Shown piece by piece: positions 1 through 64,000 of a stretch of DNA of 64,000 bases. The position numbers and the translations under genes were made by a program. The notes beneath the pieces were generated by a model. It was not told the DNA's origin. It did not search any database and worked only from the letters and a program-made list of their open reading frames with translations. This DNA is from Enterobacteriaceae endosymbiont of Plateumaris braccata (lineage in GTDB: Bacteria > Pseudomonadota > Gammaproteobacteria > Enterobacterales > Enterobacteriaceae), in assembly GCF_012563325.1 (NCBI RefSeq), contig NZ_CP046232.1, positions 64,321-128,320 on the forward strand, read 5' to 3'. Within the stretch, counting starts at the first letter, position 1. Each line of letters begins with the position of its first letter.

Positions 1-1
1 A

Positions 2-763
2 GTAGATATTACTTCCTCAACAATTAACTTATTTATTATATTTTATTCATTACAACCAGCAGATTCAGAACATACTTTTGGTCATGGTAAAGCTGAATCA
101 TTATCAGCATTAGCACAAAGTATGTTTATTTCAGGTTCAACTTTATTTTTATGTTTAAATAGTATTAAATATTTATCTAATCCTGAAAAATTACATTATC
201 CAATAATTGGAATATTAGTAATAATAATTTCATTTTTTTTAACTTTAATCTTAGTTATATTTCAAAAAAAAGTTATATATAAAACAAATAGTCAAGCAAC
301 TCATGCTGATATGATACATTATGAATCAGATATATTAATTAATAGTGCAATTTTAATTGCTTTAGTTTTAAACTATTTTGGAATACATAGAGCAGATTCA
401 TTAATAGCATTAATAGTAGGCTTATTTATTTTTTATAATGCATTTAAAATTGGATATAAAGCAATTCAATCTTTATTAGATCAAGCTTTGCCTAATAAAG
501 AAAAAAAAATAATAATAAATTTAGTAAGTTCATGGCCAGGAGTAAAAGGAGCACATCAATTAAAAACTAGAAAATCTGGTCCAACACGTTTTATTCAATT
601 ACATTTAGTATTAGATGATTATTTACCTTTATTAGAATCACATTCTATTGCAGAACAAATAGAATTAGCTTTAAATAAAAAATTTCCTAATTCAGATATA
701 ATAATACATCAAGATCCATATTCAGTGGTTTCAGAACAGTATAAAGGATATTTTAAAAATTAA
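2..763 (+). CDS. fieF: Ferrous-iron/zinc efflux pump FieF (cation diffusion facilitator), 5' partial
   Basis: Inner-membrane CDF-family proton-coupled exporter of Zn2+/Fe2+. The frame is open from base 2, so only the last 253 residues are present (E. coli FieF has 300) and roughly 47 N-terminal residues lie outside the window. The visible part starts at VDITSS, placing the second TM2 metal-site aspartate among the first residues. HADMIHYESD carries the His and Asp that complete the transport metal site in E. coli FieF (site A). LQPADSEHTFGHGKAES and the cytoplasmic C-terminal dimer domain (SGPTRFIQLHL, HQDPYSVV) are well conserved. It sits just upstream of pfkA, as in E. coli. Methionines downstream of the cut, such as the one at base 122, are internal. 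Confidence 0.95.
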   Translation, partial: VDITSSTINLFIIFYSLQPADSEHTFGHGKAESLSALAQSMFISGSTLFLCLNSIKYLSNPEKLHYPIIGILVIIISFFLTLILVIFQKKVIYKTNSQATHADMIHYESDILINSAILIALVLNYFGIHRADSLIALIVGLFIFYNAFKIGYKAIQSLLDQALPNKEKKIIINLVSSWPGVKGAHQLKTRKSGPTRFIQLHLVLDDYLPLLESHSIAEQIELALNKKFPNSDIIIHQDPYSVVSEQYKGYFKN

Positions 764-809
764 AAATATAAAATTTAATTTAAAGATTTAAAATAAAAAA
801 GAGGTTTTT

Positions 810-1772
810 ATGATTCGTAAAATAGGTATTCTTACTAGTGGTGGTGATTCTCCAGGAATGAATGCTGCTATTAGAGGTATTGTAAGAACTGCAATAGGTA
901 ATGATATTGAAGTATTTGGAATATATGATGGTTATTTAGGTCTATGTAGTAATAATATAAAAAAATTAAATAGACATAGTGTATCAGATATTATTAATAG
1001 GGGAGGTACTTTTTTAGGTTCAGCAAGATTTCCACAATTTAAAAATCTTAAAATACGTAAATTAGCTATTAAAAATATGAAAAATTATGGTATTGATGCT
1101 TTGGTAGTTATTGGGGGTGATGGATCTTATATGGGTGCAAAATCTTTAACAGAAATGGGTTTTCCATGTATTGGTATACCAGGAACTATTGATAACGATG
1201 TAGCAGGTACAGATTATAGTATTGGATATTTTACAGCATTAGAAACAGTTGTTCAAGCTATTGATCGTTTAAGAGACACTTCTTCGTCTCATCAGCGTAT
1301 ATCATTAGTAGAAATAATGGGAAGATATTGTGGAGATTTAACTTTAGCTGCTGCTATTGCTGGAGGATGTGAATTTATTGTTTTACCAGAAATTACTTAT
1401 AATCAAAATGATTTAGTAAATGAAATTAAATTAGGAATAGACAAAGGTAAAAAACATGCTATAGTATTAATTACAGAATACATTTGTGATATTAATAAAT
1501 TAGCAAAGTTTATTGAAACAAAAATACAACGTGAAACAAGAACAACTGTATTAGGTCATATTCAAAGAGGTGGTTCTCCTGTTGCTTATGATAGAATTTT
1601 AGCTTCTCGTATGGGAGCATATTCAGTAGAACTATTATGTAAAGGATATGGTGGGAGATGTATAGGAGTTATAAATGATAAAATGGTTCATAATGATATT
1701 ATTTATGCTATCAAAAAAATGCAAAGAGTTTTTAATAATGATTTATTAGAGACCGCTAAAAAATTATATTAA
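810..1772 (+). CDS. pfkA: 6-phosphofructokinase I
   Basis: Phosphorylates fructose 6-phosphate with ATP in glycolysis; cytoplasmic tetramer in the family. At 320 residues it matches E. coli PfkA exactly in length. Seen: ATP-site GGDSPGMN near residues 11-18, GGDGSYMGA, the catalytic GTIDND motif near 125-130 that carries the base Asp, MGRYCGD in the substrate site, and GHIQRGGSP. An AAGAGG ribosome-binding site lies 6 bases before the ATG. The fieF-pfkA neighbourhood is the E. coli arrangement. With gapA and gpmA also in this window it argues for a working glycolytic pathway. Confidence 0.98.
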
Positions 1773-1807
1773 TTTTTAATTTAAAAATATAATTACTTGA
1801 GAAAATA

Positions 1808-2101
1808 ATGAATAAAATAAAAATTTTTAAAAGAAATATAACAGGAAAAAAATCAAATAAATGGTTACGTATTAATGGTAAAATACCAGCTATAATATAT
1901 GGAAATAAAAAAAAAGAAATCTCTATTTTTATTAAAAATAAAGATTTATTAAATATAAATAATAATTTATTAAGTAATAAATATCATATATTACAATTAA
2001 TTGATGAAAAAAATAAACTTATCAGAGTTAAAATTTCTGATATTCAATATCATCCTTATCAATTAACTAAAATATATCATATAGATTTTTTACGATTATA
2101 A
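1808..2101 (+). CDS. rplY: 50S ribosomal protein L25
   Basis: Binds 5S rRNA in the large subunit. The 97-residue protein is close to the 94-residue single-domain E. coli L25 and lacks the C-terminal extension of the Ctc type. Conserved blocks are KIPAIIYGNKK near residues 26-36 and the C-terminal ISDIQYHPYQLTKIYHIDFLRL (E. coli VQRHPYKPKLQHIDFVRA). A short GAGA precedes the ATG. Its position between pfkA and dapB is a join created by deletion, not the E. coli order. Confidence 0.95.
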   Translation: MNKIKIFKRNITGKKSNKWLRINGKIPAIIYGNKKKEISIFIKNKDLLNINNNLLSNKYHILQLIDEKNKLIRVKISDIQYHPYQLTKIYHIDFLRL

Positions 2102-2136
2102 ATAAATTATAATATAAAAACATAATATTTAATTTT

Positions 2137-2919
2137 TTATATTCCTAATACATCACACATATCATATATTCCTTTTTGTTTAGTATTAGAAATCCATATA
2201 GCAGCTTGTAAAGCTCCTTCAGCAAAAGTTAATCTATTAGAAGCTTTATGTATTAATTCAATTTGCTCTCCTATGGAAGATAAAATTATTTGATGTTCAC
2301 CATAAATATCACCAGCTCTTATAGAATGACAATTAATTTTATTAAAAATTTTTTTATTAAAAAAATTTAAAATAATATTTTTTATAGATAATGCTGTACC
2401 TGAAGGACAATCTATTTTATTTTTATGATGTTTTTCAATAATGTCAATATCTATAATATTTTTTTGTTTATTAAAAATTTTAGATATTTTTTTTAATATT
2501 GTAAATATTATATTAACTCCTATACTAAAATTAGATGACATAACAATACCAATATTATTAGACATTTTTTTTATTTGTATTTTTTCTTCTTCAGAAAATC
2601 CAGTTGTACCAATAACAATATTTTTATTATATTGATTACAAATGTTAACATAATTTAATGTGGTTTTAGGATTTGTAAAATCAATTAATGTATCAAAATC
2701 ATTTATTATATTCATAATATTATCTTGTATATATAAATTATATAATATGTTTTTTTTAAATATATATTTAATATTATTATTAATTACTAATGATTTTTTA
2801 GATTCTAAAACACCATTTAATAATATACAATTATATTTATTTTGATTTATAATCATTAATAAATTTTTTCCCATACGACCATTAATACCAGATATAGCTA
2901 AACGAAATTTATTTTTCAT
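2137..2919 (-). CDS. dapB: 4-hydroxy-tetrahydrodipicolinate reductase
   Basis: NAD(P)H-dependent reduction in the diaminopimelate/lysine pathway. 260 residues against 273 in E. coli. The N-terminal Rossmann motif is GINGRMGKN near residue 10; GTTGF lies in the middle, and EKHHKNKIDCPSGTA holds the His-His pair and the catalytic Lys. About 20 residues between the catalytic helix and RAGDIYGEH are missing compared with E. coli (the GERVPGTIGF segment), so one surface loop is shortened. The C-terminus is well conserved (LTFAEGALQAAIW, YDMCDVL). No clear ribosome-binding site is visible upstream. In E. coli dapB lies further from lspA (fkpB, ispH and rihC between); here they are adjacent. Confidence 0.96.
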   Translation of the reverse strand: MKNKFRLAISGINGRMGKNLLMIINQNKYNCILLNGVLESKKSLVINNNIKYIFKKNILYNLYIQDNIMNIINDFDTLIDFTNPKTTLNYVNICNQYNKNIVIGTTGFSEEEKIQIKKMSNNIGIVMSSNFSIGVNIIFTILKKISKIFNKQKNIIDIDIIEKHHKNKIDCPSGTALSIKNIILNFFNKKIFNKINCHSIRAGDIYGEHQIILSSIGEQIELIHKASNRLTFAEGALQAAIWISNTKQKGIYDMCDVLGI

Positions 2920-3008
2920 TTTATAAAAACCTATTAATAAATATAATTTATTTTACAAATAACAATTATTATAATTAAAATTATCTTTGATTCAATTTAA
3001 AATTAAAC

Positions 3009-3455
3009 TTAATAAATAATTAAAAGTATAATACCGATAACTATTGAAATATCAGCTAAATTAAAAATAGGATAATGTAAATTTCCTATATGTATATCAA
3101 TAAAATCTATAACAAAACCATTAATAATTCGATTAATTAAATTTCCTAATAATCCTGCAATAACTAAACTATACATAAAATTTATAGATTTCTGCTTTAT
3201 ATTTTTATAAAATAATAAAATTAATATTAAAATATTACAAAATATAATACTTAAATTATATTTATTTTGTTCTCCAAATACACCAAATATTATACCATAA
3301 TTATTAATATAATATAAATTTAAATGAGAATTAATATAATAAGATTCATATAAATTAAATTTTTTAAAAATAAAAAATTTACTTATTAAATCAATAAATA
3401 TTATTATACTTATAAATATTATATTTAAATAATTATTTATTTTTAAATATTTCAT
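3009..3455 (-). CDS. lspA: Lipoprotein signal peptidase (signal peptidase II)
   Basis: Inner-membrane aspartyl protease that cleaves signal peptides from diacylglyceryl-prolipoproteins. Four hydrophobic helices are visible. The two catalytic aspartates are in GFVIDFID and NLADISI, and family residues NYG, GN and R are kept; the usual DR before the first catalytic motif reads NR. From the ATG at 3455 the protein is 148 residues with TM1 placed as in E. coli (164). A longer in-frame form from a TTG at 3482 would start right after ileS; neither has a clear ribosome-binding site. It follows ileS as in E. coli. Retention implies lipoproteins are still made. Confidence 0.93.
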   Translation of the reverse strand: MKYLKINNYLNIIFISIIIFIDLISKFFIFKKFNLYESYYINSHLNLYYINNYGIIFGVFGEQNKYNLSIIFCNILILILLFYKNIKQKSINFMYSLVIAGLLGNLINRIINGFVIDFIDIHIGNLHYPIFNLADISIVIGIILLIIY

Positions 3456-3485
3456 AAATTTTATTATAATAGTAATATTCAAATA

Positions 3486-6263
3486 TTAAACAAATAAACG
3501 TATTTCACCATTTCCTTCAATATTTTGTATACAACGATTACAAATATTATTAGTAAGTTTAATATAATAATGCCAACATCTTAAACATTTTTTACCAACA
3601 ATTTTTGTTATTTGAAATTTATTTATTAATTTATTATTATAATTGTCTTTATGTTCTATAATAGTGACAGAAGAAACTAATAAAAAAAATTTTAATTCAT
3701 TACCTAATAATAATAATTTATTATAAATATTTGTATTTAGGTATAAAATAATATCTGCTTCTAAAGAACTACCTATAATATTTTTTTCTCTTGCATTTTC
3801 GATAATTTTATTTATTTCAATTTTAAATTTAAATAAATCTTCCCAATAATTATTATTCATAATTTCATATGAAGATAATTCAAACAGTCCAGAATACCAT
3901 TCTTCTGTAAATACATATTTTGATCTTTTACCAGGTATGTAATTCCAAATTTCATCTGCAGTAAAAGATAAAATAGGTGCAATCCATCTTACTAGTGATT
4001 CAATTATTAAATACAATGCAGTTTGACTACTTAATCTAGCTATACTATTTTTTTTAAAAGTATATTGTCTATCTTTAATAATTTCTAAATAAAAGGAACC
4101 CATATCAATGGAACAAAATTTTACTATTTTTTTTATTACATTTTGTATATTATAATTATTATAATTATTAATTATATAATTTTGTATTAATTTAGTTTTA
4201 TTTATAATCCATCTATCTAATATTAACATATTTGATTCTTTTAACATATTTTTTTCAGGAATAAATCCATCTAAATTAGATAATAAAAATCTTGCTGTAT
4301 TACGAATACGTCTATAAATTTCTGTAGTTTTATTTAAAATATTTTGAGAAATACAAATATCATTAGAGTAATCAGTTAAAGATACCCATAATCTTATTAT
4401 ATCACTACCTAATAGATTTATAATTTCTTGAGGATGAATAATATTACCTAAAGATTTAGACATCTTTTTACCTTTATTATCTACAGTAAATCCATGACTA
4501 ATTACTGTTTTATATGGAGCTTTATTTTCTATCGAAGTAGAAATTATTAATGAAGAAATAAACCAACCCCTATATTGATCAGATCCTTCTAAATAAATAT
4601 CAATTTTTTGTTTATTTAAATATTTTATATTTGAAATAACTGAATAATAAGTAGATCCAGAATCAAACCAAACATCTAATACATCTAGTACTTTTTCATA
4701 ATTTATTGCATCTATACCTAGAAATTGTGTTATATCTAAATCCCACCATGATTGTATTCCTTTTTTTTCTATAATTTTTGCTATAGATTCTATTAAATTC
4801 ACAGAATCATAATGTATTTTTTGTGTTTTTTTATGTATAAATAATGGAATTGGAATGCCCCAAAAACGTTGACGAGATATACACCAATCTGGTCTATTAA
4901 TTAACATATTATGCATTCTATTAAATCCCCAATTAGGTATCCATTTCACTTTTTTCATTGTTTTCAATGTTAAATTTCTAAGATTATTTTTATCCATACT
5001 AATAAACCATTGGGGTGTAGCTTTAAAAATTACAGGCATTTTATGACGCCAACAATATGGATAACTATGTAAATATTTTTCTGATAAAAATAATGAATTA
5101 TTTTTAATTAAAATTAATTGAATTATTTTATCAGAATTAAATATATTTATACGATCTAAATCAGGATGAATTCCTTTAATAAAAAATCCTTTTTTATTAA
5201 TTATATTTATTCCTTTAATATTATTTTTAATACATATATTATAATCATCTAAACCATGATTTGGAGCAATATGAACAATTCCTGTTCCTGAATATTCTGA
5301 AATATAATTAGTAATTATTAATGGTGTAGAATTATTATTTATAGGATTATATAAAAAAATATTTTTAAAAAAAATTCCTTTAATTTCACCTAATATCTCC
5401 CAATCTATAATTTTAGATTTTTTCATTATTTTTTTAACTAATTTTTTAGCAATAACTATAATTTCATTATTAATTTTAATTAATTGATATATAATATTAG
5501 GATGTATTGCTACAGCTTTATTAGCAGGTAATGTCCATGGTGTTGTTGTCCAGATTAATAATGAAATATTAAAATTATTTTTTATATTACAAAATGTGTT
5601 AAAAAAATTAATATCAATTATTTTAAATTTTACATATAATGATAATGATTTTTTATTTATATAATCTACTTCTGCTTCAGCTAAAGAAGAACAACAAGAA
5701 ATACACCAATGTACTGGTTTTTCTCCCTTATATATATGATTATTTTGTAATATTTTACTAAATGTTCTAATAATATTAGCTTCTGTTTTAAAATCCATAG
5801 TTAAATATGGATTATTCCAGTCAGCTAAAACTCCTAATCTAATAAAATCTTTTTTTTGTTTTTTTATCTGTTGTAATGCATATTTTCTACATTTTAATCT
5901 TAATTGTGATTGAGAAATTTTTTTCTTTAATATACTTAAACTTTGTTCTACTTTTTGTTCTATAGGTAAACCATGACAATCCCATCCTGGAATAAATGGA
6001 GCATTATATCCATTCATATTTTTAGATTTAATAATAATATCTTTTAAAATTTTATTAAAAGCATGACCAATATGAATATTTCCATTAGCATATGGGGGTC
6101 CATCATGTAAAAGAAAAATTTCTTTCCCTTTTTTAGAATCAAGTATTTTTTGATATAAATTATCATTTTCCCATTTTTTCAATATAATTAATTCATTTAT
6201 AGAAAGATTTGCTTTCATTGGAAATTTAGTATTTGGTAAATTTAAATTAAATCTATTTTTCAT
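3486..6263 (-). CDS. ileS: Isoleucyl-tRNA synthetase
   Basis: Class I synthetase charging tRNA-Ile. 925 residues against 938 in E. coli. Seen: HIGH in PYANGNIHIGHAFN near residue 60, KMSKS in DNKGKKMSKSLGN near 600, a full CP1 editing domain including TTTPWTLPAN and GIVHIAPNHGLDDY, and the C-terminal zinc finger CLRCWHYY...CNRC. All parts including the proofreading site are therefore retained, in contrast to ThrRS in this window. GGAAA lies upstream of the ATG. In E. coli ribF precedes ileS; here the next gene upstream is the divergent rpsT, so ribF is missing from this site. Confidence 0.98.
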   Translation of the reverse strand: MKNRFNLNLPNTKFPMKANLSINELIILKKWENDNLYQKILDSKKGKEIFLLHDGPPYANGNIHIGHAFNKILKDIIIKSKNMNGYNAPFIPGWDCHGLPIEQKVEQSLSILKKKISQSQLRLKCRKYALQQIKKQKKDFIRLGVLADWNNPYLTMDFKTEANIIRTFSKILQNNHIYKGEKPVHWCISCCSSLAEAEVDYINKKSLSLYVKFKIIDINFFNTFCNIKNNFNISLLIWTTTPWTLPANKAVAIHPNIIYQLIKINNEIIVIAKKLVKKIMKKSKIIDWEILGEIKGIFFKNIFLYNPINNNSTPLIITNYISEYSGTGIVHIAPNHGLDDYNICIKNNIKGINIINKKGFFIKGIHPDLDRINIFNSDKIIQLILIKNNSLFLSEKYLHSYPYCWRHKMPVIFKATPQWFISMDKNNLRNLTLKTMKKVKWIPNWGFNRMHNMLINRPDWCISRQRFWGIPIPLFIHKKTQKIHYDSVNLIESIAKIIEKKGIQSWWDLDITQFLGIDAINYEKVLDVLDVWFDSGSTYYSVISNIKYLNKQKIDIYLEGSDQYRGWFISSLIISTSIENKAPYKTVISHGFTVDNKGKKMSKSLGNIIHPQEIINLLGSDIIRLWVSLTDYSNDICISQNILNKTTEIYRRIRNTARFLLSNLDGFIPEKNMLKESNMLILDRWIINKTKLIQNYIINNYNNYNIQNVIKKIVKFCSIDMGSFYLEIIKDRQYTFKKNSIARLSSQTALYLIIESLVRWIAPILSFTADEIWNYIPGKRSKYVFTEEWYSGLFELSSYEIMNNNYWEDLFKFKIEINKIIENAREKNIIGSSLEADIILYLNTNIYNKLLLLGNELKFFLLVSSVTIIEHKDNYNNKLINKFQITKIVGKKCLRCWHYYIKLTNNICNRCIQNIEGNGEIRLFV

Positions 6264-6531
6264 ATTATAAATATTTCCTTAAAAAATATATTCTTAATTA
6301 TAAATTAATTAATAAATATTATTTTTTATAATAAATTTATTATTTATAAAATTTTTAATGAATATTATCATATATTATTAATGTAATTAAAATTAAATTT
6401 GAATTCATAAAAAAATTTCTTTTATTAAAGATAATTTTTTAGATATACTGTAATAAAAATTTATATAACTATACAAAATATATTATTTAAAAATATAAAA
6501 ATTATATTAATAATATTTTAAGGAAATAAAA

Positions 6532-6792
6532 ATGGCGAATATTAAATCTTCTAAAAAAAGAGCAATTAAATCTGAAAAACAAAGAAAACATAATATGAGT
6601 TATCGTTCAATGTTACGTACTTTTATAAAAAAAGTGAATAATGCATTATTAACTAAAAATATAAAAATTATACAAATAACATTTAAACAGATGCAATCTG
6701 TTATTGATAAACAAGTACGTCGCGGTTTAATACATAAAAATAAAGCTGCACGTCATAAATCAAGATTATTTTATAAAATAAATAATATTTAA
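6532..6792 (+). CDS. rpsT: 30S ribosomal protein S20
   Basis: Small-subunit protein bound to 16S rRNA. 86 residues (E. coli 87), basic and helical, with the typical start [20 protein letters not shown] and conserved [11 protein letters not shown] and [13 protein letters not shown] strong TAAGGA ribosome-binding site precedes the ATG. The 268-base divergent gap to ileS is almost pure A/T; a TATACT at 6444-6449 is a plausible -10 element, but I see no convincing -35 partner. Erp-family gene erpA follows closely. Confidence 0.97.
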
Positions 6793-6813
6793 AATTGAAT
6801 GATACAGAGTACT

Positions 6814-7161
6814 ATGAAAAATAATTTAATAAATTCTTCAATAAAAATTACAAAAAAAGCTATTAATAAAATTAAATATTTTATTTCAAAAAAAAATAAT
6901 AATAAAATAAAATTTAGAATATTTATAATAGGTGGTGGATGTAATGGATTTAAATATGAATTTATTTTAGATAGTAAAATTAACAAAAAAGATATAATAA
7001 TAAAATTATTAGAATTTTCAATTATAATTGACCCAATTAGCATGCAATATTTATTTGGGATTACAATTGATTATATTGAAAATATTGAAGGATCAAAATT
7101 TATTATTCATAATCCAAAAGCCAAGACTACTTGTAATTGTGGTTTTTCTTTTGATATTTAA
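6814..7161 (+). CDS. erpA: Iron-sulfur cluster insertion protein ErpA
   Basis: A-type carrier that delivers Fe-S clusters to apo-enzymes; plausible clients here are LipA and Nth. The three cluster cysteines are intact: one in GGGCNGF and two in the C-terminal CNCGF. Other matches to E. coli ErpA are IDPISMQYLFG, EGSKFIIHNPKAKTTC and the FDI terminus. I choose the ATG at 6814 (115 residues, E. coli 114); an in-frame ATG at 6799, starting MIQST, would add five residues. Neither has a strong ribosome-binding site. It begins 21 bases after rpsT and may share its transcript. IscA and SufA are alternatives, but DPISMQYL and the C-terminus favour ErpA. Confidence 0.9.
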   Translation: MKNNLINSSIKITKKAINKIKYFISKKNNNKIKFRIFIIGGGCNGFKYEFILDSKINKKDIIIKLLEFSIIIDPISMQYLFGITIDYIENIEGSKFIIHNPKAKTTCNCGFSFDI

Positions 7162-7216
7162 TTAATATTAAATTTTTATTTTACATAATATTAAATATTT
7201 CATATAAAGGTAATTT

Positions 7217-7918
7217 ATGTCAACGATAAAATTAGTATTACTTCGTCATGGTCAAAGTCAATGGAATAAAGAAAATCTTTTTACTGGATGGTATGATGTT
7301 GGATTATCTGAAGAAGGAATAATTGAAGCAGAACAAGCAGGAAAAATATTAAAAAATTATAATTTTAAATTTGATTACGCTTATACTTCTGTTTTAAAAA
7401 GATCTATACATACTTTATGGTTAATTTTAACTGAATTAGATCAAATGTGGATACCAGTTAAAAAAACATGGAAATTAAATGAAAGACATTATGGAGCATT
7501 ACAAGGAATGAATAAAGATCAAATAACTGAAAAATACGGAAAAAAACAAGTACATAAATGGAGACGTAGTTTTGATATTAATCCTCCATCTTTAACTATA
7601 GAAGATCATCGATGTCCACGATATGATTCAAAATATTCTAAATTAGAAGATTATGAATTACCATTAACAGAAAGTTTATCAATTACTTTGAAAAGAGTAA
7701 TAGATATATGGATTAATGATATTTTATATAAAATAAAAAATGGGGAACGTATTATTATTGTGGCACATGGTAACTCTTTACGCGCATTAATTAAATATAT
7801 AGAAAATATTAATAATGACGATATAGTTAATTTAAATATACCTACTGGTATTCCAATGATTTACGAATTTAATGAAAATTTAAAATTTAAAAAAAGATTC
7901 TTTTTAAAAAGTATATAA
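7217..7918 (+). CDS. gpmA: 2,3-bisphosphoglycerate-dependent phosphoglycerate mutase
   Basis: Interconverts 3- and 2-phosphoglycerate in glycolysis. The phospho-histidine motif LRHGQSQWN lies at residues 9-17, followed by [13 protein letters not shown]; the second active-site motifs are [10 protein letters not shown] near 86-95 and AHGNSLRA near 180. 233 residues against 250 in E. coli, the difference being loss of the flexible C-terminal tail after KKRFFL. AAAGG ribosome-binding site upstream. Ends 7 bases before the convergent pta stop, with no room for a separate terminator. Confidence 0.97.
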
Positions 7919-7925
7919 TATTATT

Positions 7926-10052
7926 TTATATTTTTTTAATTGATTGAATAGATGTTATAACTATAGTATAGATGATATCTTCAATAGTAGCTCCTCTTGA
8001 AAGATCATTTACTGGTTTATTTATACCCTGTAATATTGGTCCTATTGATATTATTTCAGATGATCTTTGTACTGCTTTATACGTAGTATTTCCTGTATTA
8101 AGATCAGGAAAAATAATAATATTTGCTTGACCAGCAACTGAAGAATGTGGAGCTTTATATTTAGCAACATTTTTAATTATTGCTGCATCATATTGTAATG
8201 GTCCATCAATAACTAAGTTAGGATATTTATTTTGAACAATTTTAGTTGCCTTTGATACAAGATCAACATCTTTTCCTGTGGCAGAATTTCCTGTAGAATA
8301 TGAAATCATTGCAATTTTAGGTTTAATATTAAACAATATAGCAGTTTGAGCAGATTGAATTGCTATTTCAGCTAATTGTTTAGCATTAGGATTTGGATTA
8401 ATAGCACAATCACCATAAATTAATACTCCTTGTTTCAACAACATAAAAAATATAGATGATATTAAAGAATATTGAGGTAAAGTTTTAATTATTTGTAATG
8501 CAGGTCTAATTGTATTAGCAGTTGTATTATTTGAACCAGACACTATGCCATCTACCTCACCCAATTTTAACATTACAGTAGCTAAAAACATATTATTTTT
8601 TAATAAATTTTTTGCTGCAAACTCATCAATACCTTTATGTTTTCTTAAATCAATAACAGACTGAATATAATTTTTTCGGATATGATCAGGATCAATAATA
8701 TTAATTTTTTTATTTAGAATAATATTATGTAATTTTGCTATATTTTTTATTTCTTTAACATTACCTAATAAAATACAATTAGCAATTTTTTGGTTTACAC
8801 ATATAGATGCTGCTTGTATAATACGTAATTCATTTCCTTCGGGAAGTAAAATAGATTTATTTATTTTTTGTGCTTGCTTAACTATATTATATTTAAATAT
8901 ATATGGTGATATAAAATTATTATTTGTATAATTTTTAAAATTTTTATAAAAAATAATTTTATTTATATATTTTACTATGTAACTTTTAATTTTATTAATT
9001 AATAATTTATCTTGTATTGGAACATAATTTTTATTAAAATTTTGTAATTGAGAATATATTTGCCAAATATTTAAACTTATATTTAACAATGTTATTTTAT
9101 TTTTTATACTTAAATTAATAAAATCATCAATAATATTATTTTTAGTAACATTTACTATATTATATTCTGTAAATAAAATTGCAGTAACAATATTTCCATT
9201 AATAATTTTTTTATATAAATTTTTTAATAAATTTATATTTTTTATAGAAATAATAATTAAAGATTCAAAAAAATATTTTTTATTTACATAATCATTATCT
9301 ATAAAAATAGTAGATTTAATTTTACAATTATTAATAATATTAATTATATTACAATTTAAATATTGACATATTTCTATTATATTTATTTTAAATATATTAG
9401 ATATATAACCCCATGGTATATATATAAAAGATGTATTTGATTTTAATAAATTAGATTTATTGTGAGCAATTTCTTTTTTTATATTATTATTTTCTAATGA
9501 ATTAGAACAATAAAAAAAAGGATTATAATTATTTTGAAAAGGTTTTTGTACAATATAATATGCATTATATAATTGTTTTTGATTTAAAAAATTTTTAAAA
9601 TAAAAATTAATTTTTGATTTTATTTGTTCAAAATTATTTTTTTTAAAAATTGAGGTAATAAAGATTATATTTGCATTAAAAATTTTTGCTATTTGACAAT
9701 TTAAATTAAATAATAATTTTTGTTCTATAATAGGTATTAATCCTTCTATTAAAACAATATCAGTTTTTATTATATTCAAATAATAATTTTTAATTATATT
9801 ATCTATAATATCATTATATTTTATATTTTTATCTAAATTTTTAATATTTAATGATTTTATGCATTCTATATTAGAATATTTAATTAAAATTTTTTTTGTA
9901 TAATCAAAAATGTTATTTTCTATTTGAGAAATAGGTTTAAAAAATTTACATTTTAAATTTTTCATTTGTAAATTATGAATTAATCCTAAATTAATACTTG
10001 TAAAAAAGTTAGCATCAATATTTACAGGCATAGACATGATAATTTTTGACAT
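7926..10052 (-). CDS. pta: Phosphate acetyltransferase (long, E. coli-type)
   Basis: Converts acetyl-CoA and phosphate to acetyl phosphate, the step before AckA. 708 residues (E. coli 714). The C-terminal catalytic domain from about residue 395 is strongly conserved (LPEGNELR, DGIVSGSNNTTANTIRP, YGDCAINPNPNAKQLAEIA, DGPLQYDAA, FPDLNTGNTTYKAVQRS). The N-terminal P-loop-like domain and DRTGG domain are still present but far more diverged and rich in Asn, Lys and Ile, consistent with relaxed selection on a regulatory region. AAGGAGA ribosome-binding site. Follows ackA by 47 bases in the E. coli order ackA-pta. Confidence 0.97.
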   Translation of the reverse strand: MSKIIMSMPVNIDANFFTSINLGLIHNLQMKNLKCKFFKPISQIENNIFDYTKKILIKYSNIECIKSLNIKNLDKNIKYNDIIDNIIKNYYLNIIKTDIVLIEGLIPIIEQKLLFNLNCQIAKIFNANIIFITSIFKKNNFEQIKSKINFYFKNFLNQKQLYNAYYIVQKPFQNNYNPFFYCSNSLENNNIKKEIAHNKSNLLKSNTSFIYIPWGYISNIFKINIIEICQYLNCNIINIINNCKIKSTIFIDNDYVNKKYFFESLIIISIKNINLLKNLYKKIINGNIVTAILFTEYNIVNVTKNNIIDDFINLSIKNKITLLNISLNIWQIYSQLQNFNKNYVPIQDKLLINKIKSYIVKYINKIIFYKNFKNYTNNNFISPYIFKYNIVKQAQKINKSILLPEGNELRIIQAASICVNQKIANCILLGNVKEIKNIAKLHNIILNKKINIIDPDHIRKNYIQSVIDLRKHKGIDEFAAKNLLKNNMFLATVMLKLGEVDGIVSGSNNTTANTIRPALQIIKTLPQYSLISSIFFMLLKQGVLIYGDCAINPNPNAKQLAEIAIQSAQTAILFNIKPKIAMISYSTGNSATGKDVDLVSKATKIVQNKYPNLVIDGPLQYDAAIIKNVAKYKAPHSSVAGQANIIIFPDLNTGNTTYKAVQRSSEIISIGPILQGINKPVNDLSRGATIEDIIYTIVITSIQSIKKI

Positions 10053-10099
10053 AATTATTTCTCCTTTTGTAAAAATTTATTTAAATTATATAAAAAAAT

Positions 10100-11305
10100 T
10101 TAATTATGTATAATAATAAATGTATCTTGTGCAATTAATAATTCTTCATTTGTTGGTATTACTAATATTGGAATACTATTCCTATTATTAATTAGTCCTG
10201 ATTTACCATGTTTCATATCTATATTTAGTTTTTTATTAATATTCATACCTAATATTTTTAATTTTTTTATTGTTAATTCCCTAATTAAAATACTATTTTC
10301 TCCTATACCACCTGTAAAAATAACAGCATTTAATTTATTATTCATTAATATAGTATAAGAAGCTATATATTTTGACAAACGATGTATAAATATTTTTACT
10401 GCCGTTTGAATTTTTTTGTTTTTTAAATAATTATTTTCAATATATCTAAAATCACTAGTTATATTTGTTAACCCTAACATACCTGATTTAGTAGTTAAAA
10501 TATTTTCAATTAAATTTACATCCATTTTTAATTCTTTATTCATATAGAAAATTATAGCTGGATCAATATCACCACATCTAGTTCCCATAACTAATCCTTC
10601 TAATGGAGTTAATCCCATTGAAGTATCTACACTTTTACCATTACAAATAGCTGTTACTGATGAACCATTGCCTAAATGACAAGTAATACAATTAAAATTA
10701 TGAATTGATTTATTTAATATTTCAGCACCTTTTTTAGAAACATATCTATGACTTGTTCCATGAGCTCCATAACGACGAATTTTATATTTTTTATAAAAAT
10801 ATAATGGTAATCCATATAAATATGATTCTTCGGGTATTGTTTGATGAAAAGAAGTATCAAAAACTGCAATTTGTTTTTTTTTTAAATGTGGAAAAGATTT
10901 TAATGCTTCTTGTATTCCAATTAATTGAATGGGATTGTGTAATGGAGCAAATATAGATGCTTTTTTTATTTCTTTTATAACTTCATCATTAATAATTACA
11001 GATTGTATAAATTTTTCTCCTCCATGAACAATACGATGTCCAATAGCAATAATACTGTTAAATAGTACTGGATACATAATTAAAATTTTATTTGCTAAAA
11101 AATTTAATGCTATTCCATGATTACTTTGTTTTGTTAAAAAATATTTTTCTTCAGAATTATTTATTTTCCATTTAATATAAGCTTTAATATTATTAAAATA
11201 TTCTGCAATACCAGACAAAAAAGTTTTTTTATTAATTGGATCAATTATGGCAAATTTCAAAGAAGAACTACCACAATTAATAACAAGTACTAATTTAAAT
11301 GACAT
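10100..11305 (-). CDS. ackA: Acetate kinase
   Basis: Makes ATP from acetyl phosphate and ADP, releasing acetate. 401 residues (E. coli 400). Seen: NCGSSSLKFA at the N-terminus, HRIVHGGE near 90, HLGNGSSV near 210, DTSMGLTPLEG, GTRCGDIDP and FTGGIGENS near 330, which together form the ASKHA-fold nucleotide and acetate sites. GAGG precedes the ATG. First gene of an ackA-pta pair. With no fully aerobic pathway visible in this window, this pair is a likely source of substrate-level ATP. Confidence 0.98.
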   Translation of the reverse strand: MSFKLVLVINCGSSSLKFAIIDPINKKTFLSGIAEYFNNIKAYIKWKINNSEEKYFLTKQSNHGIALNFLANKILIMYPVLFNSIIAIGHRIVHGGEKFIQSVIINDEVIKEIKKASIFAPLHNPIQLIGIQEALKSFPHLKKKQIAVFDTSFHQTIPEESYLYGLPLYFYKKYKIRRYGAHGTSHRYVSKKGAEILNKSIHNFNCITCHLGNGSSVTAICNGKSVDTSMGLTPLEGLVMGTRCGDIDPAIIFYMNKELKMDVNLIENILTTKSGMLGLTNITSDFRYIENNYLKNKKIQTAVKIFIHRLSKYIASYTILMNNKLNAVIFTGGIGENSILIRELTIKKLKILGMNINKKLNIDMKHGKSGLINNRNSIPILVIPTNEELLIAQDTFIIIHN

Positions 11306-11523
11306 AAATTATATCCTCATAAATATCTATAAGAAATAAGATGTTTATTTATAAAAAATTAAAAATTTAATAATTAATAAAATAATTTTTTACTAAAAAT
11401 TATTATTTATCATAAATAAATTATTTTAATTATAAATTTATTATTTTAATATGATATAAAAATTATAATTATATATAAATTATATAAATTTTATATATAA
11501 AAGAAATTAAAATTATATATTTA

Positions 11524-11553
11524 TTGCAATTTTTATAAATATTGTTTTATAAT
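11524..11553 (+). promoter_or_regulatory. Sigma-70 promoter for the tRNA-Cys/tRNA-Leu unit
   Basis: TTGCAA at 11524-11529 and a perfect TATAAT at 11548-11553 are separated by 18 bases, with CTCTAC just downstream and the tRNA-Cys 5' end 46 bases after the -10. It is the clearest promoter in the window and is correctly placed for a stable-RNA transcript. In E. coli the equivalent operon is glyW-cysT-leuZ; the glyW gene is not present between this promoter and tRNA-Cys. Confidence 0.65.
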
Positions 11554-11599
11554 CTCTACAAGTTATTAAAAAAAAATTTTATTAATAAAATAAGTATGT

Positions 11600-11670
11600 G
11601 GCGCATTGGCAGAATGGTTATGCAGAGGACTGCAAATCCTTTTATTTCGGTTCAATTCCGGGATGCGCCT
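11600..11670 (+). tRNA. cysT: tRNA-Cys (GCA)
   Basis: Acceptor GGCGCAT (11600-11606) pairs with ATGCGCC (11663-11669), with discriminator T at 11670 as in E. coli tRNA-Cys. The anticodon stem GAGGA/TCCTT encloses loop CTGCAAA with anticodon GCA at 11632-11634. The T arm reads TTCGGTTCAATTCCGGG. CCA is not encoded, so it must be added by CCA-adding enzyme. Located 18 bases before tRNA-Leu, as in the E. coli cysT-leuZ pair. Confidence 0.95.
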
Positions 11671-11688
11671 TTCCTTTTTAATATTCAT

Positions 11689-11778
11689 GCCCAGATGGTG
11701 GAATTGGTAGACACAAGGGACTTAAAATCCCTCGACATATATATTGTTGTGCGGGTTCAATTCCCGCTCTGGGTACCA
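11689..11778 (+). tRNA. leuZ: tRNA-Leu (TAA)
   Basis: Class II tRNA with a long variable arm. Acceptor GCCCAGA pairs with TCTGGGT (G-U at the first pair), discriminator A at 11775 and an encoded CCA at 11776-11778. The anticodon stem AGGGA/TCCCT encloses CTTAAAA with anticodon TAA at 11723-11725. It matches E. coli leuZ closely. In a genome this AT-rich, TTA is expected to be the main Leu codon, so this is probably the most heavily used Leu tRNA. Confidence 0.96.
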
Positions 11779-11787
11779 AAACATATT

Positions 11788-11816
11788 ATATAAAATATTT
11801 ATTTTATATTGTTTTT
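11788..11816 (+). terminator. Possible terminator after tRNA-Leu
   Basis: ATATAAAATA (11788-11797) pairs with TATTTTATAT (11800-11809) and is followed by TGTTTTT. It lies 10 bases after the tRNA CCA and overlaps the last codons and stop of the convergent cvpA. The stem is all A/T and the sequence background is similar, so this is only a moderate call. Confidence 0.35.
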
Positions 11817-12254
11817 AATAAAATGATTTAAATAATAAAATAGTTGTGGTTTATCTTTTAAAAGATCTGAATATAATTCACGGTTACAATAATTTATTAT
11901 ATATAAAAATATTAAAATTATTATAATTCCTTTAAAAATACCATAAAATAAACCAAAAATTTGGTTTATTTTATTTAAAAAAGATTTTTGGATACTATTA
12001 TTTACATAATAATTGATAGTATACCCAATAATTAATATTATTATGAATAAAGTAAACATAGAAATACTATTTTTTAATAATAAATTATCAATACTATGTA
12101 TATATTTGGATAAATAATGATAATATTTTTTAGAAAAATAATATGCAAAAAACCAAGTAAATATTGATAATATTTCTTGTAAAAAACCTTTATACCAACT
12201 TATTAAAGATGAAATAATAATAATTATTATTAGAAAATAATCGATCAGATACAT
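11799..12254 (-). CDS. cvpA: CvpA family inner-membrane protein (colicin V production)
   Basis: Four-helix inner-membrane protein of the CvpA family, linked in E. coli to colicin V export and envelope homeostasis; the molecular function is not settled. From the ATG at 12254 the 151 residues match E. coli CvpA (162): IDYFLIIIIIISSLISWYKGF against IDYAIIAVIAFSSLVSLIRGF, EILSIFTWFFAYYFS, and FGLFYGIFKGIIII. An in-frame TTG at 12278 would add 8 residues but does not match the family start. Two genes from truA, as in the E. coli truA-cvpA region with dedA, accD, folC and dedD deleted between. Confidence 0.88.
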   Translation of the reverse strand: MYLIDYFLIIIIIISSLISWYKGFLQEILSIFTWFFAYYFSKKYYHYLSKYIHSIDNLLLKNSISMFTLFIIILIIGYTINYYVNNSIQKSFLNKINQIFGLFYGIFKGIIIILIFLYIINYCNRELYSDLLKDKPQLFYYLNHFIKNNIK

Positions 12255-12442
12255 ATTTTTTTTTATATTAAACCTCAATATTCATTTATAAATTTTTATT
12301 TTTCTTTATTTATTATATATTTTAGAATATCATATACAAACTTAAATATCTTAATTATATTTTTGTTTAATAAATTTTAATTAAATGATTATTTAATGAT
12401 AACTATTTATTTATTATAACTAATATTTTTCTAAAAATTTTT

Positions 12443-13243
12443 TTATAAATTTAATAAAAAATTTAAATTACTATAATATGGTATATTAAATCTTTTCGGA
12501 TATTCAATTTCTACTAAAAACAATCCATTAGGTTTTACTGTAGTTGCTGCTTTTGTTCTATCTTTTTTTTTTAATAACTCTAATAACCAGATTTCTTTTT
12601 TAGAATGTGATCCTATTTCTAATAAACAACCTACTATAGTGCGTACCATATGATAAACAAAAGAATTAGCTTTTATATCAATAATTATATAATTATTATA
12701 TTTTTTTATATTTAAATGTATTATTCTTCTATAAGAACTACTAGATTGACATTTTACTGATCTAAAAGAAGTTAAATCATTTTCTCCTATCAAATATTTT
12801 GCTGCTTTATTCATTTTTTTAATATCTAAATTATATTGATACTGAGTAACTAATTTATTTAAAATTCCTGAACGATATTTACTATTATATATTATGTAAT
12901 AATATTTACGAGATATAGCACTAAATCTTGCATGAAATTCTTTTGTTACTGGAACAATCCAAGTAACTACTATATCTTTAGGTAATAAACTATTTATACC
13001 TAATATCCAAGATTTAATCTTACGTATAGAAACAGTTTCAAAATGAATGACTTGGCCTATACTGTGAACTCCTATATCTGTTCTACCGGCACAAAAAATT
13101 TCTATATTATGATTAGCAATTATAGATATTGCATTTTCTATGTGTTGTTGTATAGTATTTGAAAATTCTTTTTGTTTTTGCCATCCATGATAATTACTAC
13201 CATTATATTCTATTCCTAAAGCAAATTTAAATATTTTTTTCAT
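12443..13243 (-). CDS. truA: tRNA pseudouridine synthase A (positions 38-40)
   Basis: Isomerises uridines 38-40 in the tRNA anticodon stem. 266 residues (E. coli 270). Seen: ALGIEYNGSNYHGWQKQ at the N-terminus, the catalytic Asp in CAGRTDIGVHSIGQV near residue 55, FHARFSAISRKYYY, and SFVYHMVRTIVGCLLEIG. No obvious ribosome-binding site, as for several genes here. The 182-base divergent gap to dacA is plain A/T with no assignable promoter. Confidence 0.96.
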   Translation of the reverse strand: MKKIFKFALGIEYNGSNYHGWQKQKEFSNTIQQHIENAISIIANHNIEIFCAGRTDIGVHSIGQVIHFETVSIRKIKSWILGINSLLPKDIVVTWIVPVTKEFHARFSAISRKYYYIIYNSKYRSGILNKLVTQYQYNLDIKKMNKAAKYLIGENDLTSFRSVKCQSSSSYRRIIHLNIKKYNNYIIIDIKANSFVYHMVRTIVGCLLEIGSHSKKEIWLLELLKKKDRTKAATTVKPNGLFLVEIEYPKRFNIPYYSNLNFLLNL

Positions 13244-13425
13244 ATTATATTGATAAGTATTTATAAATAAGTTTTAAAATTTTTATTTATTATATTAAAG
13301 AAATCTATTAATATTTTATTTCTATTTTAGAAAAAATTATATAAAATATATATTTTAAGAAATAATAAAAATTATATTTATTTAAAATTTAAAATACATA
13401 TTCTAAATATAGAGTTTAACATATA

Positions 13426-14646
13426 ATGAAATTAATAAATAATTGTATTAAATATACTTATAAGATATCAATTAACTTAATATTAATTATTATATTTATG
13501 ATGTATTCTTATATATCTTATAGTAATGAAAATTTTTTTGAAATTACATCTAAACCTATTTTAAATGCTAAATCATATATTTTAATAGATTATTATTCAG
13601 GATTAGTATTAGCAGAAAAAAATGCTGATATACATTATAATCCTGCTAGTTTAGCAAAAGTAATGACTAGCTATGTAATAGAAAAAGCTATTGAATTAGG
13701 TAAAATTAATCGTAATGATGAAGTAACTATAGGTAAAAATGCTCATTATTCAGGTAATATATTATTTAATGGATCATCTTTAATGTTTTTAAAATATGGA
13801 GAACATGTTTCTGTTCAAAATTTAATAAAAGGTATTATATTACAATCAGGTAATGATGCTTGTGTTGCAATTGCTGAATATATATCTGGTAATCAACATA
13901 ACTTTGTTAATTTAATGAATTTTTATTCAAAAAAAATAGGGTTAAAAAATACAATTTTTAAAAATGTACATGGATTAGATGAATTTAAACAATATACTTC
14001 TGCTAGAGATATGGCTCTTCTAGGAAGAGCATTAATAAGAGATTTTCCTAATGAATATTATTTATATAAAGAAAAAGAATTTACTTTTAATAAAATTCAT
14101 CAAATAAATCGCAATTCATTATTATGGGATAATTTGTTAAATGTCGATGGTATTAAAACTGGACATACTGAAATTGCTGGTTATAATTTATTAGTTTCTG
14201 CTAAAAAATATAATATGAGACTTTTAGCTGTTATTTTAGGAGAAAAATCTGAAAAAAATCGTACATTAGATAGTAAAATATTATTAAATTGGGGATTTAA
14301 AAATTTTAAAACTATAAATCCATTAATTAAATACAAAAAATTTAGCATTATTCCAGTTTTTTTTGGGAAATATCATTCTACATTTTTAGGAGTTAATAAA
14401 AATGTATATTTAACTATTGTAAAAAGTCAAGAGAAAAAATTACATATAATATATTTTATTAATTGTAATAAAATAATAGCACCTATTCATAAATATGAAA
14501 TATTAGGTAGTGTTAATTTTATTATAAATAATCATATATTAAAAAGTTATCCATTAGTATCTTTACAAGAAATACCTAAAGGTAATTTTTTTATTTGTCT
14601 TTTTGATTATATTAGATTACTATTAAGTAAATGGTTAAATCAATAA
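13426..14646 (+). CDS. dacA: D-alanyl-D-alanine carboxypeptidase PBP5
   Basis: Trims pentapeptides in peptidoglycan; anchored to the periplasmic face of the inner membrane. 406 residues (E. coli DacA 403). An N-terminal hydrophobic signal spans about residues 14-33. Penicillin-binding motifs are SLAK at 75-78 (SLTK in E. coli), SGN near 143 and KTG near 245 in VDGIKTGHTE. The second beta-sheet domain and the C-terminal amphipathic anchor (DYIRLLLSKWLNQ) are kept. Followed by lipB as in E. coli, with ybeD deleted. Presence implies a peptidoglycan wall still needs remodelling. Confidence 0.96.
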   Translation: MKLINNCIKYTYKISINLILIIIFMMYSYISYSNENFFEITSKPILNAKSYILIDYYSGLVLAEKNADIHYNPASLAKVMTSYVIEKAIELGKINRNDEVTIGKNAHYSGNILFNGSSLMFLKYGEHVSVQNLIKGIILQSGNDACVAIAEYISGNQHNFVNLMNFYSKKIGLKNTIFKNVHGLDEFKQYTSARDMALLGRALIRDFPNEYYLYKEKEFTFNKIHQINRNSLLWDNLLNVDGIKTGHTEIAGYNLLVSAKKYNMRLLAVILGEKSEKNRTLDSKILLNWGFKNFKTINPLIKYKKFSIIPVFFGKYHSTFLGVNKNVYLTIVKSQEKKLHIIYFINCNKIIAPIHKYEILGSVNFIINNHILKSYPLVSLQEIPKGNFFICLFDYIRLLLSKWLNQ

Positions 14647-14691
14647 TATTTCAATAGATATATTTTATTCAAATTAATAATAATATTAACT

Positions 14692-15336
14692 ATGTATAAT
14701 TATAAAAATAATTTATTTGTACGTGATTTAGGTATAGAACCTTGGGTTTTAACTTATAAAAAAATGAATAATTTTACTGAACAACGTAATTTATTTACAT
14801 TAGATGAAATTTGGATGGTAGAACATACACCAGTTTTTACACAAGGCAGAACATCTAAAAAAGAAGATATTTTATATATAAATAATAAAATTCCTTTATT
14901 TAATAGTAATAGAGGTGGAAAAATTACATATCATGCTCCAGGGCAACAATTAATGTATGTATTAATTAATTTGAAAAAACGTAATATTGGTATACGAATT
15001 TTAGTATCAATATTAGAGAAAACAGTAATAAATGTTTTATTTAATATAGGAATAAAAGCAGATAAATTATTATATAACTATAATCCTGGTGTATATATTA
15101 ATAATAAAAAAATTGCATCAATAGGTTTAAAAATATCTAAAGGATATTCATTACATGGTATTGCTATAAATGTTGATATGGATTTATTACCTTTTACTTA
15201 TATTAATCCATGTGGTTTCCATAAATTAAAAATGATTCAAATAAAAGATTTAGTTCCTAACATTAAAATTCCTATAGTAAAAAATTTAATAATTAATGAA
15301 TTTATGAAATTATTAAATAAATATAGTAAAATATAA
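14692..15336 (+). CDS. lipB: Octanoyl-[acyl carrier protein]:protein octanoyltransferase
   Basis: Moves octanoyl groups from ACP to lipoyl domains, the first step of endogenous lipoate synthesis. 214 residues (E. coli 213). RGGKITYHAPGQQLMY near residues 79-94 is the family signature; the catalytic Lys lies in ASIGLKIS and the catalytic Cys in INPCGF near residue 170. It sits between dacA and lipA as in E. coli. Octanoyl-ACP would come from the fab genes later in this window. Confidence 0.97.
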   Translation: MYNYKNNLFVRDLGIEPWVLTYKKMNNFTEQRNLFTLDEIWMVEHTPVFTQGRTSKKEDILYINNKIPLFNSNRGGKITYHAPGQQLMYVLINLKKRNIGIRILVSILEKTVINVLFNIGIKADKLLYNYNPGVYINNKKIASIGLKISKGYSLHGIAINVDMDLLPFTYINPCGFHKLKMIQIKDLVPNIKIPIVKNLIINEFMKLLNKYSKI

Positions 15337-15392
15337 ATTTATTTTATATTTTAAACACCTTATTTATAAAAAGTTAATAAATATTAAATAAT

Positions 15393-16262
15393 ATGAAACA
15401 ATTTTTTTTAAAAAAACCTGATTGGATTAAAATTAAATTTTCTGAAAAGAATATTCATAAAGTAAAACAAATTAAATCTATTATAAAAAAAAATAGATTA
15501 TATTCTGTTTGTGAAGAAGCATCTTGCCCTAACATTATAGAATGTTTTAGTAAAAAACAAGTAACTTTTATGATTTTAGGTAATATATGTACTAGAAATT
15601 GTTTGTATTGTAATGTTATTAGTGGTAGACCATTAAAAATTGATAATAATGAAGCATTAAATTTAGCTAATACTATTTATCAAATGAAATTAAAATATGT
15701 AGTTATTACTTCTGTGAATAGAGATGATTTACATGATGGAGGAGCTAAACAATTTTCTATATGTATAAAATTAATACGTAAAAAAAATCCTAATACTAAA
15801 ATAGAAATATTAGTTCCTGATTTTAAAAATTGTATTAATAAAGCATTAACAATTATTAAAAATACATTACCTGATATTTTCAATCATAATATAGAAACAG
15901 TAGAACGTTTATTTAAAATAATAAGACCTTCTGGAAATTATAAACAATCATTAATTTTATTAAATCAGTTTAAAAAAAAATTTCCTAAAATTACAACAAA
16001 ATCAGGATTAATGTTAGGTTTTGGAGAAACTAATGAAGAATTATATAATACTTTATATGATTTAAAATCAAATGGAGTTGATATTGTTACTATAGGTCAA
16101 TATTTACAACCTACTAAAAAACATATTGCTGTTAAAAAATATATTAGTATATTAGATTTTAATAAAATAAGGGAAAAAGCTCTAGATATAGGTTTTAAAA
16201 AAGTAGTATGTGGACCTTTTATACGTTCTTCTTATAACGCAAAAAGTTATTTTATTAAATAA
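15393..16262 (+). CDS. lipA: Lipoyl synthase
   Basis: Radical SAM enzyme inserting two sulfurs into octanoyl-protein. 289 residues (E. coli 321, the difference mostly at the N-terminus). The auxiliary cluster cysteines are C40, C45 and C51 (CEEASCPNIIEC); the radical SAM cluster cysteines are C66, C70 and C73 (CTRNCLYC). The C-terminal RSSYNA keeps the Arg-Ser-Ser cluster ligand motif. FNHNIETV, TKSGLMLGFGET and GQYLQPT are conserved. Converges on cspE across a 180-base gap holding an unusual inverted repeat. Confidence 0.98.
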   Translation: MKQFFLKKPDWIKIKFSEKNIHKVKQIKSIIKKNRLYSVCEEASCPNIIECFSKKQVTFMILGNICTRNCLYCNVISGRPLKIDNNEALNLANTIYQMKLKYVVITSVNRDDLHDGGAKQFSICIKLIRKKNPNTKIEILVPDFKNCINKALTIIKNTLPDIFNHNIETVERLFKIIRPSGNYKQSLILLNQFKKKFPKITTKSGLMLGFGETNEELYNTLYDLKSNGVDIVTIGQYLQPTKKHIAVKKYISILDFNKIREKALDIGFKKVVCGPFIRSSYNAKSYFIK

Positions 16263-16271
16263 ACATTATTA

Positions 16272-16401
16272 TGCCTCTGAATAGTTTAAGATCTTTTTAT
16301 AACATTTGTTTAAAACAAATTTCTCATTATTTAAAAATTTTTTGATATATTTTGTTTTATTTATAAATATTAAAAATTAAAAATTTAAACTCTCAGAGGC
16401 A
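16272..16401. other. 130-nt element with long closing stem, possible structured RNA or cspE 3' UTR
   Basis: TGCCTCTGA-type arms at 16272-16288 and 16385-16401 pair over about 16 bp: nine perfect pairs (GCCTCTGA core), a short G/AT internal mismatch, then seven more (AGTTTAA). They enclose roughly 95 bases of A/T-rich sequence that holds a second small palindrome, ATTTGTTT-A-AAACAAAT, at 16304-16320. The G+C content of the arms stands out sharply from the surroundings. It lies between convergent lipA and cspE, so it could act as a shared 3' structure, or be an RNA gene. It does not match tmRNA, 4.5S, RNase P or an obvious 6S RNA. Function unknown. Confidence 0.4.
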
Positions 16402-16442
16402 ACAGAATTCGACCTTTTAAATGTTAAATACTAATAATAATT

Positions 16443-16652
16443 TTAAATAGCAATTACATTAGCAGCAGAAGGACCTTTGGCACCGTTAGTGATTTCGAAT
16501 TCTACTTTTTGGCCTTCAGTTAATGTTTTGAATCCATTGCTTTGAATTGCAGAAAAATGTACAAAAACATCTTTACTGCCATCTTCAGGAGTAATGAAAC
16601 CAAAGCCCTTAGATTCATTAAACCACTTAACATTACCTTTAATCTTGGACAT
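16443..16652 (-). CDS. cspE: Cold-shock-like RNA chaperone CspE
   Basis: Small OB-fold protein that binds single-stranded RNA and DNA and melts RNA structure. 69 residues, almost identical to E. coli CspE apart from a few conservative changes near the middle (T to S, A to T, R to K). Both RNA-binding motifs are intact: KGFGFITP (RNP1) and VFVHFSAI (RNP2). ATG at 16652 follows AAAGGT. The coding region is visibly richer in G+C than its neighbours, a sign of very strong purifying selection. Near lipA, as in E. coli. Confidence 0.98.
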
Positions 16653-16677
16653 CAATTGTTACCTTTACATAAAAATA

Positions 16678-16693
16678 GACACTGAAGTGTGTC
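16678..16693 (-). promoter_or_regulatory. Hairpin in the cspE 5' leader
   Basis: GACAC and GTGTC pair around an ACTTCA loop 26 bases upstream of the cspE ATG, inside a leader (about 16653-16765) that is visibly less A/T-rich than other gaps. Long structured leaders are typical of csp genes. Whether it controls stability or translation cannot be told from sequence alone. Confidence 0.35.
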
Positions 16694-16849
16694 AAATGAA
16701 GTACATCAATTAATAATTCATTTGTCTAGTGAAACAAATCAAAAAAGTGAGAAGTGTCGAATTTTTTAAAATATTATTTTCAATAATTTTTATTTATATT
16801 TATTTTTATATATAAAAATATTATTAATTTTAAAAGGTATAATTTTTTT

Positions 16850-17632
16850 ATGAAATTGTTATTTGGAAAAAAAATATTAATTACAGGAATAATAAGTAAA
16901 TTATCTATTGCATATGGCATAGCTAAAGCTATGTATGCCAATAAAGCAGAATTAATTTTTACATATCAAAAAAAAAAAAATAAAAAAAGAGTAGAACAAT
17001 TAGTACAAAACATGACAAATTATCCGATAATAAAATGTGATGTATCTAAAGATAATAATATAAAATTTTTATTTATTAAAATATCTAAATTTTGGAATAA
17101 ATTTCATGGTTTTATACATTCTATTGCTTTTGTTCCTAAAAATCAGTTAAAAGGAAGTTTTATTGAAACTACTTCAAGAAAAGGATTTCAAATAGCTCAC
17201 GATATTAGCTCATATAGTTTAACAGCTATGGTTAAAGAATGTAGATTTATGCTATATCCTCAATCTTCAATAGTTTCTTTATCATATTTGGGTGCTAATA
17301 GAGTAATACCTAATTATAATGTTATGGGATTAGCAAAAGCATCATTAGAAGCTAATATTCGTTATATAGCGTATGATATTGGTAAACAAAATATTAGAAT
17401 TAATGGGATATCTTCTTCACCTATAAAAACTTTAGCTTCATCAGGTATTAATAATTTTAATTATATATTAGAATATTATAATAGAATGAAACCATTATCA
17501 TATCAAATTACAATAAATGATATTGGTAATGTTGCTGTATTTTTATGTTCTGATTTATCATGTGGAATTACTGGAGAAATAATTCATGTTGATGGGGGGT
17601 TTAATCTTATTGGTATTAATAAAAATTTTTAA
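16850..17632 (+). CDS. fabI: Enoyl-[acyl-carrier-protein] reductase (NADH)
   Basis: Last reductive step of each fatty-acid elongation cycle. 260 residues (E. coli 262). FabI hallmarks are the N-terminal LITGIISKLSIAYGIAKAM nucleotide-binding region, the active-site Tyr-(6 aa)-Lys in NYNVMGLAKASLEAN, and SLSYLGANRVIPNY. The C-terminal GITGEIIHVDGGF closes the Rossmann fold. AAAAGG lies upstream of the ATG. It has no operon partner; pntA follows after 132 A/T-rich bases. Confidence 0.97.
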   Translation: MKLLFGKKILITGIISKLSIAYGIAKAMYANKAELIFTYQKKKNKKRVEQLVQNMTNYPIIKCDVSKDNNIKFLFIKISKFWNKFHGFIHSIAFVPKNQLKGSFIETTSRKGFQIAHDISSYSLTAMVKECRFMLYPQSSIVSLSYLGANRVIPNYNVMGLAKASLEANIRYIAYDIGKQNIRINGISSSPIKTLASSGINNFNYILEYYNRMKPLSYQITINDIGNVAVFLCSDLSCGITGEIIHVDGGFNLIGINKNF

Positions 17633-17764
17633 TTTTTATTAAATTTATTTATCTGATAATATATTTAATAAATATAATTTTTATATTTTAAAATACTGCA
17701 TATATAAAAATATAAATTTTTATAATTTTACAAATTAAATTTTATATAAAAAAAGAGGTTAACA

Positions 17765-19309
17765 ATGATAATTGGTATACCAAAAGAAAAACTATTTAAA
17801 GAAACAAGAATAGCTATTACTCCTATCTCAGCAAAAAAATTAATAAAATTAGGATTTACAATATTTATTGAAAAATGTGCGGGAAAAAGTACTTATTTTA
17901 AAGATCAAGATTTTATTGATGTCGGAGCAAAAATTGTTAATGAAATTAAAATTTGGAATGTTAATATAATAATTAAAATTAATCCTCCTACTATAGAAGA
18001 AATAAAATTAATAAAAAATAATAGTATACTAATTAGTTTTATTTGGCCTTCAAAAAATTCTTTTTTATTAAAAGAATTAGCAATTAAAAATATTACAGCT
18101 ATATCTATGGATTCAGTTCCCAGAATTTCTAGAGCACAATCTATAGATGCTTTAAGTTCTATGAGTAATTTAACTGGATATAGAAGTATTATAGAATCAG
18201 CTTACTTATTTGGCAAATCACTTAATGGACAAATTACAGCTGCCGGTAAAACTCCATCAGCAAAAATAATAGTTATAGGAGCTGGAGTTGCAGGGCTATC
18301 TGCTATAGCAACTGCACGAAGTTTAGGTGCAATAGTTAAAGCATTTGATACTCGAGAAGAAGTTAAAGAACAAATTAATAGTATGGGTGCTATGTTTCTT
18401 CAATTTAAACAAAAATATAATAATTTAAATAATAAAAAATTTTTTGATTCAAATAAAATAAGTTCAGAAATGAAACTTTTATCTAATTATATGAAAGAAA
18501 CAGATATTATTATATCTACAGCATTAATACCTGGTAAAAAAGCTCCTATTTTAATTAATGATGAAATGATTAAAAATATGAAACCAGGAAGTATTATTTT
18601 TGATTTAGCTGCTGAAAATGGTGGTAATTGTACATTAACTCAAATAAATAAAATTATTACAACTGCAAATAATGTTAAAATAGTAGGTTTTATTAATCTG
18701 CCTAGTAGAATGCCCATACAAGCTTCACAACTATATAGTAATAATATTATTAATTTAATTAAATTATTATTATCTAATGATACTAAAAGATTAAATATTG
18801 ATTTTAAAGACGAAATTATACGTAATATGACGGTTACTTATGATAAAAAAGTTATTTGGCCAGCACCATTAATTGAAGAAAAAAAATTTGAACAAAATTT
18901 AGAAAATTCACACGAACTAAAAATTATAAAAAAAAATATAAAAACTAAAAAAGAAAAATCTTTTTTAAAAGATATAAAACAATATTTTTTTATAATTACA
19001 AGTTTATTTTTTATGTATATTATAAAATTCATTCCTAAAGAAACTATACCTCATTTTATAATATTTTTATTATCCTGTATAGTAGGTTACTATGTTGTAT
19101 GGAATGTTAGTCATAAATTACATACTCCCTTAATGTCAGTAACTAACGCAATTTCCGGTATTATTATTATAGGTGTTATATTTCAAATTAATAATAATAA
19201 TATAATAATAATTATATTATCATTTTTAGGGATATTAGTGTCTAGTATAAATATTTTTGGTGGATTAACTATAACTCAACGTATGTTAAAAATGTTTAAT
19301 AAAAATTAA
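17765..19309 (+). CDS. pntA: NAD(P) transhydrogenase subunit alpha
   Basis: Proton-driven transfer of hydride from NADH to NADP+. 514 residues (E. coli 510). The N-terminal domain I (about 1-385) binds NAD(H): [58 protein letters not shown] (the Gly-rich loop) and [14 protein letters not shown]. The C-terminal third holds the four membrane helices of domain II. A low-complexity Lys-rich linker (about 385-405) joins them. AAGAGG lies before the ATG. Forms a two-gene unit with pntB 13 bases downstream. A probable source of NADPH for fatty-acid synthesis. Confidence 0.98.
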
Positions 19310-19322
19310 GAGGTATTAATAG

Positions 19323-20714
19323 ATGTTTGATGGACTAGCAATAGTTACATATACTATATCTTCAATATTATTTATATTTAGTCTTGCAAGTCTTTCTCAG
19401 AAAGAAACTTCTCAAAAAGGTATTTTTTTTGCTATAAGTGGTATGACAATTGCAATAATAGTTACTATATTACAATCTCAATTTAATAATATTGGTTATA
19501 TATTAATAGCTATTATCTTAGGAGGTATTATTGGTATAAACATATCTAAAAAAATAGATATGACTAAAATGCCACAATTAATTGCTATATTACATAGTTT
19601 TGTAGGATTAACTGCAGTTATTGTAGGGTTAAATAGTTATTTATCAATATATTATAATATCAATAAAACACATGATATAATAAAATTAATAGAGATATTT
19701 ATTAGTATTTTTATAGGATCTATTACTTTTATAGGTTCTGTTATTGCATTTAGTAAATTATCAGGTATTATTACAACAAAAGCTTATAATTTCAAATTTA
19801 AAAAATTAATTAATTTTATTACATTAATTATCTCTATTATATTAATGTTAATATTTATACATACACAATATATTATTGTACAAATTTTATCATTAATATT
19901 TATGATACATATTTCATTGATTTTTGGTTTATATTTAATAGTTAGTATAGGTGGTGCAGATATGCCTGTAGTCATTTCAATGTTAAATTCATATTCAGGT
20001 TGGGCTGCTGCAGCTTCTGGATTTATGTTAAACAATGATTTATTAATTATTACTGGAGCATTAGTTGGTTCTTCTGGAGCAATATTATCATATTTAATGT
20101 GTAAAAGTATGAATAGATCATTTATCAATGTAATATTTGGAGGATTACAAAATCAAAAAAGTGATAATATTATTGAAAATGATATTGAACAACAATATAA
20201 AAAAATTTCTATAATTGAAACAGTAGAAATTTTAAAAGAATCTAACAATATTATTATAATACCTGGATATGGGATGGCAGTAGCACAAGCTCAACATGCT
20301 ATTTCAGAAGTAGTAAAAAAATTAAATTTTTATAATATTAAAGTAAGATTTGCTATTCATCCTGTAGCGGGAAGGTTGCCAGGACATATGAATGTTTTAT
20401 TAGCAGAAGCAAATATTCCTTATGAAATAATATTAGAAATGGATGAAATTAATAAAGATTTTTCTAATACTGACACTGTTTTGATTATAGGAGCTAATGA
20501 TACTGTTAATCCTTCTGCTCAAGAAGATAAAAATAGTCCAATTTCAGGCATGCCTGTACTAGAAGCTTGGAAAGCAAAAAATATTATTATTTTTAAAAGA
20601 AGTATGAATTATGGATATTCTGGTATTACAAATCCTTTATTTTATAAAGATAATAGTTACATGTTATTTGGAGATGCAAAAGAAACTGTTAATAAAATTT
20701 TAAAAATACTTTAA
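19323..20714 (+). CDS. pntB: NAD(P) transhydrogenase subunit beta
   Basis: Partner of PntA, carrying the remaining membrane helices of domain II (about residues 1-260, nine hydrophobic segments) and the NADP(H)-binding domain III. The latter has GYGMAVAQAQHAISEV, RFAIHPVAGRLPGHMNVLLAEA, GANDTVNPSAQED and FKRSMNYGYSGI, all strongly conserved. 463 residues (E. coli 462). AAGAGGT ribosome-binding site spans the end of pntA. Followed by a 12-bp hairpin. Confidence 0.98.
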   Translation: MFDGLAIVTYTISSILFIFSLASLSQKETSQKGIFFAISGMTIAIIVTILQSQFNNIGYILIAIILGGIIGINISKKIDMTKMPQLIAILHSFVGLTAVIVGLNSYLSIYYNINKTHDIIKLIEIFISIFIGSITFIGSVIAFSKLSGIITTKAYNFKFKKLINFITLIISIILMLIFIHTQYIIVQILSLIFMIHISLIFGLYLIVSIGGADMPVVISMLNSYSGWAAAASGFMLNNDLLIITGALVGSSGAILSYLMCKSMNRSFINVIFGGLQNQKSDNIIENDIEQQYKKISIIETVEILKESNNIIIIPGYGMAVAQAQHAISEVVKKLNFYNIKVRFAIHPVAGRLPGHMNVLLAEANIPYEIILEMDEINKDFSNTDTVLIIGANDTVNPSAQEDKNSPISGMPVLEAWKAKNIIIFKRSMNYGYSGITNPLFYKDNSYMLFGDAKETVNKILKIL

Positions 20715-20727
20715 TAAAAACATTTAT

Positions 20728-20775
20728 AGTTGATTCTAGAATCATTCATAATAAAATAAATTACTAGAATCAACT
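20728..20775. terminator. Hairpin between convergent pntB and rne
   Basis: AGTTGATTCTAG (20728-20739) and CTAGAATCAACT (20764-20775) form a perfect 12-bp stem with a 24-base loop, 13 bases after the pntB stop. There is no strong T-run on the plus strand, so it may stabilise the pntB 3' end rather than terminate efficiently. The arms are unusual in sequence for this background, so chance is unlikely. Confidence 0.5.
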
Positions 20776-21417
20776 TTGAAAATAATAAATTGAAATTTTT
20801 TATATAAAAAAATTAATATTAATTATCATTAAATAAATTTTTAATTATTTGATTTAATTATAAATAATTTCTAATATTTATATTAAATAATAAATATATT
20901 AATTAATAATTTTCTATAATAATTTATTAATAGATGGGTATCTTCTGTTTAATTAACTTTTTTAAAATATTTTGATAAAAAATATTATTTTTTCTATAAT
21001 TTCATTATTTTTATTTTTAATAATTTTTAATAAAAAAATTTTTTATAATTAATTATATAATAATTATTATTTTTATAAAAATATTCAAAAATTATAGACA
21101 ATTTAAATATATAATTTTTAAAAATTTTAAATTACAATAAAATTATTTTTTGTGTTTTATAATTTAAGTAATTTGTATTTAAATTTTTTTAATTATACGT
21201 TTATATTTTATTTTTAATAACAAAATTATGAATATAATTAAATATATTTTTTTTTTATAATAAATATTATTTAAATTAATTTTATTATATTTTTTATATA
21301 TAAAATAGTGTTTATAAATTTTTTTTAAAAAATTTGATAATTTATTTAATTGGAGTTTTCTAAATTTATTATTTTTATTTTCTAATAGACTATTAGTTTT
21401 TAATAATAATTTATTAT
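20776..21417. other. Decayed 640-base gap, possible remnant of the RNase E C-terminal tail
   Basis: No intact gene. On the minus strand, directly after the rne stop, a shifted frame stays open for about 35 codons rich in Asn, Lys and Leu. Further on, at 20952-20932, a short frame reads LNRRYPSINKLL then stop; RRYP resembles the Arg-rich DERYP segment of the E. coli RNase E scaffold region. The rest is featureless A/T. I read the stretch as eroding rne tail, with low confidence. Confidence 0.3.
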
Positions 21418-23325
21418 TTATTTTTGATGATTTTCTTTTAATAAATAAAAAAAAATCAAAAGTTTTTTTTTTATTTGAAAATTATTAATTTTATTAAATT
21501 TATAATTTAAACTCATATTATTTATAAAATATAAAAATTTATAAAAATAATTAAAATATTTTTGTATATAAAAATCAATTATTCTTTTATTAAAATTTAA
21601 TTTTATATAATTTAATTTATAATTAAAAATTTTTTGTATAAAATTATTATTTATAATAATATTAATTTTTAAAAAAAAATTAAATATTTTATTTTTTTTT
21701 AAAATTTTATTTTGATTATCAATTAATAATTCTTTTTTTTTAATTAAATTTTTTTTAAAAAATAAATACATATATTTATAATAATCAAATTTATAATTAA
21801 AATTATAAATTTTTGTTACAGAACTATTAATAATTTTTTTATCTTTTCCATGACAAATACGTAAAATAGAGTAGTCAGGAATACTTATTTGATTATTTGG
21901 AATAATAAAAATTTGTACTTTATTTTTTTTATTTTCAATAATATTAATAGGTTTTATTTTTTTATTTAATAAGTATAATGCTATTTTTACAGGTACTATT
22001 GCATAAACTTCTTTAGTATTTGCTTTAAAAGATTCTTCTTCAATTAACCTTAAAATTGATAAAGACAATGATTTATTATCTCTTATAGTACCATTTCCTA
22101 TACATCTAGGACATATAAAATGATTATTTTCTCTTAAAGATGATTTAATTCTTTGACGAGACATTTCTAATAATCCAAATTTTGATATATGATTCATTTG
22201 TATTTTAGCTTTATCTTGAATTAATTTATCTCTTAAACGTTGTTCAACTGCTCTCTGATGTATTAAAGAAGACATATCTATAAAATCAATAACAATTAAA
22301 CCACCTATATCACGTAATCTTAATTGTTTTGCAATTTCATCAGTTGCTTCTAAATTAATATTAAAAGCTGTTTCTTCTATATTTGTTCCTTTAGTTGCCT
22401 TAGCTGAATTTACATCAACTGATGTAAGTGCTTCAGTTGTATCAATAATTATTGAGCCACCAGATAGTAAATTTACCTTTCTTTGAAATGCAGTTTCTAT
22501 TTGTGATTCTATCTGATAATGACTAAATAATGGAATTTTACTAGAATATAATTTAATTTTATGATTGAAATCAGATCTACCTAATAAATTAATATACTTT
22601 TTAGCTAATTTTAATATTTCTGGATTATCAATAAGAATTTCATTAATTTCTGTACAAAGATAATCTCTAAATGATCTCATAATTATATCACTTTCTTGAT
22701 GTATTAGAAAAGGTGCTGATTTACTATCAGCTATTTTATTAATTGATTTCCAATGTTTTAATCTTAATTGTAAATCATATTCTAATTCTTGGTTATTTTT
22801 ATCTAATCCAGCAGTACGTATTATTAAACCCATATTTTTAGGTAACTTTAATGATAATAAAATTTTTTTTAATTCATTTCTTTTTTTACCTTTAATTCTT
22901 TTTGAAATTCCTCCTATTTTAGGATTGTTAGGCATTAAAACTAAATATGTACCTGCTAAACTTATAAATGTAGTTAATGTAGCACCTTTATTTCCTCTTT
23001 CTTCTTTATTAATTTGTACAATTAATTCTTTTCCTTCATATAAATATTCTTTAATATTTTTATTTAAAATAATATGATTTAAATTATTAGTAATATATTT
23101 ATTAGTAATTTCTTTGAAAGGTAAGAAACCGTGTTTTTTAGCACCATAATCTACAAAAACAGCTTCTAAACTTTGTTCTATATGAATAATTTTACCTTTA
23201 TATATATTAGATTTTCTTTGTTTATAATTATTATTATCTATATCTAAATTATATAATTTTTGTCCATCAACCATAGCTACACGTAATTCCTCATGTTGAG
23301 TAGCATTTATTAACATTCTTTTCAT
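21418..23325 (-). CDS. rne: Ribonuclease E, catalytic half with short tail
   Basis: Endonuclease for mRNA decay and for rRNA and tRNA processing. 635 residues against 1061 in E. coli. The catalytic half (1 to about 515) is intact: S1 domain (YKGKIIHIEQSLEAVFVDYGAKKHGFLP), 5' sensor region, DNase I-like domain with catalytic Asp residues in SVDVNSAKATKG and VIDFIDM, and Zn-link CPRCIGNG. After that comes about 120 residues of Asn/Lys/Phe/Tyr-rich sequence with no recognisable scaffold motifs, so enolase, RhlB and PNPase docking is probably lost. An A10 tract near the 3' end could shift the frame to a longer tail. Divergent from rluC, as in E. coli. Confidence 0.96.
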   Translation of the reverse strand: MKRMLINATQHEELRVAMVDGQKLYNLDIDNNNYKQRKSNIYKGKIIHIEQSLEAVFVDYGAKKHGFLPFKEITNKYITNNLNHIILNKNIKEYLYEGKELIVQINKEERGNKGATLTTFISLAGTYLVLMPNNPKIGGISKRIKGKKRNELKKILLSLKLPKNMGLIIRTAGLDKNNQELEYDLQLRLKHWKSINKIADSKSAPFLIHQESDIIMRSFRDYLCTEINEILIDNPEILKLAKKYINLLGRSDFNHKIKLYSSKIPLFSHYQIESQIETAFQRKVNLLSGGSIIIDTTEALTSVDVNSAKATKGTNIEETAFNINLEATDEIAKQLRLRDIGGLIVIDFIDMSSLIHQRAVEQRLRDKLIQDKAKIQMNHISKFGLLEMSRQRIKSSLRENNHFICPRCIGNGTIRDNKSLSLSILRLIEEESFKANTKEVYAIVPVKIALYLLNKKIKPINIIENKKNKVQIFIIPNNQISIPDYSILRICHGKDKKIINSSVTKIYNFNYKFDYYKYMYLFFKKNLIKKKELLIDNQNKILKKNKIFNFFLKINIIINNNFIQKIFNYKLNYIKLNFNKRIIDFYIQKYFNYFYKFLYFINNMSLNYKFNKINNFQIKKKLLIFFYLLKENHQK

Positions 23326-23647
23326 TATAACTTGCTCATTATTTTTATATCAAATTTATCATTTTATTAAAAAAATTTGATTTGTAAAAATATAATATGG
23401 TATTTTTTTGGAAAATTTTTACTAAAATAATTTATTTTAAATTATTAAAAAATAATATTAAATATTATTTTTATATGTTTTTTTTAATAAAATGGATGTT
23501 TTGTATATTTTATTTATTAAATATTAAAAGTATAATAAATAATCACAAACTTTTATTCTAACATAAAAATATATTTTCAAATAATTATTTTATTAATAAA
23601 AAAAAATATTTTAATATTATTTAAAATATATATAATGTATACTATAT
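23326..23647. other. Divergent rne-rluC intergenic region
   Basis: 322 bases of nearly pure A/T between the divergent starts of rne and rluC. In E. coli this gap carries promoters and the rne 5' leader that mediates autoregulation. I cannot identify a convincing -35/-10 pair or the leader hairpins here; TATAATG-like strings near 23632-23640 precede rluC but are not distinctive in this composition. Confidence 0.3.
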
Positions 23648-24616
23648 ATGAAATTTAAAAATTTTATGTACAAAAAAATAAAAAACCAATTTATAATTGT
23701 ACCCAATTATATTGATTCGCAACGAATTGATAATTTTTTAATTACAAAATTTAAAAATATTCCTAAAAGTTTTATTTATAAAATTTTACGACAAGGTAAA
23801 ATAAAAGTTAATAAAAAAAAAGTAGATCCAAAATATAAAGTCAAATCACAAGATGTCTTATCTCTTCCTTTAATATATATAAAAAATATTAAAAAAAATA
23901 ATTTTTTACCTAATAAAAAAAAAATAAATTTTTTTAAAAAAATGATTTTATTTGAAGATAAATATATTATTGCTATAAATAAACCTTCTGGAATTGCTGT
24001 TCATGGAGGTAGTGGTATAAATTTTGGTATTATTGAAAATTTTAGATTTTTATTTAAAAAAAATAAATTTTTAGAATTAGTACACAGGATAGATAAAGAA
24101 ACTTCTGGTATATTGTTAATAGCAAAAAAGAGATCTGTATTAAAATTACTACATCAACAATTACGTGAAAATAATATTCTAAAAAATTATATAGCTTTAG
24201 TAAAAGGACATTATACTAAAAATAATTATGGTTGTATAAAAGGATTTTTATTAAAGAAAAAAACAAATAATAAAATTAAAGTAATTATACATAATAAAAT
24301 TGGTAAATATTCAGAAACAAAATTTAAAGTTATAAAATATTATAAATCTATGATGTTATTAAATATAATGCCTTTAACAGGACGTACTCATCAAATTAGA
24401 GTACACATGTCTCATATTGGTCATCCTATTGCTTATGATAATCGTTATGGAGATATAGATCTTAATTTAAATTTAAAAAAAAAAATAGGTTTAAATAGAT
24501 TATTTTTACATGCACAAAAAATAAAATTTATACATCCAATAACAAATAAAAAAATTTGTATCTGTGCTCCATTAAACAGTAAATTAAAAAATTGTTTATT
24601 AAAGTTAAATTTTTAA
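23648..24616 (+). CDS. rluC: 23S rRNA pseudouridine synthase C (955/2504/2580)
   Basis: RluA-family enzyme. 322 residues (E. coli RluC 319). N-terminal S4 RNA-binding domain (about 20-80, IYKILRQGKIKVNKKK), then the catalytic domain with INKPSGIAVHGGSG, the catalytic Asp in VHRIDKETSGILLIAKK, QLRENNILKNYIALVKG, and the LTGRTHQIRVHMSHIGHPIAYD signature. RluC rather than RluA or RluD is supported by similarity and by its position divergent from rne, as in E. coli. Confidence 0.94.
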   Translation: MKFKNFMYKKIKNQFIIVPNYIDSQRIDNFLITKFKNIPKSFIYKILRQGKIKVNKKKVDPKYKVKSQDVLSLPLIYIKNIKKNNFLPNKKKINFFKKMILFEDKYIIAINKPSGIAVHGGSGINFGIIENFRFLFKKNKFLELVHRIDKETSGILLIAKKRSVLKLLHQQLRENNILKNYIALVKGHYTKNNYGCIKGFLLKKKTNNKIKVIIHNKIGKYSETKFKVIKYYKSMMLLNIMPLTGRTHQIRVHMSHIGHPIAYDNRYGDIDLNLNLKKKIGLNRLFLHAQKIKFIHPITNKKICICAPLNSKLKNCLLKLNF

Positions 24617-24724
24617 TTTTTGTAAAATCACTTTTTTATTGAATATCTATATATTTAAATATATAATTTTATATATAATAAATATTATTTTTTTAATAAA
24701 TAATAAATGAATAAAGGATTAAAT

Positions 24725-24898
24725 ATGGCTGTACAAAAAAGTAAAAAATCTAGATCTAAACGAGGAATGCGTCGTTCTCATCATGCATTATCTGAAAATA
24801 AAATTTTATTAATTGATAAAAAAACAGGAAAAAAATATTTATACCATAATATGACATCAGATGGATTTTATAGAGGTAAAAAAATAGTAAATAAGTAA
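24725..24898 (+). CDS. rpmF: 50S ribosomal protein L32
   Basis: 57 residues, same length as E. coli L32. Starts [21 protein letters not shown] and ends [15 protein letters not shown]. The ATG at 24725 follows AAAGGA; a longer in-frame form from the ATG at 24707 (six extra residues) does not match the family. In E. coli plsX, fabH and fabD follow; here plsX and fabH are absent and fabD comes next after about 85-130 bases. Confidence 0.97.
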
Positions 24899-24970
24899 TT
24901 TTTATTAATTTATTTAATCATTTATTTTTACAAAAGGTATTTAACAATTTTATATTTAATATAATTTATA

Positions 24971-25028
24971 AAGGATGTTTATTTGAATATTAATAATAAA
25001 TTATATATTCAATATATAAAAAAAAAAA
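24971..25028 (+). promoter_or_regulatory. fabD translation start region with A11 tract
   Basis: AAGGA at 24971-24975 is placed 7 bases before a TTG at 24983, which opens a 15-codon frame ending in an 11-base A run (25018-25028). That frame is out of register with the FabD body; removal of one A would join the two. The FabD frame itself has a TAA at 25017-25019, so within it only the TTG at 25029 can start, and that codon has no ribosome-binding site, just poly(A). Confidence 0.5.
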
Positions 25029-25985
25029 TTGGCTGCTATTTTTCCTGGTCAAGGATGTCAATTTATTGGAATGTTATCAGATTTATTTGATAAAAATTTA
25101 ATTATTCAAAAAATTTTTAAGAAAGCATCTGATATTTTAAAATATGATTTATGGAAATTGATACAAAAAGGACCTTTAAAAAAATTAAATACAACTTATT
25201 ATTCTCAACCTGCTATATTAATAGCATCTTTTGCAATATATAAATTATGGATACAAAAAAGTAATATTATTCCTAATATTATGGTTGGTCATAGTTTAGG
25301 TGAATATACAGCTATGTTATGTAGCAACGTTATTAATTTTTATGATGCTATTCAATTAATTAATTATAGAGGAAAATTAATGCAAGAAATATCTGTTTCT
25401 CTAAAAGAGAGTAATATTGATGGATATTTTATGCAGGTTATTTTAGGATTAAATAAATTTTTAATTCAAAAAGTTTGTGAACAAGAATCAAAAAATAATA
25501 TAGTTAATATTTCTAGTTATAATACATATAATCAAGTTACAATTAGCGGTAATAAAAATGCTATCCTGAGAGTTATTAATGCATGTAAATTATTAGGTGC
25601 TCATAATATACCATTACAAATTAATGTTCCTTCACATTGTTTATTAATGAAACCAATCGTAAAAAAATTTAAAAAATTTTTAAAAAATATTAAATTTAAT
25701 TATCCTACAATCCCTATTATTAATACTTTAAATATAAAATGCGAAACATCTCCCAAAAAAATAAAATATAATTTAATACATCAATTATACAATCCAATTA
25801 ATTGGATTGGATGTATGGAATATATATCAAATAAAAATATAAATAATATATTAGAGTTTGGACCAAAAAATATACTTGCAAAAATAGCTAAAAATATTAC
25901 TAATAATTTAGATGTTATTTCAATAAACAATTCTAAAACATTATCTATTGCATTAAAAAAATATAATAATTTGAGGATAAAATGA
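25029..25985 (+). CDS. fabD: Malonyl-CoA-ACP transacylase, start uncertain (possible frameshift at A11)
   Basis: Loads malonyl groups onto ACP. The body is intact and well conserved: FPGQGCQFIGML (E. coli FPGQGSQTVGML), the Ser nucleophile in GHSLGEYTAM, catalytic His in VPSHCLLMKP, HQLYNPINWIG and FGPKNILAKI. 318 residues from a TTG at 25029; E. coli has 309 and begins only a few residues before FPGQG. That TTG lacks a ribosome-binding site, whereas a better-placed TTG at 24983 is one base out of frame behind an A11 run. Slippage, a leaderless-type start or a homopolymer sequencing error are all possible. Its TGA stop overlaps the fabG ATG by 4 bases, implying translational coupling. Confidence 0.88.
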   Translation: MAAIFPGQGCQFIGMLSDLFDKNLIIQKIFKKASDILKYDLWKLIQKGPLKKLNTTYYSQPAILIASFAIYKLWIQKSNIIPNIMVGHSLGEYTAMLCSNVINFYDAIQLINYRGKLMQEISVSLKESNIDGYFMQVILGLNKFLIQKVCEQESKNNIVNISSYNTYNQVTISGNKNAILRVINACKLLGAHNIPLQINVPSHCLLMKPIVKKFKKFLKNIKFNYPTIPIINTLNIKCETSPKKIKYNLIHQLYNPINWIGCMEYISNKNINNILEFGPKNILAKIAKNITNNLDVISINNSKTLSIALKKYNNLRIK

Positions 25986-26719
25986 ATTTAACAGGAAAAT
26001 TAGCTTTAGTTACGGGTGCTAGTCGTGGTATAGGATATTATATTTCTAATACTTTAGCACACTATGGTGCTAAAGTAATTGGTACATCTAAAAGTATAAA
26101 TGGTGTAAAAATTATAAATAAATACTTAGATAAAAAAGGTATAGGTTTAATATTAGATTTGATAAGTAATACTGTATCTGTTAAAAATTTTTTAAATGAT
26201 ATTCGTCATAAATTTGGTAATATAGATATTTTAGTAAATAATGCTGGCATTATTTCTGATAGTCTTCTTATAAATATGAAAGATAGTGAATGGAATAATG
26301 TTTTAATGACTAATTTAACTTCGGTTTTTAAATTATCACAAGAAGTTATACGTTATATGTTAAAAAAATCATTTGGACGTATTATTAGTATAGGATCTAT
26401 AATAGGTTCGATAGGTAATATAGGACAAGTAAATTATGCAGCATCAAAATCGGGTTTAATAGGATTTAGTAAATCTTTAGCTTTAGAAGTAGCACATAAA
26501 GGAGTTACTGTTAATATTATATCTCCTGGATTTATTGAAACTGATATGACTTGTAAACTTTCAAAACATACAAAAAATCATATTTTATCTAAAATACCTT
26601 TTAAACGTTTTGGTACTCCACAAGAAATAGCTAATGTTGTAGCGTTTTTAGCTTCTGATAAAGCATCTTATATTACAGGAGAAACAATACATGTTAATGG
26701 TGGTTTATATATGTCTTAA
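25982..26719 (+). CDS. fabG: 3-oxoacyl-[acyl-carrier-protein] reductase
   Basis: NADPH-dependent short-chain dehydrogenase for the first reduction of elongation. 245 residues (E. coli 244). Seen: TGASRGIGYYI cofactor loop at 12-22, NNAGI near 86, and the catalytic triad Ser (GSIIGSIG), Tyr and Lys (NYAASKSGLIG). The C-terminus ITGETIHVNGGLYM is typical. Start ATG overlaps the fabD stop (ATGA) and has GAGGA upstream within fabD. PntAB-derived NADPH would feed this enzyme. Confidence 0.98.
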   Translation: MNLTGKLALVTGASRGIGYYISNTLAHYGAKVIGTSKSINGVKIINKYLDKKGIGLILDLISNTVSVKNFLNDIRHKFGNIDILVNNAGIISDSLLINMKDSEWNNVLMTNLTSVFKLSQEVIRYMLKKSFGRIISIGSIIGSIGNIGQVNYAASKSGLIGFSKSLALEVAHKGVTVNIISPGFIETDMTCKLSKHTKNHILSKIPFKRFGTPQEIANVVAFLASDKASYITGETIHVNGGLYMS

Positions 26720-26846
26720 ATTAATATAATGTTTTTTATATAAACAAAATTTAATTTTAATAAAGATATTAATATTTAATTATTTTTTTAAAATTTGATA
26801 AATAGCGAATCATAATGTAAATAAGTTTTATAGGAAATTTAATAGT

Positions 26847-27086
26847 ATGAGTAGTTCTACAGAGAAACGTGTTAAGAAAATTATTAGTGAACAACTTGAT
26901 ATTAAACAAGAAAAAATTATTAATACTAATGCATTTATCAAAGATTTAGGAGCAGATTCTCTTGATACTGTTGAGCTAGTTATGGCTCTAGAAGAAGAGT
27001 TTAATACTGAAATTTCAGATGAAGATGCTGAAAAAATTACTACTGTTCAAGAAGCAATTAATTATATTAATAACCACAAAAATTAA
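26847..27086 (+). CDS. acpP: Acyl carrier protein
   Basis: Carries growing acyl chains on a phosphopantetheine arm. 79 residues (E. coli 78). The attachment Ser38 is in [18 protein letters not shown], which is identical to E. coli over most of its length. The gene is one of the least diverged and least A/T-rich in the window. TAGGAAA lies upstream of the ATG. A 14-bp hairpin begins 4 bases after the stop. Confidence 0.99.
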
Positions 27087-27090
27087 ATAA

Positions 27091-27131
27091 CATCAAAGGA
27101 TGAATAAAAATATTAAATTCATCCTTTGATG
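27091..27131 (+). terminator. acpP-fabF intergenic hairpin terminator
   Basis: CATCAAAGGATGAA (27091-27104) and TTCATCCTTTGATG (27118-27131) form a perfect 14-bp stem with a 13-base loop, followed by ATTATTTTAAAT. It starts 4 bases after the acpP stop. It probably ends or pauses transcription so that acpP is expressed above fabF, and may also shield the acpP 3' end. An ATG lies inside the right arm (27129), but the family start of FabF is at 27165. Confidence 0.7.
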
Positions 27132-27164
27132 ATTATTTTAAATAATAATTATACTATAAAAAAT

Positions 27165-28403
27165 ATGTTAAAACGTAGAGTTGTTATTACTGGAATAGGA
27201 CTTGTCACTCCTATAGGAAATACAATAAAAACTAGTTGGAATAATGTTATAAATGGAAATAGTGGTATTGATTTAATCAATGATTTTGATACAAGTAAAT
27301 ATACAACTAAATTTGCAGGATTAATAAAAAATTTTTCTTGTAAAAATTTTATTTTAAAAAAAAAAATACGTAATATGGATTTATTTATCCAATATGGAAT
27401 AGTTGCTTCTAAACAAGCAATAGATGATTCAGGAATAATTGTTAACGAAAATAATGCTCATAGATTTGGTGCAGCAATAGGTTCTGGAATGGGTGGTATT
27501 AGTTTAATAGAAAAAAATTATTACTTATTATATAATAAAGGACCTCGAAAAGTATCTCCTTTTTATATTCCATCTACAATGATTAATATGATAGTAGGAA
27601 ATATCACTATTGATTATGGTTTTAAAGGACCTACTATATCTATTAGTAGTGCTTGTAGTTCCGCTATGCAGAATATTGGAATAGCATCAAGAATTATATC
27701 TTATAATGATGCTGATGTAATGTTAGCAGGTGGGTCAGAAAAAGCAATAACTCCTTTAGGATTAAGTGGATTTTGTGCAACAAAAGCATTATCTAAAAGA
27801 AATAATAATCCTAAAGGAGCTAGCCGTCCTTGGGATAAAGATAGAGATGGTTTTGTTCTAAGTGATGGAGCTGGAATATTAGTGTTAGAAGAATATAATC
27901 ATGCTAAAAAACGTAACGCAAATATTTATGCAGAAATAGTAGGATTTGGTATGAGTAATGATGCTTATCATATTACTTCTCCTTCTAAATATGGAGAAGG
28001 AGCTATTCAAGCTATGTTTAATGCATTAAAAGATGCAAAAATCAATTCTAATCAAATTAAGTATATTAATGCACATGGAACATCAACTATATTAGGTGAT
28101 ATTGCAGAATTTCATGCTATTAAACATATTTTTAAAAATAGTTTAAATTTATTTGTAAGTTCTACTAAATCAGTAACTGGACATTTATTAGGTGCTTCTG
28201 GTGCAGTTGAATCTATTTATTCTATTTTATCGTTAAGAGATCAAATAGTTCCACCTACGATTAATTTAAATAATGTTGATAAAAATTTTGATTTAGACTT
28301 CATTCCTAATATCGCACGTGATGTATATAATATGAAATATGTATTATGTAATTCTTTTGGTTTTGGAGGAACTAATGCATCATTAATTTTTAAGAAGATA
28401 TAA
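27165..28403 (+). CDS. fabF: 3-oxoacyl-[acyl-carrier-protein] synthase II
   Basis: Condensing enzyme for chain elongation. 412 residues from the ATG at 27165 (E. coli 413), aligning as [12 protein letters not shown] with MSKRRVVVTGLG. Catalytic Cys in [10 protein letters not shown] (E. coli ATACTSGVHN), the two His in NAHGTST and [13 protein letters not shown]. No ribosome-binding site before the ATG; in-frame upstream codons (TTG 27126, ATG 27129) lie in the hairpin arm. As fabH is absent from its usual site and fabB is not seen in this window, FabF may be the main condensing enzyme; the source of the primer step is unclear. Confidence 0.96.
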
Positions 28404-28692
28404 TTAATTATATAATTAATATTGAATAATTTTTATTTTTTAAAAAATATAAATAAATAATAATTTTATAACATTTAGTTATATAACTAATTACTATTAA
28501 TAATAAAAATATATTTTGATATATAAAAAATTAATATTTAAGATAAATAAAAAATTATTCAATAATTTCTTAATATAAAATATTAATTTTTATAATCATA
28601 ATATATTATGATTTATTTTAAATAATTTATAATAAAATTATATTTAATAAAATAATAATAAACTTATTAAAAGTTAGGAATTATAAATAATT

Positions 28693-29700
28693 ATGTCAAA
28701 ATATAAAACATTATCATTATGTTATCCTTGGTTAAATAATCATTATAAAACAATAATACAACAATTTTTAAGAAATAAAAGTTATCATGCTTTTATCTTT
28801 TGTTCAATTAATGGTATAGGTACTATAGATTTAGTTTATGCATTAATTAAATGGATTTTGTGTACAAATAAAAAATTTTTAAATAACTGTAAAAAATGTA
28901 CAAGTTGTATTTTAATAAAAACTGGGAATCATCCTGATTTATATATTGTAAAAAAAAATAATACTAATATATCTATAAGTATAGATAATATTAGAAATAT
29001 TATTAATAATATTTCTAATAATTCTTATATAAATCAAGGTAAAATAATATGGTTACCATATGCTAAACAATTAAATCATTCATCTAGTAATGCAATTTTA
29101 AAAATTCTTGAAGAACCTCCTAAAAATACCTGGTTTTTTATGCAATGTTATCAAAAAAATGATTTATTACCTACAATATCTAGTCGTTGTCAAATATGGT
29201 ACATTAATACTCCATCTGAAAATGATGGATTGTTTTGGATACAAAAACAATCAAATAATTTTTATGAAAAAAAAATAATAATAACTGCATTACGTGTATG
29301 CAATCATTCTCCTATCAATGCATATAAATTATTAAATAGTTTTTTATGGATAGAAAGAAAAAATTTATATGAAATTTTTATTTCAGCAATAAAATATGAT
29401 ATATTATATTTATTAAAAATATTAAATAATAAAAATATTTTATTATATTTACATTGGTTATATTTCATATTAATAGATGTAATTAAATATCATTTAAAAA
29501 TTAATAAAAAATTTTTTTATAACTTAGATCAATATGATTCAATTTCAGTAATATCAAGTATAATAAAATTAAATAATATATTTTTAATTATAGATGATTT
29601 ATTATATTATCGTAATTGTTTAATTAATATTAATTATATTAATCAAAAATTAGTTTTAATTAGATTTTTATTATCATTTGAAAAAAAAATAAATTTTTAA
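28693..29700 (+). CDS. holB: DNA polymerase III subunit delta'
   Basis: Clamp-loader subunit. 335 residues (E. coli 334). AAA+-like N-terminal domain with the zinc cysteines kept (LCTNKK, NCKKCTSC), GNHPDLYIV, and SSNAILKILEEPPKNTWFFM followed by SRCQIW, the delta' sensor region. The C-terminal half is diverged and Lys/Asn/Ile-rich. In E. coli pabC, mltG and tmk lie between fabF and holB; here there is only a 289-base A/T gap, so they are lost from this locus. AGGA lies 13 bases upstream of the ATG. Confidence 0.93.
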   Translation: MSKYKTLSLCYPWLNNHYKTIIQQFLRNKSYHAFIFCSINGIGTIDLVYALIKWILCTNKKFLNNCKKCTSCILIKTGNHPDLYIVKKNNTNISISIDNIRNIINNISNNSYINQGKIIWLPYAKQLNHSSSNAILKILEEPPKNTWFFMQCYQKNDLLPTISSRCQIWYINTPSENDGLFWIQKQSNNFYEKKIIITALRVCNHSPINAYKLLNSFLWIERKNLYEIFISAIKYDILYLLKILNNKNILLYLHWLYFILIDVIKYHLKINKKFFYNLDQYDSISVISSIIKLNNIFLIIDDLLYYRNCLININYINQKLVLIRFLLSFEKKINF

Positions 29701-29760
29701 AAAAATAATTAATTATGTTTTATTATAATTATAAAAATAAATAAAAGTCAGGATTGTATA

Positions 29761-31221
29761 ATGTTTAATAATACATTTGCTAATTTACAAAAAGTTGGTA
29801 AATCTTTAATGTTACCAGTTTCAGTATTACCTATTGCTGGTATATTATTAGGTATTGGATCTGCTAATTTTTATTGGTTACCAAAAGTTATTTCTAATAT
29901 TATGGAAAAAACTGGAGGATCAGTTTTTTCTAATATGCCATTAATTTTTGCTATTGGTATTGCTTTAGGATTTACTAAAAATAATGGTGTATCTGCATTA
30001 GCATCTGTTATTTCATATGGTATTTTAACTAAAACTGTAGAAGTAATTATTCCATTACTATTATATAATATACCACATGATATTATACTAAAAAAACATC
30101 TTGCTGATACTGGAGTACTAGGAGGAATTATATCTGGATCTATAGCAGCATATATGTTTAATAAATTTTACCAAATTAAATTAGTAGAATATCTTGGTTT
30201 TTTTTCTGGCAAACGTTTTGTCCCTATTATATCTGGTTTAACTTCAATTTTTATTGGAGTTTTATTATCTTTTTTATGGTTACCTTTAGGTAAAATTATT
30301 CAATGTTTTTCACACTGGGCAGCTTATCAAAACCCAATACTTGCTTTTGGAATATATGGAATTGTAGAAAGAGCTTTATTACCCTTTGGATTACATCATA
30401 TTTGGAATGTCCCATTCCAAATGGAAATTGGATCATTTACTAATAATATAACAAAACAAATATATCATGGAGATATTGCTAGATATATATCAGGAGATCC
30501 TACTGCAGGAAAATTGGCAGGAGGTTTTTTATTTAAAATGTATGGTTTACCAGCTGCTGCAATTGCAATATGGCATACTTCTAAAAAAGAAAATAAAAGT
30601 AAAATTGGTAGTTTAATGTTATCTGCTGCATTAACTTCTTTTTTTACTGGAATTACAGAACCAATAGAATTTTCTTTTATGTATGTAGAACCAATATTAT
30701 ATATTATACATATAATTTTAGCTGGATTATCTTTTCCTATTTGTATTTTATTAGGTATGAGAAATGGAACAAGTTTTTCTCATGGTTTAATTGATTTTAT
30801 CATATTAAGTGGTCATGGTAGTAAAATATGGCTATTTCCAATAATAGGAAGTTTTTATGCTATAATATATTATTCTATTTTTAGAATATTAATAGTTAAA
30901 TGGAATTTAAAAACCCCAGGAAGAGAAATTTTAAATAATAATATATCAAACATTAAAAATAATATTATAAAAAATAAAATAGAATATATAAAACAATTAA
31001 TAGATGCTTTTGGTGGTAAAAAAAATATTACAAATTTAGATGCTTGTATTACAAGATTACGTATTAGTGTTATAAATATCAACAAAGTTAATCGAAAAAA
31101 ACTAATAAAATTAGGAGCAATTGGAGTTATTATATCTGGCAATGGAGTACAAGCAGTATTTGGAACTAAATCTGATAATTTAAAAACAGAAATAGATAAT
31201 TTTATAAGTAATAAATATTAA
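29761..31221 (+). CDS. ptsG: Glucose-specific PTS enzyme IICB
   Basis: Membrane transporter that phosphorylates glucose during uptake. 486 residues (E. coli 477). The EIIC domain (1 to about 390) has multiple helices with [23 protein letters not shown] and [13 protein letters not shown]. The EIIB domain at the C-terminus carries the phosphorylated Cys in [17 protein letters not shown] upstream of the ATG. Needs EI, HPr and EIIA-Glc, none of which is in this window. It follows holB as in E. coli with ycfH deleted. Points to host glucose as carbon source. Confidence 0.97.
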
Positions 31222-31253
31222 TTAATTTTAATTAATTTATAATTAATAATAAA

Positions 31254-31604
31254 ATGAAAAATAATAATGATATTTTTAAAAAAATAATATTACATAAAAC
31301 ATCAACAAATATTATATATCAAGATGAGTTAGTAACTGCATTTCATGATATTTATCCTAAAAGTCCGATACATATTTTAATTGTACCAAATAAATTTATT
31401 GCTACTCTTAATGATATTAATCAAACACATGAATTAATTTTAGGTAGAATGTTATTAGTTTCTTCTAAAATAGCCAAAAAAACAAATATAAATAAAAATG
31501 GATATAGAATAGTTATTAATTGTAATAAACACGGATGTCAAGAAATATTCTATTTACATCTACATCTTTTAGGTGGAAGACAAGGAATTAAAGAATATTA
31601 TTAA
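31254..31604 (+). CDS. hinT: HIT-family purine nucleoside phosphoramidase
   Basis: Hydrolyses AMP-lysine type phosphoramidates such as lysyl-AMP side products. 116 residues (E. coli 119). [27 protein letters not shown] and NKHGCQE match HinT. The HIT motif reads YLHLHLLGG, so the first His of the H-x-H-x-H triad is Tyr; the second (nucleophile) and third remain. C-terminal tail shortened. Close to ptsG as in E. coli, with fhuE deleted. Confidence 0.92.
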
Positions 31605-31658
31605 TACAAATTTAATATTTCTATTATATAAAAATTTTTTTAAATTAAAATTTTAAAA

Positions 31659-31693
31659 CTGATAATAATATATTAATCACTCTTTATTATCAG
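31659..31693. terminator. Bidirectional hairpin between hinT and nhaP2
   Basis: CTGATAATAA (31659-31668) and TTATTATCAG (31684-31693) form a perfect 10-bp stem with a 15-base loop in the 136-base gap between two convergent genes. A run of T precedes it on the plus strand at 31635-31640, which reads as A-rich on the minus side. Placement supports a shared 3' end. Confidence 0.45.
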
Positions 31694-31740
31694 AGATAAA
31701 TTATTAGAAATAATTTAAATAAAAAAATTTTATATTTTAA

Positions 31741-33474
31741 CTAATATTTTTTTATAGATCTAATACCTATTCTAGTAATTTTATTATTTTCTTTTTCTGC
31801 TATAGTCCATAAAATATTATTCCATTTTATATGATCTCCAACAACTATAGTATTATTTTGCATTAAAGAAATTAATAATTTTCCAATAGATTGTTGAACA
31901 TCAATATTTTTATTTAATTTTAAACTATAAATTTTTGCTATATCATATAATTTAGCTTCAGCATCTAGAATAAAATCTCCAAAAAATTTTTGACTAAGAG
32001 ATAATGAAACTGTTTGACTAAATAATTTTCCTAAATCTGTTAAATTATTTTCACAACCCATAATACAGATTATATCATTTTTTTGTAAAATAGTATTTCC
32101 TATTGGTCTTATTAATTTACCCTTTCTAAATAATGCATTAATAAATGTTTTTTTAGGTATATATAAATCACGTATTGCAGTCCCAACACACCATGTTTTT
32201 GCATCTAATTTATAGGTAAATTGTTCCCATTGTTCTTTAATATTTATATCTAAATTAGTTCTATGAATAGGTAAAACAATAGAAGGTAATAATACTTTTG
32301 TCTTAACTGCAAAAAAATTTAAAAAGCTTCCTTGAAGTATTAAAGAAATTAAAACAATAAAAAATGCTATATTGAAAAATAACATAGCATGTTCTATTTG
32401 TGCTATTATAGGAAATAAAGCTAATATAATTGGAACAGCACCTCTTAATCCCATCCAACTAATAAAAAATTTTTCACGTATATTAAAATTATCAAATGGT
32501 GATAATACTATAAAAACAGATAAAGGCCTTACTAATAAGATCATCCAAAATGATAATATTAACGATGGTAATGCAATATGTAACAAAGAACTAGGACTGA
32601 CTAATAATCCTAATATCAAAAACATAGTTATTTGACTGAACCATGCAATGCCATCAAAAATTTGAAGAATATTATTCTGATTACGAATATTATAATTACC
32701 AATTAAAAAACCATATAAATAAATAGCTAAAATACCACTACCATCTAATAAATTAGTTAAAGAAAAAATAAGTATACCAATACTTAATACTAATAAAGGA
32801 TATAATCCACTAACTAATATAATTTTATTAATAATTTTTTTTAATATCCACGCGCCAATTAATCCTAATATTATTCCTAATATAAATTGTTTAATTAAAT
32901 AAATAAAATGTATTAATAATATATTAATAGTAAAATTTAATTGTTTAATTTGAATCATTTTAATAATAGATGTTGTTAAAAATACAGCCATAGGATCATT
33001 ACTTCCAGATTCTATTTCAAGAGTAGAAATAACTCTTTCATTTAATCCTTTTCCAGAAGTAAAAATAGCAGCAGCATCAGTGGATGCTAATATTGAAGCA
33101 ATTAAAAAACCATAAATTAAATGTATTTTAAACAAATAAGACGCCATTATTCCTGTTAATCCTGCAGTTATTAAAACTCCAATTGTTGCCAAAGATAATG
33201 CAGGAATTAAAGCAATTTTAATTGAAGAAATTTTTGTTCTCATTCCACCATCAAGTAAAATAACAGCTAAAGATAAATTACTAATAATATTTGCTATTTC
33301 ATAACTATGAAATGAAATTCTTCCAATACCATCTGATCCAGCTAATATACCTATTGCTAAAAATACCAATAAGATAGAAATACCTATTTTAGAAGTAATT
33401 GAACTTATTAAAATACTAGATGCAATTAATATACATCCTATAATAAATAAAATTAAAGTTGATTGTAAATCCAA
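31741..33474 (-). CDS. nhaP2: K+/H+ antiporter NhaP2 (CvrA)
   Basis: CPA1-family inner-membrane antiporter. 577 residues (E. coli 578). About twelve helices in the first 390 residues, with LDGGMRT, the ESGSNDPMAVFLT signature carrying the transport aspartate, and SWMGLRGAVPIILA. The C-terminal cytoplasmic TrkA_C/CorC-like part is also kept (WCVGTAIRDLYIPKKT, RFFGDF-like KFFGDF). The TTG at 33474 is supported by AGGAG 8 bases upstream and by alignment to the E. coli start (MDLQST against MDATTI). STDAAAIF is followed directly by TSGKGLNERV, two to three residues shorter than E. coli. Confidence 0.95.
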   Translation of the reverse strand: MDLQSTLILFIIGCILIASSILISSITSKIGISILLVFLAIGILAGSDGIGRISFHSYEIANIISNLSLAVILLDGGMRTKISSIKIALIPALSLATIGVLITAGLTGIMASYLFKIHLIYGFLIASILASTDAAAIFTSGKGLNERVISTLEIESGSNDPMAVFLTTSIIKMIQIKQLNFTINILLIHFIYLIKQFILGIILGLIGAWILKKIINKIILVSGLYPLLVLSIGILIFSLTNLLDGSGILAIYLYGFLIGNYNIRNQNNILQIFDGIAWFSQITMFLILGLLVSPSSLLHIALPSLILSFWMILLVRPLSVFIVLSPFDNFNIREKFFISWMGLRGAVPIILALFPIIAQIEHAMLFFNIAFFIVLISLILQGSFLNFFAVKTKVLLPSIVLPIHRTNLDINIKEQWEQFTYKLDAKTWCVGTAIRDLYIPKKTFINALFRKGKLIRPIGNTILQKNDIICIMGCENNLTDLGKLFSQTVSLSLSQKFFGDFILDAEAKLYDIAKIYSLKLNKNIDVQQSIGKLLISLMQNNTIVVGDHIKWNNILWTIAEKENNKITRIGIRSIKKY

Positions 33475-33629
33475 AGAGTGGTGCTCCTGTATTTCGGATT
33501 ATCATTAATTTTGACAAAACTTAACATTTCATATGAATAATAAATAATAATGTATATATAAATTTATGTTTTAAAATATTAAATAATATATCCGAAAACA
33601 AGATTTATTTTATAAACTTGATATGAATA

Positions 33630-33671
33630 TTTTAACTGATAAACATTTATACGAAGCTTTATCAGTTAAAA
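33630..33671 (-). terminator. gapA transcription terminator
   Basis: TTTTAACTGATAAA (33630-33643) and TTTATCAGTTAAAA (33658-33671) form a perfect 14-bp stem with a 14-base loop, starting 27 bases beyond the gapA stop. Read on the minus strand the stem is followed by a short T-containing stretch (ATATTCATATC). Its place between gapA and the nhaP2 leader fits a terminator or 3'-protecting hairpin. Confidence 0.6.
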
Positions 33672-33698
33672 GTCTAAATATTATTAAAAGACTAATAT

Positions 33699-34703
33699 TT
33701 AATTATTTTTTGTAATATGTATTATAAGATCTAAAATTTTATTAGAATATCCTGTTTCATTATCATACCAAGCAATTAATTTTACAAAAGTACTACTAAT
33801 TAGTAGACTAGCTTTTTTATCAAAAATAGAAGTTAATATTTCTCCATTAAAATCACTAGATACTACATCATCTTCTGTATATCCAAGAACACCTTTCATA
33901 TCATTATGTGCAGCAAATTTTATTTTATTAAATATTTCATTCAATGTAGTTTTTTTAAATAATTTAACTGTTAAATCAACAACTGAAACATTAGAAACAG
34001 GAACTCGTAAAGATATACCTGTTAGTTTACCATTTAATTCAGGTATAACACATCCTACTGCTTTAGCTGCTCCTGTAGTTGATGGAATAATATTCTGATA
34101 TGCAGCCCTACCACCTCTCCAATCTTTATAGGAAGGACTATCTACTGTTTTTTGAGTTGAAGTAACAGCATGTACTGTTGTCATTAATCCTTCTTTTATA
34201 GTAAAATTATCATGAATAATTTTTACTAAAGGTGCTAAACAATTAGTTGTACAAGATGCATTAGATATAATATTTTCACCATTATAATTTTCAAAATTAA
34301 CACCTTTAACATACATAGGAATATTATTATCTTTAGGAGGCGCAGTGATTATAACTTTTTTAGCACCTGCAATTATATGTTTATTTGCTAATTCTTTAGT
34401 TAAAAACATCCCTGTAGATTCTACAACTACATCTACACCTAAATCATTCCATTTTAAATTACAAGGATCTTTTTCAAAAAAAACATTAATATAATTACCA
34501 TTAACAATTAAATATTGATTTTTTACCTCAATATTACCATTAAATTTTCCATGTGTAGAATCATATTTTAACATATAAGCCATATAATTTATTTCTAATA
34601 AATCATTAATAGCTACAATTTTAATTTTAGAATTTTTTTCTGCAATACGAAAAAAAACACGCCCTATTCTTCCAAATCCATTAATAGCAACTCTAACAGA
34701 CAT
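33699..34703 (-). CDS. gapA: Glyceraldehyde-3-phosphate dehydrogenase
   Basis: NAD-dependent glycolytic enzyme. 334 residues (E. coli GapA 331). NAD loop [13 protein letters not shown] at 8-20, catalytic Cys in [12 protein letters not shown] near residue 152, [16 protein letters not shown], and [15 protein letters not shown] at the C-terminus. AAGGAGA ribosome-binding site. The segment [18 protein letters not shown] differs from the enterobacterial TGPSKDNTPMFVKGAN in two places and has one extra residue, which is probably drift. Followed by a strong hairpin. Confidence 0.97.
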
Positions 34704-34744
34704 TATTTTCTCCTTATTTAAATATTATTTTTAAATATTTTTTA

Positions 34745-36583
34745 TTAATTAATATTTAAATTATATATAGCATATATGTTTTCTGGATCATTTACTTGTT
34801 GCATTAATAATGATGAATTATTTTTGAAAAAAATTTTTTGAATATAATAATTTGTTAAAAATGGAAAAAAATTTTTTAGAGTAATAAAATTATTATTTAT
34901 TTTAAAAGTTAAAAAATCTAATAAACTATAAGAAAATAAGTCAACATCACTTTCTAACCATTCTAATGAAACATTTTTAATTCCTGTTAATTTAGAAATT
35001 TTATTTACAGCAGAATCAAAATCTCCAATAGCATCAACTAACCCATTTTTTTTTGCATCTTTAGCTATCCATATCATACCATTAGCTAATTTTTTTACAT
35101 CTTTTATAGATTTATGTCTTGCATTAGAAATTACATATATAAATTTTTCATAACCTCCTTGTAAAGTTGCTTTATTAATTTCTTTACTTTCTAAAGATAA
35201 TTCTTTATATAATGATTCTGTTAATCCATTATTAATACTAACACCATCACTGTAAATTCCTAAGCTTTTTAAAGTATTATTAAATGTGGGTACAATAGAA
35301 AATATACCAATAGATCCTGTAATAGTATTTTTATTGCTTATAATATAATCTCCTGCAGTTGCAATAAAATATCCTCCTGATGCAGCTACTTCTCCCATTG
35401 ATATTACAACAGGTTTATGAACTCTTTTTAAAGCAATTAATGCATTATATATATATTCAGAAGCTATTAAACTACCTCCTGGACTATTAATTTTTAATAT
35501 TACTCCTTTAATATTAGGATCTAAATATGCTTGATTTATTTGATTAATAATACCAGTACTTTTTACACCATAATTTAAAATTCCGTCAATAACTATCACT
35601 GCAATATTATTTTTATTTTTTTCTTTAAAATTTTGATTAATATATTCACTTATATTTATATGATTATATGTTTGATTTTTAGAATCCCATCCAAATTTTT
35701 TTATCATATCATTTTCAAAATCAAATCTTGTAGATATTTTATCTACTAATTTATTTTTTAAAGCATATAATGCTAAATTTCCTTTGCTATTTTTTAGTTT
35801 TTGAATATAAGTTTTATGATTAGGAAATAAATTTTGAAGAGTAATTTTACGATTATTCATAATTGTTCTTAAATAATTACCCCACAAATTATTAATTAAT
35901 TTTTTTTCTACTATTTTAGTACTTGAAGACATATTATTTCTTGTCATAGGTTCAACAGCTGATTTAAATTCTCCTATCTTAAATATATTTAATTTTATTT
36001 TTAATTTTTTCAATAAACTATTAAAATAAAACATATTTGTAGATAAACCATGTAAATTTATAAACCCGTGTGGTTCTAGAACTATTGTGTTAGCAAAACT
36101 AGCTAAATAATATTGATTTTGGTTATATATATCACCTATAGCATATATAGGTTTACCAGAAGTTTTAAAATTATTTAAATATTTACCTATATAGTCTAAT
36201 ACAGTTATATCTTCTACCATACAATTATTTAAATTTAAAATAATTCCATTAATATTTTTATCTGTTTTCGCACGTAAAATAGCTTGAGCAACTTGAAAAG
36301 TTGAATTTTGTTTTGGTAAATTAAATATTTTGTTCAATAATTTATAAAAAATATTATTATCTATTATATCATCTGTTAAATATTGAACATTAATTTCTAA
36401 TATATGTTTTTTATTTTTATTTAAATTATTTATTGGATTATGAAAACCAATATTATAAATATAATAACTACATATTATTACTAAAGATAAAAATATTAAA
36501 TTTAATATTAACTTTTTAATAAAATTGAGTATTAACCAAGTATAACAAAAAAAATATTTTATTAAATTCCATAAAATAGTCAT
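34745..36583 (-). CDS. sppA: Signal peptide peptidase A (protease IV)
   Basis: Inner-membrane serine protease that degrades cleaved signal peptides. 612 residues (E. coli 618). One N-terminal membrane helix (about 20-45), then tandem S49 domains: the catalytic Lys is in EFKSAVEPMTRNNMS near residue 208 and the catalytic Ser in EVAASGGYFIATAGD near 405. KINSPGGSLIASE lies in the second domain. GGTGATAA precedes the ATG. Keeping a full-length 'housekeeping' protease fits continued Sec-dependent export; signal peptidase II and DacA in this window need it. Confidence 0.96.
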   Translation of the reverse strand: MTILWNLIKYFFCYTWLILNFIKKLILNLIFLSLVIICSYYIYNIGFHNPINNLNKNKKHILEINVQYLTDDIIDNNIFYKLLNKIFNLPKQNSTFQVAQAILRAKTDKNINGIILNLNNCMVEDITVLDYIGKYLNNFKTSGKPIYAIGDIYNQNQYYLASFANTIVLEPHGFINLHGLSTNMFYFNSLLKKLKIKLNIFKIGEFKSAVEPMTRNNMSSSTKIVEKKLINNLWGNYLRTIMNNRKITLQNLFPNHKTYIQKLKNSKGNLALYALKNKLVDKISTRFDFENDMIKKFGWDSKNQTYNHINISEYINQNFKEKNKNNIAVIVIDGILNYGVKSTGIINQINQAYLDPNIKGVILKINSPGGSLIASEYIYNALIALKRVHKPVVISMGEVAASGGYFIATAGDYIISNKNTITGSIGIFSIVPTFNNTLKSLGIYSDGVSINNGLTESLYKELSLESKEINKATLQGGYEKFIYVISNARHKSIKDVKKLANGMIWIAKDAKKNGLVDAIGDFDSAVNKISKLTGIKNVSLEWLESDVDLFSYSLLDFLTFKINNNFITLKNFFPFLTNYYIQKIFFKNNSSLLMQQVNDPENIYAIYNLNIN

Positions 36584-36612
36584 TTATCACCTAATATTAA
36601 AATAAAACTAAA

Positions 36613-37422
36613 TTAAAAAATTTTAAAATCAACCCAAACTGGTATATGGTCTGATGGTCTAATTATTTTTCGAATAGAATATTCTATATTTGAATCAATA
36701 TAATATTGTATTAATATTTTACTAATTAAAATTAAATCAACTCTTAAACCTTGATTATTTAAATATCTATTAGATCGATAATCAAACCAGGAAAATATAT
36801 TATTTATTTTTGGATTCATTATCCTCCAAATATCAAATAAACCCCATTTTAATAATTTATTAATATGGATTCTTTCTTCTGGCAAAAAAGAACATTTTCC
36901 CTTACTTAACCATTGTTTACGATTAATTTCTCCTATACCAATATCTAAATCAGAAATACTAACATTTATATCACCCATTAATATAATTGGGCTATTAGGA
37001 TCTACATTATCTTCAAGAAATTGTTGTAAATTTTTAAAAAAATTAATTTTAGAAGAAAATTTAATAAAATTATTACAATTATCTCCTTGAGGAAAATAAC
37101 AATTTATTATTTTTATAATACCAATAGAACTTGGAATATCAATTATTATTAGTCTTTTTTGATTATTAAACTGTTCACACAAAAATCCTTTTTGTATATT
37201 TAATGGAATACATTTACTTAATAAAGCTACTCCATAATATTTTTTTTCACCATAAAAAAAGACATTATAACCTAATTTTATTAATTTTTCTTTAGGGAAA
37301 TTTATATCTTCAACTTTAGTTTCTTGCAATCCAATAATATCAGGATTATATAAATTAATTATTAACTCAAGTTGATGAATATGTGCTCTAATACCATTAA
37401 TATTAAATGAAAGGAATTTCAT
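36613..37422 (-). CDS. xthA: Exodeoxyribonuclease III
   Basis: AP endonuclease and 3' exonuclease for base-excision repair. 269 residues (E. coli 268). Active-site set is intact: metal-binding Glu in IIGLQETKV, Tyr in NCYFPQGD, Asp and Asn in MGDINVS, and Asp-His in RPSDHIPVW. DIGIGEINRKQWLSKGKCSFLPEE is nearly identical to E. coli. AAAGGA before the ATG. Together with nth it leaves a minimal base-excision route. Confidence 0.97.
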   Translation of the reverse strand: MKFLSFNINGIRAHIHQLELIINLYNPDIIGLQETKVEDINFPKEKLIKLGYNVFFYGEKKYYGVALLSKCIPLNIQKGFLCEQFNNQKRLIIIDIPSSIGIIKIINCYFPQGDNCNNFIKFSSKINFFKNLQQFLEDNVDPNSPIILMGDINVSISDLDIGIGEINRKQWLSKGKCSFLPEERIHINKLLKWGLFDIWRIMNPKINNIFSWFDYRSNRYLNNQGLRVDLILISKILIQYYIDSNIEYSIRKIIRPSDHIPVWVDFKIF

Positions 37423-37556
37423 AATAATTATTAATTATCTTATAAAATAAACTTTATAAAAATATAATTTATTTGAATATCTCTTTATATATCATTAAAA
37501 ATTATCTTTTGTCTAGTATAGAATTTTATATTTTTTAATAAAATAATAATTTTATA

Positions 37557-38303
37557 TTATTTTATTAAAAAATAACATTTTGTTAAGTAAATTATAAATA
37601 TAATTGTTATAAAATTATTAATAATATTAAATATTAATAATAATAAATAGGAATTATTAAATAATAAAATAGTATTTAAAATTAATAAAAAAAATTTTAT
37701 TATTAAATATATTAAAAAAATAGGAAATATTATTTTTTTATTAATCCAAACTAATTTTATACTATAAGTAATAGAAATAAAAATATTTGTTTTTTCTATT
37801 ATTCTAATTATAGGAAATAATAATAAAAAAAAAAATATTATTATATTATAAAAAATACCTATTATAAAATAATAATTTAAAATTATATTTATAATAAAAA
37901 ATATTATAAATAATATAGGAAAATTATAAAAAATATTTTCTATAATAAAATTAATAATATTTTTTTTTTTATTATTATCAATAATTATAACTGAAATTGT
38001 AATAATTATTATTAAAAAAAAATTTATTAAAGTTACTATTTTATGTATAAAAAAATAATAATTTATAGATAACTTTTGTTTGTTTGTTAAATGTTGTAAG
38101 ATTAAAAAAAAATTATTAAAATTATTTTTTTTAATAATATCTTTCAATATAGTAATAAATATTTTTTTATAGGGATAAGTTAAATATTCTATCATTAAAT
38201 ATAATATGGAAAAACTTAAAACGATTTTTATAAAAAACATCAAATATTTTTTGAAAAATATTTGAGTTTTATTTGTTAATAATTTAATTTTTAAAAAAGA
38301 CAT
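37557..38303 (-). CDS. yciC: YciC/UPF0259 family inner-membrane protein
   Basis: Polytopic membrane protein of unknown function. 248 residues (E. coli YciC 247), extremely rich in Ile, Phe, Asn and Lys with about six hydrophobic segments. The identification rests on the C-terminal half: IKLVWINKKIIFPIFLI against MRLTWANMRLVAPAVLS, and NNFITIIFIIYL then CYFLIK against SNLISAILLIYL then LYMLIR. It lies 35 bases after trpA on the same strand; in E. coli yciC is a near neighbour of trpA too. No ribosome-binding site is visible, so translation may depend on the trp transcript. Confidence 0.82.
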   Translation of the reverse strand: MSFLKIKLLTNKTQIFFKKYLMFFIKIVLSFSILYLMIEYLTYPYKKIFITILKDIIKKNNFNNFFLILQHLTNKQKLSINYYFFIHKIVTLINFFLIIIITISVIIIDNNKKKNIINFIIENIFYNFPILFIIFFIINIILNYYFIIGIFYNIIIFFFLLLFPIIRIIEKTNIFISITYSIKLVWINKKIIFPIFLIYLIIKFFLLILNTILLFNNSYLLLLIFNIINNFITIIFIIYLTKCYFLIK

Positions 38304-38338
38304 ATAAGTAAAATTATTTATATAAATAAGTTTTGTAA

Positions 38339-39166
38339 TTATTTCTTTTCTACAGAAATTGTAGCAGATTTAAATTTTATTATCATATTTTTTAATTTTT
38401 TTAATAAAATGATAGAATCATTTTGATAATCTTCTATTAATTTAATTATAAATGATCCTAAAATCACTCCATAAGCACCATTTTTAATAGCATTTTTAAT
38501 ATGTTTAGTAGTTTGAATTCCAAACCCTTGTAATGGTAAAGCTGCATTATATTTTATTAACTGAGAAAATAAATTAGAAATATCAAAATTGTTATTAATT
38601 ATTTGATCAATACCAGTAATTCCAGACCTTGATAATACATAAGTATATGCACAATGAAAAGATGAAAGTTTTTTTAATAAAAAATTACTAGCATTAGGTG
38701 GACAAATCAAAACGGGTAAAATTTTATTTTTAATTGATTCTTTATAAAAAGGTATAAATTCTTCAATTGGTACATCTACAATAAGAACAGAATCAATTCC
38801 TGATTTATAACATTGGTTATAAAATTTTTTTATACCATAAGAATAAATAATATTTACATATATTAATATTCCAATAGGAATATTAGGATATTTATTTCTG
38901 ATAATACTAATTAATTTAAAACATTTAATAATATTAATATCTAAATTTAAAGCTCTTTTGTTTGCTTTTTGTATAATAGGACCATCAGCTAATGGATCAG
39001 AAAATGGAATTCCTAATTCTAATCCATCTGAACCATTATAAATAAGTGTGTCCACAATATTAAAAAATGTTTTTATAGATGGATCTCCTATAGTAATAAA
39101 AGGTATTAATGCAGCTTCTTTCTTATTTTTTAAATATTTAAACATATTATTATAACGTTTTTCCAT
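38339..39166 (-). CDS. trpA: Tryptophan synthase alpha chain
   Basis: Cleaves indole-3-glycerol phosphate and channels indole to TrpB. 275 residues (E. coli 268). Catalytic Glu and Asp are in DGLELGIPFSDPLADGPIIQ near residues 50-68. The phosphate-binding GFGIQ and GVILGSFIIK are present; LSRSGITG is the loop 6 region. Last biosynthetic gene of the trp operon, 20 bases after trpB. Confidence 0.98.
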   Translation of the reverse strand: MEKRYNNMFKYLKNKKEAALIPFITIGDPSIKTFFNIVDTLIYNGSDGLELGIPFSDPLADGPIIQKANKRALNLDINIIKCFKLISIIRNKYPNIPIGILIYVNIIYSYGIKKFYNQCYKSGIDSVLIVDVPIEEFIPFYKESIKNKILPVLICPPNASNFLLKKLSSFHCAYTYVLSRSGITGIDQIINNNFDISNLFSQLIKYNAALPLQGFGIQTTKHIKNAIKNGAYGVILGSFIIKLIEDYQNDSIILLKKLKNMIIKFKSATISVEKK

Positions 39167-39186
39167 ATATTATATATAACCTATAA

Positions 39187-40359
39187 TTAATTATTATTTA
39201 CTGTAGTAATATCTTTATCACCTCTTCCAGATAAATTTACTACTAATATTTGTTTTTTTTTAGGATTTTTTTTAATAATTTTTAAAGCATATGCTAAAGC
39301 ATGAGCAGATTCTAAAGCAGGTATTATTCCTTCTTTCACACATAATAATTTAAAAGCTTCTATAGCTTCTTTATCTGTAATAGAAAAATAATTAGCCCTA
39401 CCTATATTATTTAAATATGCATGTTGTGGTCCTACAGCAGGAAAATCTAAACCTGCAGAAATTGAATAAGATTCAGCAATTTGATAATTTTTTGTTTGCA
39501 TGATTGCGGTTTTCATACCAAAATATATTCCTATTTTTCCATATTTTAAAGCAGCGCCGTGTTTTTTAGTATGAACTCCTAAACCTCCTGGTTCAATTCC
39601 AATTAATTGAACAGATTTATCTTGTATAAAATCTTTAAATAATCCAATAGCATTTGATCCACCACCTACACATGCTATTAACATATCAGGTAATCTATTT
39701 TCCATTGAAATAATGTCATTTTTTACTTCTTTACCTATTATACTTTGAAATTCACTTACAATAGTAGGATAAGGATGAGGTCCAGCAGCTGTTCCTATCA
39801 TATAATGAGAATTTTTATAATTACTAGACCAATAACGAATTGCTTCATTACACGCATCTTTTAATGTACCATTATTTTGATTAACTGAAATTACTTCTGT
39901 TCCTAATAATTTCATTCTTGAAACATTAGATATTTGACGTTTTATATCTTTTTCTCCCATAAAAACTTTACATTTTAATTCTAACAGTGCACATACAATT
40001 GACGCAGCCACTCCATGTTGTCCTGCTCCTGTTTCTGCTATAATTTCTTTTTTATTCATTTTTTTTGCTAATAATGCTTGACCTAATGCTTGGTTAATTT
40101 TATGTGCTCCGCTATGTAGTAAATCTTCTCTTTTTAAATAAAGAATAGAATTTGTGTTTTTAGTTAAATTTTTACATATTGTTAATGGAGTTGGACGACC
40201 AACGTAATTTTTTAATAACAAATTAAATGTTTTTTTAAAAATAGGATCTTTTTGAGATTGAATAAATATTTGTTCTAATTCTAATAAAGCAGGTATTAAT
40301 ATTTGTGGTACAAACATTCCACCAAATTTACCAAAATAACTAGGCAACGAAGTAATCAT
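39187..40359 (-). CDS. trpB: Tryptophan synthase beta chain
   Basis: PLP enzyme joining indole and serine. 390 residues (E. coli 397). PLP Lys in [12 protein letters not shown] near residue 83, GAGQHGVA with the catalytic Glu just before it (AETGAGQHG), the phosphate loop [10 protein letters not shown] and LSGRGDKD at the C-terminus. AAGGAAA lies upstream of the ATG. Among the best conserved proteins in the operon. Confidence 0.98.
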
Positions 40360-40399
40360 TTAAATATTTTCCTTATAATTAAAAATTAATAATACATAT

Positions 40400-41773
40400 T
40401 TAATATCTACTTAATTTTTGAAAAATTTCTTTTATTTTTAAATGATCTTTAATTCCAGGAACACTTTCTACTCCTGAATTAAAATCTAATCCATAACATT
40501 TTAATTTTATTGCTTCTATAAAATTATTTTTATTTAAACCACCTGCTAATAAAATATTTTTATTATTTTTTCCTTTTAATAATTTCCAATTAAATTTTAT
40601 TCCTTTACCAGATAAGTAATTATCATATACATATAAATCTACATTATTATATTTATATATAGGAATATTATTATTTATTTTAATAACTTTCCAAATTTTA
40701 ATTGTATTAGGTAATTTTTTTCTTAAAATGTTAATAAAATTTTGATTTTCTTCACCATGTAATTGAACAGCATATAATAATAATGTTTTTGATATTTCAA
40801 CTATTGTTTCAATTGTGCTATTACAAAAAATTCCTATGTATAATAAAGGCTTAATAGCAAATACAATATTTTTTGCAATTTTAAGATTAATATTTCTTAT
40901 AGAATGGTTTACAAAAATCAATCCACCAAATATACTACCTGAATCATTAACTATTTTGGCATCCTCAATTTTTTTTAAACCACATATTTTATTTATTCCA
41001 TAAATTAAATTTTTAACTGCAAATAAAATATTTTTTTTAGATGTTATTGCGGAACCTATTAAAAATCCATGAACAAATTTACTTAATTTTCTTATTTGAA
41101 AATTACTATTAATACCTGATTCACTAATTAATATAATTTTTTTAGGAATAAAATTTAAATTTACTAAATCACATGTTTTATTAATATCTATTGTAAAATC
41201 TTCTAAGTTTCTGTTATTAATACCAATAACTTGGGCTTTTAAATATATTGCTCTTTTAAGTTCCTTTTCATTACTAATCTCAGTTAATATACCCATATTT
41301 AATTTATTGGCTATTGTAGATAATTGAATATATTCTTGATCATTTAATATAGATAATATTAAAAGTACTGCATCAGCTTTATGATATCTAGCAAAATATA
41401 TTTGATATGGATCTAAAATAAAATCTTTACATAAAATTGGCTGTGATACTATATTTCTAATAATACTAATATCATTAAAATTTCCTTGAAAATATTTTTC
41501 ATCTGTAAGAACTGAAATAACAGATGAATAATTTTTATAAATATTAGCAAGAGATTTTAAATCATAATTTTTACAAATTAATCCTTTAGATGGAGAATAT
41601 TTTTTACATTCCAAAATAAATACACTGTTATTACTTTTTAATGCATGATAAAAATCGTATTGTGTTTTTTTTATACATGATGTAATTTTTTTTATAGGGA
41701 ACATTTTTTTTTTATTTTTAATCCAAGAAATTTTATTTTGTATAATTTCTTCTAAAATATTTTTTTGATACAT
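40400..41773 (-). CDS. trpC: Bifunctional indole-3-glycerol phosphate synthase / phosphoribosylanthranilate isomerase
   Basis: Fused TrpC-TrpF as in enteric bacteria. 457 residues (E. coli 452-453). Domain 1 (about 1-255): ECKKYSPSKG, KDFILDPYQIY, GINNRNLEDF and SESGI carry the synthase site. Domain 2 (about 256-457): the isomerase Cys in KICGLKK, VQLHGEE, the Asp in VYDNYLSGKG, and GLDFNSGVES at the phosphate site. Both active sites look complete. Starts 2 bases after the trpD stop. Confidence 0.97.
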   Translation of the reverse strand: MYQKNILEEIIQNKISWIKNKKKMFPIKKITSCIKKTQYDFYHALKSNNSVFILECKKYSPSKGLICKNYDLKSLANIYKNYSSVISVLTDEKYFQGNFNDISIIRNIVSQPILCKDFILDPYQIYFARYHKADAVLLILSILNDQEYIQLSTIANKLNMGILTEISNEKELKRAIYLKAQVIGINNRNLEDFTIDINKTCDLVNLNFIPKKIILISESGINSNFQIRKLSKFVHGFLIGSAITSKKNILFAVKNLIYGINKICGLKKIEDAKIVNDSGSIFGGLIFVNHSIRNINLKIAKNIVFAIKPLLYIGIFCNSTIETIVEISKTLLLYAVQLHGEENQNFINILRKKLPNTIKIWKVIKINNNIPIYKYNNVDLYVYDNYLSGKGIKFNWKLLKGKNNKNILLAGGLNKNNFIEAIKLKCYGLDFNSGVESVPGIKDHLKIKEIFQKLSRY

Positions 41774-41775
41774 AG

Positions 41776-42819
41776 TTATTTTTTTATAAAACCTTTATTT
41801 ATTAAATTAGTAATATATTTATAACCAAGACCATTATTAATTATATTAAGAACCATTTGAGTATTTTGAATTAAATTTTTTTTTCCATGTAATTTTAATA
41901 AAAAAGCAACATTAGCTGCTATAGTATTTTTATAACTAATATTTTTAGATTTTCCTTTTAATAATTTTATTAAACATTTAGCATTTTCTTTAGGTAACCC
42001 ACCAACCAAATCATTTTTTAAAATATAATTTAATCCAAAATGTTTAGGAGTTAATATATAATTAGAAATTATGTTATTATTTAATTCAAATACATGAGTA
42101 TTATCATGTAATGATATTTCATCCATTCCACTACAATGAACTACAGCTGCTTTTTTATATTGCAATAATTTTAAAGTATTAATAACAGGTAATAATAAAC
42201 TTTTTTTATACACCCCAATTAAAATAATTTGAGGTTTAGCAGGATTTAATAAAGGACCTAATATATTTAAAATAGTTCTTGTTTTTAATTGTTTTCTTAT
42301 AATCATAAAATCTAAAAAAAAATTATTATATTTAGGTGCTAATAAAAAACATAAATTAAAATCATCTAATAATTTACGAGAAACAATACTAGATTGATTT
42401 AATTGAATACCCATGGCAGATAGTATATCAGCTGATCCAGATTTACTCGATATACAATGATTAATATGTTTTACTATTTTTAATCCACAAGAAGCAGCAA
42501 TAAAAGAACTACCTGTAGAAATATTTAAAGTATTCATATTATCTCCTCCAGTACCAACAATATCTGATATAATATATTTTGGTTTGGGAAAATATTTTAT
42601 TTTGTGTGATATTATTGCAGTTACTGCACCAGCAATTTCTTCATAATTTACTCCCTTTATTTTCATAGCTATTAATATAGCTACTAATTGACTAGAATTT
42701 AATTTTTTATTTATAATAGCTGTAAATAAATAATTACTTTCATCTTTAGAAATATTTTTACTATTGTATAATTTATTTAAAATAAGATTAATCATTTTAT
42801 CACTTTTAATAATATTCAT
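41776..42819 (-). CDS. trpD: Anthranilate phosphoribosyltransferase
   Basis: Transfers phosphoribosyl to anthranilate. 347 residues, a free-standing enzyme, not fused to TrpG as in E. coli. PRPP motif IVGTGGDN is intact near residue 83, and SSKSGSADIL, KQLKTRT and LGPLLNP are conserved. The anthranilate-site motif normally KHGNR reads KHINH, an unusual change at the Gly and Arg while His and Asn are kept. ATG follows the trpG stop by 1 base (TAA-A-ATG), so the two are translationally coupled. Confidence 0.96.
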   Translation of the reverse strand: MNIIKSDKMINLILNKLYNSKNISKDESNYLFTAIINKKLNSSQLVAILIAMKIKGVNYEEIAGAVTAIISHKIKYFPKPKYIISDIVGTGGDNMNTLNISTGSSFIAASCGLKIVKHINHCISSKSGSADILSAMGIQLNQSSIVSRKLLDDFNLCFLLAPKYNNFFLDFMIIRKQLKTRTILNILGPLLNPAKPQIILIGVYKKSLLLPVINTLKLLQYKKAAVVHCSGMDEISLHDNTHVFELNNNIISNYILTPKHFGLNYILKNDLVGGLPKENAKCLIKLLKGKSKNISYKNTIAANVAFLLKLHGKKNLIQNTQMVLNIINNGLGYKYITNLINKGFIKK

Positions 42820-42820
42820 T

Positions 42821-43399
42821 TTAAGACAAAGCCCAATGAATAGTTTTTTTCATTAAAATATCTCCATCAGGAGTAAGAATAGATTCAGGATGAAATTGAA
42901 AACCACATGTTCTATGATAATTATAACGAAAACTCATAATAATATTTTTACATTTCGAATTAATTTTTAAAAAATTAGGAATTTTATTTGCTATTAATGA
43001 ATGATAACGAGCCACATTCATAGGATTTTTTATCCCATAAAACATGTCTTTATTATCATGAATAATAGTTGAAGATTTACCATGAAAAATTTCTTTTGCT
43101 CTTATGATACATCCACCATAAGATTCAATTATTGCTTGATGCCCTAAACATATTCCAATAATAGGTACTTTTCCTATTAAAATTTTTAATAAATTAGGCA
43201 TAAATCCAGCTTTATTAGGTAATCCTGGACCGGGAGATAATAATAAAATAGGATATTTAATTTTACTTAATTTTCTTAACAAAAAATTTATTGGAAGATT
43301 ATTCCGATAAACAATAACTTTATGATTTAAAGAACGTATTTGATCGACTAAATTATAAGTAAATGAATCAATATTATCTAAAATAAATACATTAGACAT
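42821..43399 (-). CDS. trpG: Anthranilate synthase component II (glutamine amidotransferase)
   Basis: Supplies ammonia to TrpE. 192 residues, equal to the amidotransferase half of the E. coli TrpGD fusion. Oxyanion motif LLSPGPGLP, nucleophile Cys in GICLGHQAI near residue 84, and the catalytic His-Glu in FQFHPESIL. AGGAG lies upstream of the ATG. Sits between trpE and trpD. The unfused state is also known in other enterobacteria such as Serratia, so it need not be a broken fusion. Confidence 0.97.
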   Translation of the reverse strand: MSNVFILDNIDSFTYNLVDQIRSLNHKVIVYRNNLPINFLLRKLSKIKYPILLLSPGPGLPNKAGFMPNLLKILIGKVPIIGICLGHQAIIESYGGCIIRAKEIFHGKSSTIIHDNKDMFYGIKNPMNVARYHSLIANKIPNFLKINSKCKNIIMSFRYNYHRTCGFQFHPESILTPDGDILMKKTIHWALS

Positions 43400-43409
43400 T
43401 AAATTATTA

Positions 43410-44990
43410 TTACTCCTTATAATAAAAATTACTTTTTTCTATAGCAGTTAAAACTGCTTTAGCTTTGTTAAAACTTTCATTCGCTTCAGATTGTGGTTCT
43501 GAATTTAATACTATACCTGCACCAGCTTGTACAGTTGCTTTATTATTTTGAATATAAGCAGAACGTATAATTATACATGTATCTAAATCTCCATGTCCTG
43601 TTAAATAACCAATAGAGCCTCCATAACTTCCTCTGTGTTCTTTTTCAAATATTGCTATTAATTGCATAGCACGTATTTTAGGTGCTCCAGTTAAAGTACC
43701 CATATTCATACATGCACGATAAGCATGTAAAGCATCTAAATTAGGTTTAAGAATTCCTATAACTCTAGAGACCAAATGCATAACATAATAATAACGATCA
43801 ACTTTTGTCAAATCTGCTACATATCTACTACCAGGAATACATATTTTAGCTAAATCATTTCTTGCTAAATCTACTAACATTAAGTGTTCTGCCATTTCTT
43901 TTTGATCTATTCTCATTTCTAATTCAATACGACTATCTAAATCTAAATTCACAATATTATTAATATATTTTCTTGATCTAGTACCGGCGATTGGATACAA
44001 TTCTACTTGTCTATTTACAGAGTTAAATTTTAATGAACTTTCTGGAGACGCTCCAAATAAAATAAACTCTTTATCTTGCATAAAAAACATATATGGACTA
44101 GGATTTATTGTTTTTAAAATATCATAAGCAACTAAAGGATTATAACATGGTATAAAAAATTTTCTTGAAGGTACTACTTGAAAAATTTCTCCTGATTCAA
44201 TATAGAATTTCATTTTTTTAATTATATTACAATATTCTAAATCTTTTTGATTACATGTATAAGAAATATTTTTATGAATTTTTGATCTAATGTTAATATT
44301 AGTTAATGGTAATATTATTGTTTGTTCTATTTGTTTACTAAGATTTTTAATACGTTTATTTAACCTTTGAAATTCTTGTTTATTAGGTATATAAATACTA
44401 GCTTGTAAATTTGATATTTTTTTTTTATGGTCTATTATTAATAATATTTCAGATAAATAAAAACAATAATCAGGACATATATTTTGGTATTTTGTTCTTT
44501 GTGGTAATTTTTCAAAATTATATATTAAATCATAAGAAAATAATCCTCCTAAAAACATAGCTTTATTTTCTTTTTTATTAGGTAATTTAACTAATTTAAG
44601 TATATATCTTAATATGTCAAAAACAGATAAAGATTTTAATCTTGTATCTTCATCTTCTAATTTTTTTATTTTTGGTAAAATTAAAAAACGATTGTTTGTT
44701 TTTTTTATATTAGATATATTTTTAGGTAAAAATTTATCTAATAATTGTAATAATAAATTTCCATTCTTAGAAAATGATTGAATAGTTACAGTATTTTTAA
44801 TAGAACTAATCCTTAATGAACTATCAATAATTAATAAACTTTGTAAATTTTTCTTACTGTTAATATCAACTGATTCTAATAATAAAGTATATTTTTTTTT
44901 TTTACATAATTCATTATATATAATAGTAGGGTTTTCTCTATAAGCAGTTTTAGTTGTAATTAGTTGTAATGTAGGTTTTATAATTTTCAT
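43410..44990 (-). CDS. trpE: Anthranilate synthase component I
   Basis: First committed step of tryptophan synthesis. 526 residues from the ATG at 44990 (E. coli 520); MKIIKPTLQLIT aligns with MQTQKPTLELLT, and a GTG at 45011 would add seven residues without family support. The allosteric Trp-binding LLESVDI motif and NPSPYMFF are kept, so feedback inhibition is probably retained. Catalytic chorismate-site motifs include EIFQVVPSR, DLARNDLAKIC, HLVSRVIG and GAPKIRAM. First gene of the six-gene operon. Confidence 0.97.
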   Translation of the reverse strand: MKIIKPTLQLITTKTAYRENPTIIYNELCKKKKYTLLLESVDINSKKNLQSLLIIDSSLRISSIKNTVTIQSFSKNGNLLLQLLDKFLPKNISNIKKTNNRFLILPKIKKLEDEDTRLKSLSVFDILRYILKLVKLPNKKENKAMFLGGLFSYDLIYNFEKLPQRTKYQNICPDYCFYLSEILLIIDHKKKISNLQASIYIPNKQEFQRLNKRIKNLSKQIEQTIILPLTNINIRSKIHKNISYTCNQKDLEYCNIIKKMKFYIESGEIFQVVPSRKFFIPCYNPLVAYDILKTINPSPYMFFMQDKEFILFGASPESSLKFNSVNRQVELYPIAGTRSRKYINNIVNLDLDSRIELEMRIDQKEMAEHLMLVDLARNDLAKICIPGSRYVADLTKVDRYYYVMHLVSRVIGILKPNLDALHAYRACMNMGTLTGAPKIRAMQLIAIFEKEHRGSYGGSIGYLTGHGDLDTCIIIRSAYIQNNKATVQAGAGIVLNSEPQSEANESFNKAKAVLTAIEKSNFYYKE

Positions 44991-45005
44991 ATTATAATTC
45001 TCAAA

Positions 45006-45028
45006 TTTCACTTATAACATCAGTGAAA
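45006..45028 (-). promoter_or_regulatory. Small hairpin just before trpE
   Basis: TTTCACT (45006-45012) pairs with AGTGAAA (45022-45028) around a 9-base loop, 15 bases upstream of the trpE ATG. No trpL-like leader peptide with Trp codons lies upstream: the short frames there read MNIYS and MSNM, then stop. It is therefore not an E. coli-type attenuator. Function unknown. Confidence 0.3.
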
Positions 45029-45090
45029 TAATATGATTTAAGTAATAATAAATACTAATTACATATTACTCATATTTATGAAAGTAAATC

Positions 45091-45116
45091 TTATTATGAA
45101 TAAATATTCATAATAA
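45091..45116 (-). promoter_or_regulatory. Perfect 12-bp palindrome in the ychF-trpE gap
   Basis: TTATTATGAATA and TATTCATAATAA flank AA, giving a 26-base near-continuous palindrome. It lies between ychF (stop at 45179) and trpE on the same strand. It could be an operator, a terminator for ychF (though no T-run follows) or chance in A/T-rich DNA. It does not match the E. coli TrpR operator. Confidence 0.3.
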
Positions 45117-45178
45117 ATCAATTCAAATTAAAATAGTATAATTAATTGTATATGAAAATATATAAATAATCTATATTA

Positions 45179-46219
45179 TTAAACATTAAAAAGAAAATGA
45201 ATTATATCTCTATTTTTAATAATATAATTTTTACCTTCTAATCTAATTTTTCCTGCTAACTTTAGTTTATTTTCATTTTTATAAAAAATATAATCATTAT
45301 AATTTATTACCTTAGCTCTAATAAACCCTCTTTTAATATCACTATGAATTTTTTTTGCAGCTTCTAAAGCTGTTGTACCTTTCATAATACTCCATGATTT
45401 TGTTTCTTTAATTCCAACAGTATAAAATATATTTAAATTTAATAAATTAAAACTAGCTATTACAATTTTATTTAAATAATAATTTTGTAATTCATTAATC
45501 TTAGTGAATGCTAATTTAGCACATATATTTATAATATTATATTGTTTAGATATCAATTGTAATTGATTTAAATATAATTTATTTTGTGATATATTTTCAC
45601 TTATATTAGCGATAATAATCATTGGTTTAATAGTTAATAATTTTATATTATTAATAAATTTTAATTCTTCTATATTAAAATTAATTGTATTAAGTAATCT
45701 TTTTTCTTTTAATTTATTTAAACATAAATTTAATAATTTTATATTTTGATGATTTTTTTTACAATTATTTTTTGTAGATAAAATTTTTATTTGTTTCATA
45801 CATAAATAAATATCAAATTGAATAATTTCATTATTAATTATATTAATATTATTAATTGGTATATTAGTAGGTGATATATCTAATATATTTATATCTTCAA
45901 AGAAACGTACAACATGAATAATAGCATTCATTTCTGTTATATGATTTAAAAATTTATTTCCTAATCCTTCTCCTTTAGAAGCTCCTTTAATTAAACCTGC
46001 TATATCTACAAATTTTATTACAGATGGAGTAATTTTTTTTGTTAGCACTATTTCAGATAATATATCTAATTTTTTATCAGGAACATTAACAATACTAATA
46101 TTAGGTTCTATTGTACAAAAAGGATAATTAGATGCATTAACATTTGAATTAGTTAATGCATTAAATAATGTTGATTTTCCAACATTAGGTAATCCAATTA
46201 TACCACATTTTAATTTCAC
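45179..46219 (-). CDS. ychF: Redox-regulated ATPase YchF/OLA1-type GTPase
   Basis: Obg-family P-loop ATPase that associates with ribosomes. 346 residues (E. coli 363). GLPNVGKSTLFNALT at 9-23, DIAGLIKGASKGEGLGN as G3 region, and the C-terminal TGS domain with GKIRLEGKNYIIKNRDIIHFLFNV. Roughly 18 residues are missing between the coiled-coil and TGS regions (E. coli DEERDEFMQELGLEE). Starts with GTG, AGGAT upstream. Order ychF-pth-prs follows E. coli with ychH and dauA removed. Confidence 0.95.
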   Translation of the reverse strand: MKLKCGIIGLPNVGKSTLFNALTNSNVNASNYPFCTIEPNISIVNVPDKKLDILSEIVLTKKITPSVIKFVDIAGLIKGASKGEGLGNKFLNHITEMNAIIHVVRFFEDINILDISPTNIPINNINIINNEIIQFDIYLCMKQIKILSTKNNCKKNHQNIKLLNLCLNKLKEKRLLNTINFNIEELKFINNIKLLTIKPMIIIANISENISQNKLYLNQLQLISKQYNIINICAKLAFTKINELQNYYLNKIVIASFNLLNLNIFYTVGIKETKSWSIMKGTTALEAAKKIHSDIKRGFIRAKVINYNDYIFYKNENKLKLAGKIRLEGKNYIIKNRDIIHFLFNV

Positions 46220-46234
46220 TTTTAATCCTATTAT

Positions 46235-46810
46235 TTATTTAGAATGAAGATAATTCATAGCTTTATAATAATTTGTATTAATAAAGATTTTTATTGCGTT
46301 AATTATATTCCTCATAGAGGAGTTAATTATTTTTTTTTCAATTACTGTTGGTTTATTTAATACAAAATTATTTATTTTTAATTTATTTTTAGGATGTCCA
46401 ATGCCAATTCTTAATCTATAAAATAATTTATTATTAAAATTTTTTATTATATCATTTAGTCCATTATGACCCGCACTACCTCCTCCATATTTAAATTTTA
46501 TTTTTCCTGGTAAAAAATCTAATTCATCATGTATTATTAAAATTTCATTTAAAATAATTTTGTAAAAATTGGATGCAAGAAGTATAGATTTACCAGAATT
46601 ATTCATAAAAGTATCAGGAATTAATAAAATTAATTTTTTATTTGATAAATTAACAAAACCAATATAACTATGTAATTTTTCTATTTTATTCAATTTAATT
46701 TTAAAATAATTAGCAAGGTAATAAATATAATCAGATCCTACATTATGACGTGATCCAATAAATTTTTTTCCGATATTTCCTAAACCAACAATCATTTTAA
46801 TATTATTCAA
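46235..46810 (-). CDS. pth: Peptidyl-tRNA hydrolase
   Basis: Recycles tRNA from prematurely released peptidyl-tRNA. 191 residues (E. coli 194). Catalytic His in SRHNVGSDY, Asn in TFMNNSG, and IIHDELDFLPG plus GGGSAGHNGL. The TTG at 46810 is preferred: AGGA lies 8 bases before it and NNIKMIVGLGN aligns with TIKLIVGLAN; the first ATG (46795) would be too far from that ribosome-binding site. 15 bases upstream of prs's stop on the minus strand. Confidence 0.95.
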   Translation of the reverse strand: MNNIKMIVGLGNIGKKFIGSRHNVGSDYIYYLANYFKIKLNKIEKLHSYIGFVNLSNKKLILLIPDTFMNNSGKSILLASNFYKIILNEILIIHDELDFLPGKIKFKYGGGSAGHNGLNDIIKNFNNKLFYRLRIGIGHPKNKLKINNFVLNKPTVIEKKIINSSMRNIINAIKIFINTNYYKAMNYLHSK

Positions 46811-46825
46811 ATAATATTTCCTATT

Positions 46826-47776
46826 TTAATTATTAAACATTACAGAAATAGATTCTTCATTATTTATTCTACGAATAGATTCTGCAAGCATTTCTGATAA
46901 AGTTAGTTTTCTTACTTTTTTTAATTTTTTTATTTTATTTGATAAAGGAATTGTATCACATACTATAATTTCATCTATTAAAGAATTAGAAATATTATTT
47001 GCTGCATTACCAGAAAAAATAGGATGAGTTACATATGCAAAAACTCTTTTAGCACCATTTTTTTTTAACGCTTTTGCTGCTTCACATAATGTACCACCAG
47101 TATCAATAATATCATCTATTAAAATACAATCTCGATTTATAATATCTCCAATAATATGCATAACTTCTGATATATTAGATTTAGATCTTCTTTTATCTAT
47201 AATTGCCATATCAGTACCATTAAATAATGTTGTTGCTATAGCTCTAGCACGTATTACACCTCCAATGTCTGGAGACACTATAATAGGTTTATCTAAAAAT
47301 ATTTTTGTCATATCTTCTATAAGAATAGAACTACTAAATACATTATCTACAGGAATATCAAAAAATCCTTGAATTTGTTCTGCATGTAAATCTACCGTTA
47401 AAACTCTATCTATTCCTACACCAGATAGAAAATCAGCTATAACTTTTGCTGTAATAGGTACTCTGGCAGATCTTAGTCTACGATCTTGTCTGGAATATCC
47501 AAAATATGGTATAACTGCTGTTATTCTTCCTGCTGAAGCTCTTCGTAATGCATCAGCTATGATAATTAATTCAATTAAATTGTCATTTGTAGGATGACAA
47601 GTAGATTGAATTATAAAAACATCATCTCCTCTAACATTTTCATTTATTTGAACAGAAGTTTCTCCATCACTAAATTTACCTACATATGCTTTTCCTAAAT
47701 TAGTATATAAATGATCTGCAATTTCTTTTGCTAATTCTGGAATTGCATTTCCGGAAAATAATTTCATATCAGACAT
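46826..47776 (-). CDS. prs: Ribose-phosphate pyrophosphokinase
   Basis: Makes PRPP for nucleotide, His and Trp synthesis (TrpD uses it). 316 residues (E. coli 315) and very well conserved: [10 protein letters not shown] start, [10 protein letters not shown], the catalytic flexible loop region [21 protein letters not shown], and the PRPP motif [13 protein letters not shown] near residue 220. GGAA precedes the ATG. In E. coli ispE, lolB and hemA separate prs from prfA; here prfA starts divergently 193 bases away, so they are lost from this site. Confidence 0.98.
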
Positions 47777-47969
47777 AAAATATTCCTTATAAATATTATT
47801 TATAATAATATTTTTTATTACTATTAATATAGTATTTTAAATATATATAGAAGTACCATATATAAAAAAAAATATAATATATATTATTAATAAAAATTTA
47901 TTATTTTTAATTTTTTTTATTATATTATTAAAATTTATTTAACAAAATTTATAACATAAAATTTAATTT

Positions 47970-49061
47970 ATGAATAATTCTATTATTAAGCAACTTAATT
48001 TATTACATAAACGTTATATATATATTGAAAAAAAATTAAGTAATTATAAAATATATAATAATCAAGAAAATTTACGTAAACTTTCAATAGAATATATGAA
48101 TTTATCTATAGTAATTAAACCATTTATAGAATGGAAGAATTTACAATTAGATTTAATCAATAATAACGAATTATTATATGATAAAGAATTATATTCTTTA
48201 GTTTTAGAAGATATTAAAAATATTAAAATTAAACAAAAAAAAATAGAAAAAGAAATTAAAATTCTTTTATTATCCAAAAGTAATGATAAAAATAATAGAA
48301 ATTGTTTTTTAGAAATTAGAGCAGGTTCAGGAGGTAATGAAGCAGCTATTTTTGTAGGTAATATTTATAAAATGTATGCTCGTTATGCTGAATCTAAATC
48401 TTGGAAGGTAAAAATAATTAATGTTCATTATGGAGAACATGGAGGATATAAAGAAATCATATTAAAAATAATTGGACATGGTGTATATGGAAAATTAAGA
48501 TTCGAATCAGGTGGACATAGAGTACAAAGAGTTCCTGAAACAGAATCTCAGGGAAGAGTTCATACTTCCACATGTACTGTAGCTGTTATGCCAGAATTAT
48601 CTAAATCTGAAGTTCCAGAAATTAATAATAATGATTTAAAAATTGATACTTTTCGTTCTTCTGGAGCTGGTGGACAACATGTTAATACAACTGATTCAGC
48701 TATTCGTATTACTCACATACCAACAGGAATTGTTGTAGAATGTCAAGATGAAAGATCTCAACATAAAAATAAATCTAAAGCTTTATCAGTATTAATAGCT
48801 AGAATTAATGCCGCAGAAATAGCTAAAAGAAATAAAAATGAATCATTAATAAGAAAAAATTTGTTAGGAACTGGTGAACGTTCTGATAGGAATAGAACAT
48901 ATAATTTTATTCAAAAAAGAGTAACAGATCATCGCATTAACTTAACAATTTATAGATTAGATGAAATTATGAATGGTAAATTAGATTTGTTAATAGAACA
49001 TATCTTACATAAATATCATGCTGATTTATTATTATTTACATCAAAAAAAAATGAAAATTAA
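47970..49061 (+). CDS. prfA: Peptide chain release factor 1
   Basis: Reads UAA and UAG stops. 363 residues (E. coli 360). The GGQ loop is in [16 protein letters not shown] near residue 232, and the codon-recognition P-x-T tripeptide is PET in [14 protein letters not shown] (PAT in E. coli; PET occurs in other bacteria). N-terminal helices are diverged. Overlaps prmC, which methylates the GGQ glutamine. Confidence 0.97.
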
Positions 49062-49887
49062 AAAATGGTTATTTTATGCTAATATTATCTTAAAAAAAAA
49101 TAAAATATATCTATCTAAAATAGAATCAGAAATATTATTATCTTTTGTTCTTAATAAATCTAAATTTTGGATCTATGAATTTTATGAAAATTATTTAAAT
49201 ATAACACAATTAAAAAAATTAATGCAATTATTAAAAAGAAGAATAAATGGTGAACCAATTGCTTATATATTAGGATATTGTGAATTTTGGTCATTAAAAA
49301 TTAATGTTTCATCATTAACTTTTATACCTAGACCAGATACAGAAATTTTAGTAGAACACACATTAACAAAAATTAAATTTAATACAAAAAATATATTAGA
49401 TTTAGGTACAGGAACTGGAGCTATAGCTTTAGCTATAGCTAGTGAATGTAATAAATTAAATGTTATTGGAATAGATATAGTTCCAGAACTAATTAATATT
49501 GCAAAAAAAAATGCAAACAAATTATCTATTCATAATGTTAATTTTATACAAAGTAATTGGTTTAGTAATTTAAAACATCAAAAATTTGATATTATTGTAA
49601 GTAATCCTCCTTATATTAAATATAAAGATTATTTATTTCTTGAAAAAAGTATAAAATTTGAACCAATATATTCTTTAATTGCAGAAGATAATGGATTATC
49701 TAATTTTAATTCTATTATTTTACAATCTACTAAATATTTAAATAAATTTGGATGGATAATACTAGAACATGGATTCAATCAATCTAATCAAATTATGAAA
49801 ATATTACAAGAAAAAAAATATAAGAATATAAAAACTTGTTTAGATTATAATGGTAATAAAAGAGTAACTTATGGACAAAAAATTTAA
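49051..49887 (+). CDS. prmC: Release factor glutamine methyltransferase
   Basis: SAM-dependent N5-methylation of the GGQ glutamine of RF1 and RF2. 278 residues from the ATG at 49051 (E. coli 277), which overlaps the last 11 bases of prfA. SAM loop [16 protein letters not shown] near residue 115, catalytic NPPY in VSNPPYIKY near 185, and [10 protein letters not shown] then LIPRPDTE-like FIPRPDTE. Upstream in-frame codons inside prfA do not align with the family. Gene pair order is that of E. coli. Confidence 0.95.
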
Positions 49888-50081
49888 TTTTTTTATAAAA
49901 ATTTTAATAAATTAAAAATTATTTTATTGTTATATAAATAAATATCACTATAATAATTATTATTAATTTTAATAACTAATAATTTTATTATATTTATAAT
50001 AATATATTAAATATATATATTTAATTGTAACTAATTATTTTAAAATTTATTAAATTCAATTAATTAATATAAAAGAAAAAA

Positions 50082-51374
50082 ATGCAACAAAATAATAATT
50101 CATCTAATTTTAATAATAAAAAAATAAAAAAAAAAAAACAATTATTAAATAAAAATAAATTACTAGAATTTGATCATAGAATATTTGGAAAAAAACTCAA
50201 TTTATATCATTTTCAAAATGAATCACCAGGGATGGTTTTTTGGCATAATAATGGTTATATTATTTTTCATGAATTAGAAAAATTTTTACGTAAAAAACTT
50301 GAAAAATATAACTATCAAGAAGTAAAAACACCATTAATAACAGATAGTATAATTTGGAAAAATACAGGACATTGGAAAATTTATAAAAAAGCGATTTTTA
50401 GTACATTTTCTGAAAATAGAAATTATTGTATTAAACCTATGAATTGTCCAGGACATATACAAATTTTTCAACAAGGTTTGAAATCATATAAAGATTTACC
50501 TTTAAGAATTGCAGAATTTGGTATTTGTCATCGAAATGAACCATCAGGTTCTTTGCATGGTTTAATGAGATTACGTAGTTTTACTCAGGATGATGCTCAT
50601 ATATTTTGCACACAAGAACAAATTTTAATAGAAATCGAAAATTGTATTAATATGATGCGTGAAATTTATCAAATTTTTGGTTTTAAAAATTTTTTAGTAA
50701 AATTATCTACAAGACCTAAAAACCGTATTGGAAATAATGAAGTATGGGATCAATCTGAAAAAAATTTAGCTATAGTTTTAAAAAAATTAGGTATAACTTT
50801 TAATTATCAGGTTGGAGAAGGTGCATTTTATGGACCTAAAATAGAATTTTCTTTTTTCGATTGTTTAAATCGTGAATGGCAATGTGGTACAATACAATTA
50901 GATTTTACATTACCAAATTGTTTAAATTTATTTTATATAGATTCTAAAAATGAACGTAAAACACCTATAATAATTCATCGTGCTATTTTAGGTTCTATAG
51001 AAAGATTTATTGGAATTATTCTGGAGGAATATTCTGGTTATTTACCTATTTGGTTAGCTCCATTACAAATCATCATAATTAATGTAAGTAATAAACATAC
51101 TGATTATGTTATAAATTTATTAAATATAATAAAACAAAATAATATTCGAGTTCAAGCAGATTTAAAAAATGAAAAAATATCTTTTAAAATTAGACAATAT
51201 ACTATACAACATATACCTTATATTTTAATATGTGGAGATAAAGAAATAGAAAATAATACAGTATCAATTCGTGATTGTTTTGGTAAAGATTTGGGAAATA
51301 TGAAAATTCATGATATTATCAGCAAGGTAAAAAAAGAAATTAATAATTATAATATTCATCAATTGGGGAGATAG
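50082..51374 (+). CDS. thrS: Threonyl-tRNA synthetase lacking TGS and editing domains
   Basis: Class II synthetase for tRNA-Thr. Only 430 residues against 642 in E. coli: after a 25-residue Asn/Lys-rich lead the protein begins at the catalytic core (FDHRIFGKKLNLYHF against RDHRKIGKQLDLYHM). The whole N-terminal TGS (about 1-62) and N2 editing domain (about 63-224 in E. coli) are missing, and the 194 bases upstream hold no remnant. Catalytic zinc ligands are intact: Cys122 in MNCPGH, His in QDDAHIF, His in IHRAILGS; RNEPSG is present. The anticodon-binding domain is complete (VQADLRNEKISFKIR). Serine mischarging would go uncorrected in cis. Heads the infC-rpmI-rplT-pheST operon. Confidence 0.95.
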   Translation: MQQNNNSSNFNNKKIKKKKQLLNKNKLLEFDHRIFGKKLNLYHFQNESPGMVFWHNNGYIIFHELEKFLRKKLEKYNYQEVKTPLITDSIIWKNTGHWKIYKKAIFSTFSENRNYCIKPMNCPGHIQIFQQGLKSYKDLPLRIAEFGICHRNEPSGSLHGLMRLRSFTQDDAHIFCTQEQILIEIENCINMMREIYQIFGFKNFLVKLSTRPKNRIGNNEVWDQSEKNLAIVLKKLGITFNYQVGEGAFYGPKIEFSFFDCLNREWQCGTIQLDFTLPNCLNLFYIDSKNERKTPIIIHRAILGSIERFIGIILEEYSGYLPIWLAPLQIIIINVSNKHTDYVINLLNIIKQNNIRVQADLKNEKISFKIRQYTIQHIPYILICGDKEIENNTVSIRDCFGKDLGNMKIHDIISKVKKEINNYNIHQLGR

Positions 51375-51377
51375 GAT

Positions 51378-51917
51378 ATTAAAAGTGGAAAAAAAATGAT
51401 ACAACTTAAACCTAATAAAATTAATGAAAATATTAAAGCTAAAATTGTAAGATTAATAGGTTTTAAAGGTGAGCAAGTTGGTATTGTTGATTTGAAAATT
51501 GCAATCATGAAAGCAAAAGAAATTGGATTTGATTTAGTAGAAATTAGTCCTAATGCAAATCCTCCTGTATGTCGTATAATGAATTATGGTAAATTTTTAT
51601 ACATAAAAAATAAAACATCAAGAGAACAAAAAAAGAAACAAAAAATAATTCAATTAAAAGAAATAAAATTTAGACCAAATACAGATCAAGGAGATTATCA
51701 GGTTAAATTACGTAGTTTAATTCGTTTTTTAGAAAAAGGAGATAAAATAAAAATAACTTTAAGATTTAGAGGTAGAGAAATGGTACATATCCAAATTGGA
51801 TTTTCTATGTTAAATAGAATAAAAAATGATTTAAATCATTTAGCTTTAGTTGAATATTTTCCCAAAAAAATTGAAGGAAGACAAATGATAATGATTTTAG
51901 TACCTAAAAAAAAATAA
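51378..51917 (+). CDS. infC: Translation initiation factor IF-3, AUU start
   Basis: Binds 30S subunits and proofreads start codons. Body strongly conserved: [34 protein letters not shown], the linker, [30 protein letters not shown] and [10 protein letters not shown] place the start at ATT 51378: reading ATT-K-S-G-K-K then [10 protein letters not shown] aligns codon for codon with the E. coli AUU start (KGGKRVQTARPNRIN), and GGGGAG at 51365-51370 sits 7 bases upstream. That gives 179 residues (E. coli 180). The in-frame ATG at 51396 lies after an A8 run with no ribosome-binding site. In E. coli the AUU lets IF3 repress its own synthesis. Confidence 0.93.
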
Positions 51918-51979
51918 TTATAAATTTTTTTTATAAAATAATACGTTAGTTTTTTAAAAAATATTTGGATTACATAAAT

Positions 51980-52177
51980 ATGTTCAAACTTAAAACATTA
52001 CGTAGTGCTGCTAAACGTTTTAAAAAAACAAGTTCTGGAAAATTTAAACATAAACAAGCTAATTTAAGACATCTTTTAACAAAAAAAAAAGCTAAAAAAA
52101 AACGTTCTTTAAGAAAAAAAAAATTAGTATTTAAAGGAGATACATATTCATTAATATCTTGTTTACCTTATTTATAA
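51980..52177 (+). CDS. rpmI: 50S ribosomal protein L35
   Basis: 65 residues, the usual length. [24 protein letters not shown] start, [15 protein letters not shown] middle and SLISCLPYL end match E. coli. ATG at 51980; an in-frame TTG at 51965 is not needed. Preceded by TTGGAT, a weak ribosome-binding site. In E. coli its translation is repressed by L20 through an RNA pseudoknot; I could not confirm that structure here. Confidence 0.96.
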
Positions 52178-52211
52178 AAAAATTTAATAAAATTTGGAGA
52201 TCTTAAATTAT

Positions 52212-52562
52212 ATGGCTAGAGTTAAACGAGGTGTAATTTCTCATACCAGACATAAAAAAATTATTAAACAAGCTAAAGGATATCTTGGATCAAGATCAAG
52301 AACTTATAGATCTGCATTTCAAGCAATTGTAAAAGCAGGGCAATATTCTTATCGTGATAGACGTCAACGTAAAAGAAAATTTCGTCAATTATGGATTATA
52401 AGAATTAATGCTGCAGCTCGTCAAGAAAATATTTCTTATAGTTGTTTAATGAATAGATTTAAAAAATCTAATATTAATATTAATAGAAAAATTCTTTCTG
52501 AATTAGCTATTTTTGATAAACAATCATTTACTAAGTTAATAAATTTTACAAAAATTAATTAA
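52212..52562 (+). CDS. rplT: 50S ribosomal protein L20
   Basis: 116 residues (E. coli 118). [23 protein letters not shown] start, [27 protein letters not shown] and [13 protein letters not shown] are near identical to E. coli. ATG at 52212 with GGAG 13 bases upstream; an in-frame TTG at 52194 overlaps that site and is not used. L20 assembles early on 23S rRNA and in E. coli also represses this operon. Only 23 bases separate it from pheS. Confidence 0.97.
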
Positions 52563-52585
52563 TTATTAATGAGAATATCTAAAAA

Positions 52586-53572
52586 ATGATATCTGATCTT
52601 AATCAAATAATAATAAATGTAAAAAAAGAAATTAATTTAATTAATAATATTAAAGAATTAAATATTTTTAAAGTAAAATATTTAGGAAAAAAAGGATATA
52701 TATCTTCACAATTTTTATTATTAAAAAAATTAACAAAACAAGAAAAAATTGAAAATAGTACAATTATTAATAATATAAAAAAACAAATCAAAACATTAAT
52801 AAAACAACATAAAAATAAATTAGAATCTAATAATATTAAATTTCAAGTTTTAAATAAAAAAATTGATATTACACTTCCTGGTAGATACTTTAAAATGGGA
52901 TCTCAACATCCCATAACTATGGTAATTTATGATATTGAGAATTTTTTTATAAAATTAGGATTTAAAATAACAGAAAGTCAAGAAATAGAAGATGTTTATC
53001 ATAATTTTGATGCATTAAATATATCAGAAAATCATCCTTCACGAACAGAACAAGATACTTTTTGGTTAAATAAAAAAAATTTATTACGTACACAAACTTC
53101 TAATATGCAAATTAGAATGATGAAAATTTTAAATCCTCCTATAAGAATATTAACTTCAGGTAAAGTATATCGAAATGATTATGATAACAGACATACTCCT
53201 ATGTTTCATCAGATAGAGGGATTATTAATAGACAATAATATTAATTTTTTAGAATTAAAAGCAATATTATCTTTATTTTTAAAATATTTTTTTGATGAAA
53301 AATTAAAAATTAGATTTAGACCATCTTATTTTCCATTTACTGAACCTTCTTTAGAAGTAGATATTATGGGTACAAATAATAAATGGATTGAAGTTTTAGG
53401 AGCAGGTATGGTACATCCTAATGTATTAGGTAATATTAATATTAATTTATTAAATTATTCAGGTTGTGCTTTTGGTATTGGAGTAGAACGTTTAGCTATG
53501 TTACGTTATAATATTAACGATATACGTTTATTTTTTGAAAATGATATACGTTTTCTTAAACAATTTAAATAA
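52586..53572 (+). CDS. pheS: Phenylalanyl-tRNA synthetase alpha chain
   Basis: Catalytic subunit of the alpha2-beta2 enzyme. 328 residues (E. coli 327). N-terminal coiled coil (about 1-85) is diverged; catalytic motifs follow: HPSRTEQDTFW, the motif 2 region KVYRNDYDNRHTPMFHQIEG, FRPSYFPFTEPS, GAGMVHPNVL and GIGVERLAML (motif 3). In E. coli the pheM leader peptide and attenuator separate rplT and pheS; here the 23-base gap leaves no room for them. Confidence 0.97.
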   Translation: MISDLNQIIINVKKEINLINNIKELNIFKVKYLGKKGYISSQFLLLKKLTKQEKIENSTIINNIKKQIKTLIKQHKNKLESNNIKFQVLNKKIDITLPGRYFKMGSQHPITMVIYDIENFFIKLGFKITESQEIEDVYHNFDALNISENHPSRTEQDTFWLNKKNLLRTQTSNMQIRMMKILNPPIRILTSGKVYRNDYDNRHTPMFHQIEGLLIDNNINFLELKAILSLFLKYFFDEKLKIRFRPSYFPFTEPSLEVDIMGTNNKWIEVLGAGMVHPNVLGNININLLNYSGCAFGIGVERLAMLRYNINDIRLFFENDIRFLKQFK

Positions 53573-53576
53573 AAAT

Positions 53577-56054
53577 ATGATTAAATTAAGTGAATTATGG
53601 TTACAAAAATGGATTCCCTATAATAATATTAAATTATTATCTGAACAATTAACAATGTTAGGATTTGAAGTAGAAAAAATTGAAGCAGTTTGTAAAACAA
53701 AGATAGATAATATATTTATAGGCCAAGTCATTGCTTGTCAGTTTAACAATAATAAAAATATTTATGATTTAACTATAGATATAGGAAATAATAAATTATA
53801 TAAAGTAAAATCAAATGCAATTAATTGTAAAAATAAAATAAAAGTAGTTATTGCAACTGTAGAATCATCTTTATATAAAAAAAACATACATAATCAAAAA
53901 TTTAATTTTTTATTCCAATCAGAAGGATTATTGTGTTCTAAAAAAATGCTAGGATTAAAAAACAATATATATGAAAATGTTAATCATATATTTATATTAA
54001 ATAATAATGTTAAAATAGGACAAAATGCTTATAAATATTTACAATTAAATGATAATATACTACATATTAATATACCATATAATCGTTCTGATTGTTTAAG
54101 TATTATGGGTATAGCAAGAGATTTATCAACTAAAATACAAAATGAAAATTATTTATTCACATTTCCTTATGAATATCATACAACTCAAAAAAAACAAATT
54201 AATAAAATAAATGTTTATATAAATAAAAATGCTAATAAATATAATTTAAGTTATTTTTATTGCGTTATACAAAATATTAATTTACGAAATAAAATTCCAT
54301 TTTTAATAGAACAAAGATTACAAAAATCGGGAATATTAATATCAAATAACAATCCTTTATTAAATATTAGTAATTATATAAATTTAGAATTAGGATTTCC
54401 AGTATATTTTTATGATCTTAATAAGATTACAGGTAATGACATATACATAAAAAAATATAAAAATGTTAATAACGATTATTTCATAGATGAAAAAAATAAT
54501 AAAATATCCTTATTAAAAGATACTTTAATAATTAAAGATAAAGAAAAAATACTATCTGTTCCAATTTTAGCACAAAACAAAAAAGTTATTATTAATATAG
54601 ATACTAAAAATATTTTATTAGAATGTTTTTTTTTGGATGCTAGTACAATAAAAAATTTATCTAATAAATATAAAATATTTAATTTGTTTACAAATCTTTA
54701 TGAAAGAGGATTAGATCCATTAATACAAAAAAAAATAGTATTAAGAACTATAAATCTAATATTACAAATATATGGTGGTGAAAGAAGTAAAATTAAAGTA
54801 GTAAACACAGATAATTATATTAATAATTTTTTAAAATTAAAAATAATTAAATTAAATTTTAAAAAAATTGAAAAAACATTAGGGTTTATTATAAAAAAAC
54901 ATAAAATATTCAATATAATTAATAAACTAGGATTTAAATTTATATTAAAAACAGATATTGATTGTACTGTTCAAATACCTAGTTGGAGATATGATATAAA
55001 AATTGAAGCTGATATAATAGAAGAAATAATACGTATATATGGATATAATAATATTCCTAATAAATATATTAAACTAAATTTAATTGAAAAAAATATTAAT
55101 TTTGATTTACTTTTAAAATTTAATAATATAAAAAAAATAAAAAATTCTCTAATTAGTAAAGGATATAATGAAGTTATTAACTATAGTTTTATAAATCCTA
55201 AAATACAATCTTTAATCTTTCCTAAAGAAAAATTTATTAAATTATGTAATCCTATTTCAACAGAAATGTCTATTATGCGTACTTCTTTATTATGTGGATT
55301 AATAAATAATATAATTTATAATCAGAATAGACAACAAAAATCTTTACGTTTTTTTGAAAGTGGATTATGTTTTAAAATAAATAAAAAATTAGAATTTGGA
55401 ATATCTCAAAAGTTAATGTTTGGAGGAATAATAAATGGTAAATTACATGAAGAACATTGGTCTTTATCTAATAGAAATGTAGATTTTTATGATTTAAAAG
55501 GTGATATAGAATATATATTTGACCTTTTAGGAAAAACAGATAAAATAGAATTTAGAACGATATCTAATATAAATTTTTTACATCCTAATCAAGGAGCATC
55601 TATATATTTAAATAATATTTTTATTGGATATATTGGAGTAATACATCCTTATATTCAAACATATTTAGGAATTAATGAAAATACTATTTTATTTGAATTA
55701 GAATGTAATAAAATATTAAATTATACAGAAACAAAAATTAAAACAATATCAAATTTACCAGTAAATCGTAGAGATATTTCTTTAATAGTAAAAGAAAATA
55801 TTCCTTTTATAAGTATTATACAAGAATGTAAAAATTTTTCAATAAGACAAATTATTGATATAAATTTATTTGATGTATATAAAGGTATAAAGATTCCTAA
55901 AGGATATAAAAGTTTTACAATAAGTTTTATTATACAAGATAATACTCACACATTAAAAGATCAAGAAATTAATAATATTATACAATTATGTATAAATAAA
56001 TTAAAAATAAAATTTCAAATTACATTAAGAGACAAAAACTGTGACTTTAACTAA
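53577..56054 (+). CDS. pheT: Phenylalanyl-tRNA synthetase beta chain
   Basis: 825 residues from the ATG at 53577 (E. coli 795), 4 bases after pheS. Start IKLSELWLQKWI aligns with the family. EMAP-like tRNA-binding domain (about 40-150), the B3/B4 editing region, B5 (RYDIKIEADIIEEIIRIYGY) and the C-terminal ferredoxin-fold anticodon-binding domain (NLPVNRRDISLIV) are all present but Asn/Lys/Ile-inflated. Its last 14 bases overlap the proposed GTG start of ihfA. Confidence 0.96.
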   Translation: MIKLSELWLQKWIPYNNIKLLSEQLTMLGFEVEKIEAVCKTKIDNIFIGQVIACQFNNNKNIYDLTIDIGNNKLYKVKSNAINCKNKIKVVIATVESSLYKKNIHNQKFNFLFQSEGLLCSKKMLGLKNNIYENVNHIFILNNNVKIGQNAYKYLQLNDNILHINIPYNRSDCLSIMGIARDLSTKIQNENYLFTFPYEYHTTQKKQINKINVYINKNANKYNLSYFYCVIQNINLRNKIPFLIEQRLQKSGILISNNNPLLNISNYINLELGFPVYFYDLNKITGNDIYIKKYKNVNNDYFIDEKNNKISLLKDTLIIKDKEKILSVPILAQNKKVIINIDTKNILLECFFLDASTIKNLSNKYKIFNLFTNLYERGLDPLIQKKIVLRTINLILQIYGGERSKIKVVNTDNYINNFLKLKIIKLNFKKIEKTLGFIIKKHKIFNIINKLGFKFILKTDIDCTVQIPSWRYDIKIEADIIEEIIRIYGYNNIPNKYIKLNLIEKNINFDLLLKFNNIKKIKNSLISKGYNEVINYSFINPKIQSLIFPKEKFIKLCNPISTEMSIMRTSLLCGLINNIIYNQNRQQKSLRFFESGLCFKINKKLEFGISQKLMFGGIINGKLHEEHWSLSNRNVDFYDLKGDIEYIFDLLGKTDKIEFRTISNINFLHPNQGASIYLNNIFIGYIGVIHPYIQTYLGINENTILFELECNKILNYTETKIKTISNLPVNRRDISLIVKENIPFISIIQECKNFSIRQIIDINLFDVYKGIKIPKGYKSFTISFIIQDNTHTLKDQEINNIIQLCINKLKIKFQITLRDKNCDFN

Positions 56055-56354
56055 AAAAAAATTTCTCAATATTTAGTTAAAAAATTTAAAATATATAAAA
56101 AAGATGCATTATATTTAGTATGTTTATTTTTTAAAGAATTAAAAAAAACTTTATTAAAAGGAGAAATAGTAAAATTATCTGGTTTCGGTAAATTTGAAAT
56201 ACATAATAAAAATTTTAGGCCAGGTCGTAATCCAAAAACAGGAAAATTTATACTTATTCATGCTAGAAAAGTTATAACTTTTAAAGCATGTCAAAAAATA
56301 AAAAAAAATTTATACAATATTTCATTAAATAAAAAAAATAAAATTAAATTTTAA
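56041..56354 (+). pseudogene. ihfA: Integration host factor alpha, one-base frameshift in an A9 tract (possibly still expressed)
   Basis: Sequence-specific DNA-bending protein, alpha half of IHF. From GTG 56041 the frame reads T-L-T-K-K-K-F then stops at 56074. With one more A in the A9 run (56053-56061) it reads [22 protein letters not shown], a gapless match to E. coli [22 protein letters not shown]. The remaining frame is open to 56354 and well conserved: [15 protein letters not shown] and the minor-groove arm RPGRNPKTG. Corrected length 104 (E. coli 99). Directly follows pheT as in E. coli. I type it as pseudogene only because no single frame holds both start and body; conservation suggests function. 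Confidence 0.85.
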
Positions 56355-56459
56355 TAAAATTATTATTTTTTTTTATTTATTAAATAATATTAAATTAATT
56401 TACTATTAATAAATAATATTGTATTTATATATAATATAAATATTAATAGGATTAAGTTT

Positions 56460-57064
56460 ATGTTTAGTGGAATTATTCAATGTATAGCGATAATAAAATT
56501 ATTAATTAAAAAAAAAATTTTATATATATGATAATAAAAACACCTAATTTATTTACTTTTGATTTAAAAAAAGGAGATTCTATTGCAAATGATGGGTGTT
56601 GTTTAACTATAAGTAATATAATTAATAATTTAATATGTTTTCATATTATTAAAAATACATTAAATATTACAACATTTAAAAAATTAAAAAAAGGAGATTG
56701 TTTAAATATTGAAAAATCATTAAAATTAATTGATTTTGTTGGTGGTCATTTAGTTTCTGGACATATTACAGATGTTGCTACAATTATTAAAGTAACAAAT
56801 TATATTAATTCTAAAACAATATGGTTAAAACCATATCATCAATCTCAAATGAAATATATTTTTCAAAAAGGATCTATATGTATAGATGGTATTAGTTTAA
56901 CAATAGATAAAGTTTATATTAATCAATTTAGTATTAATCTTATTCCAGAAACAATTATAAAAACTGTATTAGCAAGTAAAAAAATTAATCAAAGTGTTAA
57001 TATTGAAGTAGATCTATATACTAAAATAGCTGTAAATACTATAGAAAAATTGTTTAATCAATAA
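56460..57064 (+). CDS. ribE: Riboflavin synthase alpha chain, one-base frameshift in an A10 tract
   Basis: Dismutates lumazine to riboflavin. The true start is ATG 56460 (MFSGIIQ, E. coli MFTGIVQ), but that frame stops at 56529 after an A10 run (56508-56517). Adding one A gives ...KKKNFIYMIIKTPN, matching E. coli EKPNFRTHVVELPD with identical spacing. The main frame then runs to 57064 with both lumazine-binding repeats: NDGCCLTISN, GGHLVSGHI, KGSICIDGISLTI and LIPETI. An ATG at 56528 could make 178 residues, but would lack the N-terminal MFSG segment that is part of the family active site. Corrected length 201 (E. coli 213). Confidence 0.9.
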
Positions 57065-57105
57065 ATTATTTATTTAAATAAAATAAACCAAGAGATATAA
57101 ATTTA

Positions 57106-58398
57106 ATGATTATAAGTAAAAATAATGAAATAAATTTAATAGAAGTATTAAAAAATCGTAATATTATTAATCAAATTACAGATAAAAATAATTTAAAAAA
57201 TATTATAACAGAAAAAAAAATTCATTTATATTGTGGTTTTGATCCTACGGCTGACAGCTTACATATTGGTCATTTAATACCATTAATTGTATTAAGATAT
57301 TTTCAAAAATTAGGACATAAACCTATTATTTTATTGGGAGGAGCAACAGGATTAATAGGTGATCCTAGTTTTAAATTACAAGAAAGAAAAAAACAACCAA
57401 TTTATTTAATAAATGAATGGATTAATAAAATTAGTTTACAAATAAAACTTTTTTTAGATTTTAATTGTGGATCTAATAGTGCATTAATAGTAAATAATTA
57501 TGATTGGTTTAGTAAAATGAATGTTTTATTTTTTTTAAAAAAAATAGGTAAATATTTTTGTGTTAATCAAATGATGAATAAAGAATCTATAAAAAAAAGA
57601 ATAAATAAAAATACACAAGGAATTTCTTTTACTGAATTTTCATATAATTTATTACAATCTTATGATTTTGCTTATTTAAATAAATATTTTAATGTAATTT
57701 TACAAATAGGTGGATCGGATCAATGGGGACATATAGTTTCAGGGATTGATTTAATTAAAAAAATACATAAACAACAAGTATTTGGTTTAACTCATAAATT
57801 AATTACTAAAAATGATGGAACTAAATTTGGTAAAACAGAAAATAAAACAATATGGTTAGATTCTTTTAAAACAAGTCCATATGATTTTTTCCAATTTTGG
57901 TTAAATATTCATGATAATTTAGTTTATAATTTTTTAAAAATGTTTACTTCTATTGAAATAAGTACTATAGAAGATTTACAAAAATCTAATGATAATTCAA
58001 TAAAAAAAGTTAGCGCTCAAAATTTATTAGCTGAACATATGACTTATTTAGTTCATGGTGAAAATGCATTAGAATCTGCTAAAAAAATCACTGATTATAT
58101 TTTTTATAAAAAGTTAAATTATTTATCTAAAAATGATTTTCATATGCTATTAACTAATGGAATTAATAATATAATATTAAAAAATAAAAATTATTCTTTA
58201 CAAGAAATATTAATATTAAGTAAATTAGCTAAATCTAGAAGTCATGCAAAAAATATGATTGAATCTAATTCAATTTATATAAATAATAAAAAAAGATCTA
58301 ATCTTTTATATTTTTTTACTGAAGAAGATAAAATTTTTAATCATTTTACATTATTATGTAGAGGTAAAAAAAATTTTTGCTTATTATATTGGAAATAA
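57106..58398 (+). CDS. tyrS: Tyrosyl-tRNA synthetase
   Basis: Class I enzyme for tRNA-Tyr. 430 residues (E. coli 424). CGFDPTADSLHIGHLIPL carries HIGH near residue 52; GGATGLIGDPS, the tyrosine site QGISFTEFSYNLLQSYDF and GGSDQWGHI follow; KFGKT is the second signature near 243. The C-terminal S4 domain (LAKSRSHAKNMIESNSIYIN) is intact. AGAGAT lies upstream of the ATG. Confidence 0.98.
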   Translation: MIISKNNEINLIEVLKNRNIINQITDKNNLKNIITEKKIHLYCGFDPTADSLHIGHLIPLIVLRYFQKLGHKPIILLGGATGLIGDPSFKLQERKKQPIYLINEWINKISLQIKLFLDFNCGSNSALIVNNYDWFSKMNVLFFLKKIGKYFCVNQMMNKESIKKRINKNTQGISFTEFSYNLLQSYDFAYLNKYFNVILQIGGSDQWGHIVSGIDLIKKIHKQQVFGLTHKLITKNDGTKFGKTENKTIWLDSFKTSPYDFFQFWLNIHDNLVYNFLKMFTSIEISTIEDLQKSNDNSIKKVSAQNLLAEHMTYLVHGENALESAKKITDYIFYKKLNYLSKNDFHMLLTNGINNIILKNKNYSLQEILILSKLAKSRSHAKNMIESNSIYINNKKRSNLLYFFTEEDKIFNHFTLLCRGKKNFCLLYWK

Positions 58399-58415
58399 TA
58401 TAATAATATAATTAT

Positions 58416-59057
58416 TTAAATTTTATTAATATTTTTTAAAGAAAATTCACATAAATAAAATATTTTACATATATGACATAATGGTTTTTTGATTTTACAT
58501 ATATTTTTACTATGAAATATAAACCAATTATGACAATATAATTTATATTTATTGGGAACAAATTTTAACAATTTTTTTTCTATTTCATATGTATTTTTAC
58601 CTATAACAAATTTAGTACGATTACAAAATTTATAAACATGTGTATCTACAGCAATTTCTAATTTTTTAAAAATAGTATTTAAAATTATATTTGAAATTTT
58701 TCTGCCTACTCCAGGTAATGATTCCAAATCTTTTCTATTATTAGGAATAATACCATTATATAATTTTATTAAAATATTACTCGATTGTATTAAATATTTA
58801 GATTTGTTATTATATAGCCCCAAGGGACGAATATATTCTTTTATTTTTGAAATACCTAAATTTACCATACAATATGGGTTATTTGCAATAATAAATAATT
58901 TTTTAGTTACTGCATTAACTTTTTCATCATTAGTTTTTGATGATAATATTAAAGAAATCAGTAATTCAAAAGAACTATTAAAAATTAATTCAGATTTAAG
59001 TTTCAAATAATGTTGATTAAAAATCTTAAGTATTTTTAATCTTTTGTTTTGATTCAT
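58416..59057 (-). CDS. nth: Endonuclease III
   Basis: DNA glycosylase/AP lyase removing oxidised pyrimidines. 213 residues (E. coli 211). Helix-hairpin-helix with catalytic Lys LPGVGRKISNIIL near residue 120, catalytic Asp in AVDTHVYKFCNRT near 138, and the 4Fe-4S loop C-x6-C-x2-C-x5-C (CKIKKPLCHICKIFYLC) complete. The cluster depends on Fe-S biogenesis, of which ErpA is in this window. Convergent with tyrS (17-base gap). Confidence 0.97.
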   Translation of the reverse strand: MNQNKRLKILKIFNQHYLKLKSELIFNSSFELLISLILSSKTNDEKVNAVTKKLFIIANNPYCMVNLGISKIKEYIRPLGLYNNKSKYLIQSSNILIKLYNGIIPNNRKDLESLPGVGRKISNIILNTIFKKLEIAVDTHVYKFCNRTKFVIGKNTYEIEKKLLKFVPNKYKLYCHNWFIFHSKNICKIKKPLCHICKIFYLCEFSLKNINKI

Positions 59058-59118
59058 ATCAATAAAATTATAATTAAAAATATTTATTTATAAAAAAATT
59101 AATAAAAAAAATAATTTA

Positions 59119-59192
59119 TGCGTTCTAGAGGATTCGAACCTCTGACCATCACTATGTCATAATGATACTCTAACCTACTGAGCTAAGAACGC
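59119..59192 (-). tRNA. tRNA-Val (GAC)
   Basis: On the minus strand the acceptor GCGTTCT (59192-59186) pairs with AGAACGC and discriminator A is at 59119. The D arm is TAGCTCAGTAGGTTAGAG, the anticodon loop ATGACAT gives GAC, and the T arm is AGAGGTTCGAATCCTCT. CCA is not encoded. It matches E. coli valV/valW, which also lie beside mdtK; only one copy remains. A GAC anticodon reads GTT and GTC codons. Confidence 0.93.
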
Positions 59193-59224
59193 ATAAAATT
59201 TTAGTGATGATATCATAAAAATAA

Positions 59225-60568
59225 CTAATATAAAAATTTTTGTAAGTATATAATACGATATATTATTAATATAGCAGATGTAGTTAAACCTATAATAAAA
59301 CCGATCCAAAATCCTGCAGGCCCCATTGGATGAGACATAATCCAATTAGTAATTGATAAAACATAACCAATAGGGAAACCTATAATCCAATAAGAAAAAA
59401 AAGTAATAAAGAAAATAGCTATAGTATCTTTGTATCCTTTTAATATACCACAACCTATAACTTGAATAGAATCTGAAATTTGATAAATTCCTGATAATAA
59501 AATTAGATATGAAGATAAATAAATTATTTCTTGATTAGAACTATATAAAGAAGAAATATTTTTTCTAAAAAATATACTAATAAAAGAAGTAATTATAGAT
59601 ATAATTATTCCAATAAATTGTGCACACCAACTAATTATAATTGCTTTTTTTCTATATCTTAAACAATGTCCTATTCTGATAGTTACAGCTACACTAAAAG
59701 AAAAAGGAAAAACAAATATTAATGAACTAAAATTTAAAGCTATTTGATGACTAGCGATTTTTTCTACACCCATAGGAGATATAAATAAAGATACTAAAGT
59801 AAATAATGTAACTTCAAAAAAAATAGATAAAGCAATAGGAAAACCGATTTTAATAAATTGATATAATATATTTTTATTTGGTTTACTTAATCTATTAATT
59901 ATTTTAATATCATAAAAATACATCGAATTAGAAATCCATAATTTTATAATACAAAACATTATCCAATATATTATAATTATAGAAAAACCACTGCCAATAC
60001 CACCTAATTTTGGTAAAATCCAATAACCATATATTAAACCATAATTTAAGGGAATAAATAATAATAAACCTATAAAACTAATAATCATGCAAGGTCTTGT
60101 TAATGATAAACCTTCACATTTACAACGCAAAATTTGAAAAAATAAATATCCTGGTGTATTCCATAAAATAATTTTTAAATAAAAATCAGATTTTAATACT
60201 AGTAATGCATTAATATTTGGTATAAATACAAGAAAATAACCAATATTATATAAAAAAAACATAATTAATATTGATATAATAATTACTAATAAATATGCTT
60301 GTTTTATTTGATTTGCTATATGAATACGATTTCCAGATCCATTTAATTGAGAAATAATGGGTATTAAGGACAATAATATTCCATGTCCTAATAATATTAT
60401 AGGCAACCATATTGAAGTTCCGATAGATATTGATGCCATATCTGTAGTACTAAAAGCTCCTATCATTATAGTATTAATAAATCCTATAGAAATTTGAGCT
60501 ATCTGTGCAAAAAGAACAGGAATAGCAAGCTTAAATAATTTTTTTGTTTCTATAAAATATTTTTGCAC
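59225..60568 (-). CDS. mdtK: MATE-family multidrug/Na+ antiporter MdtK
   Basis: Twelve-helix inner-membrane exporter. 447 residues (E. coli 457). Starts at GTG 60568: QKYFIETKKLFKLAIPVLFAQIAQ aligns with the E. coli N-terminus, and AAAGGT lies upstream. Conserved: TDMASISIGTSIWLPIILLGHG, SQLNGSG, FFEVTLF, HQIALNFSSL, YQISDSIQVIGCGILKGYKDT and MGPAGFWIGFIIGLT. Next to tRNA-Val as in E. coli. Keeping an apparently intact drug/cation exporter in so small a genome is notable. Confidence 0.94.
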   Translation of the reverse strand: MQKYFIETKKLFKLAIPVLFAQIAQISIGFINTIMIGAFSTTDMASISIGTSIWLPIILLGHGILLSLIPIISQLNGSGNRIHIANQIKQAYLLVIIISILIMFFLYNIGYFLVFIPNINALLVLKSDFYLKIILWNTPGYLFFQILRCKCEGLSLTRPCMIISFIGLLLFIPLNYGLIYGYWILPKLGGIGSGFSIIIIYWIMFCIIKLWISNSMYFYDIKIINRLSKPNKNILYQFIKIGFPIALSIFFEVTLFTLVSLFISPMGVEKIASHQIALNFSSLIFVFPFSFSVAVTIRIGHCLRYRKKAIIISWCAQFIGIIISIITSFISIFFRKNISSLYSSNQEIIYLSSYLILLSGIYQISDSIQVIGCGILKGYKDTIAIFFITFFSYWIIGFPIGYVLSITNWIMSHPMGPAGFWIGFIIGLTTSAILIIYRIIYLQKFLY

Positions 60569-60782
60569 ACATATACCTTTAATTTTTTTATAATCTATAT
60601 AATCTAATGAAATATTTGTTTTTAGTGATATTTTTTAATAGTATATTAATAAATATGTATTTTTATATTTTTTATATATTTACTTTTATATTTATAAATT
60701 TTATAATACAATGGATATGTTATTTAGATTTAGTTTTAAATACAATATAATTTTAAAAAACCAATATAGAGTATATTTTTAT

Positions 60783-61100
60783 ATGAAAATATTTGAAAAA
60801 ATTAAGAAACAAATATCTGATAATCCTATTATTTTATATATGAAAGGATCACCTAAGAACCCAAAATGTGGATTTTCAGATAAAACTGTAAACATTTTAA
60901 TATCATATAATATAAAATTTATTTATATTGACGTTTTAAATAATCCAGATATAAGAAAATATTTGCCTAAATATGCTAATTGGCCAACTTTTCCACAATT
61001 ATGGATTAATGGAGAATTAATAGGAGGTTATGATATTATATATAATATGTATTGTAATAAAGAATTAGATAATATTTTAAAAAAAAATTTTATTAAATAA
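60783..61100 (+). CDS. grxD: Monothiol glutaredoxin GrxD (Grx4)
   Basis: CGFS-type glutaredoxin for Fe-S cluster storage and delivery, working with BolA-type and A-type carriers such as ErpA. 105 residues from the ATG at 60783 (E. coli 115). ILYMKGSPKNPKCGFSDKTV carries the CGFS Cys near residue 30; WPTFPQLWINGELIGGYDI binds glutathione (E. coli GGCDI). A longer in-frame form from 60711 adds 24 unmatched residues. The C-terminal acidic tail of E. coli Grx4 is missing. Confidence 0.95.
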   Translation: MKIFEKIKKQISDNPIILYMKGSPKNPKCGFSDKTVNILISYNIKFIYIDVLNNPDIRKYLPKYANWPTFPQLWINGELIGGYDIIYNMYCNKELDNILKKNFIK

Positions 61101-61122
61101 ATTCAATAATTATAAATTTTTT

Positions 61123-61758
61123 TTATTTTATAGGTGGCCAACCCCCTATTTTTTTCCATTTATTTACTAATTTACAAAATAATTCAGCTGTACGATCTGT
61201 GTCATATAATGCTGAATGTGCTTGATTATTATCAAAAGATATACCTAAAGCATGACAAGATTTAGCTAATACAGTTTGTCCTAATAATAAACTACTCATA
61301 GATGTTGTATCAAAAGTAACAAAGTTATGAAATGGATTTTTCCATTCTGTTTTAATACGTTTTGAAGCTTCCATAATAAAACTATGATCGAAACTAACAT
61401 TATGACCTACAACTACTGCTTTTTTACATTTATTTTTTTTTAATTCATTATAAACTTTTTTAAATATAATAGTAAATGCTATATTTTCACTTACAGCTCC
61501 TCTTAAAGGAGAATTTATATTAATTTTATTAAAAGCTAAAGCATCAGGAGATATATATGAACCTTTAAATGGTATAATATGAAAATGTAAAATTTCATTT
61601 TTTTCTAACCATCCATTATTCATTTTCAGAGTTATTAAACCTATTTCTAATATAGCATTATTTTTTGGATTAAAACCTGAAGTTTCTATATCAATAACAA
61701 CAGGATAAAATCCTCTAAATCTATAAGATAATAAATCTAATTTTAATGAATCATTCAT
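61123..61758 (-). CDS. rnt: Ribonuclease T
   Basis: DEDD-family 3' exoribonuclease that trims tRNA and stable RNA ends. 211 residues (E. coli 215). Exo motifs: VVIDIETSGFNPKNNAILEIG (Asp, Glu) near 20, GHNVSFDHSFI near 118, and QAHSALYDTDRTAELF (His, Asp) near 180. Nucleic-acid-binding basic residues and the GRL-like C-terminus are partly kept. With RNase E it may finish tRNA 3' ends before CCA addition, which two of three tRNAs here require. Confidence 0.96.
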   Translation of the reverse strand: MNDSLKLDLLSYRFRGFYPVVIDIETSGFNPKNNAILEIGLITLKMNNGWLEKNEILHFHIIPFKGSYISPDALAFNKININSPLRGAVSENIAFTIIFKKVYNELKKNKCKKAVVVGHNVSFDHSFIMEASKRIKTEWKNPFHNFVTFDTTSMSSLLLGQTVLAKSCHALGISFDNNQAHSALYDTDRTAELFCKLVNKWKKIGGWPPIK

Positions 61759-61896
61759 AATATAAGCTTTTTTATATAATTATTATAAGTTAAAATTTAA
61801 ATTTAAATTTTATCATTAAATTAGTAAATTTTATTTTTATAATTAAGATTATAATATATAAATATTATTTAAAAATTTAATTTTTAAATTTATAAT

Positions 61897-62571
61897 TTAA
61901 AAAATATTATTAATATAATTAATATTATTATATATTTTTTTATTATTTAAAGTTAAATTTTTAATAATATTAATAATAGATTTAGATGATATAGATACAT
62001 CTTTTATTAGTTGTAGTTGTAAATTTTTATTTAATAAATGTATTTCATTAAATTTTATATAATTATTAATATCAGAAACCAATATCCATTTCCCCTTTAA
62101 TTGTAATAATTTTTTAATTAAATCACAATTATTTATTATACATTCACTTTTTTTCCCAATCCATAACCCTTTTTTATTTTTTTTATATAAAGCAAAATAA
62201 ATATTTGTTTTATTGTATTTAATTGTTGTTATAATATTTTTAATTTTTGTTTCTATCCATGCTTGTTCTGCTATCATCATTAAATGTGATAATCCAATTT
62301 TATCAATATTCAAAGAATACGATAATCCTTCAATAACTGTAATACCTACTCTCATACTAGAAAAATTTCCTGGTCCTGAATTATAAACTAACAAATTAAT
62401 ATCTGATAACATCATTTTTGAATTTTTTAAAATATCATTTATTATTAATAATATATATTTTGTATGTTTATTAGGACAATACTTTTTTATATTAAAAATA
62501 TTTTTTTTTTTAAATAATGTTACAGAACAATATTTATTAGTAGTATCAATAGCTAAAATATTTTTATACAT
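61897..62571 (-). CDS. tsaB: tRNA threonylcarbamoyladenosine biosynthesis protein TsaB
   Basis: ASKHA-fold partner of TsaD in t6A37 synthesis. 224 residues (E. coli 231). LAIDTTNKYCSVTLF at the N-terminus, LVYNSGPGNFSSMRVGI (E. coli AYGRGPGSFTGVRIGI) near 68-84, and GLWIGKKSECII. The C-terminal third is diverged and lacks the E. coli YLRNNVAWK ending, though TsaB needs only its dimer/TsaD surface. No ribosome-binding site is obvious. Confidence 0.9.
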   Translation of the reverse strand: MYKNILAIDTTNKYCSVTLFKKKNIFNIKKYCPNKHTKYILLIINDILKNSKMMLSDINLLVYNSGPGNFSSMRVGITVIEGLSYSLNIDKIGLSHLMMIAEQAWIETKIKNIITTIKYNKTNIYFALYKKNKKGLWIGKKSECIINNCDLIKKLLQLKGKWILVSDINNYIKFNEIHLLNKNLQLQLIKDVSISSKSIINIIKNLTLNNKKIYNNINYINNIF

Positions 62572-62854
62572 TATTAATTACTATTTATAATTGTCTGATA
62601 ATATAAAATTATTGTTTTAAATAAAATTTATGATATAATAATTATCGTTTATTTAAAATAACAATTTTAATTTTTAAGTTAAAAAAAATATTTATATAAT
62701 TATTTAATAATAAGTTATTAATTTTATAAATTAATAATATTAAGATTTATTAATATATTTTTATGTTTTAATATAAAATTAAAATTATTTTTTAAAAATT
62801 TAATATAATATATTATTCTTATAAAATTCTTAAAAAAATAATTAAAGATAATTT

Positions 62855-63382
62855 ATGACAACTATTGTTAGTGTAAGAAGAAATGGATATGTTGTTATTG
62901 GTGGTGATGGACAAGCTACCCTTGGAAATATTATAATGAAGGGAAATGTTAAAAAAATTCGTAAATTATATAATGATAAAGTAATAGCTGGTTTTGCAGG
63001 AGGAACTGCTGATGCTTTTACTTTATTTGAATTATTTGAACAAAAATTAGAAATGTATCAAGGTAATTTAACAAAATCAGCTGTAGAATTAGCAAAAGAT
63101 TGGAGAACAGATCGTTTACTTCGTAAGTTAGAAGCATTATTAGTTATTGCAGATAAAATGACTTCATTAATAATAACAGGAAGTGGGGATGTTGTTCAAC
63201 CTGAAAATAATATAGTTACAATAGGTTCTGGTGGTCCATATGCACAAGCATCCGCAAGAGCTTTATTTGATAATACTAATTTAAGTGCATACGATATAGT
63301 AAAAAAATCATTAAATATAGCAGGAGATATTTGTATCTATACTAATCATAATTTTACTATTGAAAAATTATTATCTAAATAA
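62855..63382 (+). CDS. hslV: ATP-dependent protease subunit HslV
   Basis: Proteasome-like peptidase of the HslUV complex. 175 residues (E. coli 176). The mature enzyme begins at Thr2 (TTIVSVRR), the N-terminal nucleophile; conserved [14 protein letters not shown]-like [29 protein letters not shown] and [21 protein letters not shown] lies before the ATG. No heat-shock sigma-32 promoter (CTTGAA type) is recognisable in the 283-base A/T-rich gap upstream, which otherwise holds nothing. Confidence 0.98.
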
Positions 63383-63402
63383 TCATGAGGTAAATATTTA
63401 TT

Positions 63403-64000
63403 ATGTCCGAAATGACTCCACGTGAAATTGTTGATGAATTAAATAAATTCATTATAGGTCAAGATAGTGCAAAAAAAGCAGTTGCTATAGCATTAAGAAA
63501 TCGTTGGCGACGTATGCAATTGGATGAAAATTTAAGACAAGAAGTAACTCCTAAAAATATTTTAATGATAGGACCAACTGGTGTTGGAAAAACAGAAATT
63601 GCTCGTCGTTTAGCAAAATTAGCTAATGCACCTTTTATTAAAGTTGAAGCAACAAAATTTACTGAAGTTGGTTATGTTGGGAAAGAAGTAGATTCTATTA
63701 TTCGAGATTTAACAGATTTTGCTATTAAAATGATTCGTATACAAGAATTTAAAAAAAATTGTTATAGAGCTAAAGAAATGGCTGAAGAACGTATTCTTGA
63801 TGTGCTTATACCTAATTATAAAATTAATTGGAATAAAGAAAATAATAATAACTTATTATCTAATAGACAACAATTACGAAAAAAATTAAGAAATGGTGAA
63901 CTAGACAATCAAGAAATTGAGATTAATTTATCTACTACTCCTATGGGAATAGAAATAATGGCTCCACCAGGAATGGAAGAAATGACTAATCAATTACAAT
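63403..64000 (+). CDS. hslU: ATP-dependent protease ATPase subunit HslU, 3' partial
   Basis: AAA+ unfoldase that feeds HslV. The first 199 residues are present and the frame is still open at the window edge (E. coli total 443). [19 protein letters not shown] start, pore-forming Walker A GPTGVGKT at 57-64, [24 protein letters not shown] pore region, then the I domain beginning near residue 105, with Asn/Lys-rich linker. GAGGT lies 12 bases before the ATG. Follows hslV by 20 bases as in E. coli. Confidence 0.97.

Follow-up and report, generated by a model that had tools for sequence, protein, structure and literature searches.

How can genes whose reading frames are shifted by a single base within a run of adenines persist in the genome of an insect symbiont? 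The question is raised by a stretch of 64,000 nucleotides from the symbiont of Plateumaris braccata (hereafter the window), for which a sequence-only reading had claimed that fabD, ihfA and ribE are each broken in an early A9-A11 run. The window was compared within a sample of 24 genomes of the reed-beetle symbiont genus, of which five are Plateumaris symbionts (G000, P. braccata, the source of the window; G004, P. consimilis; and G001, G002 and G003, further Plateumaris symbionts) and 19 are non-Plateumaris symbionts (Donacia, Macroplea, Neohaemonia). Sixty CDS were aligned and their phase checked against as many as four Plateumaris relatives (a single one for CDS 37557-38303), and the frame test was repeated taking 61 G002 ORFs as the reference; this phase counting on alignments replaced a tblastn comparison of all stop-to-stop ORFs against each other, which was too noisy. 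The names grxD, pheT, pheS, gapA, murE, murF, mutL, purH, fabG, acpP and fabF were assigned on the basis of the sequences and are what we take these genes to be.

For ihfA and ribE the claim stands, such that in G000 the reading frame is shifted by one base within the first 25 codons, at A9 and A10, respectively (Table 1). Both out-of-frame states are common to G000 and G004, both genes are in frame in G001, G002 and G003, and no second frame break was seen in G000 or G004 for either of them. The downstream frame of ihfA has no ATG, GTG or TTG anywhere in frame. That of ribE aligns its residue 2 with position 25 of the PRK13020 profile, and its earliest ATG, at 56528, lies beyond the N-terminal part of the family. 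Between G000 and G004 the dN/dS of the downstream frames is 0.33 (95% 0.14-0.79) for ihfA and 0.36 (95% 0.17-0.72) for ribE, cumulative values that give no date for the breaks within the divergence of the two genomes. They rank 16th and 7th highest among 60 window genes with a median of 0.22, so that, both lying above the median, some relaxation of selection is possible. The genes had also been taken to be essential or strongly conserved, which fails for ihfA, since the 19 non-Plateumaris genomes yield no match to it, so that it is dispensable in those symbionts.

Table 1. Positions in the window of the features at fabD, ihfA, ribE and rne.
Feature	Position	Strand	Remarks
AAAGGA, Shine-Dalgarno-like	24970..24975	+	7 nt upstream of leader TTG of fabD
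fabD leader, TTG-started, out of frame with FabD	24983..25017	+	TTG at 24983; FabD reached only across A11
A11 tract between fabD leader and FabD	25018..25028	+	homologous runs: G004 9, G003 12, G002 13, G001 11
fabD, malonyl-CoA:ACP transacylase	25029..25985	+	frame uninterrupted; possible TTG start at 25029
ihfA 5' piece, to zero-frame stop	56041..56076	+	GTG at 56041; stop 56074-56076
ihfA A9 tract (sense)	56053..56061	+	A9 also in G004; in frame, with different or interrupted run, in G001-G003
ihfA downstream frame	56061..56354	+	profile NF001401, 100.2 bits, below cut-off 111
ribE 5' piece, to TGA	56460..56531	+	ATG at 56460; TGA 56529-56531
ribE A10 tract (sense)	56508..56517	+	A10 also in G004; in frame, with different or G-interrupted run, in G001-G003
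ribE downstream frame, riboflavin synthase	56510..57064	+	profile PRK13020, 183 bits, cut-off 180
rne sense A10, frame change in C-terminal tail, probable fourth break	21463..21472 (+ strand T10)	-	rne 21418-23325

By contrast, FabD of the P. braccata symbiont is whole, with a full-length family match to TIGR00128 (283.2 bits against a cut-off of 260.9; profile positions 4-289 of 290), and only its TTG-started leader is off frame. Read from the DNA, the case of fabD in G000 is one of start and leader rather than of a broken conserved protein. The leader TTG is offset by 1 mod 3 in G000 and G002 and by 2 mod 3 in G001 and G003, and is absent in G004; AGGA or AAGG upstream of a TTG is also seen in G001, G002 and G003, and no such motif was found in G004. 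An out-of-frame 5' A-tract precedes fabD in all five Plateumaris symbionts.

The sequence-only reading had further stated that no single-base frameshift lies elsewhere in the window, which the phase test of the 60 CDS bears out with one exception, as rne probably changes frame at an A10 in its C-terminal tail. This probable break is not at a 5' end; in G004 a T8 close by carries a change of its own. Beyond the rne tail, leftovers were confined to first or last codons or to genes decayed in relatives (in some, nth and a purH-like gene have decayed), the test being blind to a break common to all five Plateumaris genomes. With G002 as reference, the window gave 40 flags and the next 100 kb gave 31; individual inspection covered part of these flags, all of them in start regions. 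The flags looked into, among them those at the starts of grxD, pheT, nth and fabF (ORF extensions or tRNA neighbours), came down to ORF extension past the true start, tRNA neighbours or a start lost in G002, and fieF, seemingly truncated at the window edge, is whole across it. The breaks had also been proposed to reflect a widespread expression state, for which the next 100 kb of G000 speak poorly, as no further A-run break was found there (80 G000 ORFs; 81 G002 ORFs) beyond last-codon differences; 3/60 CDS in the window against 0/80 is a local excess with P = 0.08. As to the suggested clustering at gene starts, the 60 CDS, with ORF starts as called, contain 48 sense runs of A≥9, nine of them within the first 25 codons, and breaks occur in 3/9 early runs but in 0/39 others (Fisher P = 0.005) or, with rne, 1/39 (P = 0.017). 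If no breaks but those of ihfA and ribE are counted, P = 0.026 with rne left out and 0.07 with rne included. The length of A/T≥9 runs is kept between G000 and the four relatives in 436/455 coding and 7/18 non-coding comparisons (6 distinct non-coding runs).

fabD is essential in E. coli. In all 19 non-Plateumaris symbionts a one-base break splits it within a single conserved run of A9-A13 and with unvarying phase, the mid-gene length being 2 mod 3 in 19/19 and 0 in 5/5 Plateumaris genomes, in which the mid-gene site is in frame. The run is A13 in seven genomes, A10 in 11 and A9 followed by G in one. The first 132 codons, taken as the part before the break, are open in all 19, and the last 160 codons, after it, are open in 18, the remaining genome having a stop at residue 158 of 160; median dN/dS is 0.34 for the part before the break and 0.42 for the part after it (160/171 pairs passed the dS filter). 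An out-of-frame A-tract is therefore present at fabD in 24/24 genomes of the genus, at the 5' leader in Plateumaris or mid-gene in the rest. No earlier report of this break was found in the open-licence papers searched, and the clade-wide break is the new part of the analysis. Reinitiation on a split gene cannot serve all 19 genomes, since in 14 of them no ATG, GTG or TTG stands in the second frame up to 45 nt from the run, and in the other five one or two do.

Split fabD genes recur in other relatives with small genomes. Among 49 family genomes of at most 0.9 Mb outside the genus with a fabD match, 48 were used (G143, with one match, was left out), and in four of these, from three genera, fabD lies in two matches split at A-runs, a count that could miss shortened genes as the extent of single matches was not seen for all 48. 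One of these splits sits at nearly the same codon as the reed-beetle mid-gene break. In the controls, for which second matches at 20-37% identity were treated as paralogues, gapA was split in 0/45 (46 matched; G178, a decayed gene with two weak fragments, was dropped), pheS in 0/48, but with two shortened matches containing internal stops, thrS in 0/48 and pfkA in 0/41. The contrast of 4/48 for fabD against 0/182 yields P = 0.002, or P = 0.018 counting the two pheS cases; because the control genes were picked after fabD had been seen, over-representation of fabD among split genes is a lead only. Eight of nine breaks counted as independent are of the -1 kind (P = 0.04; the set was assembled as cases came up and omits the fabD leader of Plateumaris, whose direction is mixed), an excess that could also reflect a deletion bias in mutation. 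A -1 break is the kind that one inserted RNA base compensates.

In ihfA, ribE and the mid-gene fabD of the 19 genomes a single-base break lies inside an A-run of at least eight, the remainder of the gene is open and purifying selection is seen. The breaks are shared across species, those of ihfA and ribE by 2/5 Plateumaris symbionts and that of mid-gene fabD by 19/24 genomes. As the P. consimilis symbiont has the same breaks in ihfA and ribE, and the downstream frames are under purifying selection, it is unlikely that the breaks stem from sequencing error or recent decay. With a probability of roughly 0.7, the A-tract breaks are real DNA indels in a strongly AT-biased, vertically inherited symbiont that are tolerated via slippage restoring, as we infer, some product. 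On the simplest view, replication slippage would have altered each of the two A-runs, in ihfA and in ribE, by one base a single time, in the ancestor common to G000 and G004. RNA polymerase may then add an extra A at such runs, and ribosomes might also slip by -1 on A AAA AAA, so that part of the product would be restored and the breaks could persist. A break near the gene start would cost little wasted translation, which may explain survival there. The out-of-frame state of fabD would by now be a clade fixture, at the 5' leader in Plateumaris and at one mid-gene codon in all others examined. In the literature, 151/157 transcription insertions of Buchnera lie in homopolymers, and corrected transcripts make up 12-50% for some frameshifted endosymbiont genes; against the restoration, Traverse and Ochman report that none of the transcription errors in Buchnera restored a reading frame. 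That the breaks are of the type known from Buchnera and Blochmannia, as had been proposed, agrees with their position in A-runs, the otherwise intact genes and the keeping of two of them across two species, and rescue by the polymerase is presumed.

In place of transcriptional slippage, the restoring step could be -1 ribosomal frameshifting on A AAA AAA or A AAA AAG, which we regard as unlikely. In its favour, A AAA AAA stands in the zero frame at mid-gene fabD in 19/19 genomes (D. tomentosa has A AAA AAG too), with a zero-frame stop at most eight codons from the run, and by reading the sequence the heptamer is also in the zero frame at ihfA and ribE. However, no consistent downstream RNA structure was found over the 19 mid-gene sequences (mean z -0.14; individually, -3.1 for N. 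nigricornis and -2.0 for D. simplex), nor a consistent upstream Shine-Dalgarno-like element at what we take to be the usual spacing, and all 19 runs are at least A9, longer than the ribosome needs. That ihfA and ribE are early pseudogenes, inactivated with decay still to come, is rather improbable. The lack of ihfA in the rest of the genus, the dN/dS of both genes above the median and the decay of nth and the purH-like gene in some relatives would fit, but ihfA and ribE show no second break in G000 or G004, the upper bounds of their dN/dS are below 1, ribE serves riboflavin supply, reported as a service of the symbiont to its host, and both fabD halves are kept in 19/19 genomes. It is more doubtful still that alternative starts keep the genes whole. 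TTG 25029 would cost FabD only about three residues, judged against the E. coli FabD sequence, and ATG 56528 is present in ribE; however, TTG 25029 occurs in G000 alone among the five Plateumaris genomes, the other four having no ATG, GTG or TTG in the FabD frame from the upstream stop to the conserved motif, ihfA is left without any start after its tract, and ATG 56528 would leave out some 23 profile positions at the beginning of riboflavin synthase. Homopolymer error in sequencing or assembly is very improbable, for although the three reported lesions all lie in homopolymers and were judged from assemblies, the ihfA and ribE states are identical in two separately sequenced species (both reported as Illumina 2x150), the mid-gene fabD break occurs in 19 genomes including that of the M. 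mutica symbiont (reported as PacBio and Illumina), and the longer A13 runs of fabI (16968-16980) and thrS (50126-50138) show no phase change among five genomes.

A role of the tracts in protein dose, as the sequence-only reading had suggested, would be most plausible for fabD, with its out-of-frame tract in 24/24 genomes. A stronger form, tentative and on balance doubtful, holds that fabD is obligatorily recoded and its out-of-frame poly(A) kept rather than merely tolerated, slippage setting a low, fixed FabD dose relative to the neighbouring fabG, acpP and fabF; the phase would have stayed constant since the ancestor of the Donacia, Macroplea and Neohaemonia symbionts, the second, length-variable site in Plateumaris would do the same job, and the four relatives from three genera would be independent cases. 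An in-frame fabD would then be selected against. The constant phase throughout the clade is relevant to the question whether such breaks are tolerated or put to use. In 19 genomes fabD may be called a pseudogene by automatic annotation, so that the fatty-acid pathway of the symbionts would be misread.

Among known systems, a phase-variable contingency locus has a tract whose length varies within a population and switches a surface function; the present data comprise one assembly per species, and the functions of ihfA, ribE and fabD are, by profile search, housekeeping ones. Wernegreen, Kauppinen and Degnan are said to have described, in 2010, ancient maintained frameshifts in Blochmannia; there as here the break is kept between species and both halves are under selection, but the reed-beetle fabD is broken in the same phase in 19/19 clade members, with another site affected in the sister clade. 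dnaX is recoded by the ribosome in E. coli (A AAA AAG) and during transcription in Thermus thermophilus (nine As; PMC3711429). The reed-beetle fabD has the same kind of slippery run followed by a stop, but dnaX makes two useful products, and mid-gene fabD has no consistent stimulators. We know of no use for a FabD fragment of about 142 residues. In Buchnera and Blochmannia poly(A) frameshifts are rescued by transcriptional slippage (Tamas et al., 2008, as cited in PMC3017870, PMC3164680 and PMC5009743). The present case differs in its host group, in the clustering at gene starts in the window and in being known from DNA, but shares with them the AT-rich insect symbiont, the single-base lesion in an A-run and the otherwise intact gene, and it adds a further ancient insect symbiosis, and the core lipid gene fabD, to the known range of poly(A) frame breaks.

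The fabD gene is broken near codon 142, and has a coding length of 2 modulo 3, in all 19 genus members outside Plateumaris (symbionts of 16 Donacia, two Macroplea and one Neohaemonia). The run at this mid-gene site is A13 in seven genomes, A10 in eleven and A9 followed by G in the symbiont of D. tomentosa, and a zero-frame stop lies at most eight codons past it in 19/19. Judged by eye in the printed sequences, A10 and A13 differ by substitution and not by an indel, so that the frame relation has not moved. Both halves of the gene are under purifying selection, with median dN/dS values of 0.34 and 0.42 (160/171 pairs). Since the site is in frame in all five Plateumaris genomes, and Plateumaris forms the sister group of the remaining reed beetles, with their diversification dated to 75-100 million years (PMC7289800, available part), the break is most simply a single event on the branch leading to the non-Plateumaris reed-beetle symbionts. 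When window genes were searched by tblastn in six of these genomes (51-54 found per genome), fabD alone gave a clean frame switch in 6/6; the remaining flags appeared in one to three genomes each, together with stops. According to the available text of the genome paper, the assemblies were made with SPAdes from Illumina NextSeq 150-bp paired reads, that of the M. mutica symbiont from PacBio plus Illumina, and the main text uses neither "frameshift" nor "pseudogene" as a word (PMC7289800). The P. braccata symbiont genome comprises 517 kb in two contigs, a chromosome of 512,214 bp and a plasmid of 5,287 bp resembling that of the P. pusilla symbiont (98% covered, 77% identity); the window covers positions 64321-128320 of the chromosome and has a GC content of 20%.

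Features at the frame breaks (window coordinates, or loci in other small genomes of the family sample)
Feature	Position or loci	Strand	Observation
fabD	25029-25985		FabD frame uninterrupted in the window genome
fabD leader	24970-24985		TTG with good ribosome-binding sequence; out of frame with FabD across A11
ihfA	56041-56354		GTG-opened frame meets a stop after A9; IhfA sequence resumes in another frame
ribE	56460-57064		frame broken at A10 as in ihfA; RibE sequence resumes in another frame
rne	21418-23325	-	ends early; C-terminal tail probably resumes in another frame after sense A10 at 21463-21472
G096 fabD	L256/L257		split no more than about one codon from the Donacia site (by eye)
G216 fabD	L253/L258		split about 13 codons past the Donacia site (by eye)
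G132 fabD	L259/L250		split near codon 75 (by eye)
G142 fabD	L260/L247		split near codon 75 (by eye)

At the 5' end of fabD in Plateumaris symbionts, none of the ATG, GTG and TTG codons found upstream is in frame across the tract, and an in-frame candidate (TTG at 25029) is present only in the window genome. The run comprises 11, 9, 12, 13 and 11 A in the symbionts of P. braccata, P. consimilis, P. rustica, P. pusilla and P. sericea, respectively, in two different phases, and the leader TTG is absent from the P. consimilis symbiont, indicating that the 5' tract drifts, unlike the mid-gene tract. For reference, comparisons of the P. braccata symbiont with its relatives show length kept in 7/18 cases for non-coding A/T runs of at least nine (six runs only) and in 436/455 for coding ones. 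The sequence-only reading had located frame errors at A-runs in fabD, ihfA and ribE; its coordinates are correct for all three and the frame errors in ihfA and ribE hold, but for fabD the wording was overstated, the FabD frame being open and only the TTG leader out of frame.

The downstream frame of ihfA contains no start codon, and the first ATG in that of ribE lies past the N-terminal part of the family. For both genes, the out-of-frame tract lengths are identical in the P. braccata and P. consimilis symbionts; the remaining three Plateumaris symbionts carry them in frame, with a G interrupting the run in three of the six cases. Between the P. braccata and P. consimilis symbionts, dN/dS is 0.36 for ribE (bootstrap 0.17-0.72; 7th highest of 60 genes) and 0.33 for ihfA (0.14-0.79; 16th highest), against a median of 0.22, so both genes are under selection, perhaps relaxed. 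No ihfA match was found in the 19 non-Plateumaris genomes, where its loss is thus tolerable, and each of the 24 genus genomes has a single ribE match free of internal stops. The highest dN/dS in the window in the same comparison (0.60) belongs to a yciC-like gene (37557-38303, minus strand), which has no match above the 45% identity filter in the P. sericea, P. pusilla and P. rustica symbionts, the match in the P. rustica symbiont being very divergent.

Phase was counted for 60 CDS of the window, each compared with as many as four relatives, an approach that a break common to all five genomes would escape. Besides the rne tail, it left only first- or last-codon differences and genes decayed in a relative; the poorly conserved C-terminal tail of rne is probably a fourth break, at A10, so that the claim of no frameshifts elsewhere in the window is inexact. 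The P. consimilis symbiont has a separate rne break nearby, at T8, and no similar tail was seen in the P. rustica symbiont. In fabI and thrS, which hold the longest runs (A13), phase is unchanged among the five Plateumaris genomes; the run of thrS (50082-51374) lies in phase at codon 15, at a new N-terminus, and the match of this gene to the family profile begins only at 154 of 565, its N-terminal part being absent. Among changes in the relatives, nth (58416-59057, minus strand) is intact in the window genome, broken in several places in the P. pusilla symbiont and without a match in that of P. sericea; a small deletion in holB of the P. pusilla symbiont (L071, 5' end; homologue of 28693-29700) has removed the aligned ATG start; and a purH-like gene, L242 (around G003:C1:212,300-213,900), shows several frame changes in the P. 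rustica symbiont only.

The 60 CDS hold 48 sense runs of at least nine A, nine of them within the first 25 codons. Breaks occur in three of these nine versus none of the 39 others (P 0.005), or one of 39 with rne counted (P 0.017); with ihfA and ribE as the only early breaks, P is 0.026, or 0.07 with rne. The proposed clustering at 5' ends is therefore borne out as a tendency (P 0.005-0.07 depending on the breaks counted) that very few events underlie. The idea of widespread breaks found no support in the following 100 kb of the genome (80 ORFs), where no further A-run break turned up, making the window a local excess. Eight Buchnera genomes contain 1 to 18 homopolymeric frameshifts apiece, according to the available part of the source (PMC3164680).

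Among 48 of the 49 relatives of at most 0.9 Mb in the family sample, fabD is split in four, from three genera, always at an A9-A10 run. Four control genes gave no clear split (0/182) and two doubtful cases in pheS, of the small genomes G145 and G072, where matches begin only at residues 58 and 68 and internal stops are present; possibly these are 5' frame breaks resembling those of the window. Because the control genes were picked afterwards, the fabD recurrence is a lead only.

Eight of the nine breaks counted as independent are of the -1 kind, which would be compensated by a single A added to the transcript or by -1 slippage of ribosomes on A AAA AAA. This direction fits slippage; a mutational deletion bias predicts the same -1 excess and would give the same result. 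In Buchnera, the available part of one study places 151 of 157 transcription insertions in homopolymers and deletions mostly outside them, and contains no transcription error restoring a frame, which tells against transcriptional rescue (PMC5574713). An available passage of a review gives 12-50% corrected transcripts for frameshifted endosymbiont genes (PMC5009743). At mid-gene fabD, no structure consistently present downstream was found, nor a suitably positioned Shine-Dalgarno element, features that would stimulate programmed ribosomal frameshifting; transcriptional slippage is therefore favoured as the restoring mechanism, with programmed frameshifting possible but less likely.

No published account of the fabD break in reed-beetle symbionts was found in the open-access literature, a scope that leaves most subscription journals outside. 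As far as searched, the clade-wide, phase-constant break and its Plateumaris alternative are undescribed; the class of mechanism, poly(A) frameshifts rescued by slippage, is already known, reportedly from Tamas et al. in 2008 and Wernegreen et al. in 2010.
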